DNA of 64,000 nt from a virus, in IMG/VR virus record IMGVR_UViG_3300021085_000024, positions 1 to 64,000 of that record; one strand, written 5' to 3'. Numbering within the stretch: position 1 is the first letter of the stretch; every line of letters starts with the position of its first letter. The notes beneath the pieces were generated by a model that saw only the letters and a list, made by a program, of their open reading frames with translations, was not told the DNA's origin and searched no databases. The translations under genes were made by a program, and so were the position numbers. Below are positions 1-64,000 of the stretch, in pieces.

Positions 1-49
1 ACTTCAGTCTGTTGGAATAGCCCGTAGTCCTCGAAAGTAGGGGTTGAAA

Positions 50-118
50 ATGATTGTGTGGGAACTACGACCTCAAACTGTCGGGGGATGCCCCCCACAA
101 GTTCAAAAGAACATGTGA
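50..118 (+). CDS. Possible 22-residue peptide, doubtful
   Basis: A short frame opens with ATG after an AGGGG-like Shine-Dalgarno at 39-43 and ends at TGA 116-118. The predicted peptide starts MIVWELRPQ and has no recognisable domain. Its coding region contains a small G5/C5 hairpin (83-95), and its stop codon overlaps a 16-base palindrome, so this may be a structured RNA end rather than a gene. Nothing else in bases 1-196 could be supported as a gene. Confidence 0.22.
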   Translation: MIVWELRPQTVGGCPPQVQKNM

Positions 119-132
119 AAGTTGCAACTTTC
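117..132. terminator. Perfect 16-base palindrome, possible terminator
   Basis: GAAAGTTG followed by CAACTTTC forms a perfect 8-bp inverted repeat, with ATTTGTTT on its + strand side. It lies between any + strand transcript entering from the left edge and the converging minus-strand gene at 197-676, where a terminator is expected. The T-tract is imperfect, so the call is tentative. Confidence 0.35.
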
Positions 133-196
133 ATTTGTTTGGTGATTTCTGTTTGGAGTTCATGGGTTATATATTTATTTGGGGGCATTTTCGTTC

Positions 197-676
197 CTAT
201 TTGTCAAAGTTGATAGTTTGTGGGTTCGTTTGGTCAATGAAGAAAGCAATTGCAAGTTTACGGATGAGTTCCTCGTTCGGGAAAACTTTCGCATAAGTGT
301 CGGGTAAGACATGTGGTAGCCATTCGTAGGCAGCATCGCATATCTCTGGGGTGTTATAGTCCTCGTCAATATTGAACTCGTCAATGAGAGTGGTTTCCCA
401 AAGAGCATCCATTTCGTCTAGCACCCAATCGACCCAATCTTCACGATGTATATATGCCACCATTTCAAGGAAAATCGGTGAGGTGATATCGTGATAGATA
501 GGGAGTCCTTTTGCACCGATTTCAAACAGACCTTGCCCATCTGAAAATAGAAGCCAATCCTCCCTCCCATCTATTTCCCAACAGAAAATCCCTTCGACTG
601 TATAAGCATTCTGAAAGCGATTTGAAAAGGTTTTGACACCACCAAATTGCCACCAAGCACATTGCATTAAATCCAT
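197..676 (-). CDS. Hypothetical protein, 159 aa
   Basis: This protein is acidic and tryptophan-rich, with no family I recognise. The frame can also start at 682, but AAGGAG lies 7 bases before the ATG at 676 (MDLMQCAWW) and only one base before the upstream ATG, so 676 is preferred. A phage-type promoter (699-727) sits directly upstream, so it is probably transcribed alone, towards the left end, as an early gene. There is no signal peptide or membrane segment. Confidence 0.75.
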   Translation of the reverse strand: MDLMQCAWWQFGGVKTFSNRFQNAYTVEGIFCWEIDGREDWLLFSDGQGLFEIGAKGLPIYHDITSPIFLEMVAYIHREDWVDWVLDEMDALWETTLIDEFNIDEDYNTPEICDAAYEWLPHVLPDTYAKVFPNEELIRKLAIAFFIDQTNPQTINFDK

Positions 677-698
677 TTTCATTCTCCTTGTTGGTTCT

Positions 699-727
699 TA
701 TACGGAAAGAGGGCTTAGAAGCGATCC
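699..727 (-). promoter_or_regulatory. Phage-type promoter, GGATCG-N17-CGTATA
   Basis: On the minus strand GGATCG (722-727) is followed after exactly 17 bases by CGTATA (699-704), within TTTCCGTATAAG. It drives the gene ending at 197. It is one of twelve sites in the window with the same spacing. The upstream box lies inside the loop of an inverted repeat (709-742). Confidence 0.72.
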
Positions 728-742
728 TACTCCCAAGCCCTC
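709..742. repeat. Inverted repeat around a promoter
   Basis: GAGGGCTT (709-716) and AAGCCCTC (735-742) are perfect 8-bp arms with an 18-base loop. On the minus strand the second arm is followed by TTT, so it may terminate transcription from the gene at 751-936. The promoter of the next gene has its -35-like box in the loop and its -10-like box just past the arm. Terminator and promoter therefore overlap. Confidence 0.5.
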
Positions 743-750
743 TATAAAGG

Positions 751-936
751 TCAGCCCCATTTGCCCCGACAAGCACCTTTGTCTTTCTTCTTTTTCTTGT
801 CTGGGATGACGGTGTGTGTTCCTCTCCAAGAAGCCATGTCACCACCATTTTCAAAGTGGCTTCTTCGCATTTCACCACGAACTCCAGAGAGTTGCTTGAG
901 TTGTTGTTTGAGAGATTTTTTTTCTTTCCTAGTCAT
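751..936 (-). CDS. Small basic hypothetical protein, 61 aa
   Basis: A very basic 61-residue protein beginning MTRKEKKSLK, with a lysine run (DKKKKKDK) near the C-terminus. No family is recognised; the composition suggests nucleic-acid binding. AGGAGG lies 6 bases before the ATG, and a phage-type promoter (970-998) precedes it. Transcription diverges from the + strand gene at 1049. Confidence 0.7.
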   Translation of the reverse strand: MTRKEKKSLKQQLKQLSGVRGEMRRSHFENGGDMASWRGTHTVIPDKKKKKDKGACRGKWG

Positions 937-969
937 AACGACCTCCTATCTTTTGATTGCTTCCTCATA

Positions 970-998
970 TATACGGAAAACTTAAAAAGATGCAACCG
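970..998 (-). promoter_or_regulatory. Phage-type promoter, CGGTTG-N17-CGTATA
   Basis: On the minus strand CGGTTG (993-998) is followed after 17 bases by CGTATA (970-975), within TTTTCCGTATATA. It is placed to transcribe the 61-residue gene at 751-936. Confidence 0.65.
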
Positions 999-1048
999 CA
1001 CGATTCTATCAATAATCGAGTTAGGGTAAAGCATAGGGAGGCAAGCCA

Positions 1049-1519
1049 ATGATTTTAGAACCAGATGATTATTTATATCTTCAAGATGGAACATACTTAC
1101 ACACAAAGGAAAGAAGTTCTTCGGCTTGGCTTTCTGTTTACAATGAATTGCAGAAGGCACTCAAAGCAAGAATCTTCGACAAAGTCGTTCTCGTTACGGG
1201 ATTACCAGCATCGGGCAAAACGACATGGGTCAAGATGCACAACAAAGAGTGGGTCATTTACATTGTGGATGCTGACCTTGTTGGGAAGGAATTGCGAAAA
1301 GAAGTTATCCACCAAATCCGAGAACACGACAGTAACATCCCTATTGGGATTGTCTTCTTGGATACAAATAGAGATGTGTGTCTGGAAAGAAATGCTAAAA
1401 GATCGGCTGACAGACTTATCCCTTTGTCGGCTTACGCTGACATGACATCTGTGTTTTGCTACCCCTCGACACTTGAAGGTTTTGACCACATACATTTTAA
1501 GTGGAACTTTTCTGTATAA
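1049..1519 (+). CDS. P-loop ATP-binding protein, kinase-like
   Basis: This 156-residue protein has a clear Walker A motif, GLPASGKTT, at about residues 50-58. A strand ending in VDAD follows, then VFLDTNRDVCLERNAKR, which resembles the second aspartate and arginine-rich lid of small P-loop kinases (polynucleotide kinase or zeta-toxin type). It probably transfers phosphate from ATP to a nucleic acid end, nucleotide or other small substrate; the substrate cannot be told. The N-terminal 40 residues match nothing I know. GGGAGG lies 7 bases before the ATG. No phosphatase domain is present, unlike T4 PseT. Confidence 0.75.
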   Translation: MILEPDDYLYLQDGTYLHTKERSSSAWLSVYNELQKALKARIFDKVVLVTGLPASGKTTWVKMHNKEWVIYIVDADLVGKELRKEVIHQIREHDSNIPIGIVFLDTNRDVCLERNAKRSADRLIPLSAYADMTSVFCYPSTLEGFDHIHFKWNFSV

Positions 1520-1560
1520 TTTTTCTATTCTCTCTCCCTATATTAGAAAGAGGGGGAATC

Positions 1561-1710
1561 GTGTGGGAAATGTTCATCAAACTTCAAACTGAAATCCGAA
1601 AAGCAGAACGAAGGGTAAAAGAACTAGAGAACGAACTAGAGAAGACAACCAGAGAACTAGATAGGGTTAGAGAAGAAAACAAAGCCCTCCGAAAAGACAA
1701 CGGAGATTAA
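1561..1710 (+). CDS. Small coiled-coil protein, 49 aa
   Basis: A short protein that is almost entirely a charged coiled coil (leucine-spaced heptads such as VKELENELEKT). The GTG at 1561 is chosen because AGAGGGGGA lies just upstream; the open frame reaches back further, but without a ribosome-binding site and into the upstream gene. A TGTATAAT element at 1513-1520 may be its promoter. It ends one base before the amidohydrolase gene, so the two are probably co-transcribed. Confidence 0.62.
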   Translation: MWEMFIKLQTEIRKAERRVKELENELEKTTRELDRVREENKALRKDNGD

Positions 1711-1711
1711 A

Positions 1712-2686
1712 ATGTATAATCCTTTAGGAAATCTCAGAAGAAGGATCTCGGAAAGTGGTGGGTTCTTCAATGCTCACGCACACCTAGATAGAGCCTTCAC
1801 GGTGACTGAGATGGATATGATTCTCACCAAGCAACCCCTCATGAAAAAATGGGAACTGGTTGATGAGGTGAAGAAGAACAGCAGTGAAGAAGATTACTAT
1901 CAAAGGATTTGCTACGCCCTCCGAACACAACAAGAAAAAGGGGTTAGTTCGGTGACGACCTTTGTGGATATCGACCCCATCGTGGAGTTGCGAGCCATCC
2001 GAGGAGCAGTCCGAGCAAAGAAGTTCGCAAAAGAAATCGGAGTGGAACTCTCTATCGCTTCCCAAACATTGAAAGGGATTGTCCCAAACTACCCTAGAAG
2101 ATTATTGGAAAAATGCCTCACAGAAGGTTGGTTGGATGTCATTGGGTCACTCCCAAAAGCAGATAAAGATACAGATAGACACCTTGACACCGTCTGTTCA
2201 ATGGCTCGTGCCGCTCATTTACCTCTCCATGTTCATGTCGACCAAAACAATAGTCCGACCGAAAAGGAAACCGAGCAGTTGGCTCGGAAGACAATCCAGT
2301 TCGGTATGGAAGGTTGGGTCACGGCTGTCCACTGTATTTCCCTCGCAACACACCCAAAAGCATACCGACAAAGGGTTTATAACCTAGCGAAGGATTCGGG
2401 CTTGATGTTCGTGGCTTGTCCTACGGCTTGGCTTGATCACCCTCGCAATGAAACCCTAATGCCGTTCCATAATGCTCTCACCCCAGTCGATGAACTCATT
2501 GCCAATGGTTTGGTGGTAGGGATAGGTTCAGATAACATACACGACATCTACAAGCCTTTCTGTGATGGGGATATGCTCACAGAGTTGAGGGTGTTGTTGG
2601 AGGGTTGTAAAATCTATGATTCAGAGGAGTTGTTTTATATCGCCACTGTGAATGGTAGGAAAACCATAAAAAAAGCCCTTCGGTAA
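1712..2686 (+). CDS. Cytosine-deaminase-like amidohydrolase
   Basis: This 324-residue protein belongs to the amidohydrolase superfamily and looks closest to cytosine deaminase (CodA). Metal-binding motifs are in order: HAHLD (H22, H24), HVHVD (H175), AVHCIS (H207) and GSDN (D274), followed by a CodA-like DIYKPFCDGDML. In E. coli CodA the third motif is HCDE, and its glutamate (E217) is the catalytic proton shuttle. Here the equivalent residue is Gln178 (HVDQ), so activity may be altered or the substrate may be another cyclic amide or amine. GGAG precedes the ATG. Such enzymes are rare in phages. A link to pyrimidine supply or to the three cytosine methyltransferases here is inference. Confidence 0.78.
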   Translation: MYNPLGNLRRRISESGGFFNAHAHLDRAFTVTEMDMILTKQPLMKKWELVDEVKKNSSEEDYYQRICYALRTQQEKGVSSVTTFVDIDPIVELRAIRGAVRAKKFAKEIGVELSIASQTLKGIVPNYPRRLLEKCLTEGWLDVIGSLPKADKDTDRHLDTVCSMARAAHLPLHVHVDQNNSPTEKETEQLARKTIQFGMEGWVTAVHCISLATHPKAYRQRVYNLAKDSGLMFVACPTAWLDHPRNETLMPFHNALTPVDELIANGLVVGIGSDNIHDIYKPFCDGDMLTELRVLLEGCKIYDSEELFYIATVNGRKTIKKALR

Positions 2687-2697
2687 AGAAGGGCTTT
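2672..2697. terminator. Bidirectional terminator hairpin
   Basis: AAAGCCCTTC and GAAGGGCTTT form a perfect 10-bp stem with a 6-base loop, flanked by an A-run on the left. It spans the stop codon of the amidohydrolase and lies between converging genes. On the minus strand it is followed by a T-run, so it can serve the lipoprotein gene as well. Confidence 0.75.
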
Positions 2698-2717
2698 CGC
2701 TGTGTGAAAGTTACAGA

Positions 2718-2861
2718 TTACTCTGCTGTGTCAGAACCAGTGTCTTCACCTTCTGCACCCGAATCAGATTCTTCGGCAGTGTCGGTGGTTTCAGTTTCTT
2801 CAGCAGCAGTGTCTTCTAATTCTTTCTCGCCACAAGCAAGAGTGAGTAAAAATAGCAACAT
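2718..2861 (-). CDS. Small acidic lipoprotein, 47 aa
   Basis: A 47-residue protein starting MLLFLLTLACGEK: a very short hydrophobic signal ending in a lipobox (LTLA before Cys10), so the mature product is probably lipidated at Cys10. The remaining 37 residues are almost all Glu, Asp, Thr, Ser and Ala. GGAGG lies 7 bases before the ATG. It runs opposite to its neighbours and converges on a shared terminator. Short phage lipoproteins are known as Rz1-type spanin subunits or superinfection-exclusion factors; no adjacent Rz-like gene is seen. The acidic tail is exposed at a membrane surface by inference only. Confidence 0.72.
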   Translation of the reverse strand: MLLFLLTLACGEKELEDTAAEETETTDTAEESDSGAEGEDTGSDTAE

Positions 2862-3024
2862 AAGTCACCTCCATGAAAGTTATTACTTTGGCAAGTATAA
2901 CACATTTATCCCTTTGTGGTTTTTTTCATTGAGAGACTGTCTAGGAGGTGATCTGAGAAAAAGTCAAATGGTTGTTTGCCTATACAGACCCTTAATTGTT
3001 GTAACCCCCAAAACGGAGAATCTT

Positions 3025-4347
3025 TTGAAAAAATTGTATGTTATTGACACATCGGTGTTAATCCACGACCCCGATTGTATTTACAAGTTCATCGGAAACG
3101 ATATCGCCATACCTATCTTTGTCATTGTCGAACTAGATGATTTGAAAGAGAAGAAGAACAAGCCCAATGTGGCTTATGCTTCGAGATGTGCCTCACGAAC
3201 TATCCAGAATATTCATGCACTAGGAAACATTCGTGAAGGAGTTCATCTGGAAACTCAAGACATCAATGTCAAGGTGATTGGAACTACTGGTGGGGAAGGT
3301 GGAATAAAAGCCCTCCAAGAATCTAACAATCCCCGAAAAATGGATCTGTGGATACTTCAAAGTGCCTTGAATGAACAAGTGAACTACGAGGAAGTTATTC
3401 TCGTATCGAAAGACTTGAACTTACGCTTGCTTGCAGAGGGAGAAGGTTTAATCGCAGAAGATTACGAAACCAATAAAGTCTTGGTCAGTGAAGTCTATAA
3501 AGGCTTCCGTGATTTGGGTGAGATAGAATACTCTGCCGAACTGTACATCCCAGAACTGGAAGTTGAAGCAGATGAGTGGGTTGATGACCCCTTAGAAAAT
3601 GAGTTTTACATTTCACATGCTGAGGGCAAGACATTTTTATCAAGAAACCTTGAGGGAGTTCTCGTGCCAGTGGCTAAAGAGTTCAGTACAACAATCCAGC
3701 CTAGAAACATCGAACAGAGAATGGCTCTTGATATTCTGCTTGACCCCGACATCAAACTTATTTGCCTTGTAGGGAAAGCGGGGACGGGGAAAACCATCTT
3801 GGCTCTCGCTGGGGCTTTAGCCCAACTGCATAACCCCTACGATAAAATCATGTTGTCGAAACCCATCATAGATATGGGGAACTCCATCGGCTTCCTCCCT
3901 GGCGAACTAGACGATAAACTAGCCCCGTGGATGGAATCCTATTTTGACAACTTGTCTCAGTTAATCCCTAGCAAGACAAAACTGCAAGGGAAGTATGCCT
4001 CTAAAGAAGTACCTCACTGGAGATATCTCCTAGATACGGGAAGCATCGTCATGCAACCCATAAACTCTATCAGAGGGCGTAGTATCTCAGATGCTTATAT
4101 GATTATAGATGAGGCTCAGAACTTGACTCCTCACGAAGTCAAAACACTCATCACTCGTGCTGCTGAAGGAACGAAAGTCATTCTGATGGGTGACCCATTC
4201 CAAGTGGATAGTCCATTCCTTGATCAGAACTCAAATGGTTTGACTTATGTGTGTGATAAAATGAAAGGCTCAAAAATCTTTGGGGCTGTTTTCTTCTCAC
4301 AAGGTGTTCGATCTCAATTGGCAGAGGAAGCCGCTACGAGATTGTAG
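3025..4347 (+). CDS. phoH: PIN-PhoH fusion ATPase/RNase
   Basis: This 440-residue protein has an N-terminal PIN ribonuclease domain (LYVIDTSVLIHDPD, with further acidic residues to about residue 130). A C-terminal PhoH ATPase domain follows, with Walker A GKAGTGKT near residue 250 and Walker B MIIDEAQ near 359. The architecture matches PhoH2-type proteins described as RNA helicase/ribonucleases; single-domain PhoH is common in phages, the fusion less so. The TTG at 3025 is preferred because GGAGA precedes it and the PIN domain starts immediately. An open frame reaches back to 2704, but that stretch is the antisense of the lipoprotein gene. A perfect AGGAGGTGATC at 2945 is too far from the in-frame ATG at 2968. 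Confidence 0.88.
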   Translation: MKKLYVIDTSVLIHDPDCIYKFIGNDIAIPIFVIVELDDLKEKKNKPNVAYASRCASRTIQNIHALGNIREGVHLETQDINVKVIGTTGGEGGIKALQESNNPRKMDLWILQSALNEQVNYEEVILVSKDLNLRLLAEGEGLIAEDYETNKVLVSEVYKGFRDLGEIEYSAELYIPELEVEADEWVDDPLENEFYISHAEGKTFLSRNLEGVLVPVAKEFSTTIQPRNIEQRMALDILLDPDIKLICLVGKAGTGKTILALAGALAQLHNPYDKIMLSKPIIDMGNSIGFLPGELDDKLAPWMESYFDNLSQLIPSKTKLQGKYASKEVPHWRYLLDTGSIVMQPINSIRGRSISDAYMIIDEAQNLTPHEVKTLITRAAEGTKVILMGDPFQVDSPFLDQNSNGLTYVCDKMKGSKIFGAVFFSQGVRSQLAEEAATRL

Positions 4348-4363
4348 GGCGAACTAGAGATAC

Positions 4364-4384
4364 TCACGTTGCGAAAAAACGTGA
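4364..4384. other. Hairpin after phoH
   Basis: TCACGTT and AACGTGA form a perfect 7-bp stem with a 7-base loop just after the phoH stop. A T-run occurs only about 25 bases later, so this may be a terminator element or an RNA-stabilising structure. Confidence 0.35.
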
Positions 4385-4457
4385 TTACCCCTAAGAGTGA
4401 AGTCGGATTTTTTTTACGAAAAAGATATTTTTTAATGGGATATTCAAGGTTGAACCT

Positions 4458-4817
4458 ATGATTGCGTGGTATATATTTTTGTTGATGTTGTTGGAAATAA
4501 CGATATTTGTTCGAGGGAACGCCAAGTTTGTTTGGGGTTTGGAACTCCATCCTTTAGAGTGGTGGTTATATGTAGGCTGGTTTAGTTCGCTCGTAGGTTT
4601 AACCTCTTGGTGGGGTTTGGTTAACATGTTGGGAGTCTGGAAAGCGACTGTCCTTGTGATGGCGTTATCTATGTCGATGAGTTTCTGTTTGAAATGGTAC
4701 TTTTTTTATCCACCTTCCATCAGAAACTTTCTCGCACTAGGTTTGTGTTGGGTGGCGGTATTCGTTGCTGAGGGTGAAGTGACCCCTCCAACGGAACAAA
4801 CCATTGAGGAGAAGTGA
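4458..4817 (+). CDS. Integral membrane protein, 119 aa
   Basis: Hydrophobic stretches near residues 2-20, 35-58, 62-82 and 88-105 suggest three or four membrane segments, ending in a short acidic tail (PPTEQTIEEK). No family is recognised. AAGG lies about 9 bases before the ATG. Its stop overlaps the next start (TGATG), indicating translational coupling. A holin or host-membrane-modifying role is possible, but its early-region position does not favour lysis. Confidence 0.68.
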   Translation: MIAWYIFLLMLLEITIFVRGNAKFVWGLELHPLEWWLYVGWFSSLVGLTSWWGLVNMLGVWKATVLVMALSMSMSFCLKWYFFYPPSIRNFLALGLCWVAVFVAEGEVTPPTEQTIEEK

Positions 4818-5131
4818 TGCTGTGGGCAGTAATAAAGACATTTGGTTGGAAGTTCGGACTTGAGAACTGGGGGCTAGGTCTTTTTTGGAGATGGCATCAC
4901 CGAAACCAAAAAGATATTTATCGGAGCAACTGTCGTCAAGATATCCGAGATATGGTTCAGAGGTGGTATCTCTTTGAAAAAGAAGAACCTCGTGATCACG
5001 AAATGATTGTGGTTGGTGTCTTATCCTCGTGGATTGTTTTGAGGGCATACGAGGAAGACCAAATGGCACTGGTGTCTTTAATGAAAGATGAACTATCAAA
5101 AAGAGTGATGTGGCTTGAAGGTGGCTTGTAG
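4817..5131 (+). CDS. Hypothetical protein, 104 aa
   Basis: Begins MLWAVIKTFGWKFG and contains a tryptophan- and arginine-rich N-terminal half that is mildly amphipathic. No domain is recognised. GAGGAG lies 5 bases before the ATG at 4817, which is preferred over the in-frame GTG at 4814. It overlaps the stop of the membrane-protein gene and may act with it. Confidence 0.65.
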   Translation: MLWAVIKTFGWKFGLENWGLGLFWRWHHRNQKDIYRSNCRQDIRDMVQRWYLFEKEEPRDHEMIVVGVLSSWIVLRAYEEDQMALVSLMKDELSKRVMWLEGGL

Positions 5132-5158
5132 GGTATAGTGAGCCTCAAGGGAGGGCTT

Positions 5159-5416
5159 ATGATAGCAAGAGAAGATTACGGCACGGTGTTAATCACGCAA
5201 GGGGAACACGCTGGCACAATTGGCTATTATGATGATGACATAGATGAGTTGGAGGCAGTGGTCTATATTGGGAAGGCTCTCTTCCAAGAGGGATTAACGA
5301 TTCTGAGGGAACACCTAGAACCGACAGATGAAAAGATCATCTTGTTATCCCTCCATAGGCTCTTGAATAAGCATCCAGAGGTGAAGGATTACTTTGGTCT
5401 TGTCCTAAGAGGATAA
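5159..5416 (+). CDS. Hypothetical protein, 85 aa
   Basis: The start at 5159 (MIAREDYGTVLITQG) has GGGAGGG just upstream; an in-frame GTG at 5138 has no site. The N-terminal 40 residues (GTVLITQGEHAGTIGYYDDD) resemble a small KOW/SH3-like beta barrel in which a Gly-rich turn follows a beta strand. The remainder is helical. Function is unknown. It converges on the minus-strand block that ends two bases later, and no terminator is visible between them. Confidence 0.62.
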   Translation: MIAREDYGTVLITQGEHAGTIGYYDDDIDELEAVVYIGKALFQEGLTILREHLEPTDEKIILLSLHRLLNKHPEVKDYFGLVLRG

Positions 5417-5418
5417 AA

Positions 5419-6246
5419 CTACTTGATCAAGCCTTTCCCAACAAGTTGAAAGAAGATACCGAATCGTAGTTTCTTGCTCAAACGGATTTTGTTGTCGTTG
5501 GAATCCATTACGGGGTGCTTGACCATTCTCATTCGCCCAAAGGCTTTCAAAGAATCTTTATTGGCTTTGAGTCGTGCTGCTTGTGCTTCTTTGAGAGCCG
5601 ACAACAGAACTGCCTCTTGCTCTTGTCGGGATAAGCCCATTTCAGCGAACTGTCCTCGCATGATATTGACACCGTAATCTGACATCTCGGTGAGAAGTCT
5701 TTTCTTTTCAGAACCAGAAGCGAACTCCAACTGGTCAAATAGAGAAGGAGATGCCTTCTTTTCGGAAGCAGATTTCATCCCACCGAGATGGTCGAACTTG
5801 CCTTTATTGATACGACTGTCGAGCCAACTCTGGAAGCCCCTCCAAGAGGGATGAGTGCCAAAAGACTCAACGACCTCCCGTCTGTCGATATCTATCAAAT
5901 ACATGTCATAAGTATCTCGCCAAGATTCTTCCCACTGCTCATTTCGGAGAGCAAGGAAACCATACCCGTCAGCGACCTCTTTGAGGAATATCGACTGGGT
6001 TCTATCACCCTTGTCACCCATAATGATGACTTTGGCTGGAACTCGTTCACCCTTTTTCATTTGAGGGAAAGAGGGCTTACTAGAAGCAGTTCTACGGCTA
6101 TTTTGCCATTCGTTATTGATTGCTTTCAGAACCTTGTGCCGTTTGATAAGATCGACAGAATCCTCCAAACCTTCTCGGTTGAGGACTTTCATTAGTTGAC
6201 TCATCAGTTCGATAGGGTTCTCTTTGTTAAATGCTTCTTTTTTCAT
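5419..6246 (-). CDS. Hypothetical protein, 275 aa
   Basis: A mainly helical, charged protein. The central part (about residues 75-150) looks globular, with FLKEVADGYGFLALRNEQW; the C-terminal third is a basic helix-rich tail. No family is recognised. The ATG at 6246 (MKKEAFNKENP) is chosen because AAGGAG lies 7 bases upstream; the frame also has an ATG at 6267 without a site. It is the last gene of a minus-strand block that starts with HU. Confidence 0.68.
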   Translation of the reverse strand: MKKEAFNKENPIELMSQLMKVLNREGLEDSVDLIKRHKVLKAINNEWQNSRRTASSKPSFPQMKKGERVPAKVIIMGDKGDRTQSIFLKEVADGYGFLALRNEQWEESWRDTYDMYLIDIDRREVVESFGTHPSWRGFQSWLDSRINKGKFDHLGGMKSASEKKASPSLFDQLEFASGSEKKRLLTEMSDYGVNIMRGQFAEMGLSRQEQEAVLLSALKEAQAARLKANKDSLKAFGRMRMVKHPVMDSNDNKIRLSKKLRFGIFFQLVGKGLIK

Positions 6247-6288
6247 AGGGGTCTCCTTCAAAGTCACTATCTCTTGAGTATAGAGAGA

Positions 6289-6612
6289 TTATTTCTTCAT
6301 GATATCTTTGGTGTCTGAACCCTCTGGGAGTTTTTCAACAGCCAAATCAATCAGAGAGGTATTAGCGAGAACAGACTTCAGTTCGTGGAAAGACCTTTTC
6401 CAATCTTGTTCGAGGAGTACCTCTGTTTTCCCTTCGTGACCATGAATGGTACGAACATCCCCAATGCTATCATAAACACCCGTAGAAGGAGTGTCACTCA
6501 ACCAAGTGAGGGCTACCTTCCCGTTATCGAATATGACTCCTTGTGCTATTCTCCCAGTGCCACTGACCCCACTGTCATCTTCGACACGGTGTAAATAAAA
6601 TAACTTTGCCAT
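6289..6612 (-). CDS. Hypothetical protein, 107 aa
   Basis: Starts MAKLFYLHRVEDDSG at 6612, where AAGGAG lies 7 bases upstream; the frame extends to 6693, but that part overlaps the upstream gene. The first 60 residues read as alternating beta strands (GRIAQGVIFDNGKVALTWL), as in small phage proteins of unknown function that handle dNTP or host factors. No motif is diagnostic. It lies in the HU-led minus-strand operon. Confidence 0.65.
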   Translation of the reverse strand: MAKLFYLHRVEDDSGVSGTGRIAQGVIFDNGKVALTWLSDTPSTGVYDSIGDVRTIHGHEGKTEVLLEQDWKRSFHELKSVLANTSLIDLAVEKLPEGSDTKDIMKK

Positions 6613-6623
6613 AAAAAATCTCC

Positions 6624-6986
6624 TTAGCCATTCAACCAGTCTTGGAAAGCGGCTTCCCATTCGGGTTTCATTTGAAAATGATGATATCCACATTGAGGTT
6701 CGTATTGAACAATTAGTTGTCGTACTCTTTGGAAATCGGGGGGATTGGTTGTTGTCCTTTCAAGAAGCCCATAAGGTCTCCCCGTCAGAAAAGCATAAGC
6801 AAGATGATGATATCTTGCATTTTCGCTAACAAACATATGTTCCTTCTGGAAGAAGGCTTTGTTGCTTGCTATCTTTTTTGCTTTTCTATTCAAGCGAGCC
6901 GAATAAGAAAGAACCTTGACACTCAACCTCAACCTTTCAAGAGCAAATCGACTAACAGAATCCTTGCTCAACTTATTGACCGTCAT
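6624..6986 (-). CDS. Hypothetical protein, 120 aa
   Basis: Starts MTVNKLSKDSVSRF at 6986, overlapping the end of the HU gene by 14 bases, with GAGG 7 bases upstream. The N-terminal half is basic and helical (RLNRKAKKIASNK); the C-terminal half has HHLAYAFLTGRPYG and a conserved-looking CGYHHF. No family is recognised. The overlap implies coupling to HU. Confidence 0.66.
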   Translation of the reverse strand: MTVNKLSKDSVSRFALERLRLSVKVLSYSARLNRKAKKIASNKAFFQKEHMFVSENARYHHLAYAFLTGRPYGLLERTTTNPPDFQRVRQLIVQYEPQCGYHHFQMKPEWEAAFQDWLNG

Positions 6987-7254
6987 TGAGATCCTCTTTG
7001 AAAGCCCTAGAACATCTAAAAGAAGCAATCTTTCTATTTGGGATCTCTAAGGGTTCTCTTGTTCTAGGGTCAACCCCTTTGAATCCTTTTCTTTCAGAGG
7101 GTGTGAATGAACCAAATCCCGACAAGGTCACTCTATCCCCATCCTTAATAGATTCTTTGATAGCCCCAATGAACCCATCAATCAGAATAAGGACTTCCTT
7201 CTTTGATTTTCCGTGTTCTTTCGCCAACCTTCTAATTATTTCTGTTTTGTTCAT
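6973..7254 (-). CDS. HU/IHF-family DNA-binding protein
   Basis: This 93-residue protein fits HU length. It opens MNKTEIIRRLAKEHGKSK, continues with the HU core GDRVTLSGFGSF, and has the beta-arm region VDPRTREPLEIPNRK that intercalates in the DNA minor groove. It then ends with the C-terminal helix. The usual arm sequence GRNP is replaced by GVDP, so the bending proline is kept. Role: DNA bending and compaction, perhaps at an origin. AGGAG lies 6 bases before the ATG at 7254, which is preferred over an upstream in-frame start. It is the first gene of the minus-strand block facing the 7255-8031 noncoding region. Confidence 0.9.
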   Translation of the reverse strand: MNKTEIIRRLAKEHGKSKKEVLILIDGFIGAIKESIKDGDRVTLSGFGSFTPSERKGFKGVDPRTREPLEIPNRKIASFRCSRAFKEDLNDGQ

Positions 7255-8031
7255 ATATACTCCTATTCTCACAAGAGTCATCTCATTGAAAGATTAACGA
7301 ACCTTTCAGATATAATCTTTGATTTTAGGTAATAGAATCCCCATACCCATTTAAGGGTTGGTGTTATTTTCGGTTATTCCTTCCCAAAGGAATTGAGTCA
7401 TGGGCAAGTAGTTTTTTATTTCCGTAGAAGTCTTTGTGTTTGTCTATGTAGAACTTGTATTCTTATTCGTATTCTCATTGTTATTTGGTTTCTTATTTTT
7501 CTTGGGTTTCTTGGGCTTGGTTGTAATTTGATACAAACCAATTCTATATACTAATTCTAATTCTAATTACTATATACAATTAAGAACTTATAGAAGATCC
7601 CTCTATTATCTTCTTTCCGTTCTCTTTCTGACTGGTGAGGCTTCTATTCTTTCTTTTCATCTCTCAAAGAAATAGAACTCGGATTTCTTGGTCATCAGAA
7701 AGGTCACTCTTGAGATTGGGACGGATTTGTTTTCCATACCGAACCCTTATCAAGAAGTGGCTTCCCTTTCGGGAAGGTATCGTGGTTATTTTTAATGTTG
7801 GAAAAGAACATATCTAAATCGGGTGGAACTTTTAACCACCTCACCCTATTAAGGGATTATAGTTCTATCAGAAACAAAAGAGACACCATAGAGATATGGG
7901 ATCAATCAATCTATCTGGGAAGAAACTATCAGAAGACTCAGACGGTTTTGAGAATACTCTATTTTGTTAGGGATTGCAAAACTTTTCTATCTCGGTATCT
8001 TTGATAGGAAGAAAAACAACGGAGGAAAGGG
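7255..8031. other. Long noncoding region, origin candidate
   Basis: About 780 bases between divergent transcription blocks contain no frame with a ribosome-binding site. The top strand has long pyrimidine-rich tracts (about 7420-7500 and 7600-7680), a triple CTAATT direct repeat near 7548-7566, and a tight hairpin CTTCCC-TTTC-GGGAAG at 7761-7776. Strand asymmetry, a flanking HU gene and AT-rich sequence fit a replication origin. A divergent promoter region or an untranslated RNA is equally possible. Confidence 0.4.
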
Positions 8032-8352
8032 ATGCAGAACCAATTATTTTTTTCAAGAGAGAACGCACATCTGTTAGCAGAAGAAGTCTTTAAGATTATA
8101 TCTGGGAAATCGAACCCAGTGTTCCCTCATTCATCGAAGGGGATGCCCTCCCTTTATGTTTTGATGGGAAATACCAAAATAGACACCGATCAATATCATC
8201 GGTGTGTCCTACCCGTAATAGAGAAGGAGGATTTGCAAATCCTCCGAACCCCTAGATCAAGGGAGTTCCTAAAGGATCGAACACGAACTCAGATATTCAT
8301 TGATCGGATAGGAGGCTATCTGACAGATTCTTTTATTGCAGAAGGCTTCTAG
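8032..8352 (+). CDS. Hypothetical protein, 106 aa
   Basis: Starts MQNQLFFSRENAHLLAEEV with GGAGGAAAGGG before the ATG. The sequence has a helical start, then a beta-rich centre (SLYVLMGNTKIDTDQYH) and a helical end. No family is recognised. It is the first + strand gene after the noncoding region and precedes the clamp-loader genes. Confidence 0.66.
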   Translation: MQNQLFFSRENAHLLAEEVFKIISGKSNPVFPHSSKGMPSLYVLMGNTKIDTDQYHRCVLPVIEKEDLQILRTPRSREFLKDRTRTQIFIDRIGGYLTDSFIAEGF

Positions 8353-8380
8353 GGTTGATTGGGCTGTGGGTTTCCGTATA
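8352..8380 (+). promoter_or_regulatory. Phage-type promoter, GGGTTG-N17-CGTATA
   Basis: GGGTTG (8352-8357) is followed after 17 bases by CGTATA (8375-8380) within TTTCCGTATATG. It is placed to drive the zinc-ribbon protein and the delta'/delta clamp-loader genes. Confidence 0.68.
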
Positions 8381-8410
8381 TGTGCTACATAATCAAAAAA
8401 GGAGATACAA

Positions 8411-8572
8411 ATGAGTAAGAAAGGCGATACGGCTTGGGTCTCATGTCGGGCAAGAGAAAAATGTGAGGGTAATCAATCAGTAATTGTTTCTCACAAGAAA
8501 CGAGAAGGTGGTGGGCATAAGACCGTTTATCGTTGTAAATCATGCAATCATCTTTTTGTTTTGTGGGTGTGA
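8411..8572 (+). CDS. Small zinc-ribbon-like protein, 53 aa
   Basis: Starts MSKKGDTAWVSC with AAGGAG 6 bases upstream. Four cysteines (Cys12, Cys18, then CKSC near residues 42-45) and nearby histidines suggest a zinc ribbon, a fold often used for nucleic-acid or protein contacts. It ends one base before the clamp-loader delta' start and shares the promoter at 8352-8380. It may be an accessory to the replisome, but this is inference. Confidence 0.68.
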   Translation: MSKKGDTAWVSCRAREKCEGNQSVIVSHKKREGGGHKTVYRCKSCNHLFVLWV

Positions 8573-8573
8573 T

Positions 8574-9161
8574 ATGACAGCGATGTTGGTACATGGGGAA
8601 GGGGCATTGGAATATGCCCTTAAAGAAGCCCTCAAGTTTTCCACCCATTACGAGTTTGGTGGTGATGCCCTCACAACAGAGGAAGCCAAGAGTGCCATAG
8701 AGAAGATGTCTTTCCCTTTGGTGGGAGTGGATTCCTTTGCTGTGGTTGTTGGTGCAGTGGATAGTGCTAGGGGTCGAGCCACAGATGCTCTCTTGAAAGG
8801 TATTGAGGAGCATGAACCCTTTGTGACTCCCATCCTTTGGGCGACCTCTCTGAATGAAGTACCGAAAACCATTCGTTCCCGTTGTAGGGTTGTTTGGTCG
8901 TATGCTTCCTCACCAGAACCCAAAGAGGAGTATCTACGCCTTGCTAGAAATTGTGTGGGGGGTAATCACGCCAATGTAATTATTCAACTTAACGAACTGA
9001 AAGCAAAGCCCCTTGAGGTTTTATTTGAACTGGGGAATGCCTTGTCCCAGTTGGACTTCACGAAAGAGAGGGTGGTCACCCTTTGGGTCGAAATCCGTTT
9101 GGCTCTCCGACAAGTCCACCCAATATCCAAGAATGAACTGTTGGGGGTGCTATGCTTCTAG
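8574..9161 (+). CDS. Clamp loader delta' subunit-like protein
   Basis: This 195-residue protein resembles HolB (delta') or a shortened AAA+ clamp-loader subunit. It has no Walker A, as expected for delta', but contains the sensor/SRC region: RGRATDALLKGIEEHEP, then TPILWATSLNEVPKTIRSRC at about residues 83-107. The C-terminal collar is short. The start at 8574 follows the previous stop by one base; the site is weak, so translation is probably coupled. It overlaps the delta gene by 10 bases. With delta and gamma/tau encoded here, the phage can load its own clamp. Confidence 0.8.
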   Translation: MTAMLVHGEGALEYALKEALKFSTHYEFGGDALTTEEAKSAIEKMSFPLVGVDSFAVVVGAVDSARGRATDALLKGIEEHEPFVTPILWATSLNEVPKTIRSRCRVVWSYASSPEPKEEYLRLARNCVGGNHANVIIQLNELKAKPLEVLFELGNALSQLDFTKERVVTLWVEIRLALRQVHPISKNELLGVLCF

Positions 9162-10075
9162 TTCATGGCTCAGACGATTTCCTATGTCGTAAACAAATTA
9201 AGACCGTTATTTCAAAATGGTTGTCCGAGGAATACAGTGTTTATACCGTAGTGGGAACACCCGAAAGCATAGAACCCCATATATCACCTCTGTTGGGTTT
9301 CTTTGGTGGGAGTGGTGGTAAGCCAGCCTTTTACATTGAGGATGCCTTGTCGTGCGATATCGCTTATCTCAGTGACCTTCCTTACCCCATTCTGTTGTAC
9401 ATTGATGGGTCACTCCCCCGAAGCAAGAAACACCCCATCCACAAGATAGCCAAGAGGAACATTAAAAAGTTCAATAAGGTTTCGGTTTTTCAAGCAGAGG
9501 AGAAAGCGATAGAGTTTGCCATCTCTTCGTGTGACGAGTTGGGTTTACATCTCAGTGTTGGTTTGGCGAAGAACTTCGTTAAGATTGTCGGTGTAGATTA
9601 TGGTGTCATCACCCACGAGTTGTTTAAGGTTCAGATGTTGCTTGGGTCTGAGAAGGAAATCAAACCCACCCACTTCCGTGCCATTGCTCAAGTGACCGAA
9701 ATGTCTGCACAAGATATCATCACTTCTGTTCAAGATAGAAACATCAGAGGTCTTTTGAAATCTTTAGTGACGGTCAAATCCACACACAACAACGATCCGA
9801 CTCTTATGGTTTGTGGTTGGCTCGGATCAGAGGCGAGAAAATGGTTATTGTGTTCGTCTCTGTCGAAACAAGGTCGCCCAATAGATCAAAAGACAACGGG
9901 CATCCATCCGTATGTTCTGAAAAAAAAGTTGATCCCAAATATAAAAAAATGGGATGTTTCACGATGTTTGAGATTGGTACATTTGATCTCACAAACTGAA
10001 CGGTATGTTAAGACTGGTGGGAAGAACGCTTGGACAAGATTTGAGAGTGACCTTGTGATCTTGATTCAAATGTGA
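9152..10075 (+). CDS. Clamp loader delta subunit-like protein
   Basis: At 307 residues this fits HolA (delta), the subunit that opens the beta ring. It starts MLLVHGSDDFLCRKQIKTVI, which matches the family's N-terminal pattern (a strand, then G-D-D/E-x-F). The HolA middle (DISSV-like AQDIITSVQDRNIRGLLKSL) and helical collar domain (WLGSEARKWLL) follow. The gene overlaps delta' by 10 bases. It probably works in a phage clamp-loader complex with the products of 8574 and 29823 on the clamp at 25363. Confidence 0.82.
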   Translation: MLLVHGSDDFLCRKQIKTVISKWLSEEYSVYTVVGTPESIEPHISPLLGFFGGSGGKPAFYIEDALSCDIAYLSDLPYPILLYIDGSLPRSKKHPIHKIAKRNIKKFNKVSVFQAEEKAIEFAISSCDELGLHLSVGLAKNFVKIVGVDYGVITHELFKVQMLLGSEKEIKPTHFRAIAQVTEMSAQDIITSVQDRNIRGLLKSLVTVKSTHNNDPTLMVCGWLGSEARKWLLCSSLSKQGRPIDQKTTGIHPYVLKKKLIPNIKKWDVSRCLRLVHLISQTERYVKTGGKNAWTRFESDLVILIQM

Positions 10076-10171
10076 ATCCCTTTGGAAGTTCAATAGATTT
10101 TTGATAAAGACTGTAATAGTACCTCCTACCTTGAGAGGGTCTTTACACACTAATAAGAATAAGGAAAACGT

Positions 10172-12127
10172 ATGAGTACAATAGCAAAAACGGTTGAAGA
10201 ACCTAAACTTATGCAAACATTCCCGAATATGCTTTCGGAGTTTGTTTATAAAAGAACCTATGCCAAATGGAATGGCGAAAGACGAGAGAACTGGACTGAA
10301 ACAGTCGACCGTTACATAGAGTTCTTGAAAGAGGAATGTCCTCAAACTCCTAATGAGATTTTCTCTCAGATTCGAGAGCAGATGATTGGCATGCAGATTA
10401 TGGGATCAATGAGAGCCTTGTGGTCGGCTGGATATCCAGCAAGACGGGATAACACATGTATCTACAACTGTTCCTTCATCCCTCTTGATAATCTCAGAGC
10501 CTTCTCTGAAGGTTTATATATCCTTATGCAAGGGACGGGCGTGGGTTTCTCTGTTGAATCCCAGTTCGTGAATAACTTGCCAAATGTAGCAAGTTTTGGG
10601 GATGTTATCATCAATCATGAAATTGTCGACTCGGCTGAGGGTTGGGCAGATGCTTTATATCTGGCTTTGGTTGAAGGCTACAAAGGACACAAGGTTCAGT
10701 TCGATTATTCTCTAGTTCGTGCTGCTGGTGCAGTTCTGAAAACTAAGGGTGGTCGTGCAAGTGGGCCAGAACCTCTCAAGAATCTTCTTGATTACGTTCA
10801 AGAATTGATGCTTGGGGCACAAGGTCGCAAACTGAAATCTCTTGAGTGCCATGACATCATGTGTAAAGTGGGTGAGATTGTCGTGAGTGGTGGTGTTCGT
10901 AGATCAGCCCTCATCTCTTTTTCTGATCCAGAAGATGAAGAAATGCGGCACGCAAAGAACTGGAAGCGAGGCGAGTTCCCACAGCATCGCTATATGGCTA
11001 ACAACTCGGCATACTATCAAGAGAAACCCTCCCCAGAAGTTTTTTGGGCAGATTGGGATGCTTTGGTTGAGAGTATGAGTGGGGAGCGTGGTTTTTCGAT
11101 TGGTAACTGGCACGAACGAGCAGACAGACCAACTAAAGATGTCCGTTCAAACCCTTGTCACGAGATTGGTCTGAGATTCTTGAGAGCGACTGACCCCATT
11201 ACTGGTGAAAATGGTGGTGGTCAATTCTGTAATCTCAGTGCAGCCGTCATGCGTTCTGAGGATACCATAGAAACCTTTGCTGAAAAGGTACGCTTGGCGA
11301 CTTGGATTGGTGCTATGCAAGCCACATTCACACACTTCCCTTATCTCAGAAAGGGTTGGGTTCAGACTTGTGATGAAGACCGTCTGTTGGGTGTCGATAT
11401 CACGGGTCAGTGTGATAATCCCGAATTGTCTCAAAATGACGATGCAATGAATTACTTCAATCAAGTGGCTGTCGAAACAGCAAGGCTTGCTTCTCAGACT
11501 TTGGGTATCAATATGCCAGCGGCTGTCACTTGTGGGAAGCCTAGTGGTAATACCTCTCAGTTCGTTGATTGTGCTAGTGGTTTTCACCCTCGATACAGTA
11601 AGTTCTATTTCCGTCATGTCAGAATTGCCTCCCATGACCCTCTCTGTAAAATGGTTCGTGATTCGGGTTTGCCTATGTTCAAGGAAACGGGTGAAGAAGA
11701 CAAAGCAGATGCAGATGTCACAACTTGGGTTGCACGATTCCCCGTGAAGTCCCCAGAGGGTGCAATGCTCCGTGAGGATGAAACGGCACTTGAACAGTGT
11801 GAACGATATCTTCAAGTTATGAACACTTGGTGTTCCGAGAAGGGTCATAACCAATCTTGCACGATTTATCCCAAAGATCATGAGTGGCAAGAAGTGGGTG
11901 AGTGGGTCTATGAGAACTTCAATAAGATCACGGGCGTTTCTTTTTTACCGTACGATGGTGGGAAATACCGTCTTGCCCCTTACGAAGAAATTGATGAAGC
12001 AACATACTTGGAAGCCGAGTCAAAAATGCCTCAGATTGATTTCGGTATGCTTTCTGTGTATGAAAAAGAAGATCGAGGGGAAGGTGCGAGAGAACTGGCT
12101 TGTGTTGGTGGTTCTTGCGAACTCTAA
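10172..12127 (+). CDS. nrdJ: Class II (B12-dependent) ribonucleotide reductase
   Basis: A 651-residue monomeric adenosylcobalamin-dependent reductase of the ribonucleoside-triphosphate type, reducing NTPs to dNTPs for replication. Features: TCIYNCSF near residues 95-102 (first redox cysteine), a GTGVGFS loop near 137, SNPCHEI with the thiyl-radical cysteine, QFCNLS with the second redox cysteine, and a C-terminal CVGGSC pair at 644-649 for thioredoxin exchange. It is shorter than the Lactobacillus enzyme (about 740). AAGGA precedes the ATG. It needs no small subunit or oxygen, so it can work in anoxic or low-iron hosts, but it requires host cobalamin. Confidence 0.93.
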   Translation: MSTIAKTVEEPKLMQTFPNMLSEFVYKRTYAKWNGERRENWTETVDRYIEFLKEECPQTPNEIFSQIREQMIGMQIMGSMRALWSAGYPARRDNTCIYNCSFIPLDNLRAFSEGLYILMQGTGVGFSVESQFVNNLPNVASFGDVIINHEIVDSAEGWADALYLALVEGYKGHKVQFDYSLVRAAGAVLKTKGGRASGPEPLKNLLDYVQELMLGAQGRKLKSLECHDIMCKVGEIVVSGGVRRSALISFSDPEDEEMRHAKNWKRGEFPQHRYMANNSAYYQEKPSPEVFWADWDALVESMSGERGFSIGNWHERADRPTKDVRSNPCHEIGLRFLRATDPITGENGGGQFCNLSAAVMRSEDTIETFAEKVRLATWIGAMQATFTHFPYLRKGWVQTCDEDRLLGVDITGQCDNPELSQNDDAMNYFNQVAVETARLASQTLGINMPAAVTCGKPSGNTSQFVDCASGFHPRYSKFYFRHVRIASHDPLCKMVRDSGLPMFKETGEEDKADADVTTWVARFPVKSPEGAMLREDETALEQCERYLQVMNTWCSEKGHNQSCTIYPKDHEWQEVGEWVYENFNKITGVSFLPYDGGKYRLAPYEEIDEATYLEAESKMPQIDFGMLSVYEKEDRGEGARELACVGGSCEL

Positions 12128-12151
12128 AATCTTTCGCTAGTTCGATTATAG

Positions 12152-12180
12152 TCCCTCGTAATATTACGGGGGATTTTTTT
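12152..12180 (+). terminator. Terminator that also carries the next Shine-Dalgarno
   Basis: A 9-bp stem (12152-12160 with 12165-12173, one G-T pair) and 4-base loop are followed by seven Ts. The 3' arm ends GGGGGA, 7 bases before the ATG at 12181, so the same bases form the stem and the ribosome-binding site of the next gene. Confidence 0.8.
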
Positions 12181-12492
12181 ATGCAATACATCGACTGGGA
12201 ACTGATGCAGTTCATTGAACGACCCGATATCTCTAAGATTCTTGACCATTGGGTTTCTATCTGGGAGTCAACTCTCGATTCTAAGTTTATGTTGGGGGCA
12301 TATGGCTCGAAAATAAAGCATCAGATAAGGATATTGGGTTCACAGATTGTGGTCTTGACGACAAGTTCGACCGTGAAAGACCCTATTGAGATGCGACTCT
12401 GTTTGATAGAACGCAATTTTGACAACCCTCAGTTCAAACCTATTCCACCAGAAGATTGGTATCATCCTAGAGAGGATGATGAATTAAACTAG
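12181..12492 (+). CDS. Hypothetical protein, 103 aa
   Basis: Starts MQYIDWELMQFIERPDI directly after the T-tract of the upstream terminator; its only Shine-Dalgarno is the terminator's 3' arm. The middle is beta-rich (QIVVLTTSSTVKD) and the end acidic and proline-rich. No family is recognised. Expression probably depends on read-through of the terminator, which would link it to RNR transcription or antitermination. Confidence 0.65.
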   Translation: MQYIDWELMQFIERPDISKILDHWVSIWESTLDSKFMLGAYGSKIKHQIRILGSQIVVLTTSSTVKDPIEMRLCLIERNFDNPQFKPIPPEDWYHPREDDELN

Positions 12493-12499
12493 CCTTTTA

Positions 12500-12528
12500 G
12501 GATCGGTTCAGACCTCTTATTTCGTATA
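12500..12528 (+). promoter_or_regulatory. Phage-type promoter, GGATCG-N17-CGTATA
   Basis: GGATCG (12500-12505), 17 bases, then CGTATA (12523-12528) within ATTTCGTATAGA. It drives the RecD2-like helicase gene 20 bases downstream. Confidence 0.75.
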
Positions 12529-12548
12529 GAAATGACAAGGAGGTCTGT

Positions 12549-14909
12549 ATGGCTGTTTATAGTGGAAATGTGGAAACTATCATCTTCTCTAACGCAGAAG
12601 ATAATTATTATATTTTAAGGATGAAACTGGATAAGTCACCGATAGGTATTCCAAACTCCCTCGTGGTTCGTGGGAAGGTATCGGGTTTGTCTATCAAAAA
12701 AGGGTCTTGGTTTTCGTTTGATGGTGTTTTGGATAGTCACCCAAAACATGGCAAGCAAATGAAGATACGGAAAGCACCCGTACAGAAGAAGAACTTATCG
12801 GGTTCTGAAACAAGAGCCATCTTACGGTCACATGGTGTTTCTGAATTGATTGCTGATCAGTTGTTTCTCAAGTTCGGGGATTTGACCTATTCAAAATTGA
12901 ACTCACCCGATGCTCTCAAGCATTTGAGTTCCTTGAAGAATGTCACTCAGATCACAGCAGAGTTCATTCTTCAAAGGTGGCGGTCTTACATCGCTTTCTT
13001 TGAAGCCGTAGAGTTCTTTGAGGAAGTGGGGATACATCAAAAGAAGTATGACTTGGTATGGAAAACCTTTGGGGATAGAGCCAAAGAAATCCTTTCGACC
13101 AATCCTTGGCGATTGACGAGAATTGAGGGGATTACCTTTGAACATGCCGATGCCGTTGCTAAGAAACTCCATCTCCCTTTGAGGGGCGTTGAGAGGGTAC
13201 AAGGGGCTATTTTATCGGCTTTGAACTCTTGGAGAGGTGGTATGGGTCATCTGTACCACACCGTCAAGGAAATCCAAGATAGCATAGAGAAGATGATGGG
13301 TGTTTCGATTCGTAGGGATACCGTCATTGACTGTTTGAAAAAACTAGACGAGGATGGTGATTTGGTTTTTGAATCTTATCTCACTTGTGGGGGTGAACTA
13401 CACGAATGTGTTTACACGAAGTGGAATCATCGAATGGAGCATAAAGGGTCTGAGATGCTTTATCAAAGACACAAGTCAGCCCAAGTGAGCAAAAGCCTTT
13501 CGGAATTGGAGCGGTACAAGTACTCTCTTATCCGTTGCGAACACCCCGATATTGAGGCTCATAATCTCAAGGTCAGTTCGTTGGAAGATTGTGTTCGTGT
13601 GGCTTTGGACTTTGAGTGTGAGGTCAATTCTATCTCGTTATCGAAAGCCCAGTACCAAGCCGCAATTAATGCTCTTATCTACCCCGTGTCGATTATTACG
13701 GGGTTGCCAGGGACGGGTAAGACGACCACTTTGCGTATCGTTGTGAAGGTTTTTCAACGGGCTGGTGTGACTTTCAAGTTGGTTTCGCCAACGGGTATCG
13801 CTTCCAAACGCCTTCATCAAGTCACTGGTGTCGAAGCCTCAACCATTCATAGAGCCTTTGGTTCAAAGGGTGGTAAAGGGGATGATGAAGAAAGAGAACA
13901 GACTTATTATGGTGTGGTCGGTGAGTCTGTTGCTAGTGTGAAGGCTGGTGAGAATGAGAAATGGACTAATGTTCTCCCCGATCAAGTTCTCATTTGTGAT
14001 GAGGCATCTATGGTCGATCAACACTTGCTTTATCGTATGCTAACGGGAACGAATGGGGACTGTCGTCTAGTGCTTGTAGGTGACTCGGCACAGTTGCCGA
14101 GTGTGGGTGCTGGGAATGTCCTCCGAGAAATGATTCAAGCGAACTTATTTCCAACCAGTTCTCTCACAGAGATTTTCCGTCAGAGTGATACAAGTGACAT
14201 TGTTTATGCTGCTCACGATATCTATAAAGGGAATGTCCCCGAACTGAAAGCATCCACTGATCTAGACTTCGTGTTCCTCCCTATCTCTAGTGAAAGCCAA
14301 ATACTTGATGCGATCAAAAAACTTTCTCTCCGTATCTTCAAGGCGAGGGAGAGGTTTCAAGTGATGTCTCCACGACACAGTGGCACATTGGGTGTAACCA
14401 ACCTCAACACACACCTCCGAGAAATCTTGAACCCAGAGAAGCACAATCAGAATTACATCCGTGTGGGTGACCAAATACTCCGTGAAGATGACCGTGTCAT
14501 GATAATCCGTAACGATTACGGGAAAGGGGTCTTCAATGGCGATACGGGCAAGGTGTATCGTATCCAACCCGATAAGAAGGTCATTGTGAAGATACACGGA
14601 GAGAACCCCTTCTATGTAGATTTCACGCCCAAAGAGGTCTATCAGTATCTCCGTTTGGCTTATGCCACCACTGTCCATAAAATGCAAGGACAAGAAACAG
14701 ATATGATAATCCTTCCAATGGTACAAGGGTTTCGCTCCCAACTCCAACGCAACCTATTCTATACGGCTATCACACGAGCCAAGAAGCGTGTCATTCTGTT
14801 GGGTCATGCTTCAGCCATTGAGAGGGCTGTGATGAACTCTCGTGAAGATGTTCGCAACACTCTTTTGAAAGAACGCTTATTTTCCCAAGCCGAAAGGGAT
14901 CGAGATTGA
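12549..14909 (+). CDS. RecD2-like SF1B DNA helicase
   Basis: At 786 residues this matches RecD2 (stand-alone RecD). An N-terminal OB-like barrel is followed by helix-hairpin-helix repeats near residues 95-250. The helicase core follows: Walker A GLPGTGKTTT near 384, Walker B ICDEASMVD near 484, motif III VGDSAQLPSVGAGN, and motif VI YTAITRAKKRVIL near 750. It unwinds DNA 5' to 3' using ATP, probably in recombination or fork repair with the RecA and Rad50-Mre11 genes nearby. AAGGAGG precedes the ATG and a phage-type promoter lies directly upstream. Confidence 0.92.
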   Translation: MAVYSGNVETIIFSNAEDNYYILRMKLDKSPIGIPNSLVVRGKVSGLSIKKGSWFSFDGVLDSHPKHGKQMKIRKAPVQKKNLSGSETRAILRSHGVSELIADQLFLKFGDLTYSKLNSPDALKHLSSLKNVTQITAEFILQRWRSYIAFFEAVEFFEEVGIHQKKYDLVWKTFGDRAKEILSTNPWRLTRIEGITFEHADAVAKKLHLPLRGVERVQGAILSALNSWRGGMGHLYHTVKEIQDSIEKMMGVSIRRDTVIDCLKKLDEDGDLVFESYLTCGGELHECVYTKWNHRMEHKGSEMLYQRHKSAQVSKSLSELERYKYSLIRCEHPDIEAHNLKVSSLEDCVRVALDFECEVNSISLSKAQYQAAINALIYPVSIITGLPGTGKTTTLRIVVKVFQRAGVTFKLVSPTGIASKRLHQVTGVEASTIHRAFGSKGGKGDDEEREQTYYGVVGESVASVKAGENEKWTNVLPDQVLICDEASMVDQHLLYRMLTGTNGDCRLVLVGDSAQLPSVGAGNVLREMIQANLFPTSSLTEIFRQSDTSDIVYAAHDIYKGNVPELKASTDLDFVFLPISSESQILDAIKKLSLRIFKARERFQVMSPRHSGTLGVTNLNTHLREILNPEKHNQNYIRVGDQILREDDRVMIIRNDYGKGVFNGDTGKVYRIQPDKKVIVKIHGENPFYVDFTPKEVYQYLRLAYATTVHKMQGQETDMIILPMVQGFRSQLQRNLFYTAITRAKKRVILLGHASAIERAVMNSREDVRNTLLKERLFSQAERDRD

Positions 14910-14925
14910 ACTCCAACTCCGTATA
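14897..14925 (+). promoter_or_regulatory. Phage-type promoter, GGATCG-N17-CGTATA
   Basis: GGATCG (14897-14902) lies in the last codons of the helicase gene. After 17 bases comes CGTATA (14920-14925) within ACTCCGTATAAA. It serves the genes at 14943 and 15280. Confidence 0.73.
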
Positions 14926-14942
14926 AAACACAAGGAGGTTTT

Positions 14943-15293
14943 ATGAAAAGTATTTCACAGATTCGCTCGGCTATGCGTATTACAAAAATCGTGGCGACTC
15001 GATCAATCAAAACTAAAACGGGGGACACCTACACGGGCTTCACAGCCAGTTGGGATAGTGTCCAAGACGATGACCCTAGTGGGGAAGCCCCTTCTATGCC
15101 TTTGACCTTGAATGAGGGTCGTATTGCTCACCTACTGCTCGCTATGGAAACAGATGTCGCTTCCTATACCTCAGCCATCGCAAATGGCTCTGTGGGCTTA
15201 GAGGAGGGTCAGAGAATCATAAAAGGTATTCAACAACGATACCAACATATCATACAACAAAACTACAAGGAGAACTCCAATGACAACACCTAA
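14943..15293 (+). CDS. Hypothetical protein, 116 aa
   Basis: Starts MKSISQIRSAMRITK with AAGGAGG upstream. A basic N-terminal helix precedes a beta region, then a helical C-terminal half (MPLTLNEGRIAHLLLAMET). No family is recognised. It overlaps the next gene by 14 bases and lies in the replication/recombination operon, so a DNA-related role is likely but unproven. Confidence 0.66.
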   Translation: MKSISQIRSAMRITKIVATRSIKTKTGDTYTGFTASWDSVQDDDPSGEAPSMPLTLNEGRIAHLLLAMETDVASYTSAIANGSVGLEEGQRIIKGIQQRYQHIIQQNYKENSNDNT

Positions 15294-15978
15294 ACAAAAA
15301 CCCGACTTGAAAATCCAAGAACCCGTATTGCCAGAACTTCCCTCCATTGACCAAGAGTATATCGACAAGGTCTTTGAAGAAATATCTGCAATGCAGATTG
15401 GGTTGGATTCAGACCCTCTTCGTTTTGGCCCCTCAAGGCTTAATCAGAAGGTTGCTGTGACTCGGAATCTATTGACTCGTTGTGAGCAGTTGTTCAATGC
15501 CATTACACACTCGTTACAGATGTATTCTTCTCGCAACCGATTGTTGGATCTAGAGTTTGAACTTTTGGAGAAGGATCTACTTGCCAATGACCCAGAGGTT
15601 CGTGCTGGTCGGAACTTGAAATCACAAGAAGCCGTAGCCCATTTGAAACTACGGAAACACTTGCTCGAACTGAACTCTTTGAAAACCACCATAGCGAACT
15701 TGGAAACTTTGGTTTCTGTGGTGAAAACCAAGAGAAGCGACCTCCGTGATATTCAGAACCGTTTGAAAGACCAAATGAAACTGTGCCAAGAGGATTTATC
15801 TATTGGTAGACGATGGGGTAATGAGGCAGCAAAGGCAGTACAAAGAAGTGCTCCAGCCAAGTCACTCGTCAGTCCTTTCGACACGGATGCACTGGATCAA
15901 CATAAAGTTTCTGAAAAAGATTTAGATGATGATCTTCCCGATCTAGACGCAATCTTACGGGATCTTGACAATGATTGA
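15280..15978 (+). CDS. Coiled-coil protein, 232 aa
   Basis: Predicted mostly helical with heptad-like leucines from about residue 60 to 175, followed by a strongly acidic tail (DDDLPDLDAILRDLDND). No enzyme motif is seen. AAGGAG precedes the ATG. It sits just upstream of the SSB-like gene. The acidic tail and coiled coil suggest a scaffold or recombination mediator, a role such as T4 UvsY; this is inference from context. Confidence 0.66.
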   Translation: MTTPKQKPDLKIQEPVLPELPSIDQEYIDKVFEEISAMQIGLDSDPLRFGPSRLNQKVAVTRNLLTRCEQLFNAITHSLQMYSSRNRLLDLEFELLEKDLLANDPEVRAGRNLKSQEAVAHLKLRKHLLELNSLKTTIANLETLVSVVKTKRSDLRDIQNRLKDQMKLCQEDLSIGRRWGNEAAKAVQRSAPAKSLVSPFDTDALDQHKVSEKDLDDDLPDLDAILRDLDND

Positions 15979-16008
15979 AAACTTATTTCAACTTTTCTTT
16001 CCGAATAG

Positions 16009-16037
16009 GGATCGCTTTGCAATCTTCTATTCGTATA
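16009..16037 (+). promoter_or_regulatory. Phage-type promoter, GGATCG-N17-CGTATA
   Basis: GGATCG (16009-16014), 17 bases, then CGTATA (16032-16037) within TATTCGTATAGT. It precedes the SSB-like gene. A second AT-rich box (TGCCTATACAAT, about 16070-16081) lies closer to the gene and may be another start site. Confidence 0.75.
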
Positions 16038-16103
16038 GTAGGTGGCACTCAAACAAATCAATAACTTGTGCCTATACAATAACCCCAACCCTAGAGGTGA
16101 ACC

Positions 16104-16838
16104 ATGAGTGGATTTAGTGAATTTACTCTTAACGACACTAGCAGTGTCATTCGTGAAAAATCAAACCGTTTCAAAGTGGAGGATGGTAAGTCTTATCGTC
16201 TGTCACTTGTCTGGTGGGATGACTCAGCAAACTTTGCAGAGGATGCCCCCAGATTTATAAAAGCGGCTCGATACTACAAGGAAGGCGTTGGATATGTAAT
16301 CCATGACAACGACAAAGACCAAGAGTATCGTGACTTGATGAAAGACCGTCCTCGTGATGTATTTGCTACTATCGTATGTGTGTGGGAAACAGATGATGGT
16401 ATTCTTGACAATAAGGCTTTTGTCAAAGGAAAAGGCTACAAGGTAATGCCTTGGATCATGTCGCAAGATAAACTATCTACCTTGCTCCGTGCTCACAAGT
16501 CTTTCGGGCTTGGTGATGTTGATATCTCTATCACTTGCCCTAAAGGTGGTGGTCAGTATCAGAAGATGGAAATCATGCCTATTGCAAAGAGTTTCAAAGG
16601 TGTTGGACACGGTAACTTGTTCCGTTATGCCCTTGAACAAAGCAAAGACGAAACTGTTTCTGAAATGGCAAAGAAGATTCAGAAAGTTGTTTCGGGTGAA
16701 GAAGCAAACATTCGTGACTCACTTGGTCGTCAGTTCACAATCGCTGAACTGAAAGAAAAGTTGGGCATTGTAATGGCTTCTGACACCACTGGTAATGTCG
16801 CTGACGAAGGGGACTTGGATAGTATCATCCCTTACTAA
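16104..16838 (+). CDS. Probable single-stranded DNA-binding protein
   Basis: A 244-residue protein with a beta-rich core (for example KSYRLSLVWWDD and RDVFATIVCVWET), then a helical and acidic C-terminus ending DEGDLDSIIPY. That tail resembles the acidic DDxIPF tail by which bacterial and phage SSBs recruit partners. The core is not a clear DnaG-type OB fold match, so the call rests on the tail, size and position beside RuvC, RecA and the coiled-coil gene. GAGGTGAACC precedes the ATG. It has its own promoter and terminator, consistent with the high expression SSBs need. Confidence 0.6.
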   Translation: MSGFSEFTLNDTSSVIREKSNRFKVEDGKSYRLSLVWWDDSANFAEDAPRFIKAARYYKEGVGYVIHDNDKDQEYRDLMKDRPRDVFATIVCVWETDDGILDNKAFVKGKGYKVMPWIMSQDKLSTLLRAHKSFGLGDVDISITCPKGGGQYQKMEIMPIAKSFKGVGHGNLFRYALEQSKDETVSEMAKKIQKVVSGEEANIRDSLGRQFTIAELKEKLGIVMASDTTGNVADEGDLDSIIPY

Positions 16839-16860
16839 TCCTTAATCCTTTTCCTTTCCC

Positions 16861-16899
16861 ATAGCCCCTCTGACCTCTTTGTTGGGGGGGCTATTTTTT
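16861..16899 (+). terminator. Terminator after the SSB-like gene
   Basis: A 10-bp stem pairs 16861-16870 with 16885-16894 (one T-G pair) and is followed by a T-run. An ATG at 16900 follows immediately, in frame with the RuvC-like gene, although the ATG at 16912 has its own site. Confidence 0.75.
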
Positions 16900-16911
16900 A
16901 TGAGGCTAACT

Positions 16912-17583
16912 ATGACAACACTTGGGCTAGACCCCTCTCTCACGAACTTTGGCTGGTGCTTAATCGCTGACGATGGTTTTACTGTTATCGAGCGAGGTCG
17001 CTTTCAGACAAATGCAAAACAGATTTTCATTGAGAGGTATGTTTATCTTCGTGAGGAGTTGAGAAACCTCGTTAAAACACATAAGCCAGATTACATTGGT
17101 ATCGAAAGCCCTATCTTCAATGACTTGTACTCAGAGGGGATGTATGGGCTTTTCTTATTTTGTAATGATGTGTTTCTTGTGGAAAAGCAAGATGCCGTTT
17201 TCTTCACGCCCCCACAAGTCAAGAGTCACGCTTTCGACTGTTTGGGTCGACCGAAAGGTTGGAAGATGAAGAAAGCCGATATGGTGGAAGCAAGCAAGAA
17301 GAAATCAAACACAAATGTCCGTTGGAATCACAATGAAGCCGATGCCTACTGGGTGGGTGTTATAGCCCATCGCTTCTGGCAGTTCTACAAAAAAGAAATC
17401 ACTCTCGATGACCTTTCAGTCAAAGAGAAACATCAGTTCGCAAGAAAGCATACTTACACACGAGGAAAGAAGGCTGGTAAAACCGAAGCCACTGGACTCA
17501 TTTATCGTCAAAATGACCGATTTTTCACATGGTCACAACAAGGAGCAAACACCCATGCCAAGAAAAGCAACAAAAAAACCTAA
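16912..17583 (+). CDS. RuvC-like Holliday junction resolvase
   Basis: A 223-residue RNase H-fold nuclease. It starts MTTLGLDPSLTNFGW (catalytic Asp7), with IGIESP near 66 (Glu), and HNEADAYWVG near 142 (Asp/Glu plus His), the four-acid pattern of RuvC resolvases. It cuts branched DNA such as Holliday junctions during recombination or before packaging. A basic extension follows the core. The start at 16912 has TGAGG 6 bases upstream; the ATG at 16900 is also in frame. It overlaps recA by 29 bases. Confidence 0.88.
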   Translation: MTTLGLDPSLTNFGWCLIADDGFTVIERGRFQTNAKQIFIERYVYLREELRNLVKTHKPDYIGIESPIFNDLYSEGMYGLFLFCNDVFLVEKQDAVFFTPPQVKSHAFDCLGRPKGWKMKKADMVEASKKKSNTNVRWNHNEADAYWVGVIAHRFWQFYKKEITLDDLSVKEKHQFARKHTYTRGKKAGKTEATGLIYRQNDRFFTWSQQGANTHAKKSNKKT

Positions 17584-18775
17584 CGCAAAGAAAATCACAC
17601 CAGCAAGTGCCTTGTCCAAAGCAATGGGCAATATCACAAAGCACGGTCTTGATAGCAATGTTCAAGTCAAACTAGATTCCAAACGATTGAAAACCTCATT
17701 GGAACACATCCCAACGGGTGCTTTGGCAATCGACTATCTCATTGGAGGTCGTCCAAATCAATTCGGTGTTTCCCCATGCCCTGGCATCCCCAAAGGGCGT
17801 ATCATGAACCTTTATGGACACGAGGGTAGTGGTAAGACAACCCTTGCTCTGACAACCGTAGCCCAAGTCTGTGCCACTGGTGGGACAGTTTGCTATATCG
17901 ACTTTGAGAACGCCATCGTTCCCGATTATGCTCAAGCATTGGGTGTTCCCATTGAGGATGAAAGCAAGTTCGTCCTTGTAGCCCCCGAAACCCTAGAAGA
18001 TGGTCTGAAGATTATGTTCTTGATGATCACAGAAGGTGTTGATCTCATTGTTATCGACTCTGTTGGTGCTGGAGTTCCGAAGATTGAGTTCAATAAGACG
18101 GGTAAAGACATTGAGAAACACGCAAAGGTCGGTGAGATCGCTCGTTTGTGGTCGGGTCACTTACCCAAGATTAAGCAGTTGGCTGCAAAGAATGACGTGA
18201 CCATCATTGGGATATCCCAAATCCGAGATAAGATTGGTGGTATGGGCTACGGTGCAGATGCGACTACCACTGTTCAAGGTGGGAAGGCTTGGCGTTTCTA
18301 TTCGGCACTGCGTATGCGTTTGAAACGAGTTCAGACAGTGAAGGGAAAGGTTTACAATGCCATTGCGGGTAAGTACGAAGATCAAGCCATTGGTAGCAAG
18401 ACCCGAGCGAAATTGGATAAATGCAAGGTTTCTAGTTCGCAAGGACAAGAGATTGACTTTCATCTTCGTCAAGGTGAGGGCATCGACAATGAATCTACAA
18501 TGATTGACATTGCTATTGCCAATGGCATTATCAAGAAATCGGGTTCTTGGATCACTTGGGTTCGTGCCGATGACTCAATCATTAAGGTACAAGGAGTTGA
18601 ACGTATCCGAGAGCAGTTGAAGAACGATGATGCTCTTTGTAACGAACTTTGGGAAATCTGTATCCCTATCCTCAGTGGCTCTATGGTTGATAGCACCGAA
18701 ACTGAAGAAGAGGATAGCATTGACAACTCTAACGAAGTCGATGTAGCCAAAGCCCTTGCAGATTTAGATAAGTAA
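17555..18775 (+). CDS. recA: RecA-family recombinase
   Basis: A 406-residue RecA-like strand-exchange ATPase. After a basic N-terminus come GHEGSGKTT (Walker A, about 88-96), LIVIDSVGAG (Walker B, about 166-175) and IIGISQIRDKIGGMG leading to DNA-binding loop L1. An acidic C-terminal tail (TEEEDSID) follows. It forms filaments on single-stranded DNA for homologous recombination and replication restart, and would work with the SSB-like, RuvC-like and Rad50-Mre11 proteins encoded nearby. AAGGAG lies 9 bases before the ATG at 17555, which overlaps the RuvC-like gene; the frame is open upstream but has no site. Confidence 0.92.
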   Translation: MPRKATKKPNAKKITPASALSKAMGNITKHGLDSNVQVKLDSKRLKTSLEHIPTGALAIDYLIGGRPNQFGVSPCPGIPKGRIMNLYGHEGSGKTTLALTTVAQVCATGGTVCYIDFENAIVPDYAQALGVPIEDESKFVLVAPETLEDGLKIMFLMITEGVDLIVIDSVGAGVPKIEFNKTGKDIEKHAKVGEIARLWSGHLPKIKQLAAKNDVTIIGISQIRDKIGGMGYGADATTTVQGGKAWRFYSALRMRLKRVQTVKGKVYNAIAGKYEDQAIGSKTRAKLDKCKVSSSQGQEIDFHLRQGEGIDNESTMIDIAIANGIIKKSGSWITWVRADDSIIKVQGVERIREQLKNDDALCNELWEICIPILSGSMVDSTETEEEDSIDNSNEVDVAKALADLDK

Positions 18776-18778
18776 CTG

Positions 18779-18807
18779 GGATCGTTTTGAGGGGCTTTTT
18801 CGGTATA
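18779..18807 (+). promoter_or_regulatory. Phage-type promoter, GGATCG-N17-GGTATA
   Basis: GGATCG (18779-18784), 17 bases, then GGTATA (18802-18807) continuing AATG, within TTTTCGGTATAATG. This is the only member of the set with GGTATA in place of CGTATA. It drives the Rad50 N-half gene. Confidence 0.7.
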
Positions 18808-18824
18808 ATGTCTAGGAGAATATT

Positions 18825-20024
18825 ATGACAACCAAAGTAAAAATAAAAGACTTCCAAAGTATCGAAAAAGCCGATCTCGAAATCAGTGGTTTCACTGTTA
18901 TCACTGGAAAGAACAATAGTGGCAAAAGTGCCGTCCAACGGGCGATACGGGGCGTGTTCCAAAATACAAGGGGACACGCCTTTGTTCGTCACGGAAAACC
19001 TCACAGTGAGGTTTCTGTTTCATTTGAGGATGGGAATGAGGTCACTTGGTTGAAAGGAAAGAAAGAAAACAAATATATCATCAATGGCAAAGAGTTCGAT
19101 AAAGTGGGTTCTGGCACACCCGAAGAACTAGATGACTTTATGGTGCAGCCCATAACGGCTGGTGGTCGGGAGATATGGTCGCAGTTCGCACCACAGTTCA
19201 CGGGTCAAGTGTTCCTATTGAGTGAAACTGGCTCAGTCCTAGCCGAAGCCATCTCCGATGTTGAGCGAGTTCAGACCCTCAATAATGCTATGAAGCAAAG
19301 CGAACGAGATAAACGATCAGCCAACAGTACTCTGAAGGTGCGTAAAAAAGACGAGAAAGCCCTCCAACAAGACCTAGAGCATTATGTCGGGCTAGAGGCT
19401 TTAGGATTGCTCCTAGATACCATAGAGAGGCTAGAGGAGAAAGTAGCAACCCTCACTAATCAAATTGCTACTCTTATTTCTTATCAGAATAAACGAGGTT
19501 CTTTGTTATCGGAGATATCTCTTTTGGATGGTGTCACCTCAATAACAATCCCTAACACGGATAAAGTGTCCTCTTTATCAGAGGGTCTTTCCTCGCTACT
19601 TGAACTAAGGGGCGAATATGCTGAGGCTTCTCAGACAGTGTCTTTTTTACAAGGCATCTCATCCGTGTATGTTCCAGATGAAGGTGATTTGCTCACACTG
19701 ACAGCAACTTTGAAAACATTGTCGGATTTACAGACAGATAGATTACGGGCTATGACTGGCACTAGAGTTATGTCTCAGATGTGTACCACCCTATCCAATG
19801 ACCTTGTACCTCTCCATAAAGTGGAGTTCCTTTCAAAGACAGAGAACACACTAGAAACCCTAACCTCTTTGCATACCGAGAGGTCTATCAGTATCGAACT
19901 GCTAGAGGACTTGGAGAAGGATATCCAACAGAATAAACGGGATCAAGTGGCATTACAAAGACATTTGAAAGACCACATTCATGCTCAAGGCTCATGTCCT
20001 TTATGTGGTAGCACTGTATGTTAG
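18825..20024 (+). CDS. Rad50/SbcC N-terminal half, ends at zinc hook
   Basis: This 399-residue protein has the Rad50/SbcC N-lobe: IKDFQSIEKADLEI, Walker A GKNNSGKSA near residues 28-36, and a Q-loop-like region near 115-125 (SQFAPQFTGQVFLLSE). A long arm follows from about 150 to 385. It ends with CPLCGSTVC (391-399), the Rad50 zinc-hook motif, followed at once by the stop. There is no signature motif or Walker B; these are in the gene at 26508. The arm is not a plain coiled coil but contains modules of about 40 residues with a V/I-P turn (TSITIPNTDK, SSVYVPDEGD, NDLVPLHKV). The two halves probably assemble into one ATPase with the nuclease at 23107. Confidence 0.85.
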   Translation: MTTKVKIKDFQSIEKADLEISGFTVITGKNNSGKSAVQRAIRGVFQNTRGHAFVRHGKPHSEVSVSFEDGNEVTWLKGKKENKYIINGKEFDKVGSGTPEELDDFMVQPITAGGREIWSQFAPQFTGQVFLLSETGSVLAEAISDVERVQTLNNAMKQSERDKRSANSTLKVRKKDEKALQQDLEHYVGLEALGLLLDTIERLEEKVATLTNQIATLISYQNKRGSLLSEISLLDGVTSITIPNTDKVSSLSEGLSSLLELRGEYAEASQTVSFLQGISSVYVPDEGDLLTLTATLKTLSDLQTDRLRAMTGTRVMSQMCTTLSNDLVPLHKVEFLSKTENTLETLTSLHTERSISIELLEDLEKDIQQNKRDQVALQRHLKDHIHAQGSCPLCGSTVC

Positions 20025-20161
20025 TCCTCAAGTTTTTTGCTCTAGTTTTTCTGCTGTTTTTTTCGGGTTCTTTGCTTGGGTATCTCTATGCCGATTATCG
20101 TTGGAAATCGGGGACTTGCTCCTTATGCAAAGAGAAAGGGAATGATTGTCAATGTTTGTGA
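20018..20161 (+). CDS. Tiny membrane protein with cysteines, 47 aa
   Basis: Starts ATG at 20018 inside the last codons of the Rad50 half: MLVLKFFALVFLLFFSGS, a single hydrophobic segment of about 22 residues. A polar tail with CSLC and CQC follows. It ends inside the start of the next methyltransferase frame. No clear Shine-Dalgarno is present, so translation would depend on coupling. Function is unknown; an inner-membrane protein with a small metal-binding tail is plausible. Confidence 0.45.
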   Translation: MLVLKFFALVFLLFFSGSLLGYLYADYRWKSGTCSLCKEKGNDCQCL

Positions 20162-21063
20162 TAACAAATGCAAGGGTGTATAAACCCGTCAATCTCCGAA
20201 ATGTCTTATCGCTATTCGATGGGATTTCTTGTGGTCAATTGGCTCTCAATCGCTTGGGGCTTTCTTACGGAACTTATTACGCTTCTGAAATAGATAAGAC
20301 AGCCATATCCATCACTCAGTCGAACTTCCCAGAAACAGTTCAGTTGGGAGATGTTCAGAAAGTGGATTCCAAGAATCTTACAGACATCGATCTGATATTT
20401 GCTGGGTCACCATGTCAAGGCTTTTCAAAAGCGGGATACCGTCAGAACTTTGGTGACGAGAGATCAAAGTTGTTTTGGGAGTTCATTCGTTTGAAAGAAG
20501 AACTTAACCCCCGTTTTTTCTTGCTTGAAAATGTTGAGATGGATTCCTTTAGTGAGGGGGTCATCACAAAGACATTGGGAGTCACCCCCATCCGTATTGA
20601 TTCCGTAGCCTTTTCAGCCCAACAACGAAAACGGATCTATTGGACGAACCTCCCCGTTCGATTGTTGCCCGTAATTCCTTGCTCTGACACTTTGGGAGAT
20701 GTCCTTGATATGAGTGCCTCACGAAAGTGGGTGAAGGTGTCCTCCATCAAAGGTTGGAGGTATGGTCGGAATTATCTTCAATATGATTTGACGGGAAAGG
20801 GTCATAACTCACAAGATCAGAGAGCCACCTATCTCATTAAGAAATCCCCTACTGTTCTTCATAGCAATGGACACAGCAAAATTAAGTTCCTCAGAGAAGA
20901 TGGTGAGATAGGGTTATTGACAGTGGAGGAGTTCGAGAAACTTCAAACACTTCCCCTACAGTATACAAATATACAAGGGGCTTCTGATGCCAAGAGGATT
21001 TCAGCCATTGGTAACGGTTGGACAGTGTCTGTGATTGCTCATTTGCTCTCGGGGATAAAATGA
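20152..21063 (+). CDS. DNA (cytosine-5) methyltransferase A
   Basis: A 303-residue C5-methyltransferase. Motif I is VLSLFDGISCGQ, motif IV GSPCQGF with the catalytic cysteine, motif VI LLENV, motif VIII QRKRIYWTN and motif X GNGW. The short target-recognition part (about residues 175-235) is like DNMT3-class and phage enzymes. It transfers a methyl group from AdoMet to cytosine in DNA, probably to protect phage DNA from restriction. The ATG at 20152 is chosen; a TTG at 20146 is in frame. It is closely similar to the enzyme at 22111. Its stop overlaps the next start (ATGA). Confidence 0.92.
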   Translation: MFVITNARVYKPVNLRNVLSLFDGISCGQLALNRLGLSYGTYYASEIDKTAISITQSNFPETVQLGDVQKVDSKNLTDIDLIFAGSPCQGFSKAGYRQNFGDERSKLFWEFIRLKEELNPRFFLLENVEMDSFSEGVITKTLGVTPIRIDSVAFSAQQRKRIYWTNLPVRLLPVIPCSDTLGDVLDMSASRKWVKVSSIKGWRYGRNYLQYDLTGKGHNSQDQRATYLIKKSPTVLHSNGHSKIKFLREDGEIGLLTVEEFEKLQTLPLQYTNIQGASDAKRISAIGNGWTVSVIAHLLSGIK

Positions 21064-22007
21064 ATATCCCCTATGCGATTATCAACACCGACCTAGATGG
21101 TTTTCTCTCTGGGTTGCTTCTCCACCATTTTCTCGGGACAGAGATTGTGGGTTTCACTGACAGTGGTAAGACCGTTTGGAAAAGGGAGGGAGTCGCTTGG
21201 GAAGATTGTACTTTCATAGATATGTATGTCGTACCCCCCAAGATAAAAACACTTTGCAACCACATGGTTGCTGTGGATGAAGACCACGCCAAAGAGTTGT
21301 TTTGGAACACCAACAAGAGAAATCCCAACCTAGAAATTGCCACGAGGTCATTCCTAGATTCTTATACCACCAAGTTCTCCCTTGCGACTGTCCATTACAT
21401 CATTGCACTTCTTGAGCAGCATGATTACCCAGTTCTAAAAGACCTCAATCTCCGAAATACCTCTATGGGTTATCGGTGTATTGATATCATTCTCCGTGCA
21501 GATGATGTGATGAATAACTCCGTTCATGCCTATCGTGAGAACTGTCTTTTTTGGTGGGATAAAATGTACGAGATAGCCTCCGTGAATCTGCAAGGTTTGG
21601 TCACCAAATCTTTCATGAATTACACAGATGCTATTCATCGTGGAGATATTCGATTGGATGTTGAGAGATTCAAGAGGCTTTTTGCGAACTTCGTGAAGAA
21701 TCGTTTTGGTTGTGATTCCCCAGATGGGGGATACAAGAATCTTGGCTTTGGTGACACAGCCATCGGGGATAATGCGGTGCGGTTTATCAGTTGGTTGTCA
21801 GAACTAACGGGCTTGAAAGGCTTTCCTCTCCACGAGAGTCTAGTTCGCTATGAGGGGGAAGCCCACCGAACTAATGTTTCCATTGAGGAACTTCAAGAAA
21901 TCAAGGGTGGGACATACCGAGGACAGAAGTTATTCTCGTATGCGTTTGTGTGTCGTCCATCAAGCGAAAATCATTTCAGTTACACCATCAATTTGGAGAG
22001 AAAATGA
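21060..22007 (+). CDS. DHH-like phosphoesterase family protein
   Basis: A 315-residue protein starting MNIPYAIINTDLDGFLSG. The DLDG motif, followed by FIDMY near 58 and VAVDEDH near 77-83, resembles motifs I-III of DHH phosphoesterases (RecJ, NrnA), with the classical DHH altered to DEDH. If active it would hydrolyse nucleic acids or oligonucleotides using metal ions. The remainder is helical with no second domain I recognise. It lies between two cytosine methyltransferase genes and overlaps both neighbours by ATGA. A catalytically altered or non-nuclease member is possible. Confidence 0.55.
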   Translation: MNIPYAIINTDLDGFLSGLLLHHFLGTEIVGFTDSGKTVWKREGVAWEDCTFIDMYVVPPKIKTLCNHMVAVDEDHAKELFWNTNKRNPNLEIATRSFLDSYTTKFSLATVHYIIALLEQHDYPVLKDLNLRNTSMGYRCIDIILRADDVMNNSVHAYRENCLFWWDKMYEIASVNLQGLVTKSFMNYTDAIHRGDIRLDVERFKRLFANFVKNRFGCDSPDGGYKNLGFGDTAIGDNAVRFISWLSELTGLKGFPLHESLVRYEGEAHRTNVSIEELQEIKGGTYRGQKLFSYAFVCRPSSENHFSYTINLERK

Positions 22008-22129
22008 TTATTACACGAGGCAAGGTTCGGAAGCCAATGCGTATTCTCATCGCTTGTGAATACGCTAGAAGTGAAACCTTTGACGGCATCGCCCAAGCGA
22101 TGGCAGACCAATGGGGTTGGATTCCGTGA
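22004..22129 (+). CDS. Small protein or gene remnant, 41 aa
   Basis: ATG at 22004 overlaps the previous stop and follows GGAGAG. The product contains MRILIACEYARSETFDGIA, which resembles the opening of a phage family beginning 'MKILVACEFSG', associated with DNA modification loci. Here it stops after 41 residues, inside the start of the next methyltransferase. It could be a functional small protein or a truncated remnant. Confidence 0.45.
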   Translation: MIITRGKVRKPMRILIACEYARSETFDGIAQAMADQWGWIP

Positions 22130-23073
22130 TTACTGTTTCCGTCAATAGAAAGGTTGAGCCGATACGGAATGTTCTCTCTTTGTTTGATGGGATTTCATGT
22201 GGGCAACTCGCACTCCAAAGAGCCCAAGTTCCCTATGAGAACTACTACGCTTCTGAGATAGAAGATGCCTCCATCAAGGTCACCCAAGAGAACTTCCCTA
22301 AGACAAGACAACTCGGTGATGTGACCAAGATAACGGATTTCCCAAAGGTGGATTTACTCATCGCTGGGTCACCGTGTCAAGGCTTTTCAAAATCTGGGAG
22401 CAAACTGAACTTCGATGACTCTCGATCAGTTCTGTTTTTTGAGTTCTTACGGGTTCTGAAACTCACGAAACCGAAGTATTTCTTGCTTGAAAATGTCATT
22501 ATGGATCAATGGGCTACCAATGTGATTTCATATTTTTTGCGAACCAGCCCCTACGAACTGAACTCCTCTTTGGTTTCAGCCCAGAACCGTCCTCGATACT
22601 ACTGGACAAATCTCCCACGCCCCTCCATAACCGAAAAGAGTTTGTGCCTAGATGACATCGCTGGTCAAAGTTCCAAGAATCTCCTCTCGGATTCTTCTCT
22701 GGACTTCATTCCGTGTCCGTCTTCCAACACAGATACGGGGTTGATTTTTGTAGGGGGGTTCAAGACACGGAATCAGACCATGTGGATAGAGAATGGCAAA
22801 CTGTTATCACGGAACTTTCGACAAGGCTATCGTGTGTATTCGAGTAAAGGTAAGTCTAGCACTCTCACAGCCAGTGGTGGGGGTCTAGGGGGGTGCAGTG
22901 GTTTGTACCAGTTCGGAGATGCGATACGCCCTTTGACACGATTGGAATGTGAAAGATTGCAGACCGTTCCCGACAACTACACCAAATCTATTTCTGAGGG
23001 TCAAGCCAAGAAAGCATTGGGGAATGGCTTCACGGTAGATATGATTGCTGAGATTTTTAAGGGGTTGGTTTGA
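22111..23073 (+). CDS. DNA (cytosine-5) methyltransferase B
   Basis: A 320-residue C5-methyltransferase paralogous to the one at 20152: the same NVLSLFDGISCGQLAL motif I, GSPCQGFSKSG motif IV, LLENV motif VI, NRPRYYWTN motif VIII and GNGF motif X. The two probably arose by duplication and differ mostly in the target-recognition region, implying two sequence specificities. The ATG at 22111 has no strong site; a GTG at 22126 is an alternative. It probably protects DNA against restriction. Confidence 0.9.
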   Translation: MGLDSVITVSVNRKVEPIRNVLSLFDGISCGQLALQRAQVPYENYYASEIEDASIKVTQENFPKTRQLGDVTKITDFPKVDLLIAGSPCQGFSKSGSKLNFDDSRSVLFFEFLRVLKLTKPKYFLLENVIMDQWATNVISYFLRTSPYELNSSLVSAQNRPRYYWTNLPRPSITEKSLCLDDIAGQSSKNLLSDSSLDFIPCPSSNTDTGLIFVGGFKTRNQTMWIENGKLLSRNFRQGYRVYSSKGKSSTLTASGGGLGGCSGLYQFGDAIRPLTRLECERLQTVPDNYTKSISEGQAKKALGNGFTVDMIAEIFKGLV

Positions 23074-23090
23074 CCCCCACTTTCCGTATA
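23062..23090 (+). promoter_or_regulatory. Phage-type promoter, GGGTTG-N17-CGTATA
   Basis: GGGTTG (23062-23067) lies in the last codons of methyltransferase B. After 17 bases comes CGTATA (23085-23090) within TTTCCGTATACG. It drives the Mre11/SbcD-like gene. Confidence 0.68.
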
Positions 23091-23106
23091 CGCATTGGAG
23101 GAAGAT

Positions 23107-24063
23107 ATGATTAAACTACTATGGCGAACTGATATACACATGAGTGACAAGACCCCCGTATCTCGAACAGATGATTGGAGGGCGACACTCACAAAAAAAT
23201 TGAAGAAGGTGGGGGAACTAGCAAAGGACTTCGATGCCGTTCTCGATGGAGGTGATTTCTTTGATATCAAGTCCCCTACAAGGAACTCCCACTCTTTGGT
23301 GAGGGAGATGATTGATATTCATAATGACTATCCCGTTCCCGTGTATGCCAATGTGGGCAACCACGATTGTGTCTATGGGGATTACACCTTTCTACACCAA
23401 CAACCTCTTGGGGTTCTTTTTTCAAGTGGGTGCTTCAAGAGATTGTATGATGAACACGAGGTCATCTTCGAGAAGGATGGCTTGAAGGTTCGTGTGGTTG
23501 GTATCCCTTATCATGGTGTTCATTATGATATGGAACGGTTCAAGAGCATCACCAAAGGGGATGAGGACTATCTTGTGTGTGTCGCCCATGTGCTTGCTTC
23601 TGAAAAGGGTGGCTCAATGTTTGAGGGGGAGGATATCGTCAAGTATTCTGACTTGGAGAACCTCGCCCCCGATGTGTGGTGCTTTGGACACTGGCACAAG
23701 GATCAAGGCATCACAGAGATTGCCCCAAACAAATGGGTTGTGAATATTGGTTCTATGACGAGAGGTTCGCTCACACAAGACAACATCGAACGGATACCTT
23801 ATCTTGGTTCATTGTGTTTTGACGAGAATGGCATCCACTTGAAGAAAATCCCACTTGAAGTTCAGCCCTCAGAGGAAGTCTTTGACCTTGCGAAGAGAGA
23901 GAAAGAAGAAATCCGAGAGGACACAATGACGACTTTCGTGGGTTCATTAAAGGAAAGCCTAGCCACTTGTAGCGAAACGGATTTGCGTGAGTCTGTGATG
24001 GCTTTGGAAATACCAAACTCCATCAAAGAGAGAGCCTTGTTGTATTTGGAGCAAGTGCAATAA
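23107..24063 (+). CDS. Mre11/SbcD-like metallophosphoesterase nuclease
   Basis: A 318-residue calcineurin-like nuclease with TDIHM (Asp, His), LDGGDFFD near 46, NVGNHDC near 81, CVAHV near 159 and GHWHK near 196: the five phosphoesterase motifs of Mre11/SbcD and T4 gp47. Its partner ATPase is split between 18825-20024 and 26508-27137. Together they should process DNA ends for recombination. GGAGG lies 6 bases before the ATG at 23107, which is preferred over an in-frame TTG at 23095. The C-terminal third is helical, as in the capping region that contacts Rad50. Confidence 0.9.
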   Translation: MIKLLWRTDIHMSDKTPVSRTDDWRATLTKKLKKVGELAKDFDAVLDGGDFFDIKSPTRNSHSLVREMIDIHNDYPVPVYANVGNHDCVYGDYTFLHQQPLGVLFSSGCFKRLYDEHEVIFEKDGLKVRVVGIPYHGVHYDMERFKSITKGDEDYLVCVAHVLASEKGGSMFEGEDIVKYSDLENLAPDVWCFGHWHKDQGITEIAPNKWVVNIGSMTRGSLTQDNIERIPYLGSLCFDENGIHLKKIPLEVQPSEEVFDLAKREKEEIREDTMTTFVGSLKESLATCSETDLRESVMALEIPNSIKERALLYLEQVQ

Positions 24064-24133
24064 ACCCCACTCCCTAGATAAAACCTTAACTTTTTCTTTC
24101 ATGGGTATTGTGTTGTAAAAACGGAGCAACACG

Positions 24134-25063
24134 ATGGGAAGAAAAGTTAAGGTTCTCTATTGGTCAACAATGGAGAGATATGAGAAATGCCCCCAGATGT
24201 TTTTGTGGGGTCGTGGTTGGGAAGGCATCGACTTGGGTTACGGTGTGGGTGAGCCTATCCCCCCACCTAAGCCGTCTTCTATGCACCATGCCGTGATGGG
24301 CATTGTGATTGCGAAGGCAATGGAGGATCTCTATAACGATGAGTTGTGGCGAGACCCCACCAATCTCAAAGAAAATCTTGAGAAGAGCATTAGGAAAGAG
24401 TTCAAGTTTCTGACACACACGAAATACATTGATTGGGAAAAAGCCCCTAGCGAAGAAGAAATGCTCACGGTTTGCTTGGAAGGTATTCGTGGGTTTCTTC
24501 CCACGATGAAACACCACAAACTGTTGGGGCAGTATTCACGGAGTGAAGTGAATATGATAGCCGAACTAGACGGTGGAGTGAAGGTGGGTGGTAGAGCAGA
24601 CCTCGTGATTATCCGAAATCAAGAAGTAGGCATCTACGATGGGAAGAACTCTTTGAGCAAAGGTAAATACACCTCTCCAGACCAGTTGAGATGGTATGCT
24701 ATGTTATATCGGGCAACCACTGGTGACACTCCTCACAAACTGGGCTTCATCTATTATAGATATCCTTACGGTATGGACAATGAGGGTGAGATGGAACAAG
24801 GGGTTGATTTCGTGGAGTTCACCCCCCACCATTTAGATTCTTTAGAGGAGCGAGCCAAAGAAACAATGATGGGTATGCACTCAAAATCTTTTGACCCCAC
24901 TCCAAAAGCAAAACATTGTCAGTTCTGTGATTATGAATCCATCTGTGATGCTCGTAAAGAGCAGAAGGCAGTAAACTCGGAGAAAAGAAAGAAGAACTTC
25001 GATAAGAAATTGGGCATTGAAGGGTCGACCGAAAAGTTTGTTCAATTTAAATTGCCGAAGTAG
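24134..25063 (+). CDS. Cas4-like PD-(D/E)XK nuclease with Fe-S cysteines
   Basis: A 309-residue nuclease. GGRADLVII (catalytic Asp near residue 156) and VGIYDGKNS (D-x-K, near 166-171) form the PD-(D/E)XK core. A cysteine near residue 19 (YEKCPQ) and a C-terminal CQFCDYESIC cluster near 256-265 match the iron-sulfur ligands of Cas4 and AddB-type exonucleases. It probably degrades single-stranded ends from 5' or 3' in recombination. ACGGAGC precedes the ATG. No cas genes or CRISPR array are present, so this is a recombination nuclease, not an adaptation protein. Confidence 0.86.
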   Translation: MGRKVKVLYWSTMERYEKCPQMFLWGRGWEGIDLGYGVGEPIPPPKPSSMHHAVMGIVIAKAMEDLYNDELWRDPTNLKENLEKSIRKEFKFLTHTKYIDWEKAPSEEEMLTVCLEGIRGFLPTMKHHKLLGQYSRSEVNMIAELDGGVKVGGRADLVIIRNQEVGIYDGKNSLSKGKYTSPDQLRWYAMLYRATTGDTPHKLGFIYYRYPYGMDNEGEMEQGVDFVEFTPHHLDSLEERAKETMMGMHSKSFDPTPKAKHCQFCDYESICDARKEQKAVNSEKRKKNFDKKLGIEGSTEKFVQFKLPK

Positions 25064-25091
25064 GATCGTTCTTGGGAAGTCTTTTCGTATA
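25063..25091 (+). promoter_or_regulatory. Phage-type promoter, GGATCG-N17-CGTATA
   Basis: GGATCG (25063-25068), 17 bases, then CGTATA (25086-25091) within TTTTCGTATAGT. It starts the operon of coiled-coil protein, sliding clamp and Rad50 C-half. Confidence 0.76.
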
Positions 25092-25108
25092 GTAAAAAGG
25101 AGGTGTAT

Positions 25109-25360
25109 ATGACACTTGATGAAGCATTGAAAAGAAAACAAAAACTTGAGAAAACACTCCAGCGATTGCAAGGTCGTTTGGATGTCGCTAAATCAGATAA
25201 GCAAAAACTTGATACGGAGATCCGAGATAAGGGTTATGACCCAGAAGACCTTGAAAATGTTATTGAGAGGTTATCTTCTCAGAAAACAAAATTACTAGAA
25301 CAACTCGAAATCCATCTGCACGAAGCAGAAACTAACTTACTCACCTATATGGAGAAATAA
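25109..25360 (+). CDS. Coiled-coil protein, 83 aa
   Basis: A charged helical protein with two arms: residues 1-50 (MTLDEALKRKQKLEKTLQ onward) and 60-83, joined by a KGYDPED turn. It looks like a short antiparallel hairpin. GGAGG lies 6 bases before the ATG. It heads the operon with the clamp and the Rad50 C-half, whose own coiled-coil arm is much shorter than that of the N-half; it might complement that arm. This is a hypothesis; it has no catalytic motif. Confidence 0.7.
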   Translation: MTLDEALKRKQKLEKTLQRLQGRLDVAKSDKQKLDTEIRDKGYDPEDLENVIERLSSQKTKLLEQLEIHLHEAETNLLTYMEK

Positions 25361-25362
25361 CT

Positions 25363-26508
25363 ATGAAAATGACTATTGCAAAAACAGACCTTGAAAAAGC
25401 CATCGGTATCACGGCTTATTCACTAGGCTCAGACGGCACAGCCGATTGGACGAAAAATTACTTCCTTCGTCAAACAGAGACTGGCATGGATGTTCACACC
25501 ACCAACCATCGTTACTGCTCAAGTACAAGTATAAACACTTGCACAGTCAATGGTGATATTGTGAATAGTTTCAATCTTCCAGCCTCCCGTTTCAAAGATA
25601 TGTTCAACTACATGGAAAACAATGTGGTCACCTTGACTGTCAAAGACAGTATTGTGACTGTCCACAACAGTCGTGGGAATGTTCGTTTCCCGTGTAACAA
25701 GCAAGACTTCCCTTACTGGGATAAATCGGTTTCGTCTGCAAAATCTATGTTGACCATCAAGGCAGAGGCATTGTACGAACTAATCAATCATCACAAAAAG
25801 TTTGTGGCAAAGCCAGATGCTAAATCGGTTGTCTATCGCTATATCTCTTTTCAGAATGGTGGTGTCCTCAGTGGTGACGGTCTTAATATGTGTTTGACTG
25901 TTTCGGATGATTTGAATGATGCCGACTTTTACTTGACCAAACTAGATGTCAATCCTTTGCTTGGCTTTTTGAAATCTTGTGACGGGGATATTGCTATCAC
26001 CCATTGTGATAAAATGGTTTATTTCAAGTCGAACTCCGATGCCGTGTTCGGTATGGTGAAGCCCCCTAAACGAGTGTGTGCTGGTTTAACGGGTATTGAT
26101 GTTGGGATGATGAAAAACAGCCTTACAGATGTGTTAGCCGAGTGGTCTACCTCTAAAGCGAACTTGATTAACTCCTTTGGTATGCTTGGTTTCACTATGT
26201 CAGAGGACGACAAAGTGGTCAAGTTTGAGTTCAAGGACGGGTCACTGTTCTTTAATGGTCGTTCTATGGCTGGTGGTGTTGATACTCTTGAGGTAGGTTT
26301 GACAACCTTCAAAGATGACACAAAGGTGCTTGAAAATGCTTCCTACTTCAATCGAGAGGTCTTCACAAAGGTTCTGAAACTCATTGATGGGGATGATATC
26401 ACTATCAAAACACTGAAGTCCTTGAATAACTCACCCGTAGTAGATCACACTGTTTCGGGGTATTCCACCTATTCTTTGGTCGTTCCTATCCAATCTGCGA
26501 ACTTTTAA
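25363..26508 (+). CDS. dnaN: Beta-type sliding clamp
   Basis: A 381-residue protein with DnaN length and organisation: three repeats of strand-helix-strand. MKMTIAKTDLEKAIGITAYS opens the first, a middle domain near 130-250 and a last one near 250-381 follow, ending SLVVPIQSANF where beta clamps carry the (M/V)PMR-type end. It would form a dimeric ring around DNA, loaded by the phage clamp loader. The sequence is divergent and the call depends on length, ending and the presence of a phage clamp loader. Its stop overlaps the next start (TAATG). Confidence 0.78.
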   Translation: MKMTIAKTDLEKAIGITAYSLGSDGTADWTKNYFLRQTETGMDVHTTNHRYCSSTSINTCTVNGDIVNSFNLPASRFKDMFNYMENNVVTLTVKDSIVTVHNSRGNVRFPCNKQDFPYWDKSVSSAKSMLTIKAEALYELINHHKKFVAKPDAKSVVYRYISFQNGGVLSGDGLNMCLTVSDDLNDADFYLTKLDVNPLLGFLKSCDGDIAITHCDKMVYFKSNSDAVFGMVKPPKRVCAGLTGIDVGMMKNSLTDVLAEWSTSKANLINSFGMLGFTMSEDDKVVKFEFKDGSLFFNGRSMAGGVDTLEVGLTTFKDDTKVLENASYFNREVFTKVLKLIDGDDITIKTLKSLNNSPVVDHTVSGYSTYSLVVPIQSANF

Positions 26509-27137
26509 TGTCTCAAGACCTCCGAAATAAATACCAAAAACTGGTAGGGAAACGAGATAGTCTACAAGATAGGCTATCTCAAATCCTTTCTCAAATCTCA
26601 AGTTTAGAGAACGAGATAGACACCCTAGATTATGTTTCTAGTGTGTTTCGCCAGTTATTGGATAGAGAGGTGGTCAGCAGTGTTCAAAGTGTTGAGAGGT
26701 TGCTCACAGAAGCCTTACAAGCCGTATTCACAGACCAAGACTTAAAGGTTGAATCAGAGGTGGGTGAAAGTCGAGGGAAGGTTTCGGTTAATCTCACCAC
26801 CGTGCAAGATCATGGTGGTGGGGTTATTGTGGGGGGTGATACCACAGAAGGGTTTGGTGGTGCAGTTTGTACTGTTCAAAGTGCTATTCTCCGTATCTTT
26901 GTGACTCTCAACAGAGGTCTTCGTCCATTGTTATTGATGGATGAAAGTCTGCCCGCTTTCGATAACAACTATGTTCAGAATATGGGCAAGTTTTTATCTT
27001 TGTTATGTGAACGACTTGACCTAGATATTTTATTGGTCACTCACAACCAATCTCTGGTGGACTCGGCAGACAGAGCCTATCGCATAGACAAGAAGAACGG
27101 TAAAGCCATTTTCACGGAGATAACTCATGCCAATTAG
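26508..27137 (+). CDS. Rad50/SbcC C-terminal half
   Basis: A 209-residue protein with a short N-terminal coiled coil (residues 1-45), a beta-rich part, a signature-like GFGGAV near 115, Walker B LLLMDES near 142 and a D-loop/H-loop region VTHNQSLVDSADRAYRI near 177-193. This is the C-terminal lobe of a Rad50/SbcC ATPase. It lacks Walker A, which lies in the gene at 18825. The pair must form a composite ATPase. It overlaps the clamp gene by one base and is overlapped by the next gene. Confidence 0.82.
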   Translation: MSQDLRNKYQKLVGKRDSLQDRLSQILSQISSLENEIDTLDYVSSVFRQLLDREVVSSVQSVERLLTEALQAVFTDQDLKVESEVGESRGKVSVNLTTVQDHGGGVIVGGDTTEGFGGAVCTVQSAILRIFVTLNRGLRPLLLMDESLPAFDNNYVQNMGKFLSLLCERLDLDILLVTHNQSLVDSADRAYRIDKKNGKAIFTEITHAN

Positions 27138-27357
27138 ACGAAAACCCAAGAAGCAAGCCATGAGAAAAGTTGAGGTTGAAGTTGGGGGTAAGACCTACAC
27201 TCTCAAGTTCTCCTCAGATATCGATCAGATTCTCAGTGGTCTTGGTATAGCCTTGTTAAGTTTGAATGATCCAAAAGTGAACCTCATATTAAAGCAGTTC
27301 GGCTTACAGTTTTATGATGTTGAGGGTAACAAGATAGAGGCGAGCGATGAAAACTAA
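27127..27357 (+). CDS. Hypothetical protein, 76 aa
   Basis: Starts MPIRRKPKKQAMRKVEV, overlapping the Rad50 C-half by 11 bases. A basic N-terminus precedes a beta hairpin (EVEVGGKTYTLKFSS) and a helical segment. No family is recognised. It is part of the overlapping run 25109-28957, so it probably has a replication or recombination role. Confidence 0.65.
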   Translation: MPIRRKPKKQAMRKVEVEVGGKTYTLKFSSDIDQILSGLGIALLSLNDPKVNLILKQFGLQFYDVEGNKIEASDEN

Positions 27358-27739
27358 GGGACAATTAATTCAGAAGATAAAACAAGTTCGATTTCGTTAT
27401 TTGAAAAAGTTCATAGATAAATGTCTAGCGAAATCTTCTAGCAACTGCGTTTACAATCGCCCCTCTTCTTTTGAAATGTCGGGTGTTCCTAGCGTGGGTC
27501 TGTGTGGACACAATATGGAAACACGGGACTGGGTTGCTATGCCGTGTGATAAACGAATCAACCCCTTGAAGGCAGATGATTGCCCCCATTTCGTGCCTTT
27601 GAATACGAAGGAAGAACTGAAAGAGGAGTTCAACTCTTCTATTGATGCTCTTCCCATTTCTACCATTGCTTCAAAGTTCCCCGATATGGCAGCCTTGCTT
27701 TGGGTTTTATCCGAAGATTTGGAGGATGATAATGGCTGA
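27347..27739 (+). CDS. Cysteine-containing hypothetical protein, 130 aa
   Basis: Overlaps the previous gene by 11 bases. Cysteines and histidines (SNCVYNR, LCGHNM, MPCDKR, DDCPHF) between residues 34 and 82 could bind zinc, but the spacing is irregular and not that of a primase zinc ribbon. Helical ends flank this part. It lies just before the primase gene. Function unknown. Confidence 0.65.
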   Translation: MKTKGQLIQKIKQVRFRYLKKFIDKCLAKSSSNCVYNRPSSFEMSGVPSVGLCGHNMETRDWVAMPCDKRINPLKADDCPHFVPLNTKEELKEEFNSSIDALPISTIASKFPDMAALLWVLSEDLEDDNG

Positions 27740-28247
27740 TTTATTGAAGGTTTTGAAGTTTCAGAGTCTTAAAAAAAACCCTTTGCTTTTTGAGTTCAAG
27801 GTGAATGGAGAACTAGCCCCCTTTCTTGTCACGAACTCTAAGTCTATCTTGTGGGTCGATGCCCAAAATGATGTAGTTCGTGCTGGCGTTCGATTAAATA
27901 CTCATGTGAAAGATTTCTTTATGGAGATTCTTGATGAGGTGGCAACTGTTGGTTCAGAAGCGGGTTGGGGGAATGTCCATGAGTTTTCAAAAGAGGGTGT
28001 CATGTCAGCCATCTCTTATGTTGAGGGTTACGATGTCGGTGATTTAGAGATTCTCGTTCACCCAAAATCTGCTGACAAACTAGATGTCAAATTGAAAGTT
28101 GTCAATACACATTGGCTTCCAGAGAACTGTGCTGTGGTTGTTCCTCAGAACAGAGATTTTATAGGTTTCATTGGGATGATAGGGAAGAACTTCGTGGGTG
28201 TCATTCACAATCCCTCAAGGGGTCTTTCGATTGCGAGGTCAATGTGA
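27732..28247 (+). CDS. Hypothetical protein, 171 aa
   Basis: ATG at 27732 overlaps the previous stop region. The protein is beta-rich with GWGNVHEFSKEGVMSAI in the middle and ends NPSRGLSIARSM. No family is recognised. It overlaps the primase start (GTGA). It does not look like a primase zinc-binding domain and has no conserved cysteines. Confidence 0.62.
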   Translation: MADLLKVLKFQSLKKNPLLFEFKVNGELAPFLVTNSKSILWVDAQNDVVRAGVRLNTHVKDFFMEILDEVATVGSEAGWGNVHEFSKEGVMSAISYVEGYDVGDLEILVHPKSADKLDVKLKVVNTHWLPENCAVVVPQNRDFIGFIGMIGKNFVGVIHNPSRGLSIARSM

Positions 28248-28957
28248 ATTGGCTTGAGGAATCCATCTCTTTCAATCTCCCTCCTCAAGGGGAAGATTAT
28301 CTTTTATCTAGGGGTGTTTCTCGAACCTTGATAAATGAACTTCGTTTTGGTTGGTGGGATCAAATTACAGAGCCGACAGACAAGTTGGTTCTAGGACGAT
28401 ACCAATCAATGCTGCGTAAGTTTGATGGTCGTATAATCGTGCCTATCTTTTCCCCACAAGGTCGTATCGTTGGGGTGGAATCCCGTTGCCTAGAAGGGAA
28501 ACACCCAAAATCTTTAAGGTTGCTCACGACCCAAGCCCAGTGGAATCCCTTGTTTGTGGGGCTATCCCCTTACGCTATGGAGCGAATCTGGAATGGGGCA
28601 AATGTTTGGATAGTGGAGGGCATCTTTGATGTCACAACACTCCAAAGGCTCTTGGGTAATGGCTCTGTGGTTCTAGGGACAATGCGAGCCTCCGTCACTA
28701 GAAAGCACCTAGACTTTTTGAAGAGAACCGTGAAGGGTTCGGTCTTTGTGGCATACGACAATGATAAGACGGGTCAAGACTCCATGAAGGGGTTCATTGA
28801 TGATCAAGGTCGGAGTCGTAAAGGTGTTGTCGATAAGATATCGGGCTTGGGCTTGTCGTGTTCCCCCGTTTATTATCGTGGTGGGAAAGACCCCAATGAG
28901 ATTTGGGAGAAGGGTGGCGACCAAGCCTTGAAAAAAGCCTTCTCTCTTTATGTGTGA
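28244..28957 (+). CDS. TOPRIM primase core, no zinc domain
   Basis: A 237-residue DnaG-type primase fragment. The N-terminal part carries GRIIVPIFSPQGRIVG, typical of the subdomain before TOPRIM. The TOPRIM core has WIVEGIFD near 123-130 (catalytic Glu) and AYDNDKTGQD near 168-177 (Asp-x-Asp). The usual N-terminal zinc-binding domain and helicase domain are absent. It would synthesise RNA primers but needs another factor for template recognition. The GTG at 28244 has GAGG 5 bases upstream and overlaps the previous stop; the frame is open further but lacks a site. Confidence 0.8.
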   Translation: MNWLEESISFNLPPQGEDYLLSRGVSRTLINELRFGWWDQITEPTDKLVLGRYQSMLRKFDGRIIVPIFSPQGRIVGVESRCLEGKHPKSLRLLTTQAQWNPLFVGLSPYAMERIWNGANVWIVEGIFDVTTLQRLLGNGSVVLGTMRASVTRKHLDFLKRTVKGSVFVAYDNDKTGQDSMKGFIDDQGRSRKGVVDKISGLGLSCSPVYYRGGKDPNEIWEKGGDQALKKAFSLYV

Positions 28958-28960
28958 GTG

Positions 28961-28989
28961 CGGTTGTGTCTTTCGATTAGATCCGTATA
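28961..28989 (+). promoter_or_regulatory. Phage-type promoter, CGGTTG-N17-CGTATA
   Basis: CGGTTG (28961-28966), 17 bases, then CGTATA (28984-28989) within GATCCGTATACC. It serves the DUF1737-like gene and the next gene. Confidence 0.65.
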
Positions 28990-29022
28990 CCTAGCAACAA
29001 TCACACCCTTCGGAGAATAACA

Positions 29023-29214
29023 ATGAACTACAAAGTAATCACACAAAATGTTTCGACAGACCGACCCTATGACAAGGGAGAGTTTGAGAAGAAAGTCCTA
29101 GAACACTTACGAGAGGGGTACACTCTTGTTGGTGGTGTCACTGTCACAGTTGTGGCATTTAGCACAAATCAACCCAAAACATTACAATACACACAAGCCG
29201 TTATCAAACAATAG
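29023..29214 (+). CDS. DUF1737-like small protein, 63 aa
   Basis: The sequence MNYKVITQNVSTDRPY, then EKKVLEHLREGYTLVGGVTVT and a final QYTQAVIK fit the small DUF1737 family (a K-Y-x-V start, a helix with EGW/Y, G-G-x, and an ending Q-A-x-x-K). The family has no known function. CGGAGAATAAC precedes the ATG. It lies between the primase gene and the metallopeptidase-like gene under a phage-type promoter. Confidence 0.72.
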   Translation: MNYKVITQNVSTDRPYDKGEFEKKVLEHLREGYTLVGGVTVTVVAFSTNQPKTLQYTQAVIKQ

Positions 29215-29223
29215 GAGGATACA

Positions 29224-29712
29224 ATGGCAGATATCTACAAAGCAAACGAGGACATCGTACTGCGAGTGAAAAACATCATCAAGGACAACCACCCAGAGTT
29301 GTTCTTGATCCAAGATGAAATAGCAATTCTCATCCGAGAAAAGGCTGGTAAGCGTGGTGGTCGTATCACTTACGCAAAGACAATGAAAGCCCCCAAGATT
29401 CTTGAAATATTAGGGGACACAGACTACAAGTTTATCCTTGAGATCGCTGGTGATGAATGGCAAAACTTGTCATCCCCACAACAGACAGCATTATTGGATC
29501 ATCATCTGTGTGCTATGCGAGCCGAAGAAGAAGAAGAAACGGGCGAAGTGAAATACTTTGTTGCTCCACCAGATATTGGGTACTACTATGACGAACTAGA
29601 CCGTCATGGGAACTGGCGACCCGAACTGGATGGGGAAGACCCAGATGAACTAGAGGGGATACCTTCTATTGATATGGCATCTATCGTCACGGGTGCTACC
29701 ACAGAAGCCTAA
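29224..29712 (+). CDS. Putative phage metallopeptidase-like protein
   Basis: A 162-residue protein containing ALLDHHLCAM near residue 88, which resembles the zinc motif (DHELCH) of a phage metallopeptidase domain family. Here the second histidine and glutamate are altered, so catalysis may be lost. The surrounding WQNLSSPQQTALLDHH and ending GYYYDELDRHGNW fit the same family. AGGAGG precedes the ATG. Role in phage biology is unknown. Confidence 0.55.
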   Translation: MADIYKANEDIVLRVKNIIKDNHPELFLIQDEIAILIREKAGKRGGRITYAKTMKAPKILEILGDTDYKFILEIAGDEWQNLSSPQQTALLDHHLCAMRAEEEEETGEVKYFVAPPDIGYYYDELDRHGNWRPELDGEDPDELEGIPSIDMASIVTGATTEA

Positions 29713-29734
29713 TTTTCATATAGGGTTTCTTGGC

Positions 29735-29771
29735 AAGGCTTCGTCAGATTTTTGTCGAAGCCTTTTTTTTT
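29735..29771 (+). terminator. Rho-independent terminator
   Basis: AAGGCTTCG (29735-29743) and CGAAGCCTT (29756-29764) form a 9-bp stem with a 12-base loop, followed by a T9 run (29763-29771). It ends the 29023-29712 unit just before the next promoter. Confidence 0.85.
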
Positions 29772-29776
29772 GTTTG

Positions 29777-29805
29777 CAGTTGAAATCCTTTTCATTTTTC
29801 GTATA
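29777..29805 (+). promoter_or_regulatory. Phage-type promoter, CAGTTG-N17-CGTATA
   Basis: CAGTTG (29777-29782), 17 bases, then CGTATA (29800-29805) within TTTTTCGTATAAG. It drives the gamma/tau gene and the NusG-like and sigma-like genes behind it. Confidence 0.65.
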
Positions 29806-29822
29806 AGGGTTAGGAGGATATT

Positions 29823-31106
29823 ATGTCACTAGATACAAAATACAGACCAATGGTATATGCCGATGTGATCGGTCAGCAAAGTAATGTTGAGGTTCTCACC
29901 AACATTGTGAAGAAGGAAGCGGGGTTTCATCAATCCTATGTCTTCTGTGGCCCACACGGTACGGGGAAAACAACACTGGGGCGAATACTCGCTAGGGCTT
30001 TATTGTGTGATTCCCCCGTGAATGGTGAACCATGTGATGAATGTTCCTCGTGCAAGACTATCCTTGAACACGGTAATAGCGAATGTTTCATTGAGATCGA
30101 TGCTGCCACGAACAGTGGGAAAAGTGACATCAAGGATATCGTGGACTCCCTTGAGTATGTGGCTGTGAGTGGTCGTAAGAAGATTTACCTTTTTGATGAG
30201 GCACATGAACTTTCTCGTCAAGCCCTTGATGGTCTCTTAAAACCAATGGAAGACACCGTCTATGGAACACAAGAGAAGAAACTCATTTGTATCTTCTGTA
30301 CCACAGAGCCAGAGAAAATGAGGAAAACGATCTTCTCACGATGTGCTCCAGCATTTGTTGTGCGTTCTCCGACACCTCAAGTGATCGCAGATCGCCTTCA
30401 GTATATCTGTGAGCAAGAGAAGATTGAGTTTGATTATCCAGCCCTCACAGCCATAGCAGAATATGGTGAGTGTCATGTCCGTGATGCCATCAAAGCAGTG
30501 GAAGGGGTTTCAATGGTTGGGAGGGTGTCCTCTGAATCCGTGAACCACTATTTAAGGCTAGATACAACCTTCAAAGCCCTAGACATCCTTGAGAACCTAC
30601 ACGGAGATTTCAGCAAGGTTTTGGAAACCCTAGACACTTTATCCACGATGGCTTCAGCCAGTGCAATGTACGAGATGTTGGCAAAACTTTCAATGACGGC
30701 TTTTCGTTATTCAATGGGTTTCCAAAAGTTACCCTCTTATTTGAACGAAGAAAGAGTGTCGAAAATTGCAGAGAAGAAAGGGGTTTTACTGCAATTAGTG
30801 AAAAGTTTATTGTCACCTCCCTTCAATCCGACATATAATATGTTGATTTGCGACTTGGCAAACTATTATCATAACCAACACACTATCAGCACTCCACAAA
30901 AAAACGAAGCATTCCCGAACCAAGTCCAGTCTTCAACGGTATCATACACCGAAGATACGACAAAGGTACTAAATGGGGTCTATCGAGAGCCAAAGGCTGT
31001 CAATAATGCCCCAAAAAAAGACATTCCTTCAATGGGGTTGTCTTTGGATCAATTCCGTTCCTTTGTCCTCACAAGATTAAAGGAACTGGAAACCAATGGC
31101 AGATGA
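29823..31106 (+). CDS. dnaX: Clamp loader gamma/tau (DnaX-like) subunit
   Basis: A 427-residue AAA+ protein opening MSLDTKYRPMVYADVIGQQ. It has Walker A GPHGTGKTT near residues 43-51, a zinc motif CDSPVNGEPCDECSSC near 61-76, Walker B LFDEAHEL near 120 and an SRC arginine finger IFSRC near 166. This is the motor of the clamp loader. The C-terminal tail is poorly conserved, so it resembles gamma rather than a full tau with a polymerase-binding domain. AGGAGG precedes the ATG. Delta and delta' are encoded at 8574-10075. Confidence 0.93.
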   Translation: MSLDTKYRPMVYADVIGQQSNVEVLTNIVKKEAGFHQSYVFCGPHGTGKTTLGRILARALLCDSPVNGEPCDECSSCKTILEHGNSECFIEIDAATNSGKSDIKDIVDSLEYVAVSGRKKIYLFDEAHELSRQALDGLLKPMEDTVYGTQEKKLICIFCTTEPEKMRKTIFSRCAPAFVVRSPTPQVIADRLQYICEQEKIEFDYPALTAIAEYGECHVRDAIKAVEGVSMVGRVSSESVNHYLRLDTTFKALDILENLHGDFSKVLETLDTLSTMASASAMYEMLAKLSMTAFRYSMGFQKLPSYLNEERVSKIAEKKGVLLQLVKSLLSPPFNPTYNMLICDLANYYHNQHTISTPQKNEAFPNQVQSSTVSYTEDTTKVLNGVYREPKAVNNAPKKDIPSMGLSLDQFRSFVLTRLKELETNGR

Positions 31107-31629
31107 TAGAGACCAAAAAACTTGGGTTGTCCTAGAACTCACTTCAAAAGGTGAATACCTTGTTCGTGAGGGAACACTAGAGAAATATCTCAGAAGACAT
31201 CTAGGTATAGATGAAGATCACTCCATCTATATTCCTCTCCATACTTATAAAAAGGGTGGGAGAGAAATCCAACTAGAAGGGATACAAGGATACGCCTTTA
31301 TAGCCAGTGGTTTGATGGATTATGATTATTTCGCTCTTGAACAACATGACTACACTCGCAGTGTTCTTTCGATAGATAGAGGTAAATACAGAACAATCAC
31401 AACACTACCAGATAGTTCCATTCAACATATCCGAGATAAGATTCGAGAAGAAATCTCGACAGACCTTGATGAGGGTATGTTTATTCGTGTCATTCTAGGG
31501 AACTACATCTCCTTAGAAGGTGAAATTATTGGGTTCGATGGTGATAAAGCATTGGTGGAAGTCGGTCTGAGATCGATTCACGCTATTGTTCCAATCCCAA
31601 GAATCTGTTGTGACCCTATTAAGGAGTGA
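31096..31629 (+). CDS. NusG-like transcription factor
   Basis: A 177-residue protein with the NusG two-domain plan. NGN-like part (residues 1-115): KTWVVLELTSKGEYLVREG, YIPLHTYKKGG, QGYAFIASG. KOW-like part near 130-175: GMFIRVILGNYISLEGEI and KALVEVGLRSIHAIVPIP. NusG factors bind RNA polymerase and control elongation, pausing and antitermination. A phage copy could change host polymerase processivity, relevant to the many terminators with overlapping ribosome-binding sites here. It overlaps dnaX by 11 bases. Sequence identity to bacterial NusG is low, but the order of motifs is convincing. Confidence 0.75.
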   Translation: MADDRDQKTWVVLELTSKGEYLVREGTLEKYLRRHLGIDEDHSIYIPLHTYKKGGREIQLEGIQGYAFIASGLMDYDYFALEQHDYTRSVLSIDRGKYRTITTLPDSSIQHIRDKIREEISTDLDEGMFIRVILGNYISLEGEIIGFDGDKALVEVGLRSIHAIVPIPRICCDPIKE

Positions 31630-31631
31630 AT

Positions 31632-32234
31632 ATGTGGTGGAGTGGACATAAAATACTAGAGCCTCACGAGTTGGAGAATCGCTTTTCTACTGAGGATTGT
31701 ATCTTCAATAATGGGATTACCTTCACAGAGGTGATGTCTGAGGAGATGAAAGCACAAGTTGATAAGATTAAATCGTTTTTGGATATGATTCCTAGACGGG
31801 AAGCCGATTTTGTTGAGTTGTACTACTTCCAACACATGAAGCAAACGGATATCGCAAACTTGTTTTGTGTGACCCAACCGACTGTCTGTTATCGTCTTCA
31901 AAGGGCTTCTGCTCGGATTAAGTTCCTTGTAGAACTCCCCGATTTAACCATAGCACAGATTCAGAATGACCTTGAAGAAGTCTTGGTTGACCCTCTCGAT
32001 GTGAAGATCATGGTGCAAATGTATCAAACGACATGTCAATCAGAAGTGGCGAAGAATCTCAATGTTTCTCAAGGGCTAGTTCGACATAGATTTATTAGGT
32101 CTATCAAACGATTGGGTTGTGACGGCTACGATGAACTGGTTGCCGTTTATAAAAAAATCTCCGAAAACTTGAACATCCTCAGAGAAGTGCAACGACCCTC
32201 TCTTTCCGAAACTTCTTTCATTGTCTTACACTAA
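31632..32234 (+). CDS. Protein with tandem sigma-region-4-like HTH
   Basis: A 200-residue protein with two helix-turn-helix units. The first is PRREADFVELYYFQHMKQTD with IANLFCVTQPTVCYRLQRA (about 55-98), as in sigma region 4. The second is near 120-160 (SEVAKNLNVSQGLVRHRFI). Sigma region 2 is absent, so it is not a complete sigma factor. It could bind -35-like boxes of the phage promoters, act as a co-activator or replace region 4 of the host sigma. AAGGAG lies 6 bases before the ATG. It follows the NusG-like gene, giving a two-gene transcription module. Confidence 0.68.
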   Translation: MWWSGHKILEPHELENRFSTEDCIFNNGITFTEVMSEEMKAQVDKIKSFLDMIPRREADFVELYYFQHMKQTDIANLFCVTQPTVCYRLQRASARIKFLVELPDLTIAQIQNDLEEVLVDPLDVKIMVQMYQTTCQSEVAKNLNVSQGLVRHRFIRSIKRLGCDGYDELVAVYKKISENLNILREVQRPSLSETSFIVLH

Positions 32235-32271
32235 TCCGTTTATAGACGGACACATTTATTGAGGGACACAA

Positions 32272-32583
32272 ATGTCAGACAAGAAAGAACATCGTATTTT
32301 AATGACCAAGCGACTGGCTAGGCGGTGGGTGTTATCCCATATTCGTCCAGAGAGCCGTATTACGGTTTATTATGGTGCAACGGATGTTAGCCGTATCCCT
32401 TCTCTTTTGCGTAGTTTCCGAGATGGGAAAGTGAAATTGACGGGTGTTGATATCAAGATTCCCGATTTGGGTGTTCAAGAACGCTTTGATGCCTTTGAGG
32501 TTTGGTCTTCCGATAAAGAGTCTATGATTGTTCTTAATAAATGGCTTGAAGATCGTGGATTTCAGACATCGGGAGTTTGGTAA
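32272..32583 (+). CDS. Hypothetical protein, 103 aa
   Basis: Starts MSDKKEHRILMTKRLARRW; basic at the N-terminus, then beta-alpha elements (ITVYYGATDVSRIPSLLR). No family is recognised. Its stop overlaps the next start (TAATG). It stands at the boundary between transcription genes and virion genes. Confidence 0.65.
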   Translation: MSDKKEHRILMTKRLARRWVLSHIRPESRITVYYGATDVSRIPSLLRSFRDGKVKLTGVDIKIPDLGVQERFDAFEVWSSDKESMIVLNKWLEDRGFQTSGVW

Positions 32584-33014
32584 TGTCATCACAAAGAATT
32601 GAGAGTGCCTTCAAATATAAGTATGTGACGGTAACGGCAGACACTTATTATTACGAAATTGTGGCAGACACCCAACTTAATATCTCAGTTCGAGATATCG
32701 TAGCCCCCAACGGTCAGTTGATAGACTCCATGACACTTCTCCCAGCAGAAGTTGTTTCTGATATAGCCGCAAGTATTCTTGTGGTGAAAGATTTATTAGG
32801 TCTTGCTACTCGTCTTACGGGTGAGGCAGATTTCGTTTCGGCTACCTCCGTTACGGTGGAGTTCGCAGAAGCCCAGAACTCCACAGATTATTCTGTTCTT
32901 CTTGACCCTTCTGTTTTCTTAGATTTTCGTGTCACAGCGAAAACTACGGTGAGTTTCACTATTGAATCCTCGACAACATATACGGGTTCAGTTCGCTGGT
33001 CTTTATTTGTGTAG
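32583..33014 (+). CDS. Probable virion protein, 143 aa
   Basis: Beta-rich and rich in Thr, Ser and Val, ending TYTGSVRWSLFV, a style seen in phage neck, tail-tip or fibre-attachment proteins. No diagnostic motif is present. ATG at 32583 overlaps the previous stop with GGGAG upstream. It precedes the beta-helix protein and is probably assembled with it. Confidence 0.6.
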   Translation: MSSQRIESAFKYKYVTVTADTYYYEIVADTQLNISVRDIVAPNGQLIDSMTLLPAEVVSDIAASILVVKDLLGLATRLTGEADFVSATSVTVEFAEAQNSTDYSVLLDPSVFLDFRVTAKTTVSFTIESSTTYTGSVRWSLFV

Positions 33015-33023
33015 GGAGTTGAT

Positions 33024-34220
33024 ATGGGTCAAAGTAAGTTTTCAAAATTAGATGGGGTGTCGTTCGACCCAGAGAACTACGCCAATACTCAGATAACCAT
33101 CAATCATGTTGATGGGACATTGGTGTTTCAAGACGAAGAAATAACCGCTTTGAAACTATCTCAATTGGTGGGCTTCGAGAATATTGATAATGTTTTTCTC
33201 GTGGGCAAAACGGGTAGTGGTGCTAGATATAAGACCATCCAAGATGCTGTTGATGCAGTTTCCGTGACGAGTTCTTATTTAGAACCGTCTGTTATAATCG
33301 TTACGGCTGGTGTTTATCAAGAATCTTTGACTATCCAGAAGGATGGGCTTCACATTATTGGAATGGGGCGAGTCGCTCTCAAAGGTGACGATGGTTCTCC
33401 CTCTGTTTTGATTGATGACTTGGGTGTTGTTATCCCTCAAGTTCTCCACATAGAAAATCTTATCATTGAGAAAGACCAAGACGGTGAATCTTGTGTCGAA
33501 GTATCTGGTTCGTTGGATTCAACTCTCCTTCAAAAAGGGTTGACTCTTAAAAATTGTTCTTTAGAGGCTACTGGGATTGGGTCATACCCAATCAAAGCCG
33601 ATAAAGTCAATTCTATCACTGTGCTTGACGGTACTTGGGGGGCTAGTCGCCTAGACTCCATTTGCTTTATTTCACAAGTGGCATATTTCCATTGTGTTGG
33701 TTTGCAACAAGGTACGGCTTTTCAGATGTCTTATGATGACTCTGCTGATGCTCCCCTCACAAAAACCTCCGAGTATATTATTTCTAGTATGCTTGGGAGT
33801 GGTAACTTCTTGATTTCTTTGTTGGGGACGGGTTCTTTGACTGTCAACCGTAGCACCATTGGTGATTTATCCATTACGGGAGATAGACTACTGTCAGTGT
33901 CGGACAGTAAGACAATGAACCTTACGGTACAAGGGACGACAGCGTGTTCTGTGGATGCGACAAAGCATGGGACAATCGGTGGAGATATCACTGCCACTCT
34001 TTCCCTCAGTGAACTTAGGGATTCTGTGGATTTAATAGGAGTGGTCAGCGTTAGCGTGCCGTTGCCTTTGCCTTACCCCAACTCTTTTTATATGGTCAAT
34101 CTCGATGGCTATGATGGGTCAGCCCCTTATGTCACCAATAAGACTACCACGACTTTTGATGTGGTCTTTCCCGATGGGTTGGTTCACACCACAACAGTGC
34201 AGTATCAAGTTATTCTTTGA
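33024..34220 (+). CDS. Beta-helix tail spike or fibre-like protein
   Basis: A 398-residue protein. Residues 60-120 (ARYKTIQDAVDAV, IIVTAGVYQESLTIQKDG) carry the pectate-lyase/right-handed beta-helix entry motif common in phage tail spikes. Repeated short strands follow to about 330. The C-terminus (PYVTNKTTTTFDVVFPDGLV) resembles the H-type lectin or C-terminal trimerisation domains of adhesins. It probably binds or degrades a host surface glycan; no catalytic residues can be assigned. It lies in a virion gene block. Confidence 0.72.
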   Translation: MGQSKFSKLDGVSFDPENYANTQITINHVDGTLVFQDEEITALKLSQLVGFENIDNVFLVGKTGSGARYKTIQDAVDAVSVTSSYLEPSVIIVTAGVYQESLTIQKDGLHIIGMGRVALKGDDGSPSVLIDDLGVVIPQVLHIENLIIEKDQDGESCVEVSGSLDSTLLQKGLTLKNCSLEATGIGSYPIKADKVNSITVLDGTWGASRLDSICFISQVAYFHCVGLQQGTAFQMSYDDSADAPLTKTSEYIISSMLGSGNFLISLLGTGSLTVNRSTIGDLSITGDRLLSVSDSKTMNLTVQGTTACSVDATKHGTIGGDITATLSLSELRDSVDLIGVVSVSVPLPLPYPNSFYMVNLDGYDGSAPYVTNKTTTTFDVVFPDGLVHTTTVQYQVIL

Positions 34221-34267
34221 TCGTGGTAATATGCCTATATTTTCAACAAAGATAATAGAGGTGTCTT

Positions 34268-34852
34268 ATGAGTACGGATAAATATGACTTTTGGAACGGC
34301 TTGATGTCGGGTGCATACATGAATGTGAAAGGTGCATCTGACGGGGTCGATATGTTTTTAGAGGAAAGCCTTGATAAAGAAGCAACCGATAGAACCTTAT
34401 CAGATTTGACTGATAAAGGTAGAGCCAACAATGCTTTGAGTTTGCCCGTTTCCGATGGAACACGGGTGGCTTTCGTAGCGAACTTGGGTTCGATTCTGTC
34501 TTTAGATGACGCTCCCGAAAACAATGCCAAAGGGACAGTTGTTACTGTTAAGTCTGCTGGAGGGGCTATCACTTCCCACGATGGTCGTGTTTTTGTGAAA
34601 TGGGATGATGGTCAGTTTCGTGCAGTCCACCAAAATCATCTTCGTTTGGCGAGTGGACACTCCAAGACACAAAAAGCCGCTGGTAACACAATGCGAGTTG
34701 CTTCTCTTGGTGACTTGACAGACTTCTTGAGAATTAGTTCGGATACTCTTATCCATAAAGCCACAGAAGATATCTGGTCATTCAAAAAAGATGCTGACGG
34801 TTTCGTCATAGAGCGTTTGCTCGGTGAAGACGGTAAGCCTTTGAAATTATAG
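34268..34852 (+). CDS. Probable virion protein with SH3-like domain
   Basis: A 194-residue protein. The middle (GTVVTVKSAGGAITSHDG then VFVKWDDGQFRAVHQNHLRL, about 95-135) reads as a KOW/SH3-like barrel. The last part is GDLTDFLRISSDTLIHKATE then WSFKKDADGFVIERLLGEDG, a conserved-looking block also typical of phage structural proteins. GAGGTG precedes the ATG. Function unknown; virion assignment comes from position. Confidence 0.6.
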   Translation: MSTDKYDFWNGLMSGAYMNVKGASDGVDMFLEESLDKEATDRTLSDLTDKGRANNALSLPVSDGTRVAFVANLGSILSLDDAPENNAKGTVVTVKSAGGAITSHDGRVFVKWDDGQFRAVHQNHLRLASGHSKTQKAAGNTMRVASLGDLTDFLRISSDTLIHKATEDIWSFKKDADGFVIERLLGEDGKPLKL

Positions 34853-34861
34853 GATTGTATA

Positions 34862-35500
34862 ATGAAGAAAATATCATTTAAGAAGAAGCAACGGTCTTTT
34901 CTGGAAGAAAAGTGGGGGGCATCCTTAGAACCGAAAAGTCAAATGACTAGAACGGCTGGTGAAGTTCGTTTCGTTAAGGATAACTCGAATGATGCTAGTT
35001 CGTGGGCTTGGAAACAAGGCCCCTCCGAACGCTCAATGCAACCCGATTACAACTTTAAGCCAAAGCGAAAGAAAGCATTAGCCAAAGTTCTCAGAAGCAC
35101 AACTGCTTCTATGGGACACGCTATGAGTGCCTACAACTCTTTCACGAAAATCAAGAGTGCTGATGTATCCCCCGATGGGGCATTGGGTGGGAAAGGGTAC
35201 ATACAAAAGATTATGGATATGCGAAAGCAGTACATGAATGTCGTTGAGGCGTTATCTGCTTTGAGTGACACCATTTATGACGAGATTCAAGCCCCACATT
35301 GGGCTGCGATTTCCCGTCAAGAAACGCCCGAAGACAAAGCAGAGGTCACCCAAATCATACAAGATGCCGAGAGCATTAAAGAAGACCCAGAGAGTTGGGC
35401 AGAAGAACAAGAGGAAACAATGGATGAAGATCACACCCCAATGGGCAAGACTGCTTCTTCAAAATCTATTCCTAAAAAGTATTTAAGAGGTGACAAATGA
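34862..35500 (+). CDS. Probable virion protein, 212 aa
   Basis: A basic N-terminus (MKKISFKKKQRSFLEEKWGA) is followed by a helical centre (about 85-140) and a long acidic stretch (ESWAEEQEETMDEDHT), ending KKYLRGDK. No family is recognised. Its stop overlaps the next start by ATGA, so it is probably made with the 690-residue protein at 35497. Confidence 0.62.
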   Translation: MKKISFKKKQRSFLEEKWGASLEPKSQMTRTAGEVRFVKDNSNDASSWAWKQGPSERSMQPDYNFKPKRKKALAKVLRSTTASMGHAMSAYNSFTKIKSADVSPDGALGGKGYIQKIMDMRKQYMNVVEALSALSDTIYDEIQAPHWAAISRQETPEDKAEVTQIIQDAESIKEDPESWAEEQEETMDEDHTPMGKTASSKSIPKKYLRGDK

Positions 35501-37569
35501 GTTCAAAAATACCATCAGACCATCTAGTTCCTAGAGGTCTAAACGGCTTGATCGATACCTACCCCGATATGAACTACGGCTTGGGGACATTGGAGAAGAC
35601 TTTCATGACAGATGGCACAGCCGACTTCACTTCGGGACTCCCCGATGGGATAGTTCGTGGTGAGGATGAAGGTCTTGGTGATCTTGGTGATTTTATGAAA
35701 GAAGGGAACATTGCTGATATGTCTTTCATTGATATTGAAGGCGATGCTCACATCCAAAGTCTGCCCGAATATGGTGAAGCAGACAGTTCGCTCGAATCTG
35801 CTTGGGGAGAACTACAAACTCCAGCCATATATGCTGAACACCAAAAAGATTTGACAGCCATTCCCCGTGCCATAACTCAGACTGAAGTAGAAGAAGATGT
35901 CCTAGAAGAAGTCGCCATGAAATGTGCGAGGTTGTTGCATAATGGTGCGAGCATGAAGAATCTCCAGCGAATCGCTTTCGACCGATTGGGTTCTGATGTT
36001 ACGGAACTTCGTGAGGATTTTGAATACCTCACGGAAGAAAGAGGCTTGATGGGAAATGTTTATGTCCTTGCGAGTGCTTACCCACAAATCGAAACGGGGC
36101 ATTGGAATAAAGCCATTAAGAAGGCTTCCCCACACGCTCAGTACTTGTTGATTGATGACGGTCACGCTCTATCAAGCCAAGAGACATTCAATGGAATGAA
36201 AGTGGTTTTGGATGTTCCTTACAAGCAAGCCTTTGAGGTCTATAAGCCTTTACTTGAAGCCTCTGGTCGTAAACTAGCCTCTGGTGATTCAAGGGCTGTC
36301 CTCAAACAAGCCTTCCTAACTACGCCTCAGAAGAAAATCCAAGAGGTATTCCATGAGAAGGCATACAGAGTCGTTGACACTGTTTCCATGAAGGAAGCCC
36401 AACAACAGTTCGGGGAATACACCCCAGAAGAACAAAGAGTTTATCAAGATAGTGAACGCCAAGATAGAATCGCACTCAAAAAAGCCCACAAGAAACTAGC
36501 CAGTGCTTACCGTGCTGGGATGATGAGCCGAGATGAATTGAAGAAATTGGCGGGTCTGCGTAGTCACACTCAAATCGAACTAGAACTACATAGGCTGAAA
36601 CTCAAGAGTCACGCTGCCTCTGAATCTTATTCTGGTGCAAAAAACTCTATCGCCAATCAAGAATCTTTGAAGCATGAACAAGGAGATATCACTGGGCGAG
36701 TTAAGAAAGCGAAAGAAGAAAAACGAGTTGCTTCCGTGAGGGCAAAAGTTGCTGTTATTAAACAAGCAATCGACAGAGGTGTTCGTGGGAATGAACTAGC
36801 CCGTATCATTAAGCAGAAACTCAACAAAGCAGACCTCCGTATTGCTTCTCCGATATTAAATCCCATCTTGAAAGAAACCAATGCACTCGCTCTCCCTTCT
36901 GCTCAGACGGAAGAATATAGTGGTGCTTCTTTCACAGCCCACCAAGAACATCGAAGAACCGCCCATGTCGAGAAGTTATCTCAAACTGAGATAGCCATCG
37001 GTAAAATGGCTCGTTGGACTAGACAACAGATGACAGAAGGGACAATCGGAAAAACTCTCACGGCTATGCTAAAGACCAAGTTCGCTTCCCCCTTCTTGAA
37101 GAAAGCCTCAACCACAATCCAAGAAATCCGAACATCCCATGAAGGCTTGTCTGGGCATCTTTATGTGGATGCTGAGGCGTATGCCTCTCCCGTTGGGACA
37201 AAAGGTTGTGATGAAGGTGGCTTGAAGCACCGAGCCAATCAGTTGCCTTTCGTTATGGGGATGGACAGATGTGGTTCTTGTTCTTTTGCCAGTCGTAAAG
37301 CCGATGGTACTTCTGTTTGTCAGAAATACAACAAGCCGATTATCACCGAACTCCCTTCTGAGTCTAAAGACTACCAAGCAGAGAATATCCGAATGGCAGA
37401 TGCCAGTGATGCTGAAATAACGGCTTCTATTTTTGCTTCTCGATACGAACCCTCAGAGTTCAATCTAGCGAACTCCGAACTAGATAACTTTTCCTTTGAA
37501 GAAATGGCGACAGCAGAAACTCTCTCAAATGTCTTTTTCGGTGGGATGGAGATACACGATGACGAATAA
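35497..37569 (+). CDS. Large virion protein, 690 aa
   Basis: The N-terminal 130 residues are Gly/Asp-rich; 140-260 are globular with an alpha-beta look (LMGNVYVLASAYPQIETGHW). Residues 280-560 are basic and helical with recurring 'KLAS' and 'RVAS' steps, and 575-640 hold a cysteine group (GTKGCDEGG, DRCGSCSFA, SVCQKY) likely to bind zinc. No enzyme is recognised. A structural or injected protein is likely because it lies between virion genes and the terminase. Confidence 0.62.
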   Translation: MSSKIPSDHLVPRGLNGLIDTYPDMNYGLGTLEKTFMTDGTADFTSGLPDGIVRGEDEGLGDLGDFMKEGNIADMSFIDIEGDAHIQSLPEYGEADSSLESAWGELQTPAIYAEHQKDLTAIPRAITQTEVEEDVLEEVAMKCARLLHNGASMKNLQRIAFDRLGSDVTELREDFEYLTEERGLMGNVYVLASAYPQIETGHWNKAIKKASPHAQYLLIDDGHALSSQETFNGMKVVLDVPYKQAFEVYKPLLEASGRKLASGDSRAVLKQAFLTTPQKKIQEVFHEKAYRVVDTVSMKEAQQQFGEYTPEEQRVYQDSERQDRIALKKAHKKLASAYRAGMMSRDELKKLAGLRSHTQIELELHRLKLKSHAASESYSGAKNSIANQESLKHEQGDITGRVKKAKEEKRVASVRAKVAVIKQAIDRGVRGNELARIIKQKLNKADLRIASPILNPILKETNALALPSAQTEEYSGASFTAHQEHRRTAHVEKLSQTEIAIGKMARWTRQQMTEGTIGKTLTAMLKTKFASPFLKKASTTIQEIRTSHEGLSGHLYVDAEAYASPVGTKGCDEGGLKHRANQLPFVMGMDRCGSCSFASRKADGTSVCQKYNKPIITELPSESKDYQAENIRMADASDAEITASIFASRYEPSEFNLANSELDNFSFEEMATAETLSNVFFGGMEIHDDE

Positions 37570-38335
37570 AGAAGCGGGTATGCCTCAGAACCCAGAAATA
37601 CTAGGTCAAGTTTTGCATGATGTCCTTTGTACTTTGCGAACTATGTATGTTCATTATCAGAACTTACATTGGGAGAGTAAAGGCGATTCCTTTTACAGCG
37701 ACCATCTTTTGTTCCAACGCTTGTATGAAGGCGTGGCAGAAGAAACAGATGCACTCGCTGAGAAGATTCTTGGCTTGACGGGACAGACCAAATGGGTTTC
37801 TGACCTCCATACTTTCCAACACGGTCATGATACTTTACAGATATGGTACGAGTTCACTAAAGGTGACGATTCAACTAGCCGTGCTTTCTTCTCTGAGATG
37901 TACTTCCAAGAACAACTCGATTATGCTCGTGCTGTCCTAGAAGAAAGCAACAATATGACTTACGGTTTGGATGACTTTCTAGGAGGTCTGGCTTCAAAAC
38001 ACGAGGAACATGTTTATCTTCTCCGTCAAAGATGGGGCAAAGTAGAACATGAATCACGAGTGGCAAGTGGTGCTGGACATCATTTCCATGACAACCCCGA
38101 AAAGAGAGAGGTTCGTCAACTTCAGCAGAGCAAAGCGAAAGGCAATGCCATCACAGACAAACCCTCCGATGCACCACCGACTCCCTCTGATATCTTGGAA
38201 GATAAGGGTAAAGAGTTCTCTACTCTATCTCGTTATGTTATTAACACGGCTCAACCGACCAAGAAGCCGATGCCCTCATCTCGTGCCGAACTCCCAAAAC
38301 AAGCCAAGCGAGTTCGCCTAACAAGGAGTAAGTAA
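37559..38335 (+). CDS. Dps-like ferritin with C-terminal extension
   Basis: Residues 10-165 are a Dps-type four-helix ferritin. LHW (His37), SDHLL (His49) and TDALAEKI (Asp64, Glu68) match the inter-subunit ferroxidase site of Dps. Dps dodecamers bind DNA and oxidise iron, protecting DNA from peroxide. Residues 170-258 form a charged, proline-containing extension absent from Dps. ATG at 37559 has GGAG 7 bases upstream and overlaps the preceding gene by 11 bases. Its location among virion genes suggests it may be packaged or associated with the head. Confidence 0.83.
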   Translation: MTNKEAGMPQNPEILGQVLHDVLCTLRTMYVHYQNLHWESKGDSFYSDHLLFQRLYEGVAEETDALAEKILGLTGQTKWVSDLHTFQHGHDTLQIWYEFTKGDDSTSRAFFSEMYFQEQLDYARAVLEESNNMTYGLDDFLGGLASKHEEHVYLLRQRWGKVEHESRVASGAGHHFHDNPEKREVRQLQQSKAKGNAITDKPSDAPPTPSDILEDKGKEFSTLSRYVINTAQPTKKPMPSSRAELPKQAKRVRLTRSK

Positions 38336-38937
38336 TGAAAATCATTAAACCACCCTTCACACAAGTAGTTGCTGGTGTTGTTAAATCGGGTGACCCTTCT
38401 GTTGGTGTGAATCCAACTGTTCAAGGTCAACTGCGAACTACCCAATGGATTATGGATGGGGCGAATAAGAACCCTAAGTCTTTCCCTCCAAATGCCAGTC
38501 ATTTTACGGGTTTCAATACCAATGGGCATGTCGTAGGAGGATTCAATCCTTCTGTTGCTACATTGACATTTGACCTTGTGACTTACAATAAACTGTTTGA
38601 ACTACACATCGGAAGTCATGTTTTGAAAGCGGGCAACTCCCTCACTTACACATCTTCTGCTGTCATCGTGGGTGACTTCTTGAACAATGTGGGGATACTC
38701 ATAGCAGATATGTTAGATAATCTTGTGGATGCCATCAATCGTATCCCAGAGTTCTCAGCCACCAATGACGGTGCTGCTATCATCACTATTGAACATAAAG
38801 CCCAAGTGGGAATCAATTCAGATTCTCTTGCCATCTCGTATCGAAATATCGACCCGACTGTCACAACCTCACCTTTCGTAGAAATAATAGGGTTTGATGG
38901 TGGCTCTCCTACTGTTGGTTCGGTACTAATTAACTAG
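38335..38937 (+). CDS. Probable virion protein, 200 aa
   Basis: A beta-rich protein starting MKIIKPPFTQVVAGVVKSG, with repeated strand patterns around 70-180 and no enzymatic motif. AAGGAG precedes the ATG, which overlaps the Dps-like stop. It may be a decoration, neck or fibre protein; only the context supports this. Confidence 0.58.
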   Translation: MKIIKPPFTQVVAGVVKSGDPSVGVNPTVQGQLRTTQWIMDGANKNPKSFPPNASHFTGFNTNGHVVGGFNPSVATLTFDLVTYNKLFELHIGSHVLKAGNSLTYTSSAVIVGDFLNNVGILIADMLDNLVDAINRIPEFSATNDGAAIITIEHKAQVGINSDSLAISYRNIDPTVTTSPFVEIIGFDGGSPTVGSVLIN

Positions 38938-38947
38938 GGGGTGATAA

Positions 38948-39688
38948 ATGAGTTCTGGAATACCTAAACCAAATGTCAACAAACAAGAGATTCTTGAAGC
39001 CTTACCTTTGGAGATCAGCCGAATTGCGGTGACGACCAAAGAAGGGGAAGTCAAGTATCGGAAAGTCGAAGAAGTCGAACTAGAAGACATCTTGATGTTC
39101 AACAAGAGCAATCAACCCGTTGTGATGAGAGGCAAGGCTGGGAGACCCTCCGATCTCCCCACATTGGATTTGCCCTCTCTCCAAGACACAAGCAACTTTG
39201 TCCCTCTGCCAAATCGTCTGCAAAAACGAAAAGACTTGGCTGTTGCACAAACACCTCAGCCAACGGCTCTGAACTATCAAAATGATAGGGTTCTCGCACA
39301 AGTGAGTCAAGACCCCGAATCCTTAGATGTCCTCCATTCCGTGATGATGGGCTTGGCAGAAGAAGCAGCCGCTATGGCTCAAGCGAGAGTTTCACTTGAA
39401 GCACAAGGGAAGAACACCTCCAATGTGTCATCAAAGCGTGTATCGGCATTGCGAGCCATTGGTGATACATGGATGAAGCGAAAGGAACAGTTGGGGGGTA
39501 AGGGAATCGACTTGGAGGGTTTGGCTTTCAAGAGAGTTTTCGGATTCACAATGGAAACTTTTCGTAAAGCACTCACTCAATCCAACATTCGTCCAGAACA
39601 GATTGAGGTTATCTTCGCAAAACTAGCGAACTTGATGGGTGATGATTGGGTAACTGAAGCGAAGAAAAGAGCAGATGGGGATGACTAA
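38948..39688 (+). CDS. Possible small terminase subunit, 246 aa
   Basis: A helical protein directly before the large terminase, overlapping it by one base (TAATG). The N-terminal half includes VTTKEGEVKYRKVEEVE and a proline-rich segment; the C-terminal half has helical runs (LAEEAAAMAQARVSLEAQ, then KRVSALRAIGDTWMKRK). Small terminases recognise packaging sites and feed DNA to the motor. The position and size fit, but no helix-turn-helix is certain. Confidence 0.52.
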   Translation: MSSGIPKPNVNKQEILEALPLEISRIAVTTKEGEVKYRKVEEVELEDILMFNKSNQPVVMRGKAGRPSDLPTLDLPSLQDTSNFVPLPNRLQKRKDLAVAQTPQPTALNYQNDRVLAQVSQDPESLDVLHSVMMGLAEEAAAMAQARVSLEAQGKNTSNVSSKRVSALRAIGDTWMKRKEQLGGKGIDLEGLAFKRVFGFTMETFRKALTQSNIRPEQIEVIFAKLANLMGDDWVTEAKKRADGDD

Positions 39689-41526
39689 TGTCTGGATTTC
39701 TTTCCGACATCGTGATGGGTGCTGGTCGTGTAAAAGGGACTGAAAGTCGCTCCGTTGTTGACATCATCACTTTCATCGAAAGTGCATGGGGTTTGCAAAT
39801 GCGATTATTCCCCGTTCAGAAAATCATACTGAAAGCACATTACGGTATCCCCCTAGATGACACAGAAAAGACAGTCCCTTATTCCGATTGGAGAAGGGAG
39901 AATGTCCAGATGCTGACAGAAGCCGAATACCTCCGATTATTGCATAAAGAGGGTCGGTGTAATATCTCTGAGGTGACGGAAGGACACGAAAGACGAGAGA
40001 TGATTTTATCTGTGGGGAGACGGAGTGGGAAGACAACAATATCTGCTTGTATCGCTGCCTATGAAACATACAAGTTGATTTCCAAAGGTGACCCACAAGG
40101 GTTCTATGGTTTGCCTAGTTCCAACGTTATTCAGTTAATAAGTGTTGCGACAGACAAAGACCAAGCGGGATTACTCTACAACGAGGTGAGTGGTCACTTT
40201 CGCAATTGCTCTTTCTTCACTCCCTACTCTGCTAACAACACCATGTCCTATGCGAGATTTCAAACCCCTATGGACATTGAAAGATATGGCTCTTATTCAG
40301 AGGACAACAGTGCCAACGCCAATATCAAAGTGACCTTCCGTTCTTGTGTTGCGAAGGGGCTTCGTGGGGCTGGTAATATCTGTGTTATCCTTGATGAGGT
40401 CGCTCACTTTACAGACAAGGGACAAAGTGGTGCAGAAGCCGTATATAACGCTGTGACACCTTCTACCTCAGCCTATTCACAGAAAGACCCCAACAATAAA
40501 TCAAAGCCCATAGGTGAGGTTGAGGGGCGTATTATATCCATCTCCTCTCCATTGGGGAAACAAGGGTTGTTCTACAAATTGTTTAATACAGCATTTCGTG
40601 GTGGAGCAGCCAGTGCTAATATGTTGGCTGTTCAAGCACCCACTTGGGAAGTGAATCCCACTGTTCCAGCCACCGAGTTCGCTAAACATTATGTTAAAGA
40701 CCCTCGTGTGTTTTTCACGGAATATGGGGCTGTGTTCTCTGACCGAACAAGAGGTTGGATAGAGGATTCCAAAGACCTCTTGGCGTGCGTGGATGACTCC
40801 CGAAAAGAAGTTAAAAAAGGCAAAACACGAGTTCCCTATTTCATGGGAATCGACTTGGCTCTTGTTGGTGATGGCACGGCTGTGGCTATTGGGCATCTCG
40901 AAGAGATTGATGGGGAGAATAAGATAATCCTCGATCTCATAGCCCATATTAAGGCTGGAGAAGGAGATTATGCTGATAGGGAACGCTTGGAGTTCGATGA
41001 TGTGGCTGATTGGATACTCGGTTGGACAAAGAAGTTCTATGTGAAAGAAGGTATCTTCGATCAATGGGCTGGGATTCCTTTTGAGCAAGCCCTCGCCAAA
41101 AGAGGTTTGAAGAATATCAAGTCTACACACTTCACCAAGAATCTCACATCACAGATATTTCAGAACTTCAAAGATTTGATGTTCGACAAGAAAATGGTTC
41201 TCTATAATGACCCAGTACCCAAAGACGGTGAACTGTGTCCCTACTTAGAGGAAATTATGGAACTCCAAGCCGAGATCCATAGCAAGCACATCATCACGGT
41301 GGCTGCCCCTCAAGTCGAAGGAAAGCATGACGATATGTCGGATGCTTTAGTTCGGATGGTTTGGTCGGCTTCCCAGAATATCACAAAGCAACTGCGTGTT
41401 TCTATGGCGAATGGTCGTAATGCCTTCGGTCATCAAACCACCACAAGTGACCTAGTTCGTAGGCGAACTAGAGCCTTACAAAAGGGGTCACACCCATCCC
41501 GTCAATCACGCAAATGGCGAAAATAG
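39688..41526 (+). CDS. terL: Terminase large subunit
   Basis: A 612-residue packaging motor. Walker A is VGRRSGKTT near 109-117, Walker B ICVILDEVAHF near 231-241, and a coupling motif ISISSPLGKQG near 285. The C-terminal RNase H-like nuclease starts YFMGIDLALVGDGTAVAIG near 388 with further acids and a final KHDDMSDALVRM near 545. It pumps DNA into the prohead with ATP and cuts concatemers. AUG overlaps the upstream stop. The basic C-terminal tail is typical. Headful versus cohesive-end packaging cannot be told here. Confidence 0.95.
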   Translation: MSGFLSDIVMGAGRVKGTESRSVVDIITFIESAWGLQMRLFPVQKIILKAHYGIPLDDTEKTVPYSDWRRENVQMLTEAEYLRLLHKEGRCNISEVTEGHERREMILSVGRRSGKTTISACIAAYETYKLISKGDPQGFYGLPSSNVIQLISVATDKDQAGLLYNEVSGHFRNCSFFTPYSANNTMSYARFQTPMDIERYGSYSEDNSANANIKVTFRSCVAKGLRGAGNICVILDEVAHFTDKGQSGAEAVYNAVTPSTSAYSQKDPNNKSKPIGEVEGRIISISSPLGKQGLFYKLFNTAFRGGAASANMLAVQAPTWEVNPTVPATEFAKHYVKDPRVFFTEYGAVFSDRTRGWIEDSKDLLACVDDSRKEVKKGKTRVPYFMGIDLALVGDGTAVAIGHLEEIDGENKIILDLIAHIKAGEGDYADRERLEFDDVADWILGWTKKFYVKEGIFDQWAGIPFEQALAKRGLKNIKSTHFTKNLTSQIFQNFKDLMFDKKMVLYNDPVPKDGELCPYLEEIMELQAEIHSKHIITVAAPQVEGKHDDMSDALVRMVWSASQNITKQLRVSMANGRNAFGHQTTTSDLVRRRTRALQKGSHPSRQSRKWRK

Positions 41527-41535
41527 GAGTTTTTT

Positions 41536-41799
41536 ATGTCATCCCCACACAGAGCAGACTATCGTTTAATTCATCGTTTTATGTTGCAATACTCAAAGAG
41601 TAAAGCCTCAAAAAATAACCTCGTGTCACCCACTGATGCTGACATTGAGAAAGTTCTCCGTGCTTTCCATCATTTTGGGGGTTCTTGGGAGAGATTGTTC
41701 AAGGGAAGCATTAAAGATATGGTTGTCTTGAAGAAGATTGTCAAAGTTGGGGTCAAAAAGAAACTCTTCAACCTTGCTCCATCTTGGGATAGGGTATAG
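41536..41799 (+). CDS. Hypothetical protein, 87 aa
   Basis: A small helical, basic protein between terminase and portal genes, starting MSSPHRADYRLIHRFMLQY. AGGAG precedes the ATG. No family is recognised. The location suggests a packaging or head-neck accessory. Confidence 0.62.
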   Translation: MSSPHRADYRLIHRFMLQYSKSKASKNNLVSPTDADIEKVLRAFHHFGGSWERLFKGSIKDMVVLKKIVKVGVKKKLFNLAPSWDRV

Positions 41800-41808
41800 T
41801 GATTCACT

Positions 41809-42108
41809 ATGGGAAGATACAGAGCAAGAAACACAGACCCCGTTGAAAGGGATGTTCATAAGAACATAGCCGAAGCCGAGCGTTATCTGAAAAGAGCGTT
41901 GTCGGTTCTTTCTTCTGTTCGTGGGAATCCCTCTATACGGAAAGCACGGTATAATCAACTAGAGCAAATGCTCCAAGAATCCGTGAAGGTTTTATCTTCT
42001 CCTCCTCGATTGACACATGCTCATGATAAAAACGACCCCGACTTGAATCCAAAGGTCGCAGAGGAACAACGGAAAAAACGAATGGAACGGAAAAGAGGTG
42101 ATAAATGA
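41809..42108 (+). CDS. Hypothetical protein, 99 aa
   Basis: A basic helical protein, MGRYRARNTDPVERDVHKN, with a final arginine-lysine run. Its stop overlaps the portal start (ATGA). There is no strong Shine-Dalgarno; a TAGGGTATAGTGA sequence (also at 5129-5141) lies just upstream. Function unknown. Confidence 0.6.
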   Translation: MGRYRARNTDPVERDVHKNIAEAERYLKRALSVLSSVRGNPSIRKARYNQLEQMLQESVKVLSSPPRLTHAHDKNDPDLNPKVAEEQRKKRMERKRGDK

Positions 42109-43787
42109 CAAAAAAATCTGGTGTGGCAGTCGGTAAAGTTCCTTCTCGTGCGAAAGTACACACGGGAAAACCTCGTAAAGTTGTGGCTAGTTCAATGAAA
42201 GTTGGTGGGTTACAGACCTATTCTGGTGGCGAAGGGTCTGGTGGGAACTTCTATTCTCCCGAACTGAGTACCGATTTCCTTGAACTCCCACAGAGTATGC
42301 ACGAGAGATGGAATTACTTCCGTTTCTTCTATCGTTCAGAACCTTTCGTGGGTCAAGCGATTGATCTTCACACCGAACTTCCCCTTTCAAAAATCCGTCT
42401 GGGTTTCCCGAACTACATCAAAGACAGAGAGATGGCGAAGGAGGCATTGGACTTCTGTCAGAAGTGGTCTAGGAAAATCGGATTACTTCACCGTTTGATT
42501 GAGATCGTCCATGAATACAATCTCATTGGTGAAGTGTTTATCTTCATGGAAGATGTGACTTCAGACCCACCCGATGATCTTAAATATGAAGTCAGACGAG
42601 AACTGCTTGATGATGGGACAGTCCAAGAGGAACTTGTAGAACGAGAGGATGCCAAAGAACTGCAAGTGAAATGGTTGAAAAAGAACTACAAGGGTTGGAC
42701 AGCCCTCCGAGTTCTCCCCCCAGAGCAAACCCATGTTCAATCGTTTCCATTCACGGATGAGAAGATTATTGAACTTATCCCCGATTCTAAAACAAAGGAC
42801 ATTATCTCACAAGCAGATAGTGGTGACCCAACAGCAAAGCGTATTGTGGACTCCATGCCTAGAGGTGTGGTGGAAGCCGTCCTTGAAGGGAAGAATATCC
42901 CCTTGAACACCGATCCAGATGCGGGTTCTTTCGTCTGCTATCTCGCTCGTAAGAAATCACAGTATGAGGACAGAGGGCATTCCATCCTTGAGAGATGTAT
43001 CCGAACTCTCGTGTTCCGAGATAAACTTCGTCAAGCCAACACTTCTATCGCTTCAAGGCACATGACCCCCATCCGTTTGGTCTATGGTGAAGATATGGAT
43101 CAAGCCGATGTGGAAGCATTGAGAGAGCAAGTGGATTTGGCTCTTGCTGATCCCGACTTCTCTATCATAGCGAACTTTGAAATCCGATGGGAGGAAATGG
43201 GTTCTGACCAACGCCTCCTTGATCTTGGTTCTGAATATGACCTCACTGATCGTCAGTTGTATGCTGGTCTTGGTGTGACAGAAGGCTTACTCTCTGGTGA
43301 GAGTTCTTATAGTGGTGACCGTATCAACTTGGAAGTCATCAACACGAGGTACATGCTTCTCCGAGAAATCCTACAAGACTTGGTTGAGGAGAAAATGCTC
43401 AAACCAATGTGTGCTAGGATGGGTTTCATTGAGGAAGATGAATACGGAAATGAACATGTGGTTTATCCCACACTTTCTTTCACAAGACTTGCACTCAGAG
43501 ATAACAATGACACTTTCGATGCCTTGTTCAATCTCTATCAGAAGGGTTCATTGGATGTGGATATCATCTTGGAACTCTTGAACATTGACCCAGTAGCAAC
43601 CAAAGAGAAACTAGAACGAGATATGTTCACACTCAACGATAGTCAGTTCAATGAGGTTCTACGAGGTATCTATGGTGAGGCTGGTCGTGCATTAGCCGAG
43701 AACTCAGATGCCCTTGAAAAGATAGCCGAGAATCTAGGTCTGACCTACGAGAAGCCCGAAGAAGAAGGTGGCGGTGGTAGATTCTGA
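42105..43787 (+). CDS. Portal protein
   Basis: A 560-residue protein with a T4-like portal organisation. The N-terminal part has MHERWNYFRFFYRSEPFVGQ near 66 and GEVFIFMED near 143. The clip and crown regions include RGHSILERCIRTLVFRDKLR near 300, and the stem helix region is rich in acidic residues near 340-380. A glycine-rich acidic end (EEEGGGGRF) follows. Twelve copies form the channel through which DNA is packaged and ejected. It follows the terminase closely. Confidence 0.9.
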   Translation: MTKKSGVAVGKVPSRAKVHTGKPRKVVASSMKVGGLQTYSGGEGSGGNFYSPELSTDFLELPQSMHERWNYFRFFYRSEPFVGQAIDLHTELPLSKIRLGFPNYIKDREMAKEALDFCQKWSRKIGLLHRLIEIVHEYNLIGEVFIFMEDVTSDPPDDLKYEVRRELLDDGTVQEELVEREDAKELQVKWLKKNYKGWTALRVLPPEQTHVQSFPFTDEKIIELIPDSKTKDIISQADSGDPTAKRIVDSMPRGVVEAVLEGKNIPLNTDPDAGSFVCYLARKKSQYEDRGHSILERCIRTLVFRDKLRQANTSIASRHMTPIRLVYGEDMDQADVEALREQVDLALADPDFSIIANFEIRWEEMGSDQRLLDLGSEYDLTDRQLYAGLGVTEGLLSGESSYSGDRINLEVINTRYMLLREILQDLVEEKMLKPMCARMGFIEEDEYGNEHVVYPTLSFTRLALRDNNDTFDALFNLYQKGSLDVDIILELLNIDPVATKEKLERDMFTLNDSQFNEVLRGIYGEAGRALAENSDALEKIAENLGLTYEKPEEEGGGGRF

Positions 43788-43851
43788 TAATCTATCTATA
43801 TCGTCTTATAGATGAATAAGAGAGAAGTCGTCAAAAACTTCAACTAAAAAA

Positions 43852-43879
43852 GAAAGGGGAGTCCCTCAACTCCCCTTTC
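43852..43879 (-). terminator. Terminator for the minus-strand island
   Basis: GAAAGGGGAG and CTCCCCTTTC form a 10-bp perfect stem with an 8-base loop. On the minus strand it is followed by a T-rich run, so it ends transcripts from 43903-45007. On the + strand it follows the portal gene and may also act there without a clear T-tract. Confidence 0.8.
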
Positions 43880-43902
43880 AACCACAAACTTGGCTTAATG
43901 TA

Positions 43903-44157
43903 CTACTTGGGTTTCCCTCCCCGACAAGGAGTACACCAACTTTGTGGAATCGTTTTACCCTTGATAACTCGCAAACCAAAAGACTCTACAACTTTCCCTA
44001 TCTTTTTACATTTGGGGCATGCCTTGTATTCTAGTTCATATTGGTCAATGGCTTCAATGAGCGTGTTTTTCGATATTTTCCCGTTGCCAATTCGGTGATC
44101 AAGTACAAGCACCATACCATTGGGTGTGTTTATCCTTTTACATATTTCGTCAGTCAT
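43903..44157 (-). CDS. Zinc-ribbon-like protein, 84 aa
   Basis: Two cysteine pairs, ACPKCKK near 47-50 and SWCTPCRGG near 75-78, suggest a zinc ribbon. The N-terminal half (RINTPNGMVLVLDHRIGNG) is beta-rich. AGGAG lies 6 bases before the ATG. It is the last gene of a minus-strand island and may act as a small nucleic-acid-binding regulator. Confidence 0.7.
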   Translation of the reverse strand: MTDEICKRINTPNGMVLVLDHRIGNGKISKNTLIEAIDQYELEYKACPKCKKIGKVVESFGLRVIKGKTIPQSWCTPCRGGKPK

Positions 44158-44165
44158 GTCTTCTC

Positions 44166-44549
44166 CTATGCAGATTTGCGTTGTTGTGAAATGATTTGAT
44201 GAGTACCAACTAGGGAGTTGTTGAGGGCATGCTCTATGGCTCTTTGGTCTATATCAAGACGGTCATCAAGCCATCGACCTAAAGCGATGGTGTGCTTACA
44301 TAAGCGACCGAAACCACCAGCCTCACAAGTGCAACGAACACTCTTTGTTTTGAGATTCACTCTCGTGGTATAAACTTCCGAGCCAGATATGGGTGTGTGG
44401 GTCATCCCCGTAATCAATCCCGCATCGACATCGAATGACGGTGACATCACAGCCACCTTTGATGCTTTTATTCGGGTGTCCTTTGACACTTTGCTCTCAA
44501 GCCGTTGGATGGTTTCTCGTAATATCGTAGTTTGGTTCAGTATATTCAT
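44166..44549 (-). CDS. SWIM zinc-finger protein
   Basis: A 127-residue protein with RCTCEAGGFGRLCKH (Cys73, Cys75, Cys84, His86), the CxCxnCxH pattern of SWIM domains, found in transposase-like and DNA-binding proteins. AAGGAG precedes the ATG and a phage-type promoter lies upstream (44570-44598). The partner is unknown; SWIM domains bind DNA or proteins in SNF2 and MuDR families. Confidence 0.78.
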   Translation of the reverse strand: MNILNQTTILRETIQRLESKVSKDTRIKASKVAVMSPSFDVDAGLITGMTHTPISGSEVYTTRVNLKTKSVRCTCEAGGFGRLCKHTIALGRWLDDRLDIDQRAIEHALNNSLVGTHQIISQQRKSA

Positions 44550-44569
44550 AGCAATCTCCTTGTGCTTTA

Positions 44570-44598
44570 TATACGGAGAAACCTTTTCGATGCGATCC
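44570..44598 (-). promoter_or_regulatory. Phage-type promoter, GGATCG-N17-CGTATA
   Basis: On the minus strand GGATCG (44593-44598), 17 bases, then CGTATA (44570-44575) within TTTCTCCGTATATA. It drives the SWIM and zinc-ribbon genes from within the structural region, showing that the island is regulated like early genes. Confidence 0.76.
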
Positions 44599-44620
44599 CT
44601 TTACGGCATTATTTTATAAA

Positions 44621-45007
44621 TTAGTTCTCTCGGTTTTCTAGTTCCATCTCAAAGAGTTCAACGGCTTCTGTCAAGCCATGCTTTTTCAATAGTTCGATGG
44701 CGTACTCATCACACATATCTTCATTGAGAGAACGGAAGTGTATATGCCCTAGTTCGTGTGCTAAGATAATAAAGAGGTGGTCAGCCGAGAACCAGTCACT
44801 GCTAAATAATCTCCTATCAAGTAATATCAGAGGCTGAGGTACATCTTCCCAAGCAGCAAAAGCGTGAGAGGTTTCAAACATCGACATTTCAAAGTGCCAC
44901 TTGGAATCTTCGGGGAGGACGAAGGTATCAGTGGCTGGATCTAGACATAGAACTAGCACCTTTTCGTCAAGGGGGCAGATAAACTGTTGGTATTGTGCTA
45001 AATCCAT
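44621..45007 (-). CDS. Zinc metallopeptidase-like protein, HELGH
   Basis: A 128-residue protein with LAHELGHIHF (HELGH at 84-88) and downstream acidic residues (NEDMCDEYAIELL) that could supply the third metal ligand, as in ImmA/IrrE-type or other gluzincin peptidases. Such enzymes often cleave repressors or act as antitoxin-like partners. It has no transmembrane or signal segment, so it acts in the cytoplasm. The ATG follows an AAGAG sequence. It diverges from the topoisomerase fusion gene with only 50 bases between the starts. Confidence 0.78.
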   Translation of the reverse strand: MDLAQYQQFICPLDEKVLVLCLDPATDTFVLPEDSKWHFEMSMFETSHAFAAWEDVPQPLILLDRRLFSSDWFSADHLFIILAHELGHIHFRSLNEDMCDEYAIELLKKHGLTEAVELFEMELENREN

Positions 45008-45057
45008 AATCTCTTTATAGAACTCCTATATCAAACGCCTTATTGAAGGAAAATCGA

Positions 45058-47988
45058 ATGTATGTCTTTTTGAAAAAAACGTGGAATGGTGCAGTTTATA
45101 GTCTCTCTCTGAGAGATGATGCTTTCATTCATTTCACACCCCAAAGTAGAGCGAGAGAGATACTTGCCTCTGGTCGGTTACTGTTCAACCCTCCTTATAA
45201 GAAGTTTGGGATAGATTCCGTCACAGCCATCTCAACCTCTTTCGGGAGTGCTGTCGCTGGTGTGCAAACAACACACATTAAAGAAACACCCGATGACCCC
45301 ATCGTTGCCCTTTGGTTCAAAACGAACACCCTCCCCCCGAAAATAAACTATCCCGAAGAAGTCTATTGGAGTTCGGACGTGGTTTTCACAAAGGTCAAAC
45401 TTCTCACCAAGCGGGAGGGTCTCTCTATTCTCAGTCGGTCTAAGCCCCCAACAAAGGACGACTTCTCAGTGGTGTATGAAGGTTCACCTTCTCATAAACA
45501 ACTACGGACAGCCAAATACAAGAACAAGAAGACCGTCAAAAACCAAGACGGGAAAGACATGATCGTCTATGAGTATTCAGACCAGCAGATCAATAAGCGA
45601 CATAAAGAGAAATCCCAAAAGGTCGAGAAAATCCGTCAGAATATAAACTCTTTGGAAACGCAAGTTCTCAAAGACCTCAAAAAAGAGGATACCCGTCAAG
45701 TAGCACTGGCGGTCGCCCTCATCAATCACACATACGAGCGTGTAGGGAACGATGATAGTGCTTCCAATGGTCACTATGGGGTAACGGGGTGGAAGAAGAA
45801 ACATTTGTCTTTCAAGGGAAGCAAAGCCTTCCTCTCATACACGGGTAAGAGTGGTGTTCGTCATAATAAAGAGGTCGATGACAAGGTGTTGGTGTCAGCC
45901 CTCCGAGAGATATCGAAAGGTTTGAAAGATGACGATGTTCTTTTGTCAGACATTAAAGCCCCCGATGTCAATGAGTATCTCAACCAGTATGGGATCACAG
46001 CGAAAGACATGCGAGGTTACCATGCCAACAGAGAAATGCAAGAACGCTTGAAAGCCCTCCGAGAGGAAAGGGGCGAACTACCGAAGGACAAGAAAGAGAA
46101 GGACAAGATTCTTAAAGAGGAGTTTAAGGAAGCCCTCAATGGAGCAGCGAAAGCCGTTGGTCATGAAGAAGCAACATTAAGAGGGCAGTACTTAGTCCCC
46201 CATTTGGAAGATACCTTTATGAAAGATGGCACAGTGATAACCACTTTGAAGAAAGCACATATATCAAGAATCGCCACGAGAGTCTTCGGTACAAAAACAG
46301 AAAATGAAAAGATGGATGAGGAAGCCGATAGATTGGTGAAGAAACAACCCAAAAGTAAACCACCTCGCAAAGACCGTCAGCGAAGAAGAATCGACATAGG
46401 GGATAAGGACACCACTGAGGACAAGGATTTGAACTCAAAGGATATGTCGATGAACTACAAGGTGATTGGTGGTTCGTTGGGTGGTGTCATAACGAGAGTT
46501 GCTTCTCGTTATATGCTGCTCTCTCGGCTATCCGAGAGATATCTGTCAGCGACCACTGAAATTGTGGAAACACCCAATCAAAAAGACACCGATAAGAAGG
46601 AAAAAGAGGACAAAAAAAAAGAGTTAGTTCGGAAGAAAGAAACCGAAGCGTGGGATAAGTTCACGGGGGAAAAAATCAAAGACCCCGAATCCAAAAGAGA
46701 AGTTTCGTGGGGTACTTTCCAGAAGAAACACCCCAAAGATGCTCAGAAAATCCGTAACAAGTTTCGGACAGACTTTGAGGAATCCTTTAAGGAAGATCAA
46801 GTCAATAAAGAAAATGAACAAGCCCAGAAACTAGATAGACGGCTCACCGAAGAAGAACTGGCAGAAGTTGATAATATGGTGGAGGAGGTGGTTAACCTCA
46901 ATGGGCGTGAGATACGCCTCCCATTCGACACAGATGACCGTGTTCGTAGTGTTTCGATGGCTCTTGAAGAACCAAAAAGAGATGATGAAACTGTTGAGGA
47001 CTACAACTCTCGTAAGGCAGAAGAGATTTCTAAGTCTATTAGAGGGATGGATACCAAAGCCCTCCAGCAGTTGTGGGATAGTGGGATGATTGATAAGAGT
47101 GACCCTCGTGTCAATGATGCGATAGATACCATGATGTCTATGGATGCAATGGGGGATGTTGTGGGTCGTCCTTTATCGGAGTCTGAAGCCAAAGCCATAG
47201 AAGATTTCTATTCTGCTATGCTGACGGAAACCATTAAGGTCGAGCATTTTGGTAGCGATAAAGAGGAAGGGAAGAGTTTCATTGCTGATTTCGTGGAGGG
47301 AGCGAAGAACTCAGCAGTGGAGGCTCTTAAAGAATCTGAGGATGCCGATTTAGGTGCAGTCATGAAAGATTATCTGTCTAATGCTACGACCAACAAGGAA
47401 AAGAAGACACTCAAAATCCACCACATCACAAAAGAGTTCATGTCAAAGGAACAGAAGGAGGCATTGAAAAGCCTAGAAGAATCTCAGAAGAAAGTGGAGT
47501 CCATTCGGAAAGAGAAGCAAACCCAAATGGATCAACTATCCGAGATTGATAAAACTCTCTCGACTGAAGATATCAGTGATGAGGACAGAGAACAACTAGA
47601 AACGGATAAGGCTTCCCTTCAAAAGAGTGTTGATAGCCAAGAGGGGCTTCTGAAATCTGAGATGGAAAATCAACAATCCCTCACAGAAAAAACACAACCT
47701 AGTTCAGAGAACTTACAGAAGGCACTGGATAAAATGATTCAGAAACTCCCAAAAGAAATCCAAAAAGAATATAAGGATTTCGGGAACACAGAGGAAATGA
47801 TTGAAAAGGTCTTTGAACTCACTCAAGCAGAAGCCTTGAAGAAGTATGAGGAGATAATTGAAAACTCTAGCATGCCCCCCGAAGAAAAAAAGAAAGCCCT
47901 AGAAAGAGCCAAAGACCCTAATTTTGATCCAGAGGGAGCGTTGGCTGGTATGATGTCAGAGAGTGACGACATCGAAAATGAGATATAA
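45058..47988 (+). CDS. Topoisomerase IB domain in large virion-locus protein
   Basis: A 976-residue protein. Residues 1-140 (FIHFTPQSRAREILASGRL) resemble the entry of ADP-ribosyltransferase-like or related folds. Residues about 155-390 match bacterial and poxviral topoisomerase IB: YERVGNDDSASNGHYGVTG (Arg228), YTGKSGVRH (Lys264), TAKDMRGYHAN (Arg319), VGHEEATLRGQYLVP (His369, Tyr378), so all five catalytic residues are present. Residues 400-976 are charged and helical, with ITRVASRYMLL near 478-488 and a long acidic coiled coil. The ATG at 45058 has AAGGA; an upstream in-frame TTG is unlikely. Position among head genes suggests a virion-associated relaxase. Confidence 0.83.
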   Translation: MYVFLKKTWNGAVYSLSLRDDAFIHFTPQSRAREILASGRLLFNPPYKKFGIDSVTAISTSFGSAVAGVQTTHIKETPDDPIVALWFKTNTLPPKINYPEEVYWSSDVVFTKVKLLTKREGLSILSRSKPPTKDDFSVVYEGSPSHKQLRTAKYKNKKTVKNQDGKDMIVYEYSDQQINKRHKEKSQKVEKIRQNINSLETQVLKDLKKEDTRQVALAVALINHTYERVGNDDSASNGHYGVTGWKKKHLSFKGSKAFLSYTGKSGVRHNKEVDDKVLVSALREISKGLKDDDVLLSDIKAPDVNEYLNQYGITAKDMRGYHANREMQERLKALREERGELPKDKKEKDKILKEEFKEALNGAAKAVGHEEATLRGQYLVPHLEDTFMKDGTVITTLKKAHISRIATRVFGTKTENEKMDEEADRLVKKQPKSKPPRKDRQRRRIDIGDKDTTEDKDLNSKDMSMNYKVIGGSLGGVITRVASRYMLLSRLSERYLSATTEIVETPNQKDTDKKEKEDKKKELVRKKETEAWDKFTGEKIKDPESKREVSWGTFQKKHPKDAQKIRNKFRTDFEESFKEDQVNKENEQAQKLDRRLTEEELAEVDNMVEEVVNLNGREIRLPFDTDDRVRSVSMALEEPKRDDETVEDYNSRKAEEISKSIRGMDTKALQQLWDSGMIDKSDPRVNDAIDTMMSMDAMGDVVGRPLSESEAKAIEDFYSAMLTETIKVEHFGSDKEEGKSFIADFVEGAKNSAVEALKESEDADLGAVMKDYLSNATTNKEKKTLKIHHITKEFMSKEQKEALKSLEESQKKVESIRKEKQTQMDQLSEIDKTLSTEDISDEDREQLETDKASLQKSVDSQEGLLKSEMENQQSLTEKTQPSSENLQKALDKMIQKLPKEIQKEYKDFGNTEEMIEKVFELTQAEALKKYEEIIENSSMPPEEKKKALERAKDPNFDPEGALAGMMSESDDIENEI

Positions 47989-47993
47989 TCTCA
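47979..47993. repeat. 15-base palindrome TGAGATATAATCTCA
   Basis: A perfect 7-base inverted repeat with one central base, spanning the stop of the topoisomerase fusion gene. A near-identical copy with AAA in the centre lies at 51916-51930. Both precede promoters or leaders of head genes and may be protein-binding sites. Confidence 0.4.
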
Positions 47994-48050
47994 TGTCTCA
48001 TTCAAAATATATTCAAACAAAATAAATAATCATTCTATATCAAACACTAT

Positions 48051-48060
48051 ATTGTCGATA
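48051..48060 (+). promoter_or_regulatory. Candidate late promoter element ATTGTCGATA
   Basis: The sequence ATTGTCGATA occurs here and again at 55256-55265, and a TTTCGATA variant is at 51937-51944. Each lies upstream of a highly expressed head gene. It may be a late-promoter -10-like element; no consistent upstream box was found. Confidence 0.3.
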
Positions 48061-48111
48061 GCCCTCAGAGGGGTTCTTATGACAATTTTATCTTATTGGG
48101 AGGCTTATACC

Positions 48112-48777
48112 ATGAAAAAATTCGCTACACGGGCAATTGTTGCTGATCTAGACAACCTTGCTGATCTTTTCCAAAACGCTGGTTCTGAACTCGGTGTTCC
48201 AACTCGTATCGCTATGGATTTCGCATATCGTTGTGACCTTTTGTCTGATGTCATCGAAAAATTGGCTGGTGACGAAGAAGCAGAAGAGGAAGAGGAAGAA
48301 GAAGAAGTAAAAGAAGAAGAAACTGAACTAGAAAAGAAGGCTTTTGCTGCATTACAAACTTTATCTCGTCTTGCTTCTGAAGAAGAAGAAAAGGAAGAAG
48401 AGAAGGAAGAAGAGAAGGAAGAAGAAGCAGAAGAAGAGGCAAAGGAATCTTCTAAAAAGGCTACTTTGAAAGAACTTTCTCGTTTAATCAATCGTCTTGC
48501 TGGCGATGATGAAGAAAGCGAAGAAGAAGAAAAGGAAGAAGAAGCAGAAGAGGAAAAGGAAGAAGCAAAAAAAGAGGCTCGTCAAATAACAAAACGCCAA
48601 GCCCTTGCTACCCTTCTTCGTATTGCTGAAGAAGAAGAAAAAGAACTGGGACAACAAGAGGATCAAGCCCTTGAAACTGAAACTGATGAGCCTTATATGA
48701 AGGGCTTTTCTGAAGGTTCAAAGGATGTAGCCGAGGTTGCTAAGGCTGCTGCGACTTACCGTAAACGTCTTAAGTAA
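48112..48777 (+). CDS. Glu-rich head protein, probable scaffold or core
   Basis: A 221-residue protein starting MKKFATRAIVADLDNLADLF. Three long glutamate/lysine runs alternate with short amphipathic helices (LQTLSRLAS, LSRLINRLAGDD, ALATLLRIAEE). Extremely acidic core proteins such as T4 gp67 are known in phage proheads and are removed by the prohead protease. It lies upstream of the protease and capsid genes, supporting a core role. GGGAGG lies 9 bases before the ATG; the upstream in-frame start at 48052 lacks a site. Another role for such tails is DNA mimicry. Confidence 0.6.
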   Translation: MKKFATRAIVADLDNLADLFQNAGSELGVPTRIAMDFAYRCDLLSDVIEKLAGDEEAEEEEEEEEVKEEETELEKKAFAALQTLSRLASEEEEKEEEKEEEKEEEAEEEAKESSKKATLKELSRLINRLAGDDEESEEEEKEEEAEEEKEEAKKEARQITKRQALATLLRIAEEEEKELGQQEDQALETETDEPYMKGFSEGSKDVAEVAKAAATYRKRLK

Positions 48778-48790
48778 AAAGAGGTCTCCC

Positions 48791-49375
48791 TTGAAGAAAC
48801 AATCTGCAAGATATGATCTTCTCGCTGAGGAGTTGTCCGTTGGGGATGCTGTCATCCCCATCGGTCAGCCCATTGGTGGTGTTGGTCGAATTACGAAAAT
48901 CTATGTCGGCATTGGCATGGCAGATGTTCAATTCAATGGGGGTAATCGTAGGATTCCCGTTGAGGACTTGAAGTTTGTTGCTGAGGAGGGATATTCTTTT
49001 GCTCCCGATCACGACACAACTGCTGGTGGAGAGATTGATGAAGAACCCTTTGGTTCTCGTGAACTCTCAGTTCAACCACCTCATGAGGCTTTCACACCCG
49101 TGTTGAATGATATGTTCTATGAACAGACTCTTCCAACAAAGGTCGCCCAACGCTTTGTGAAAAAAGCATTGTATTGGGCTGGTCGTGATCGTAAATATCG
49201 AGCCACGAGATCCGAGTGTGGTGCTTCCTATCTATGTCCAAAGTGTGTAGACCCCATTGTGATGAAGAAAGCCATCTACAAACGGTTAGAGGGTGCTTCC
49301 GAGCGTCTGTGGGGTTGCCCCTCTTGTATGTTCTTAATCAAGGACACTGACATTGTGCGTTGGGGGGGTGAATAA
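48791..49375 (+). CDS. SH3-like/zinc-ribbon head-region protein
   Basis: A 194-residue protein. Residues 15-65 (VGDAVIPIGQPIGGVGRI, ADVQFNGGNRRIPVEDL) look like a KOW/SH3 barrel; TKVAQRFVKKALYWAGR lies near 116-132. CPKC and CPSC pairs near 149-152 and 176-179 suggest zinc binding. The TTG at 48791 is chosen because GAGG precedes it by 6 bases. It overlaps the prohead protease gene by one base. Its role in assembly is unknown. Confidence 0.62.
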   Translation: MKKQSARYDLLAEELSVGDAVIPIGQPIGGVGRITKIYVGIGMADVQFNGGNRRIPVEDLKFVAEEGYSFAPDHDTTAGGEIDEEPFGSRELSVQPPHEAFTPVLNDMFYEQTLPTKVAQRFVKKALYWAGRDRKYRATRSECGASYLCPKCVDPIVMKKAIYKRLEGASERLWGCPSCMFLIKDTDIVRWGGE

Positions 49376-50787
49376 TGGCATTTATGAAATATGCTTCTGC
49401 TCTTGTGGTTTCTCCCGAAGCCAATCAAAGAACTTGGGGTGGTGTTCGCACTGCCTCTAGTAATACAGCCAATCTGGTTGGTCAAGCCGAGAAGATTTTC
49501 GGTGGGAAGTTCAATCCCTCTGATTATCTTTTAACACATTGTACTATTGTGGCTTCTGTTGATACAGATGATGCTCCCAATGTAAAACTCGGTTCTGTCA
49601 CTGAGAATGGTAAGAAGATCAATCGTAAGTATTCTAACTATCTCATAACTCCTTCGACATCTAAGTATGTGAATAACAACGGAGATTCTTGGGATCGTGA
49701 TGTTCTGTTGAAGTCTTATCAAACATTTGTTGGTAGTCATAACTTCCAAGAGCATGTTCAGATTGAGGACTTGTCGAAGGGTCGTATCATTGATGCCGTT
49801 GCTCGTGATGTCGGGGAATCTATTTATGTGGATATCCTAGTTGCGACAGACCGTAAGCACGCCCAGTTGGTTGAAGATATCCAGAGTGGTCGTTTAGGCA
49901 CATTGTCTATGGGATGTACAGTCGATAGCACCATTTGCACCAAGTGTGGGAATGTGGCAGTCGATGACACTGAGTTCTGTGACCATGTGAAGTATGAAAA
50001 ACGAAACACTTTTATTGATAACAGTGGCAAGAAAAGAATAGTGGCTGAGTTGTGTGGTCATACCGATATGGGCGACACGGCTGGAGTGACATTCATAGAA
50101 GCCTCTTGGGTTGCTGTACCCGCCTTTACTGGTGCAGTAATGCGAAATATTTTAACGGCAGACGAGGTTAGTTCGGATGTAGTTCGTAAAGCGAACGAGA
50201 TTCTTTCAGTGCCTCCAGCCGAATGGTCAGACGAAGCCCAAAAGAAAGTCGCACGGAATGTGGTGTCTTTCGGTTTCGATGACGAAGAAGAAGATGAGGG
50301 TGGCGATAGCGAACCCACATCCCCTATTGATGAATTAGAAGATGAGATGGTATCAATGGTGAAGAAACGAGTTCTTCAACGGCTTAAATCCGAAATGTCC
50401 CCCAAAGAGGAGGCAAAGAAAGATGCACCAAAGCCCGAAGATAGTACCACTTATCAAAATGATACAGTGATCAAAGAAGGCACACTAAGAAAGGCTCACG
50501 CTATGGGTCAAAAACTTGGTGTTCTTCAAGGGATCGCAAAGGTTTCTCACACCAGAGAAGATTTTATTGATGGTATTGCTCTCCTTGATTATGAGAGGGG
50601 TTCAAAAACATCGGTATCTGTTTATCGTGCCAGCCTAAAGGTCGGTTCGGTATCAAAGTACGCCACACTGAAAGGTTTCTTGCTTGCTAGTAAGAAGGCT
50701 CTCGGTGGTACGATGACTAAATCTGAGGTTACTCAGATGATTCGACTCGCTCGATTGCTTGACTTTTGGTCAGCACAAAAACATTAA
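49375..50787 (+). CDS. Prohead protease-like protein
   Basis: A 470-residue protein placed just before the core and capsid genes. GSHNFQEHVQIEDLSKGRI near 123 and SGRLGTLSMGCTVDS near 177-191 resemble the His and Ser regions of phage prohead proteases. A cysteine/histidine cluster (ICTKCGNV, FCDHVKYE, LCGHT) is inserted and probably binds zinc. It then continues as an acidic and helical C-terminal half of 200 residues, which may form a delivery or core domain. Active-site assignment is tentative. The start overlaps the previous stop (TAATG). Confidence 0.68.
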   Translation: MAFMKYASALVVSPEANQRTWGGVRTASSNTANLVGQAEKIFGGKFNPSDYLLTHCTIVASVDTDDAPNVKLGSVTENGKKINRKYSNYLITPSTSKYVNNNGDSWDRDVLLKSYQTFVGSHNFQEHVQIEDLSKGRIIDAVARDVGESIYVDILVATDRKHAQLVEDIQSGRLGTLSMGCTVDSTICTKCGNVAVDDTEFCDHVKYEKRNTFIDNSGKKRIVAELCGHTDMGDTAGVTFIEASWVAVPAFTGAVMRNILTADEVSSDVVRKANEILSVPPAEWSDEAQKKVARNVVSFGFDDEEEDEGGDSEPTSPIDELEDEMVSMVKKRVLQRLKSEMSPKEEAKKDAPKPEDSTTYQNDTVIKEGTLRKAHAMGQKLGVLQGIAKVSHTREDFIDGIALLDYERGSKTSVSVYRASLKVGSVSKYATLKGFLLASKKALGGTMTKSEVTQMIRLARLLDFWSAQKH

Positions 50788-50820
50788 CCCCTTCACACTT
50801 AAAACACAAAGGAGAGTATT

Positions 50821-51849
50821 ATGCGTAGAAGCAGACTTACTTGGAATAAAAAGGCAGATAATGCCCCCGCTACCCCAAATGAGGGGTATGACCATCCAGC
50901 AGATCAAGGACAACAACCCGTTGAGAAATACTTCATTGACAACGATGGAAACGGTGTTGGTTCAGAACCTTCAGATTTCGCAGAAGATGTTCACCAACCA
51001 CCTTATAACAAAGGTGACCACCCAGCGACTCCACACGAGGGACACGATCACCCAGCGATGAAACAAGCCGCTCGTGATATCCGTGCTTCTGTTGAGCGTA
51101 AAGCATCTAAATGTATTCGTATCGCACAAGCAACACTCGGAAAAGGTGCTTCTATTGAAGACTTAGAAGATCAAGCATTGGCATTCATGAATATGGCTGA
51201 TGATGATGTTGCTGCAACTTTGGATCGTATGTCAGAAATGGAAGCGTACCAAATGGCAGAAGAACCAACTGCTACTTCAATGTTCGCAGAAGAAGATTCT
51301 GAACTAGAAGGTTTGATGGCTGAGTTCATGGCAGAAATCGAATCAGATGAACACGAAAGTACAGAAGAAGCAATGCTTTCTGAAATGCTTGCTCAAGAAG
51401 AAGCCGAAGAAACAATGGGCGAAGAAGAAATAATGCTTTCTGAAATGCTTGCCGAAGAAGAAATGGCTAACCAAAATGCTCCAGAACACTTTGAAGCAGA
51501 AGAAGAAGAAGCAATGGGTGATGAGTTAATGCTTGCCGAAGAAGGTCTTGATGCTATGGGACTTGATGACGGTATGGGCGATGACGAATTGCTTGCTGGA
51601 TTGTTCGCTGGTAAGTTCGCTGGTGAAGAAGAAGCCGAAGAAGAAGAAGCAGAAGAAGAAGCAGAGGAAGAAGAAAAAGAAGCAGAAGAAGCAGCCGCTT
51701 CTAAGAAAGCATCTCGCCTTCGTCCCCGTGCTCGTAAAGCATCAAAGGGAGTTAAGACTCTTGGAAATGTTTCTAAAACAGCCTCTTCAGAAATGAACGA
51801 ACTGTCAAAGTTGTGGGAAAGTGCTCCTAACATCAGTGACTTGTTCTAA
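50821..51849 (+). CDS. Acidic scaffold or core protein
   Basis: A 342-residue protein directly before the capsid genes. Residues 1-75 are polar with HPATPHEGHDHPA; 80-120 form a basic helix; 130-290 are extremely acidic with repeated LSEMLA(Q/E)EE units; and the C-terminal 60 residues are basic (RLRPRARKASK) then polar, ending NISDLF. This is typical of a scaffolding protein: acidic body and basic capsid-binding end. Repeated small-residue steps (ASKKAS, KTASS) could be protease sites. AAGGAG precedes the ATG. Confidence 0.65.
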   Translation: MRRSRLTWNKKADNAPATPNEGYDHPADQGQQPVEKYFIDNDGNGVGSEPSDFAEDVHQPPYNKGDHPATPHEGHDHPAMKQAARDIRASVERKASKCIRIAQATLGKGASIEDLEDQALAFMNMADDDVAATLDRMSEMEAYQMAEEPTATSMFAEEDSELEGLMAEFMAEIESDEHESTEEAMLSEMLAQEEAEETMGEEEIMLSEMLAEEEMANQNAPEHFEAEEEEAMGDELMLAEEGLDAMGLDDGMGDDELLAGLFAGKFAGEEEAEEEEAEEEAEEEEKEAEEAAASKKASRLRPRARKASKGVKTLGNVSKTASSEMNELSKLWESAPNISDLF

Positions 51850-51876
51850 TCTTCCCGAAGATTCTTGAATGATTGA

Positions 51877-51908
51877 AATCCATCTAGTTCGCTAGGTGGA
51901 TTTTTTTT
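51877..51908 (+). terminator. Strong terminator with TTCG tetraloop
   Basis: An 11-bp stem (one T-G pair) with a TTCG loop pairs 51877-51887 with 51892-51902 and is followed by eight Ts. It ends the scaffold transcript before the decoration/capsid operon. Confidence 0.88.
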
Positions 51909-51915
51909 GCTTATC

Positions 51916-51930
51916 TGAGATAAAATCTCA
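51916..51930. repeat. 15-base palindrome TGAGATAAAATCTCA
   Basis: A 6-base inverted repeat with a 3-base centre, nearly the same as 47979-47993. It lies directly after a terminator and 9 bases before a TTTCGATA element, so a regulatory role is likely. Confidence 0.4.
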
Positions 51931-51936
51931 ATAATG

Positions 51937-51944
51937 TTTCGATA
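51937..51944 (+). promoter_or_regulatory. Candidate late promoter element TTTCGATA
   Basis: A TTTCGATA element between the terminator and the capsid operon, related to ATTGTCGATA at 48051 and 55256. A start here would give a leader of about 110 bases before 52062. Confidence 0.27.
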
Positions 51945-52061
51945 ACTTGACCTATTGTATGATTGCCATCTTTGTTTCTGGAGGGGGTAGTCATTTTAAC
52001 CTAAACTTTCAAACTCTCTCCCTTGTAAACAGGGAGTATTGCCTAAAAAAGGAGAAATCTT

Positions 52062-52697
52062 ATGGCTTTACTTGGACAAGCGAGTGGTGCGTTTACAGAA
52101 AGTTCTTCATCTTTACGGATTCTACATGTTGGTATCCGAAACACTGTCGGTGTTATTACAGATGAGGCTTTCGAGCAAACTAACCCTCCAATTTTTACAA
52201 CTGAACTTGGTACGGCAACTTCTACCATCTCAGATCAAGTTTCTACAACAATCTTCGGAGTTCTCTCTGGATCTGTTGCTTTCACTCGACCAGACATTGA
52301 CGAAAATGTAATCGGTGGCCCATCTGCTTTGGGTGCTGCTATCCTTTGCCGTCCTCTTGGTGTATTCATTAACCACGCTGCTGGATATTCTTTCGAGAAC
52401 ACACCCGCGGCTGCTTCTAACAAGTGTCCTTATGTTTCTGCACAAGGTTGCTATGCAAACTCTTTGTTTGAAGACAAGCGTGTTGCTGATGGTGCTGGTG
52501 GAGCGGCTGTAGCGGCTGCTGCCGTTACTGCTTATGCGGCTGGACAACAGTTGTTTGCTTCTGTTAATGGTTACTTGACCAACGAAACTGCTGACGGTCA
52601 CGAACAAAACAATGGCTTAGCAAATAGTGTTATCGGAATCGTGAAGATGGCCCCAGATAATACTCAAGATGAACTCGTTTACGACCAACGCATTTAA
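52062..52697 (+). CDS. Probable head decoration protein, 211 aa
   Basis: A beta-rich protein rich in Ala, Gly, Thr and Ser, with favoured codons (GCT, GGT, ACT) implying high expression. It has no domain I recognise but lies just before the capsid gene with AAAGGAG upstream. GGAAVAAAAVTAYAAG near 148 is a flexible or helical Ala run. It is probably a major head accessory or cement protein; it could also be a fibre. Confidence 0.62.
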   Translation: MALLGQASGAFTESSSSLRILHVGIRNTVGVITDEAFEQTNPPIFTTELGTATSTISDQVSTTIFGVLSGSVAFTRPDIDENVIGGPSALGAAILCRPLGVFINHAAGYSFENTPAAASNKCPYVSAQGCYANSLFEDKRVADGAGGAAVAAAAVTAYAAGQQLFASVNGYLTNETADGHEQNNGLANSVIGIVKMAPDNTQDELVYDQRI

Positions 52698-52710
52698 GGA
52701 GGAGACTACT

Positions 52711-53580
52711 ATGAGCGTATCAAATGCTGTGAAGCAAAAAATCATTTCTGATTATATCAAGACTCCTCAAGGGCGTGCGAAACTTGCAGCGTCTATGACT
52801 CAACCATTACGTTTGCGTAGAGATTACGCATCGGTTGGTCGTAAGACATTTCTTGTTGAACAACTGCCAGACGGAGCGTTGCCAATTTATGACAAAGATC
52901 CAGATGTAACTGCGTATGTGGTTGGTGAAGAAGGACAAAACATCCTTGCAATCACTAAGCCAAGACGTGTTATCTTTCCTTTGTTTGAGATTGCATCTAA
53001 CCCCGAAATCCCTTTGACACAAATCAAAGAAAGACGATTCGACCTTATTGAGCGTGCTCAAGATTTGGCTCGTGCCCAAATCCAAGCGGCAGAAGATGAG
53101 CGAGTATTCTCTACTCTTGATGCTGTTGCTCAGAACGGTTTCGATTCTGTTGGAAACCAAAACCCAGACATCCCAGTTGTTGCTCCAGTTACTGGTGCAG
53201 TCCTTGCTGATGCTTTTGCGTTAATCGAACGCCATGACCTTCGTGTTGCACGAATCTTCATGAACGCTCGTGACTATGCAGATTTGCGTAAGTTCGGTCG
53301 TGACATCTTGGATATCGAATCTCAGCGTGACTTGTTGAAGACTGGTCTTATGGCTACTCTTTGGGGTGCTCAGATCATCACTTCTCGTATCGTTCCCGTT
53401 GGAACAGTATATGTTGCTTGTGAGCCAGAGTTCTTTGGTCGCATGCCAGTTCGTACTGAGTTGACTGTATTGTCTGCTGATGATCCAAAGGCTCGTACTA
53501 TTGGGTTCTCTGTATTCGAGAATATCGGTATCGGTTGTTTCAATCCTCGTGGATTGGTTCGATTGTCTATCACTCGATAA
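52711..53580 (+). CDS. Major capsid protein
   Basis: A 289-residue protein with the HK97-fold pattern. It has an N-terminal arm (SVSNAVKQKIISDYIKTPQG), a beta-rich E-loop region near 50-85, an alpha-helical spine near 100-150 and P-domain strands. At the C-terminus are WGAQIITSRIVPVGTVYVAC near 223-242 and a final GLVRLSITR. AAGGAGG lies 7 bases before the ATG at 52711, which is preferred over the ATG at 52669 inside the previous gene. Codon use is strongly optimised. No N-terminal delta domain is visible, consistent with separate scaffold proteins. Confidence 0.86.
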   Translation: MSVSNAVKQKIISDYIKTPQGRAKLAASMTQPLRLRRDYASVGRKTFLVEQLPDGALPIYDKDPDVTAYVVGEEGQNILAITKPRRVIFPLFEIASNPEIPLTQIKERRFDLIERAQDLARAQIQAAEDERVFSTLDAVAQNGFDSVGNQNPDIPVVAPVTGAVLADAFALIERHDLRVARIFMNARDYADLRKFGRDILDIESQRDLLKTGLMATLWGAQIITSRIVPVGTVYVACEPEFFGRMPVRTELTVLSADDPKARTIGFSVFENIGIGCFNPRGLVRLSITR

Positions 53581-53606
53581 TTGACTTAGAAACTTAGTTT
53601 TCATTG

Positions 53607-53640
53607 AAAGCCTCTTTCCGAAAGGAAGGGGGCTTTTTTT
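53607..53640 (+). terminator. Strong terminator with GAAA loop
   Basis: A 13-bp stem (three G-T pairs) with a GAAA tetraloop pairs 53607-53619 with 53624-53636 and is followed by seven Ts. It ends the capsid operon. Confidence 0.88.
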
Positions 53641-53768
53641 GTGTCCCCACATGGGGTAAAAAGTCATTATTTTCGGTCGCCTCCCCTAATGTTTTGAACA
53701 TCACCCCAAAAATGAAAGGGGAAACAACCGAAAATGGAGAGCAAGGAAGAACTAGGGGAGGCTATACT

Positions 53769-54172
53769 ATGTGGTATCGGGATGGTTTGAGAGGGCAAGT
53801 ACCCACCGAACACTTAAAAGTGCCTCCTATGGCTGTTTTTGAGAGCCTCAGTGACCGTCCTTTGATGGGGGCTGTTCTTTATACGATTTCCGATTTGATA
53901 TATAATTTTCCGACAGAGTTTCATGACAAGATAGAGGGGCATTGGTCTTCCCACCTAACAATGAAAAGGATGAATTGTTGTCTTCTATAAACCGTAGTTC
54001 GTTGAAGGAGATTTTGATAAAAAATCTCTATTCTCTGTGGCACAAGCAAATAGCCTATTGCCCTAGTTCAAACTGGCATATTGGTTTTTCTTTGCTTTTC
54101 TGTTCCACTTTTTTTCCCGATAACTGCTCTATATTCTCATACTTAAGGTACAAGAGAGGTGTTGAATGGTAG
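53769..54172 (+). CDS. Candidate -1 frameshift gene, 134 aa
   Basis: ATG 53769 (MWYRDGLRGQVPTEH) follows GGGAGG. In frame 0 it stops at 53990 after 73 residues. The -1 frame, open from 53927, continues past that stop to TAG 54170-54172, which overlaps the next start (ATG 54166). A slip of the glycine tRNA on GGG at 53937-53939 (it can re-pair on GGG one base back) gives 57 residues in frame 0 then ALVFPPNNEKDELLSS onward, 134 in all. The -1 part has no start codon of its own. A programmed frameshift or an indel in the GGGG run fits; the stop-start overlap favours real translation. Confidence 0.5.
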
Positions 54173-54399
54173 TAGAACTAACAGATTTCAGATTGGCTGG
54201 ATACTTGGTGGCAAGAGGCGTGAAGTTTCTAGGCACTTCAAAGAATGACAGACGGGAAGTTGTCTTTTCATTTGATGACAGTGATGGTGAAGCCACAAGA
54301 GTCTTGACGGCATACCCAACTTCTCCAGAGCAGAGATATGACTCATCATGTAAGACAATGTATGACTTGGTTAAGGTCGAACTAAAAAAACGAGGCTAG
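54166..54399 (+). CDS. Small protein, first of tandem paralogues
   Basis: A 77-residue protein. It shares LTDFRLAG at the N-terminus and SPEQRYD then SCKTM near the C-terminus with the next gene, so the two are tandem duplicates. The pattern resembles a small phage domain family often called DUF5659. Function unknown. The ATG overlaps the stop of the frameshift ORF and has AGAGG upstream. Confidence 0.68.
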   Translation: MVVELTDFRLAGYLVARGVKFLGTSKNDRREVVFSFDDSDGEATRVLTAYPTSPEQRYDSSCKTMYDLVKVELKKRG

Positions 54400-54401
54400 A
54401 T

Positions 54402-54656
54402 ATGGACTTACCATTGACGGATTTCCGTCTTGCTGGTTTTCTCTTGTCGAGGGGAATCACTTTTATCCGAACGGAAGAGCAACCTAACGGTGAAATAATC
54501 TTTCTATTTGATAATACAGATAACCTCGCACAGAACACTTTGAATGAATACCCCAACTCGCCAGAGCAACGGTATGATACATCTTGTAAGACAATGCACA
54601 ATTTCATCTCTGCTATCAAACGCAGTAAATCTTATCAAAAAAGGAGGACTCAATGA
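54402..54656 (+). CDS. Small protein, second of tandem paralogues
   Basis: An 84-residue protein starting MDLPLTDFRLAGFLLSRG, paralogous to 54166-54399 through LTDFRLAG and SPEQRYD-x-SCKTM. Its C-terminus is more basic (KRSKSYQKRR). It follows its partner by two bases and overlaps the next gene by ATGA. Differences concentrate in the middle, implying divergence after duplication. Confidence 0.68.
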   Translation: MDLPLTDFRLAGFLLSRGITFIRTEEQPNGEIIFLFDNTDNLAQNTLNEYPNSPEQRYDTSCKTMHNFISAIKRSKSYQKRRTQ

Positions 54657-55090
54657 GTACCGAAGAAACAGAAACCCCAGAAACACCTACTGAAGAGGTC
54701 ACAGAAGAAGCATCAGAAATGACAATCTTGGAAACCAAGATTCTTCGATTCGCTAAACTGCGTGATGTCCTCTTAATGAAAGACAAAGATTGGGTGGATG
54801 AACACAATCAAACACGCAAAGACCTTTTGGAAGAAGCGGGTCTCCTAGAGAAGTTCATGGAACTCGATAAAGAGTTGCAAGAACACCGTGTCCAGTTGAA
54901 AGCCAATGTAGAGCCTATCAATGCTTGTGTTCAAGTTCTCGCTAAATATCGTCAATCTAAGGTTGATGGTGTTGAGTTTGAAGGCATGGAAACTCTTGAA
55001 AAGGTTTGGGTCTTTGAAGAACAAATCTTCAAAGGTGTGGAAAAGACGGCAGAAAAAGAAGAAAAAGAAGAAGAAAACTCAGAGGAGTAA
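54653..55090 (+). CDS. Acidic helical protein, 145 aa
   Basis: A Glu/Thr-rich N-terminus (MSTEETETPETPTEEV) is followed by a helical core (about 25-120) with heptad leucines and an acidic tail. No family is recognised. AAAGGAGG precedes the ATG. It ends the small operon after the capsid genes and precedes a terminator. A tail-completion or assembly-chaperone role is possible by position only. Confidence 0.62.
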   Translation: MSTEETETPETPTEEVTEEASEMTILETKILRFAKLRDVLLMKDKDWVDEHNQTRKDLLEEAGLLEKFMELDKELQEHRVQLKANVEPINACVQVLAKYRQSKVDGVEFEGMETLEKVWVFEEQIFKGVEKTAEKEEKEEENSEE

Positions 55091-55124
55091 TCCCTAGATT
55101 ATTTCTGAGAGGCTAGTTCGATTG

Positions 55125-55158
55125 AACGACAAGGTGAGAAATCCCTTGTCGTTTTTTT
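55125..55158 (+). terminator. Rho-independent terminator
   Basis: AACGACAAGG (55125-55134) and CCTTGTCGTT (55144-55153) form a 10-bp perfect stem with a 9-base loop and a T7 run. The remaining 160 bases before 55323 contain a candidate late promoter element. Confidence 0.87.
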
Positions 55159-55255
55159 CGTTTATGGGTTTATACCAAAGCCTATATAAGTCACAAAGCC
55201 CACGCATAAATATTGTTCGATTGTTGTGAAGGCGTGGCTCATATCTATTGTTATT

Positions 55256-55265
55256 ATTGTCGATA
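55256..55265 (+). promoter_or_regulatory. Candidate late promoter element ATTGTCGATA
   Basis: Identical to the element at 48051-48060, here 57 bases before the start of the 932-residue structural protein. The same distance class (51-57 bases to the start codon) applies to both. Confidence 0.3.
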
Positions 55266-55322
55266 CAACTGTTTTCTCAACGGGTTTTATACCCAATCTA
55301 ATCTTTAATTAAGGAGTGAATT

Positions 55323-58121
55323 ATGCCTAATTCTGCTGGTGTATTTTACAAAAGTGGCAAGTTCCACATTTCAAAACTTTCAACTGACCTCGTAGCGTTT
55401 GCTGGTCAAGTTGAAGCAACTGGTATTGCTCTCGCTGATAACCAAAAAACTGGTTCTTCTTTGCCTGGTGCTGCTACCTCTATCGTTCTTCCTACTGCAA
55501 CTCAAGTAGTAGATTACGTACAACAAACTGTTACTGCTGGAGCAGAGTACGACCTTGCTGGTGGTTCTGCTAGTTCTCTTGAATCTTCTTTCGCTTACAA
55601 TTCTCAATTGGCAGATGACGGAAATGGAACTGTCAAGACTGAGAAAGAACGACTTGACGATATGTTCGCTGAGTTTGCTGAACTTATCGCTGATGCTGCT
55701 CAAGAATCTGAAGTTCGTGACAACACAATGCAATCTGCTATTGCGTTTATCGATGCTGACGGTACTTATACCAACGCTAAGTTGGGTGCTTCAGCCATTG
55801 CAGCACAAACTGCTGTTCAAGCATTTACTTTCCCAGCCCCAGCACAAACAACTCTTAAAGCAGATATGGAAGCCCGTTTCGATGCTATCCATAGTGCTTT
55901 TGATGCTCTTGCTAAGGTTTCAGAAGATCAAGACAATGCGATTGAGGCTTCTGTTGGTCTTTCTAATGCTGGTGGTTATGCTGCTCCATCTTGGAGTGGT
56001 GGTTCTTTCCAAGTATGGGATGCTTCCGTTCAAGATCCACAAGGAAATGCCGTTGGTGGATTTGTTTCATACAGTGGTTCTGAAATCACAGCGGCTACTA
56101 CTGTCAAGAACGCAGACGAACTTCTTCGTGCGATGATCCAAGAAAACAATGTTGCTTTCACCACATTGATGGCTGGAAACAACGTTGACTTTGATACTCT
56201 TCAAGAAATCGTAAGTGCTTATCAAATGGCTGACACTGAAGTTCTGACTGCTCTGACTCTTATCGCTACTGATGCGGTTGGGTTTTCTTGGTCAGACCTT
56301 GATAATGGTTCTGATGGAATTAATCCAACCTTGACAATGTCTGCATTGTCAGCAGAAGCAGATTCTGGTGTTAATACTGTTGCTCGTGGTCTTGCTGCTA
56401 CTGCTGCTAGTAATTTGCGTGCGATGGTTATCGAATCTCGTGGTCAAATCCAAGATACCTTTGAGGGTGTTCAAAGCGAAATCGAAGCAATCGAGGCTGG
56501 TGCTGGTCTTACTGTTGGAACTGGGGCTTATGTTGCTTCACTTGGTGTTCAATACTTGTTGACTGCTTCTTCTTTGAAAGATGCAGACATGAAGTTGGAT
56601 GCTGAAATCAAGGTTGTCAATGAGCGTTTGTCTGACAAGCACGGTTCAGAATCTTTGTTGGATTATAACTCTTTTGACTCTGACGGTGCTAGTCTTCCAG
56701 TTCCAGCAGTAAGAAGTGCTGATTTCGCTCTTTCTGCGGGATACAATGTTGTTGATGCTCTTAACGAGTTGGCTCAAGGAGCAAGTAGTTCTATTAGTGA
56801 TCTTCAAGATGAATTGGATCGTACTCAAGCATCTATCGGTTTTGACCTTTTGGGTACAAATACTGATGGTTCTAATTACAGCCCAGCCTTTGCTGCAAGT
56901 ACCAATGGCTACTTTGCAACTGGTGCTTCTTTAATGGCAGTTGTTGGTGACATTCGTACTGCTGCTGACGCTGCTTTTGAGGGTTTTGAAAGTGGAACTG
57001 GTCTTGGTCAAGATGGTGCTTACAGTGCGAACACTAGTGCGGACTACATCCCTCTTGCTACTTCATTGCAAGATGCTGACGACAAGTTGGATGCGGCTCT
57101 TAAAGCAGAAGAAACTGACCGTATCGCTTCTGATACTGATCAACTCGCAAGAATTGGTCGTATCATCGCTGCTGCTGGATTAGATACTACTGCTGGTTCT
57201 GAGGGTGCTTTCGTTGCATACACTGGGAATCTTCTGAGTGGTGCTACAACAATGTATGCTGCTGATGTTGCTCTTGAAAGCGAGATCATTTCTGTTGCTT
57301 CTGACCTTTATGCTAACCCAGCAAATGTTTTCGGTGGTTTCACTATCGCTGGTGGTACTCAAAGCACATTTGAAGATGCAATCAATGCTCTTGACACCTT
57401 GATCGGTGACGATGCCGACCTTGATGTTGTTGCAGATTCTGGTAATGGTGCAGTTGCTCTTGCAACTGAAACCTACTCCTTGAAAGGTGGGGCTTCTTCT
57501 GACGCTGGTGCAACTGTCAATATCGCAACCTCTTGGGATGATACTGCTAAAGAAATGTCTATTTCTTTGGATGCCTCTCCAAATGTTAAAGATTTGACTG
57601 CTGATGAATATGTGTCTGCTCCAATCATGTCTGGGAAAGTTCATGTTCATCACTACGGTTTTGAAGCGGCAGAAGCAATCTCTGCTGGTGATATTATCGC
57701 AGTTAACATGAGTGCTTACACAATCACACAAACTAGCGATGCTATTGCTTCTGTTGTTAAAGCAGACAATGAAGTTGCTAGTGCTGATAAGTCTAAAGTG
57801 GTTGGTATTGCTTGGGATAAAACCTCTATCAATGGTGAGATTGCTTCTACTGCTAGTCATGCTGTTGGTTCTGTTGTTGGTTTCATCACAAGTGGTCTTA
57901 TCAAAGGTTTCGATCTTTCTGGATGTAGTAATCCAGCCGTTGGTGAGGAGTTGTATCTCGGTGCTGCTGGTAAGGTAACTAATGTTGCCCCTAGTGGAGA
58001 CGGTGCTGCATCTGCTGATTATGTTTCAATTCACAAAATCGGTATGATTGTCGCCACTGGTGCTGCTTTCTCTGATTGTGCTGTTTTGATCGACATGAAG
58101 CACATGGCGAACGAAGCATAA
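55323..58121 (+). CDS. Large repetitive fibre or decoration protein
   Basis: A 932-residue protein rich in Ala, Ser, Gly, Asp and Thr. Imperfect modules of about 90-120 residues recur, each with a Gly-rich stretch, a Y-x-x-x-A-x-S-L strand, then helix (SLKDADMKLDAEIK, SLQDADDKLDAALK). The last 170 residues form a separate domain with GKVHVHHYGF and GEELYLGAAGKVTN. Codons are strongly optimised, so it is likely abundant in the virion. It is probably a long fibre or head-surface protein; a sheath is less likely because no sheath motif is seen. AAGGAG precedes the ATG. Confidence 0.66.
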   Translation: MPNSAGVFYKSGKFHISKLSTDLVAFAGQVEATGIALADNQKTGSSLPGAATSIVLPTATQVVDYVQQTVTAGAEYDLAGGSASSLESSFAYNSQLADDGNGTVKTEKERLDDMFAEFAELIADAAQESEVRDNTMQSAIAFIDADGTYTNAKLGASAIAAQTAVQAFTFPAPAQTTLKADMEARFDAIHSAFDALAKVSEDQDNAIEASVGLSNAGGYAAPSWSGGSFQVWDASVQDPQGNAVGGFVSYSGSEITAATTVKNADELLRAMIQENNVAFTTLMAGNNVDFDTLQEIVSAYQMADTEVLTALTLIATDAVGFSWSDLDNGSDGINPTLTMSALSAEADSGVNTVARGLAATAASNLRAMVIESRGQIQDTFEGVQSEIEAIEAGAGLTVGTGAYVASLGVQYLLTASSLKDADMKLDAEIKVVNERLSDKHGSESLLDYNSFDSDGASLPVPAVRSADFALSAGYNVVDALNELAQGASSSISDLQDELDRTQASIGFDLLGTNTDGSNYSPAFAASTNGYFATGASLMAVVGDIRTAADAAFEGFESGTGLGQDGAYSANTSADYIPLATSLQDADDKLDAALKAEETDRIASDTDQLARIGRIIAAAGLDTTAGSEGAFVAYTGNLLSGATTMYAADVALESEIISVASDLYANPANVFGGFTIAGGTQSTFEDAINALDTLIGDDADLDVVADSGNGAVALATETYSLKGGASSDAGATVNIATSWDDTAKEMSISLDASPNVKDLTADEYVSAPIMSGKVHVHHYGFEAAEAISAGDIIAVNMSAYTITQTSDAIASVVKADNEVASADKSKVVGIAWDKTSINGEIASTASHAVGSVVGFITSGLIKGFDLSGCSNPAVGEELYLGAAGKVTNVAPSGDGAASADYVSIHKIGMIVATGAAFSDCAVLIDMKHMANEA

Positions 58122-58187
58122 AGGTTGATTTTTTGAACTTGAGTAGTCCTTCTTCGGGGGGGCTGCTCTCTTGAAAGAGATTTCCCT

Positions 58188-58228
58188 AGCCCTCGTATTG
58201 AGTATTTTCTCTATACGAGGGCTTTTTA
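58188..58228 (+). terminator. Terminator with 11-bp stem
   Basis: AGCCCTCGTAT (58188-58198) and ATACGAGGGCT (58213-58223) form a perfect 11-bp stem with a 14-base loop, followed by TTTTTATA. A second weaker hairpin (about 58141-58168) precedes it. GGAGG for the next gene lies just after. Confidence 0.86.
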
Positions 58229-58243
58229 TATGGAGGATACAAT

Positions 58244-58582
58244 ATGAAAATATCTAATCGTAAAGAAATGAAACTTGGTTTGGGTGAAGCCATCAAGCGA
58301 ATTAACCGTTTACATGTCCGTGTTAGTTCTGGGCTGAGTTCCCTCTCTGAACAAGAGGAACTGACACTCTTGATGGAGGCACTCAATGAGATTGAAATCG
58401 ATCTTGGTTTCGATTGTAACGATGACGGAGTGGCTGACACCATCGAGATTTTTGCACAGACGGCAAAGACATCATGTTGTCGCTTGACCCCCACCAAAGG
58501 GAAATCGTCTAGTCGGTCAGATTTCACAGAAGAACGGAAGACTTCTTCCCGAAGAAAATCATCACGAAAGAAAACTAAATAA
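58244..58582 (+). CDS. Small protein with EF-hand-like motif
   Basis: A 112-residue protein. The middle (EIDLGFDCNDDGVADTIEIF, about 45-65) resembles an EF-hand or dockerin calcium loop (D-x-D/N-D-G-x-x-D). The C-terminal 40 residues are very basic (RRKSSRKKTK). It may bind calcium and DNA or capsid. GGAGG precedes the ATG. No close family is known to me. Confidence 0.6.
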   Translation: MKISNRKEMKLGLGEAIKRINRLHVRVSSGLSSLSEQEELTLLMEALNEIEIDLGFDCNDDGVADTIEIFAQTAKTSCCRLTPTKGKSSSRSDFTEERKTSSRRKSSRKKTK

Positions 58583-58593
58583 GGAGTTTTATC

Positions 58594-58872
58594 ATGGAAA
58601 TGTTCATCATTCTTTTAACGGCATCTGGAATCTGTTTCGGTATGCAACATAAGGTCAAGTTCTTACACGGGAAAACTGAGTTCACGGACTCCCTTCTTGC
58701 TTGCACTTACTGTTCGGGTTTCCACGCTGGGTGGTTGTCGTACCTCCTTTGGTCGTTGCCAATATTCAACCCACAACACATGGTGGGGTTCGCCCTCGCT
58801 AGTGCTATGTTCTGTTATGCTTTAGACGAGGTCACCAAGTATCTCGAAGAAGCACGCTTTGAGGAAGAGTGA
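58594..58872 (+). CDS. Small membrane protein with CxxC
   Basis: A 92-residue protein with hydrophobic segments near 1-18, 40-58 and 62-80. It contains LLACTYCSGFHAGWL, resembling the C-x-x-C-x-G/F-W motif of small phage membrane proteins such as DUF1360. AAGGAG precedes the ATG. It may act at the host membrane (lysis timing or exclusion); this is inference. Confidence 0.63.
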   Translation: MEMFIILLTASGICFGMQHKVKFLHGKTEFTDSLLACTYCSGFHAGWLSYLLWSLPIFNPQHMVGFALASAMFCYALDEVTKYLEEARFEEE

Positions 58873-58875
58873 ACT

Positions 58876-59280
58876 ATGCCTATCGCTAGAAAGAACACAG
58901 CGATTCTCACAGAGGAGTTCCCATTCTCGTTACCAGCGAGTGAGGATATTCCTCTTGGGGCATTAGTGTCCCTCACCCGAAACGATCAAGATATCGTTGA
59001 AGTGGTTCTCACAAATCCACAGAACGCAGACCGTTTGTTAGGCTTTGCCAAGTTTGGTGTGGTTTCGGGTAATGAAGGGAAGTATCTCGTGACACGGGGT
59101 TCTCGTGTCACACCCCTTACGGATGCCCCTCTCGTACCGAACACAGCCGTTTATGCCATAGATGGGGGTAAGGTGTCCAACACGCCACCAAACAGTGGTG
59201 TGGTTGTATCTGTCGGCTTTGCTGTCTCTCCCACTCAGATGGTGTTTATTACGGATCAACAGATTTTCAATGGTGTTTGA
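58876..59280 (+). CDS. DUF2190-like head protein
   Basis: A 134-residue beta-rich protein with IPLGALVSLTRNDQDIVE, then YLVTRGSRV and NTAVYAIDGGKVSNT. The alternating G-x-V/S pattern resembles DUF2190-type capsid decoration proteins. GAAGAG precedes the ATG. It lies in the structural region, consistent with a head surface role. Confidence 0.6.
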   Translation: MPIARKNTAILTEEFPFSLPASEDIPLGALVSLTRNDQDIVEVVLTNPQNADRLLGFAKFGVVSGNEGKYLVTRGSRVTPLTDAPLVPNTAVYAIDGGKVSNTPPNSGVVVSVGFAVSPTQMVFITDQQIFNGV

Positions 59281-59327
59281 CTTTGATGGGTATATTGCAT
59301 TGTACAACACTCGCATAGGAGAAAACA

Positions 59328-60080
59328 ATGCAATTCATGAAAGGAAACTTTATATCTTTGCGTGCCACCACCAAAATCCATCTCGGTCAAATCGGAGAGG
59401 ATGTTTTAGAAGATGATGTCATTGAGTTCGATGGTCAGACTCTAAAACTAGGTGGACACGAACATCAGTTGAGTGCTTTGAAAGGAGCAATTCGTGCTGG
59501 TTGGTTTGTCGTGGCTACGGACACCACTTCAAAATACGCCCCAAAGCCCTCGGGAGTTCGAATTAAGACAGCCCTCACACAAGAGGAAGATTCAGATAGA
59601 ACTGAAATGGTTGTTCAGACAATCGCTGACGAAGAACGGGTGGTTGGGACAGTGCAGAGTAGCACCCAGACCGCCAATCGGAATGTTGAGGCACAAGAAG
59701 CCATCTCTGTTGGGACAATCAAAACCCAAGCCAAGCAGAAGGTCAATCTTGCTGACACTCAAGCCGTTCAAGAACAACTCTCTCGTTTGGAGAAACCTCT
59801 CCCGAAAGCCGATATCAAGAAAATCGCCACGCCCGTAGCCACTGGTGATGTTCAAGAGGCAATCGTAGGTGAGAAACTCACTGAATTACTCCCCAATGCC
59901 GCTACCCCAGAGACCCCAGTTCAAGAATCTTCTGCTTTGAACTGGGATAAGAAACTCCATTACACCAAGCGAGTCAAGTTGGCTCTCGAACTAGCGACAA
60001 CCAATCCCACCAAGTTCGCTAAAGTCATGGATATCGAAACTGACTCCGTCAAAAAACGCATCAACGATGCTCTTGCATAG
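59328..60080 (+). CDS. Hypothetical protein, 250 aa
   Basis: The N-terminal 70 residues are beta-rich (ISLRATTKIHLGQIGEDVL). A long Gln/Thr-rich linker follows, then a lysine-rich helical end (KRVKLALELATTNPTKFAK). No family is recognised. AGGAGA precedes the ATG. It may be a virion or assembly factor by location. Confidence 0.6.
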   Translation: MQFMKGNFISLRATTKIHLGQIGEDVLEDDVIEFDGQTLKLGGHEHQLSALKGAIRAGWFVVATDTTSKYAPKPSGVRIKTALTQEEDSDRTEMVVQTIADEERVVGTVQSSTQTANRNVEAQEAISVGTIKTQAKQKVNLADTQAVQEQLSRLEKPLPKADIKKIATPVATGDVQEAIVGEKLTELLPNAATPETPVQESSALNWDKKLHYTKRVKLALELATTNPTKFAKVMDIETDSVKKRINDALA

Positions 60081-60107
60081 AACCTCTCGTTATTCATTCG
60101 ATATATT

Positions 60108-60143
60108 CCTCTCATTGAGTATTATCTTGATGAGGGGTTTTTT
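60108..60143 (+). terminator. Terminator that also carries the next Shine-Dalgarno
   Basis: CCTCTCAT (60108-60115) pairs with ATGAGGGG (60130-60137), including a G-T pair, and is followed by TTTTTTATT. GAGGGG in the 3' arm lies 9 bases before the ATG at 60147, so this stem overlaps the ribosome-binding site. Confidence 0.72.
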
Positions 60144-60146
60144 ATT

Positions 60147-60533
60147 ATGAAGAAAAAAGCAACAAGTTCCTACGCTTCTTGGGCGTTATTAAGTGAGGGT
60201 GTTTCCTCTGCGAGAGTTGAAGCCTATCGGTTAAGACACCTCGTCAATCGTGCTATGGCTCTCATTGAGCAATCTGTTGCCAAAGACCATCTGTATCAAG
60301 TGGCTGGAGATATCATTATGGGTGTGCCTTCCCGTCTTGATAGGATAGAACAAACACTTGATAGAACTTCTTACGCTTTAGCGAAGATGGGGGATGCTCA
60401 TCTCAAACAACGCCTTCCTATCCACGATAGAGAAATGGTGGAAGAAAGTATCCAACGGGCTGACTTATTGAATCCGTCTTTTTCAAAGATGTCTTCTAAT
60501 GTCGCTCAAAGATTCTTGGATACCGATAAATGA
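60147..60533 (+). CDS. Hypothetical protein, 128 aa
   Basis: A helical protein starting MKKKATSSYASWALLSEG and ending SKMSSNVAQRFLDTDK. The terminal VAQRFL is one of several similar motifs in the virion region. The only clear Shine-Dalgarno is in the preceding terminator arm. It overlaps the next gene by ATGA. Function unknown. Confidence 0.62.
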   Translation: MKKKATSSYASWALLSEGVSSARVEAYRLRHLVNRAMALIEQSVAKDHLYQVAGDIIMGVPSRLDRIEQTLDRTSYALAKMGDAHLKQRLPIHDREMVEESIQRADLLNPSFSKMSSNVAQRFLDTDK

Positions 60534-61546
60534 AAAAAGAAGCCCTTTCTAAATTACCCAGCGAACTGTCGGGTCAGAGAACCTTTGTACGGGATGAATC
60601 TAGTCGTGGGACACCCACAGACACAGATAGAACCCCTCAGAGTGTCTTGCCTCCCGATAAGGCGACACCTCGTTCTCCTTCTCGTGAAGATAGTAATAAG
60701 AAAGACAATGTTTCTCATCTCGGCCCCACTTATTTCAATGTTCCCGATGGGACAGCCAAAGAAATCAAGCATAGGACTGTTCCAGCAGAGGGTGAGCAGT
60801 ATGGGCATCCTTATCAGAATGGAGTGAATACTCTCAGACATCGTGTCGATCAGCGAACTGGCTCAGAGGAACTAGCCGAATCTATTGAAGCCATCTCCGA
60901 TGTTTATCTCGGAGAGTTTGACGAACTAGATGACGACTTTGATGATGAAGGACTCACAGCCGAAGAAATAGAGGCGACTTCTCGGAGATGGAAAGGGAAA
61001 CGCAGACCATCAAAAGGTCGTGTGAGAACACGCCCTAGAAATGTCCGAACTAGATCAAAAAGATTGAGAAATCGTTCGAGAGGCAACAAAAGAAACAAGT
61101 ATCAATACAACTCCAAAACTAAGAAAGTAGAGAGAGTTAAACGGAAGCCGAAAGAGATACTCAATCGTCAGAAATATGACAGAGATTATAATCGAAGACA
61201 ACGGAAACGGAATCCATCCACTCGAAAAAGACAGAGAGGATATTACAAAAAGAGAGCCACTGATATGAACTTGGAAGCAATACAAAGTGTGATGGCAGAC
61301 ATGGGTTTGTACGAAATCCGACCACCGAAGACAGACGAGTTGTATGTCCCAAGTGGTGTGCCTTACTCCCCCTCTGGTGGGAATGGCTATTGGAAAAGAG
61401 ACCTCCCCAATAGAAACCGAAAGCCCAGTGAGAGGCAAGACACCTCAAGAGAGCCGTCAGACATCGGAAACTCATCGAGAGTCGTACCTCAAGGGCAGTA
61501 TGTCAAAGCGAGTATACGAGTGGCTTATCGCTTCTTGAATGGGTGA
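60530..61546 (+). CDS. Protamine-like basic protein, 338 aa
   Basis: The N-terminal 145 residues are polar and end with an acidic stretch (GEFDELDDDFDDEGL). Residues 150-245 are extremely basic (RRWKGKRRPSKGRVRTRPRN then repeated RK/RN runs). The last 90 residues are polar, ending SIRVAYRFLNG. The basic stretch resembles protamine-type or phage DNA-condensing segments and may neutralise packaged DNA. There is no enzyme motif. It overlaps the previous gene by four bases. Confidence 0.62.
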   Translation: MKKEALSKLPSELSGQRTFVRDESSRGTPTDTDRTPQSVLPPDKATPRSPSREDSNKKDNVSHLGPTYFNVPDGTAKEIKHRTVPAEGEQYGHPYQNGVNTLRHRVDQRTGSEELAESIEAISDVYLGEFDELDDDFDDEGLTAEEIEATSRRWKGKRRPSKGRVRTRPRNVRTRSKRLRNRSRGNKRNKYQYNSKTKKVERVKRKPKEILNRQKYDRDYNRRQRKRNPSTRKRQRGYYKKRATDMNLEAIQSVMADMGLYEIRPPKTDELYVPSGVPYSPSGGNGYWKRDLPNRNRKPSERQDTSREPSDIGNSSRVVPQGQYVKASIRVAYRFLNG

Positions 61547-61569
61547 ATAACCCCAACAAGGAAGAAACA

Positions 61570-61905
61570 ATGGGTACTAATTTTTATATGAAAGTTGCCA
61601 TTGATACTCCACACAATTGTGAGTTGCACCACATTGGGAAGAGATCCTATGGTTGGTGTTTCTCGCTACACGCAAATGCAAAGTATGCCCTTATGGATCT
61701 AGGGAGATGGACTGCTTTCCTAATGGGGGATAGCGTGGTGCGTATCTTCGATGAGTATGGGAATGATTACACTTGGACTGAGATGGTGCAGATAATCATT
61801 GATGATAAGACTTGGGAGGGGAAAGAGCCACAAAGACACAACAGAGAAGAGGTTCTATTCAATGGTGAAGAACACTATGATGTTATCACTGGGCATTTTC
61901 GCTAA
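61570..61905 (+). CDS. Conserved small protein of GTNFY type
   Basis: A 111-residue protein opening MGTNFYMKVAIDTPHNCELH with HHIGKRSYGWCFSLH. It resembles a widespread phage and bacterial family with a G-T-N-Y/F-Y start and H-I-G-K-x-S-x-G-W motif, function unknown. AAGGAAG precedes the ATG at 61570; an earlier in-frame GTG has no site. It follows the protamine-like gene closely. Confidence 0.68.
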   Translation: MGTNFYMKVAIDTPHNCELHHIGKRSYGWCFSLHANAKYALMDLGRWTAFLMGDSVVRIFDEYGNDYTWTEMVQIIIDDKTWEGKEPQRHNREEVLFNGEEHYDVITGHFR

Positions 61906-61972
61906 GAATCTCAAGGTAGCCTTTTTACCACGAACGGTATAGTAGAATATATCTTTGAAACTCGGTGGAAGA

Positions 61973-63172
61973 ATGATTATCACTCACGCAAAAAAACCAA
62001 CGGATAAAAAAGCCTATAAATATCTCTCTTTGTTTAGTGGTATTGAGGCAGCAAGTGTCGCTTGGAAGGACTTCGGATGGTCTTGTGTCGGTGTCAGTGA
62101 AATTGACCCCTTCCCTTGCGAGGTCTTAAAGAATCGTTTCCCCAATGTACCTAATTTGGGTGACATCACAAAAATCACAGAGGAGCAATTAAATGATCTC
62201 AAACATAGACACGGAGGAATTGACATCGTGGTTGGCGGAAGTCCTTGTCAATCCTTCTCTCTCGCTGGAAAACGACTTGGACTCAAAGATCCGAGAGGCA
62301 ATCTTATGTTTGAATATTGCCGAGTTGTTCGAGCCGTACTCCCGAAGTACTTCATCTGGGAAAATGTCATTGGAGCACTTTCAAGCAACGGAGGAAAAGA
62401 CTTTTCTTCCCTCATCGGGGAAATGGTTGACATCGGGTATAGTTTGTGCTGGAGAGTGTTGGATGCACAACACTTCGGAGTCCCCCAAAGAAGGCGTAGA
62501 GTCTTCCTTGTCGGAAGTCTTGGAGAAAACAACCGTGCCTTCGACATATTATTTGAGCAAGAGGGCATCACAAGGGATCTTGTCTCGTGCCGAAAAGCGA
62601 GGGAAAACAATCCCCACCCAGTTGAAGGAAGCATTGGAAACGATAGCCCACAAATAGCCTACAATATCACATTCAATGATGCGAACGGCAGAAGGAAAGA
62701 TAGACCACACGGTGGCTGTTATATCAATGAAACAAATACAAGTAATGCCATAACAACTGGTGGTGTGTCTGACACTCGCATTGTAGAGAGTGTTGGTGAA
62801 TACTATGAGCATCACCAACAAGATAGTAGAATTAAGGGGCCAAAAAATATTGGTAGCACTGTCACGGCAATGTATGGGACTGGTGGTGGGAATACCCCCC
62901 TTGTACTAGAATCTCAATCAGAGATGGCTGGCATTGCTCCTTCCGTGAATGAAATGAGGGGTTCTGATGCTGTTCGTCTAACCGCAAAAGTTCGCAGACT
63001 CACCCCCCTAGAATGTGAAAGACTTCAAGGCTTCCCCGATAACTGGACTGAGATTTCTTATCGGGGCAAGAGCAAAGAGAAATGCCCCATGAGTTCTCGA
63101 TACAAAGCATTGGGAAACAGCATGGCAGTTCCCGTGATGAGGTTTATCGGCTTGGGGATAATGGGGCAGTGA
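61973..63172 (+). CDS. DNA (cytosine-5) methyltransferase C
   Basis: A 399-residue C5-methyltransferase of a different branch from the two at 20152 and 22111. YLSLFSGIEAASVAWKDFGW is motif I, GSPCQSFSLAG motif IV (catalytic Cys), FIWENV motif VI, GVPQRRRRVFLVG motif VIII and LGNSMAVPV motif X. A long target-recognition segment lies near 215-330. It probably protects phage DNA. Codons 75-228 overlap a second ORF in another frame (62193-62657). The ATG at 61973 is preferred over an upstream TTG. A GGTATAG box near 61936-61942 may be its promoter. Confidence 0.93.
   Translation: MIITHAKKPTDKKAYKYLSLFSGIEAASVAWKDFGWSCVGVSEIDPFPCEVLKNRFPNVPNLGDITKITEEQLNDLKHRHGGIDIVVGGSPCQSFSLAGKRLGLKDPRGNLMFEYCRVVRAVLPKYFIWENVIGALSSNGGKDFSSLIGEMVDIGYSLCWRVLDAQHFGVPQRRRRVFLVGSLGENNRAFDILFEQEGITRDLVSCRKARENNPHPVEGSIGNDSPQIAYNITFNDANGRRKDRPHGGCYINETNTSNAITTGGVSDTRIVESVGEYYEHHQQDSRIKGPKNIGSTVTAMYGTGGGNTPLVLESQSEMAGIAPSVNEMRGSDAVRLTAKVRRLTPLECERLQGFPDNWTEISYRGKSKEKCPMSSRYKALGNSMAVPVMRFIGLGIMGQ
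62193..62657 (+). CDS. Overlapping ORF within methyltransferase C
   Basis: A 154-residue ORF in the +1 frame relative to the methyltransferase, entirely inside it. GAGGAG (62180-62185) lies 7 bases before its ATG, an ideal Shine-Dalgarno. The product begins MISNIDTEELTSWLAEVLVN, has SSGKWLTSGIV and CWMHNTSESPKEGVE in the middle, and ends SRAEKRGKTIPTQLKEAL. I recall phage hypothetical proteins with a similar ending (AEKRGK-x-x-P), but cannot verify this. Conservation could arise partly from the methyltransferase frame, so translation must be tested. If real, it is a clear case of overprinting. Confidence 0.52.
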   Translation: MISNIDTEELTSWLAEVLVNPSLSLENDLDSKIREAILCLNIAELFEPYSRSTSSGKMSLEHFQATEEKTFLPSSGKWLTSGIVCAGECWMHNTSESPKEGVESSLSEVLEKTTVPSTYYLSKRASQGILSRAEKRGKTIPTQLKEALETIAHK

Positions 63173-63260
63173 TCGATCTTCAGTCGTTCTTTTATATGAC
63201 GATCCAATATGGAGAGAGAGGGGTTTGCCCAAATCTTTTTTATTCCATACAGAGGTGTTT

Positions 63261-63794
63261 ATGATCAGCAAGATTGAGAAAGACTGTTTGAACTGTGGTG
63301 AGAAGTTCATGGCAGTTAAGACCGAAGTTAAACGAGGCAACGGAAAGTTCTGTTCCCGTAGTTGTTGTTCGCAACATCGTGTAGCCCAAAGAGAAAAACC
63401 CCAGCCCAATGTTTCTTGTGCCAACTGTGGGAAAGAGTTCTATAAAAATGCTAGTAAGAAACGGAACTCAAAATCGGGTTTGTTCTTCTGTGAACGAAAG
63501 TGTAAAGATGAAGCACAGCGTATGGGTGGGATCAAAGAGATTATGCCAGACCATTATGGCAAGGGTACAAGAACTTATGTTTCTATTTGCAAAGCACACC
63601 ACGATATGATTTGTGTGGTCTGTGGTGAGGACAAAATTGTAGCCGTTCATCATTATGATAGAAATCACCACAATGACGACCCAAAGAACCTTGTGCCTCT
63701 TTGCCCTACACACCATTATTATGTTCATAGTCGATACGAGTATTTGGTCGCTGATGTGATTGATGATTATGTTAAGACCAAGTGGTCTGAATAG
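63261..63794 (+). CDS. HNH endonuclease with zinc motifs
   Basis: A 177-residue protein. Two N-terminal cysteine clusters (CLNCGEKF with CSRSCCS, then CANCGKEF with CERKCKD) are followed by a C-terminal HNH nuclease (CVVCGEDKIVAVHHYDRNHH with LCPTHHYYVH), all near residues 120-165. HNH proteins in phages act as homing endonucleases or in packaging. The terminase is 20 kb away, and the gene stands next to a tRNA, so a free-standing homing-type enzyme is more likely. AGAGG lies before the ATG at 63261. Confidence 0.85.
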   Translation: MISKIEKDCLNCGEKFMAVKTEVKRGNGKFCSRSCCSQHRVAQREKPQPNVSCANCGKEFYKNASKKRNSKSGLFFCERKCKDEAQRMGGIKEIMPDHYGKGTRTYVSICKAHHDMICVVCGEDKIVAVHHYDRNHHNDDPKNLVPLCPTHHYYVHSRYEYLVADVIDDYVKTKWSE

Positions 63795-63825
63795 TTCGTC
63801 TATAATCATATATAGAGAAGAATAT

Positions 63826-63898
63826 GGGGGCATAACTCAGTTGGGAGAGTGTCACCCTTGCAAGGTGAAAGTCGTGAGTTCGAATCTCACTGTCTCCA
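63826..63898 (+). tRNA. tRNA-Ala (UGC)
   Basis: A full 73-base cloverleaf: 7-bp acceptor stem (GGGGGCA with TGTCTCC, two G-T pairs), D arm ACTC-loop-GAGT, anticodon stem TCACC/GGTGA around CTTGCAA with anticodon TGC, and T arm GTGAG-TTCGAAT-CTCAC. The discriminator base is A and CCA is not encoded. A TATAAT box at 63801-63806 may be its promoter. Confidence 0.92.
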
Positions 63899-63930
63899 TT
63901 TTCTTCTATCTTTTCAAGGACTTACACTGT

Positions 63931-64000
63931 ATGTTAACGGCTATGGGCGATGTAATGAGGACTGCTTACGAGCGTGGTTGGATAACCACCCGTGATGGCA
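63931..64000 (+). CDS. Start of a gene, class II aldolase-like
   Basis: The first 23 codons of a gene cut by the window edge: MLTAMGDVMRTAYERGWITT then RDG. The phrase RGWxTxRDGN is typical of class II aldolase/adducin-family proteins, but too little is present to be firm. AAGGA precedes the ATG. Confidence 0.4.
   Translation, partial: MLTAMGDVMRTAYERGWITTRDG

Follow-up and report, generated by a model that had tools for sequence, protein, structure and literature searches.

A putative promoter family with a fixed 17-base spacer and two −35 box versions in a jumbo phage, and a phage-encoded sigma factor as its candidate reader

The window, which is the whole 64,000-nt stretch of DNA that was analysed, belongs to a 67,795-nt virus contig (IMG/VR record IMGVR_UViG_3300021085_000024). 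It contains 12 sites consisting of a −35-like box, a gap of exactly 17 bases and a second box; the number of pattern matches in the complete record is also 12. The −35-like box is GGATCG at seven sites, GGGTTG at two, CGGTTG at two and CAGTTG at one, and the second box is CGTATA at 11 sites and GGTATA at one. A sequence-only reading had proposed these sites as a phage-specific promoter family, and all are exact in coordinates, strand and boxes. On the minus strand, the GGATCG site at 699–727 (predicted RNA start at 692) precedes a 161-aa ORF starting at 682, the CGGTTG site at 970–998 precedes a 61-aa ORF starting at 936, and the GGATCG site at 44570–44598 precedes the ORF at 44166–44549, whose product is SWIM-like slightly under the Pfam cut-off. 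On the plus strand, GGATCG sites are found at 12500–12528 (before the RecD-like helicase gene, 12549–14909), 14897–14925 (ORF at 14943), 16009–16037 (ORF at 16104), 18779–18807 (the GGTATA site, before the SbcC-like ORF at 18825) and 25063–25091 (ORF at 25109). The GGGTTG sites are at 8352–8380 (predicted RNA start at 8387; next start at 8411, 53 aa) and 23062–23090 (SbcD-like ORF at 23107), the second CGGTTG site is at 28961–28989 (63-aa ORF at 29023) and the CAGTTG variant is at 29777–29805 (DnaX-like ORF at 29823). The names RecD-, SbcC-, SbcD- and DnaX-like come from reading the translations. The window also encodes, both on the plus strand, a 202-aa protein (31626–32234) with a sigma70 region-4 domain (Pfam E=5e-8) and a second helical domain but no region 2, and a weakly NusG-like protein (31096–31629; Pfam NusG E=0.033, below the cut-off), which is a candidate transcription factor.

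The pattern SRRTYG-N17-SGTATA gives its 12 matches in the window against a mean of 0.06 and a maximum of 1 in 200 dinucleotide shuffles, and other gaps within 8–27 yield 0 or 1 match each. The proposed gap in the head/late region is also borne out: there is no strict site from 29805 to 44570 and none past 44598. The distance between the boxes is within the 16–18 of sigma-70-class promoters, with a small correction of register: the classical spacer, counted from TYGNNN to TATANN, is 16 if TATA is placed at −12 to −9, and N17 is counted between the boxes as first drawn.

A relative search with one window protein retrieved a 289,014-nt record, IMGVR_UViG_3300046167_000825 (hereafter G001). About 96% of the window matches it in two segments, at 99.8% and 99.2% identity, and the 2.6 kb separating the segments is diverged. 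On this sequence identity the window is part of a jumbo phage and G001 is the same phage, as is the record G003. A search for sister phages with the DNA polymerase matched the phage itself only. Among open-licence papers, literature searches that did not use the motif letters listed no title concerned with this phage or its promoters. The amidohydrolase gene at 1712–2686 was used as a clue to the host; its single match is 44% identical, in a Levyibacteriota MAG, and provides no host clue.

The strict pattern has 50 matches in G001 and its reversed control has none; gaps of 10–24 other than 17 give 0–3 matches each. A chance origin is ruled out by the shuffles, the other spacings and the reversed pattern. 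The weight-matrix scan of the full genome that had been suggested finds 60 sites scoring more than 15 bits, compared with 0.4 in eight shuffles; because 50 of the 60 are the training sites of the matrix, its independent part is the 10 extra sites, at least two of which (85631 and 182229) lack an evident gene start within the 45 nt shown. Within the window it contributes a single further candidate, a possible weak member of the form GGATTG-N17-GGTATC at 7971–7999 on the plus strand (14.8 bits), which precedes the ORF at 8032. A de novo search of 156 G001 upstream regions recovered the motif unprompted (weight 0.28). A Shine–Dalgarno start lies at most 70 nt downstream of 49 of the 50 sites, compared with 37% of 4000 random positions, though five of these 49 starts are at 0–1 nt and are probably false. 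According to a rough gene caller, 41 sites stand 17–45 nt ahead of the next same-strand gene (one of them flagged within a called gene), and the remaining nine are farther from any called start (three of them flagged likewise). The promoter interpretation is supported by the constant spacing, by the orientation of the sites and their distance to gene starts, and by the predicted RNA start described below; on these sequence features the sites are almost certainly promoters. The family would comprise about 60 copies in 289 kb, apparently ahead of early/middle genes; this placement, also proposed in the sequence-only reading, is consistent with the gene content and with the comparison with a relative given below.

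The consensus of the element is (TG)-SRRTYG-N17-YCGTATA. Ahead of the −35 box, the 50 sites have T in 37 cases and then G in 42; ahead of GTATA they have T in 43, C in 40 and C in 49. The invariance of T, G and GTATA is by construction, because the strict pattern itself fixes those bases. The last T of TATAAT is matched in nine sites only, TATA being invariant by the pattern, and the −10 box is not of the host type (TATAAT). The −35 box had been said to differ from TTGACA, and no full TTGACA occurs among the 50 listed sites. A pyrimidine–purine step lies 7 nt past CGTATA in 39 of the 50 sites (next best offset, 20), with a difference between the GGATCG (13/20) and CGGTTG (19/20) sites; in the window it is absent from the sites at 970–998, 12500–12528 and 25063–25091. 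This puts the predicted RNA start 7 nt past CGTATA, inside the 6–8 nt range named earlier.

The −35 box is dimorphic, GGATCG or CGGTTG, with one shared −10, a property that is new here. The 50 boxes are GGATCG (20), CGGTTG (20), GGGTTG (6), CAGTTG (2), GGGTCG (1) and CAATTG (1), so that TCG stands instead of TTG in 21. The bases are coupled: a third-position A is paired with a fifth-position C, and a third-position G with a fifth-position T (20, 1, 1, 28; p=9e-12). The two classes differ also outside the box. The information at positions 6–22 is 16.5 bits in the CGGTTG class and 8.5 in the GGATCG class, AATCAA is present at most 46 nt downstream of 13/20 CGGTTG vs 1/20 GGATCG sites, and the region 140–166 kb of G001 contains 11/20 CGGTTG vs 3/20 GGATCG sites (p=0.019). 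GGATCG sites stand before helicase, polymerase and SbcC-like genes, among others (names read from the sequence), and many CGGTTG sites stand before small unknown proteins and an ATPase/VWA cluster. We read the CGGTTG class as putatively early and the GGATCG class as putatively middle.

Concerning the distribution across other phages, the family appears phage-specific, as first proposed: among nine IMG/VR records, motif matches are found only in G001 and in G003 (two matches), which are the same phage. The other seven (G002 and G004–G009), which served as the relatives check, contain none, with one match to the reversed control in G007. From the 'phages' collection, a single match unlike the family is present in each of LR745208.1 (485 kb), Tunturi_5 (309 kb) and MaAM05 (274 kb). 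In a scan of viral_contigs, which may not include those closest to the window, the strict CGGTTG form has no match and the strict GGATCG form has six isolated ones. The distant relative G005 (316 kb), in which 87 of 310 G001 proteins have a match at a median identity of 36%, contains its own promoter-like family of 48 sites, GTTGCAAAGRTnGC..a.CgaCAAGTGTTATA (also written GTTGCAAAGRTnGC...AAGTGTTATA). Both families are large and phage-specific and have a similar leader (TGTCAAT), but their boxes and spacing differ; the −10 of the G005 family is a good extended −10 (TGTTATA), and G005 has no detectable sigma of the G001 type. Of the 50 promoter-proximal proteins of G001, 15 have a match in G005 at E≤0.01, and the G005 family lies upstream of the homologues in 3/4 cases for the CGGTTG class vs 0/11 for the others (Fisher p=0.009). 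One of the three is a short zinc-finger protein with a match of only E=0.0011, and the fourth CGGTTG-class protein matches a giant G005 protein (E=0.006) without the G005 family upstream; at E<1e-3 only, the comparison is 2/2 vs 0/11. De novo searches returned mainly the reversed Shine–Dalgarno sequence as a second motif in G005, and no strong upstream motif in G007 (230 kb).

The G001 upstream regions without the family share another motif, tcAaTAatC..tCkATA (weight 0.52 of 108 regions), with a score of 188 vs 68 in shuffled regions (a slightly different set, of 117). It has 129 matches above 9 bits in G001, and 70 of these are within 100 nt of a same-strand start. Above the same threshold it is found in 27.6% of 156 upstream regions of 90 nt in G001 (shuffled, 0.8%), in 14.1% of 205 in G005 (shuffled, 2.0%) and in 0.7% of 145 in G007 (shuffled, 0.1%). 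We call it a putative late-type motif because its sites seem to precede many structural-looking genes, and it would drive other genes, late ones among them. TTGACA/TATAAT pairs number 31 in G001 vs 52–89 in five mononucleotide shuffles, so there is no overall excess of host-type promoters; some may exist, because 8 of the 31 matches are intergenic, although only 9.5% of G001 is. A AGATTCTTGAA-like element was also considered and dropped, having 14 intergenic vs 47 genic matches.

Sigma70 region 2 is found above the Pfam cut-off in two G001 proteins, both encoded outside the window. The first is a 250-aa sigma with regions 2, 3 and 4 (191237–191989; Pfam region 2 E=7e-17, region 4 E=8e-7), which aligns with SigA and RpoS over residues 6–248 (best E 4.5e-28). 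Its −35-reading helix is SRPQVYQ, compared with TRERIRQ/TRERVRQ in SigA/RpoS, and past region 2.4 it has PSYR where SigA has PVHM; in E. coli sigma70, the corresponding positions recognise the −35 box and the extended −10. The second is a 207-aa protein (155283–155906) with a Pfam region-2 match; it can be aligned with known sigmas only as far as about residue 78–85 in its region 2, where its sequence departs from that of the 250-aa sigma. A 262-aa region-2-like protein (187864) has no Pfam match and matches G005, G007 and, weakly, G004. Neither the 250-aa nor the 207-aa protein has a match at E≤0.001 in G002, G004, G005, G006, G007 or G009, and G010 and G011 carry distant relatives. Distant relatives of the 250-aa protein also occur in 308 records of the 'phages' collection; the highest identity among those listed is 36.8%, for the best match. 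Region-2 matches number none in LR745208.1, one in Tunturi_5 and three in MaAM05. The structure model of the 250-aa sigma is poor (mean pLDDT 58.5) and played no part in the conclusions. A search of 304 called ORFs for the DxDGD motif of RNA polymerase large subunits, as would be expected of a jumbo phage with a multisubunit polymerase of its own (phiKZ/AR9 type), gave two matches by motif only, the RecD-like helicase and a 189-aa protein, neither of which is a large subunit.

The 202-aa region-4 protein of the window is conserved in relatives (37–56% identity, three aligned). AlphaFold places helices at residues 37–101 and 107–163 (block-mean pLDDT about 79–94). Foldseek found nothing below E=0.001 (best E 0.061, an RNA-guided transcription complex), and several of its matches of probability 1.00 are sigma region-4 domains (e.g. 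3hug, 8jzt). Since the protein is kept in relatives that lack the CGTATA promoter family, we favour a late role for it.

The sites are probably early/middle promoters read by the host core RNA polymerase with a phage-encoded sigma70-family factor; the part of the phage sigma is likely though indirect, and the choice of the 250-aa protein among the candidates, with the 207-aa sigma as the alternative, is tentative. Sigma region 2 would recognise CGTATA, which both classes share, and recognition of the −35 box would fall to region 4 or to a partner protein; the CGGTTG class would fire first, the GGATCG class would then drive replication genes, and the late-type motif would serve other genes. The assignment of the reader comes from co-occurrence and altered recognition residues only. 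In G005 and G007 neither the motif nor the 250-aa/207-aa proteins were found, and LR745208.1 has no region-2 match and one chance-like motif match; this co-occurrence concerns three large records, of uncertain completeness for two, the other relatives being shorter. Possession of a sigma does not imply this family, because Tunturi_5 and MaAM05 have region-2 proteins without the motif, and a big promoter family does not need such a sigma, as the 48 sites of G005 demonstrate. Going upstream from the operon of the 250-aa sigma, the first promoter-like motif is of the late type (189989, 11.3 bits), an awkward fit for a factor needed early. The weaker +7 step of the GGATCG class also counts against this explanation, and the two coupled −35 versions are not readily reconciled with one sigma alone.

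The sites could instead be read by a host sigma, primary or alternative, with the phage sigma genes serving other promoters, which we consider possible but unlikely. CGGTTG sites hold TTG and TATA at a sigma70-like distance, the GTTG-N17-CGTATA layout resembles SigB/SigF-type promoters, early promoters have to work ahead of phage protein synthesis, and G005 sustains a family with an extended −10 without a sigma of the G001 type. Against this, a CG is nearly invariant ahead of TATA, the last T of TATAAT is not preferred, TCG replaces TTG in the 21 sites mentioned, and the motif is absent from the relatives checked, though their hosts may differ.

A T4-like appropriation, in which a single sigma would recognise the shared −10 and a phage DNA-binding protein would take over the −35 contact, at GGATCG sites only, concerns how the −35 is read and so partly overlaps the phage-sigma explanation; we hold it to be rather doubtful. 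It would account for two coupled −35 versions at equal spacing from a common −10, and in T4, too, the early and the middle promoters have a −10 in common and different upstream sequences (PMC2988021). The 202-aa region-4 protein would be an apparent candidate for the DNA-binding role, but it is kept in relatives without the GGATCG box, and the −10 shared by the two classes differs from the TATAAT of the host type. Two phage sigmas, one per −35 class, would match the two region-2 proteins and the two box versions in G001, and this reading too overlaps the phage-sigma explanation in part; it is improbable, however, since region 2 of the 207-aa protein differs from that of the 250-aa protein, yet both classes share CGTATA. 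Equally speculative is a two-colour code with one −10 reader and two −35 classes (GATC vs GGTT), in which early/middle timing would come from switching the −35 reader. In an extension of this idea, prompted by the lack of an overall excess of host-type promoters, the 250-aa sigma would be produced late under a late-type promoter, enter the virion and be injected with it at the onset of the following infection. A dispersed repeat or some other element (operator, RNA leader) is very improbable as an alternative to promoters: the CGGTTG class does have a conserved spacer and leader, but the distant flanks of both classes have a mean pairwise identity of 0.25–0.26 with no likeness outside the element, which rules out a dispersed repeat, and the fixed spacing, orientation and start-site step suit promoters.

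Known systems offer analogies for the preferred phage-sigma reading, as G001 has the features of a phage-sigma regulon by sequence, namely a sigma with regions 2 and 4 and a non-canonical promoter set before phage genes; parallels are known from phages 7-11 and phiEco32, with their phage-sigma regulons, and from T4, with its two promoter classes. In SPO1, the phage-encoded sigma gp28 serves middle promoters that are non-canonical and bipartite, as in G001, with different boxes in a different phage. The sigma gp47 of phage 7-11 has a region-4-like C-terminal part, works with the host core polymerase and reads eight late promoters of one class, GTAAtg-(16)-aCTA, which are bipartite, non-TTGACA and of fixed spacing as in G001 (PMC8948821); G001 differs in its approximately 60 early/middle-looking sites, two −35 versions, unrelated sequences and a reader that is a candidate only. 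The sigma gp36 of phiEco32 reads a phage-specific single element, tAATGTAtA, with RNA starting 6–8 nt downstream (in G001, 7 nt is predicted) (PMC8948821 and PMC4331800); unlike G001, it has no −35 element and serves middle/late genes. T4 has nearly 60 middle promoters used by MotA/AsiA sigma appropriation, and its two promoter classes share a −10 and differ upstream, as do those of G001, where the timing is inferred; the T4 −10 is that of host sigma70, whereas in G001 it is CGTATA with both upstream boxes equidistant (PMC2988021).

For a jumbo phage known from sequence alone, the analysis thus yields a testable promoter map with about 60 positions, a set of candidate readers and a proposed division into early, middle and late classes. 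Because two coupled −35 versions occur with a single −10, the family is a compact natural test case of how a sigma, acting alone or with a partner, distinguishes two boxes, and the promoters and the phage sigma, if confirmed, could act as an orthogonal expression pair. The tetranucleotide GATC, examined with Dam methylation in mind as a source of the GATC in the box, is rarer than expected (661 vs 1530).

G001, the 289,014-nt record of the same phage, shows extreme avoidance of 4-bp palindromes. Across the whole phage, most of the window included, CCGG is absent (501 expected); likewise, over the whole phage, GCGC is absent (166 expected), AGCT occurs once (931 expected), and CGCG, GGCC and ACGT are found 10, 43 and 57 times against expectations of 173, 622 and 726, respectively. 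This extreme avoidance suggests that the phage host carries many restriction systems. Based on their translations, three genes of the window are C5-cytosine methyltransferase-like (20146-21063, 22111-23073 and 61955-63172), two of them near each other.

Concerning further transcription-factor candidates, two adjacent genes lie at 31096-32234 in the window: the first is NusG-like, and the one immediately after it encodes a sigma region-4 domain and a second helical domain; in the relatives L003 and L005 the homologue is also preceded by a NusG-like reading frame, as judged by eye. A region-2-like protein of 262 aa (G001 187864-188652), which has no Pfam match, is conserved in the relatives G005 and G007 and weakly in G004; it is possibly a further sigma factor. 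The 316-kb relative G005 has its own distinct promoter-like family of 48 sites, with the consensus GTTGCAAAGRTnGC...AAGTGTTATA (~45 bits) and a conserved leader.

Judging by translations, the phage also appears to encode subunits of a clamp loader as well as a protein resembling a sliding clamp (window 8484-10075, 25363-26508 and 29823-31106). The only tRNA gene detected in the window is tRNA-Ala (TGC; 63825-63899). The only long stretch of the window diverged from G001 (approximately 55527-58158) is found in a 932-aa ORF (55323-58121).
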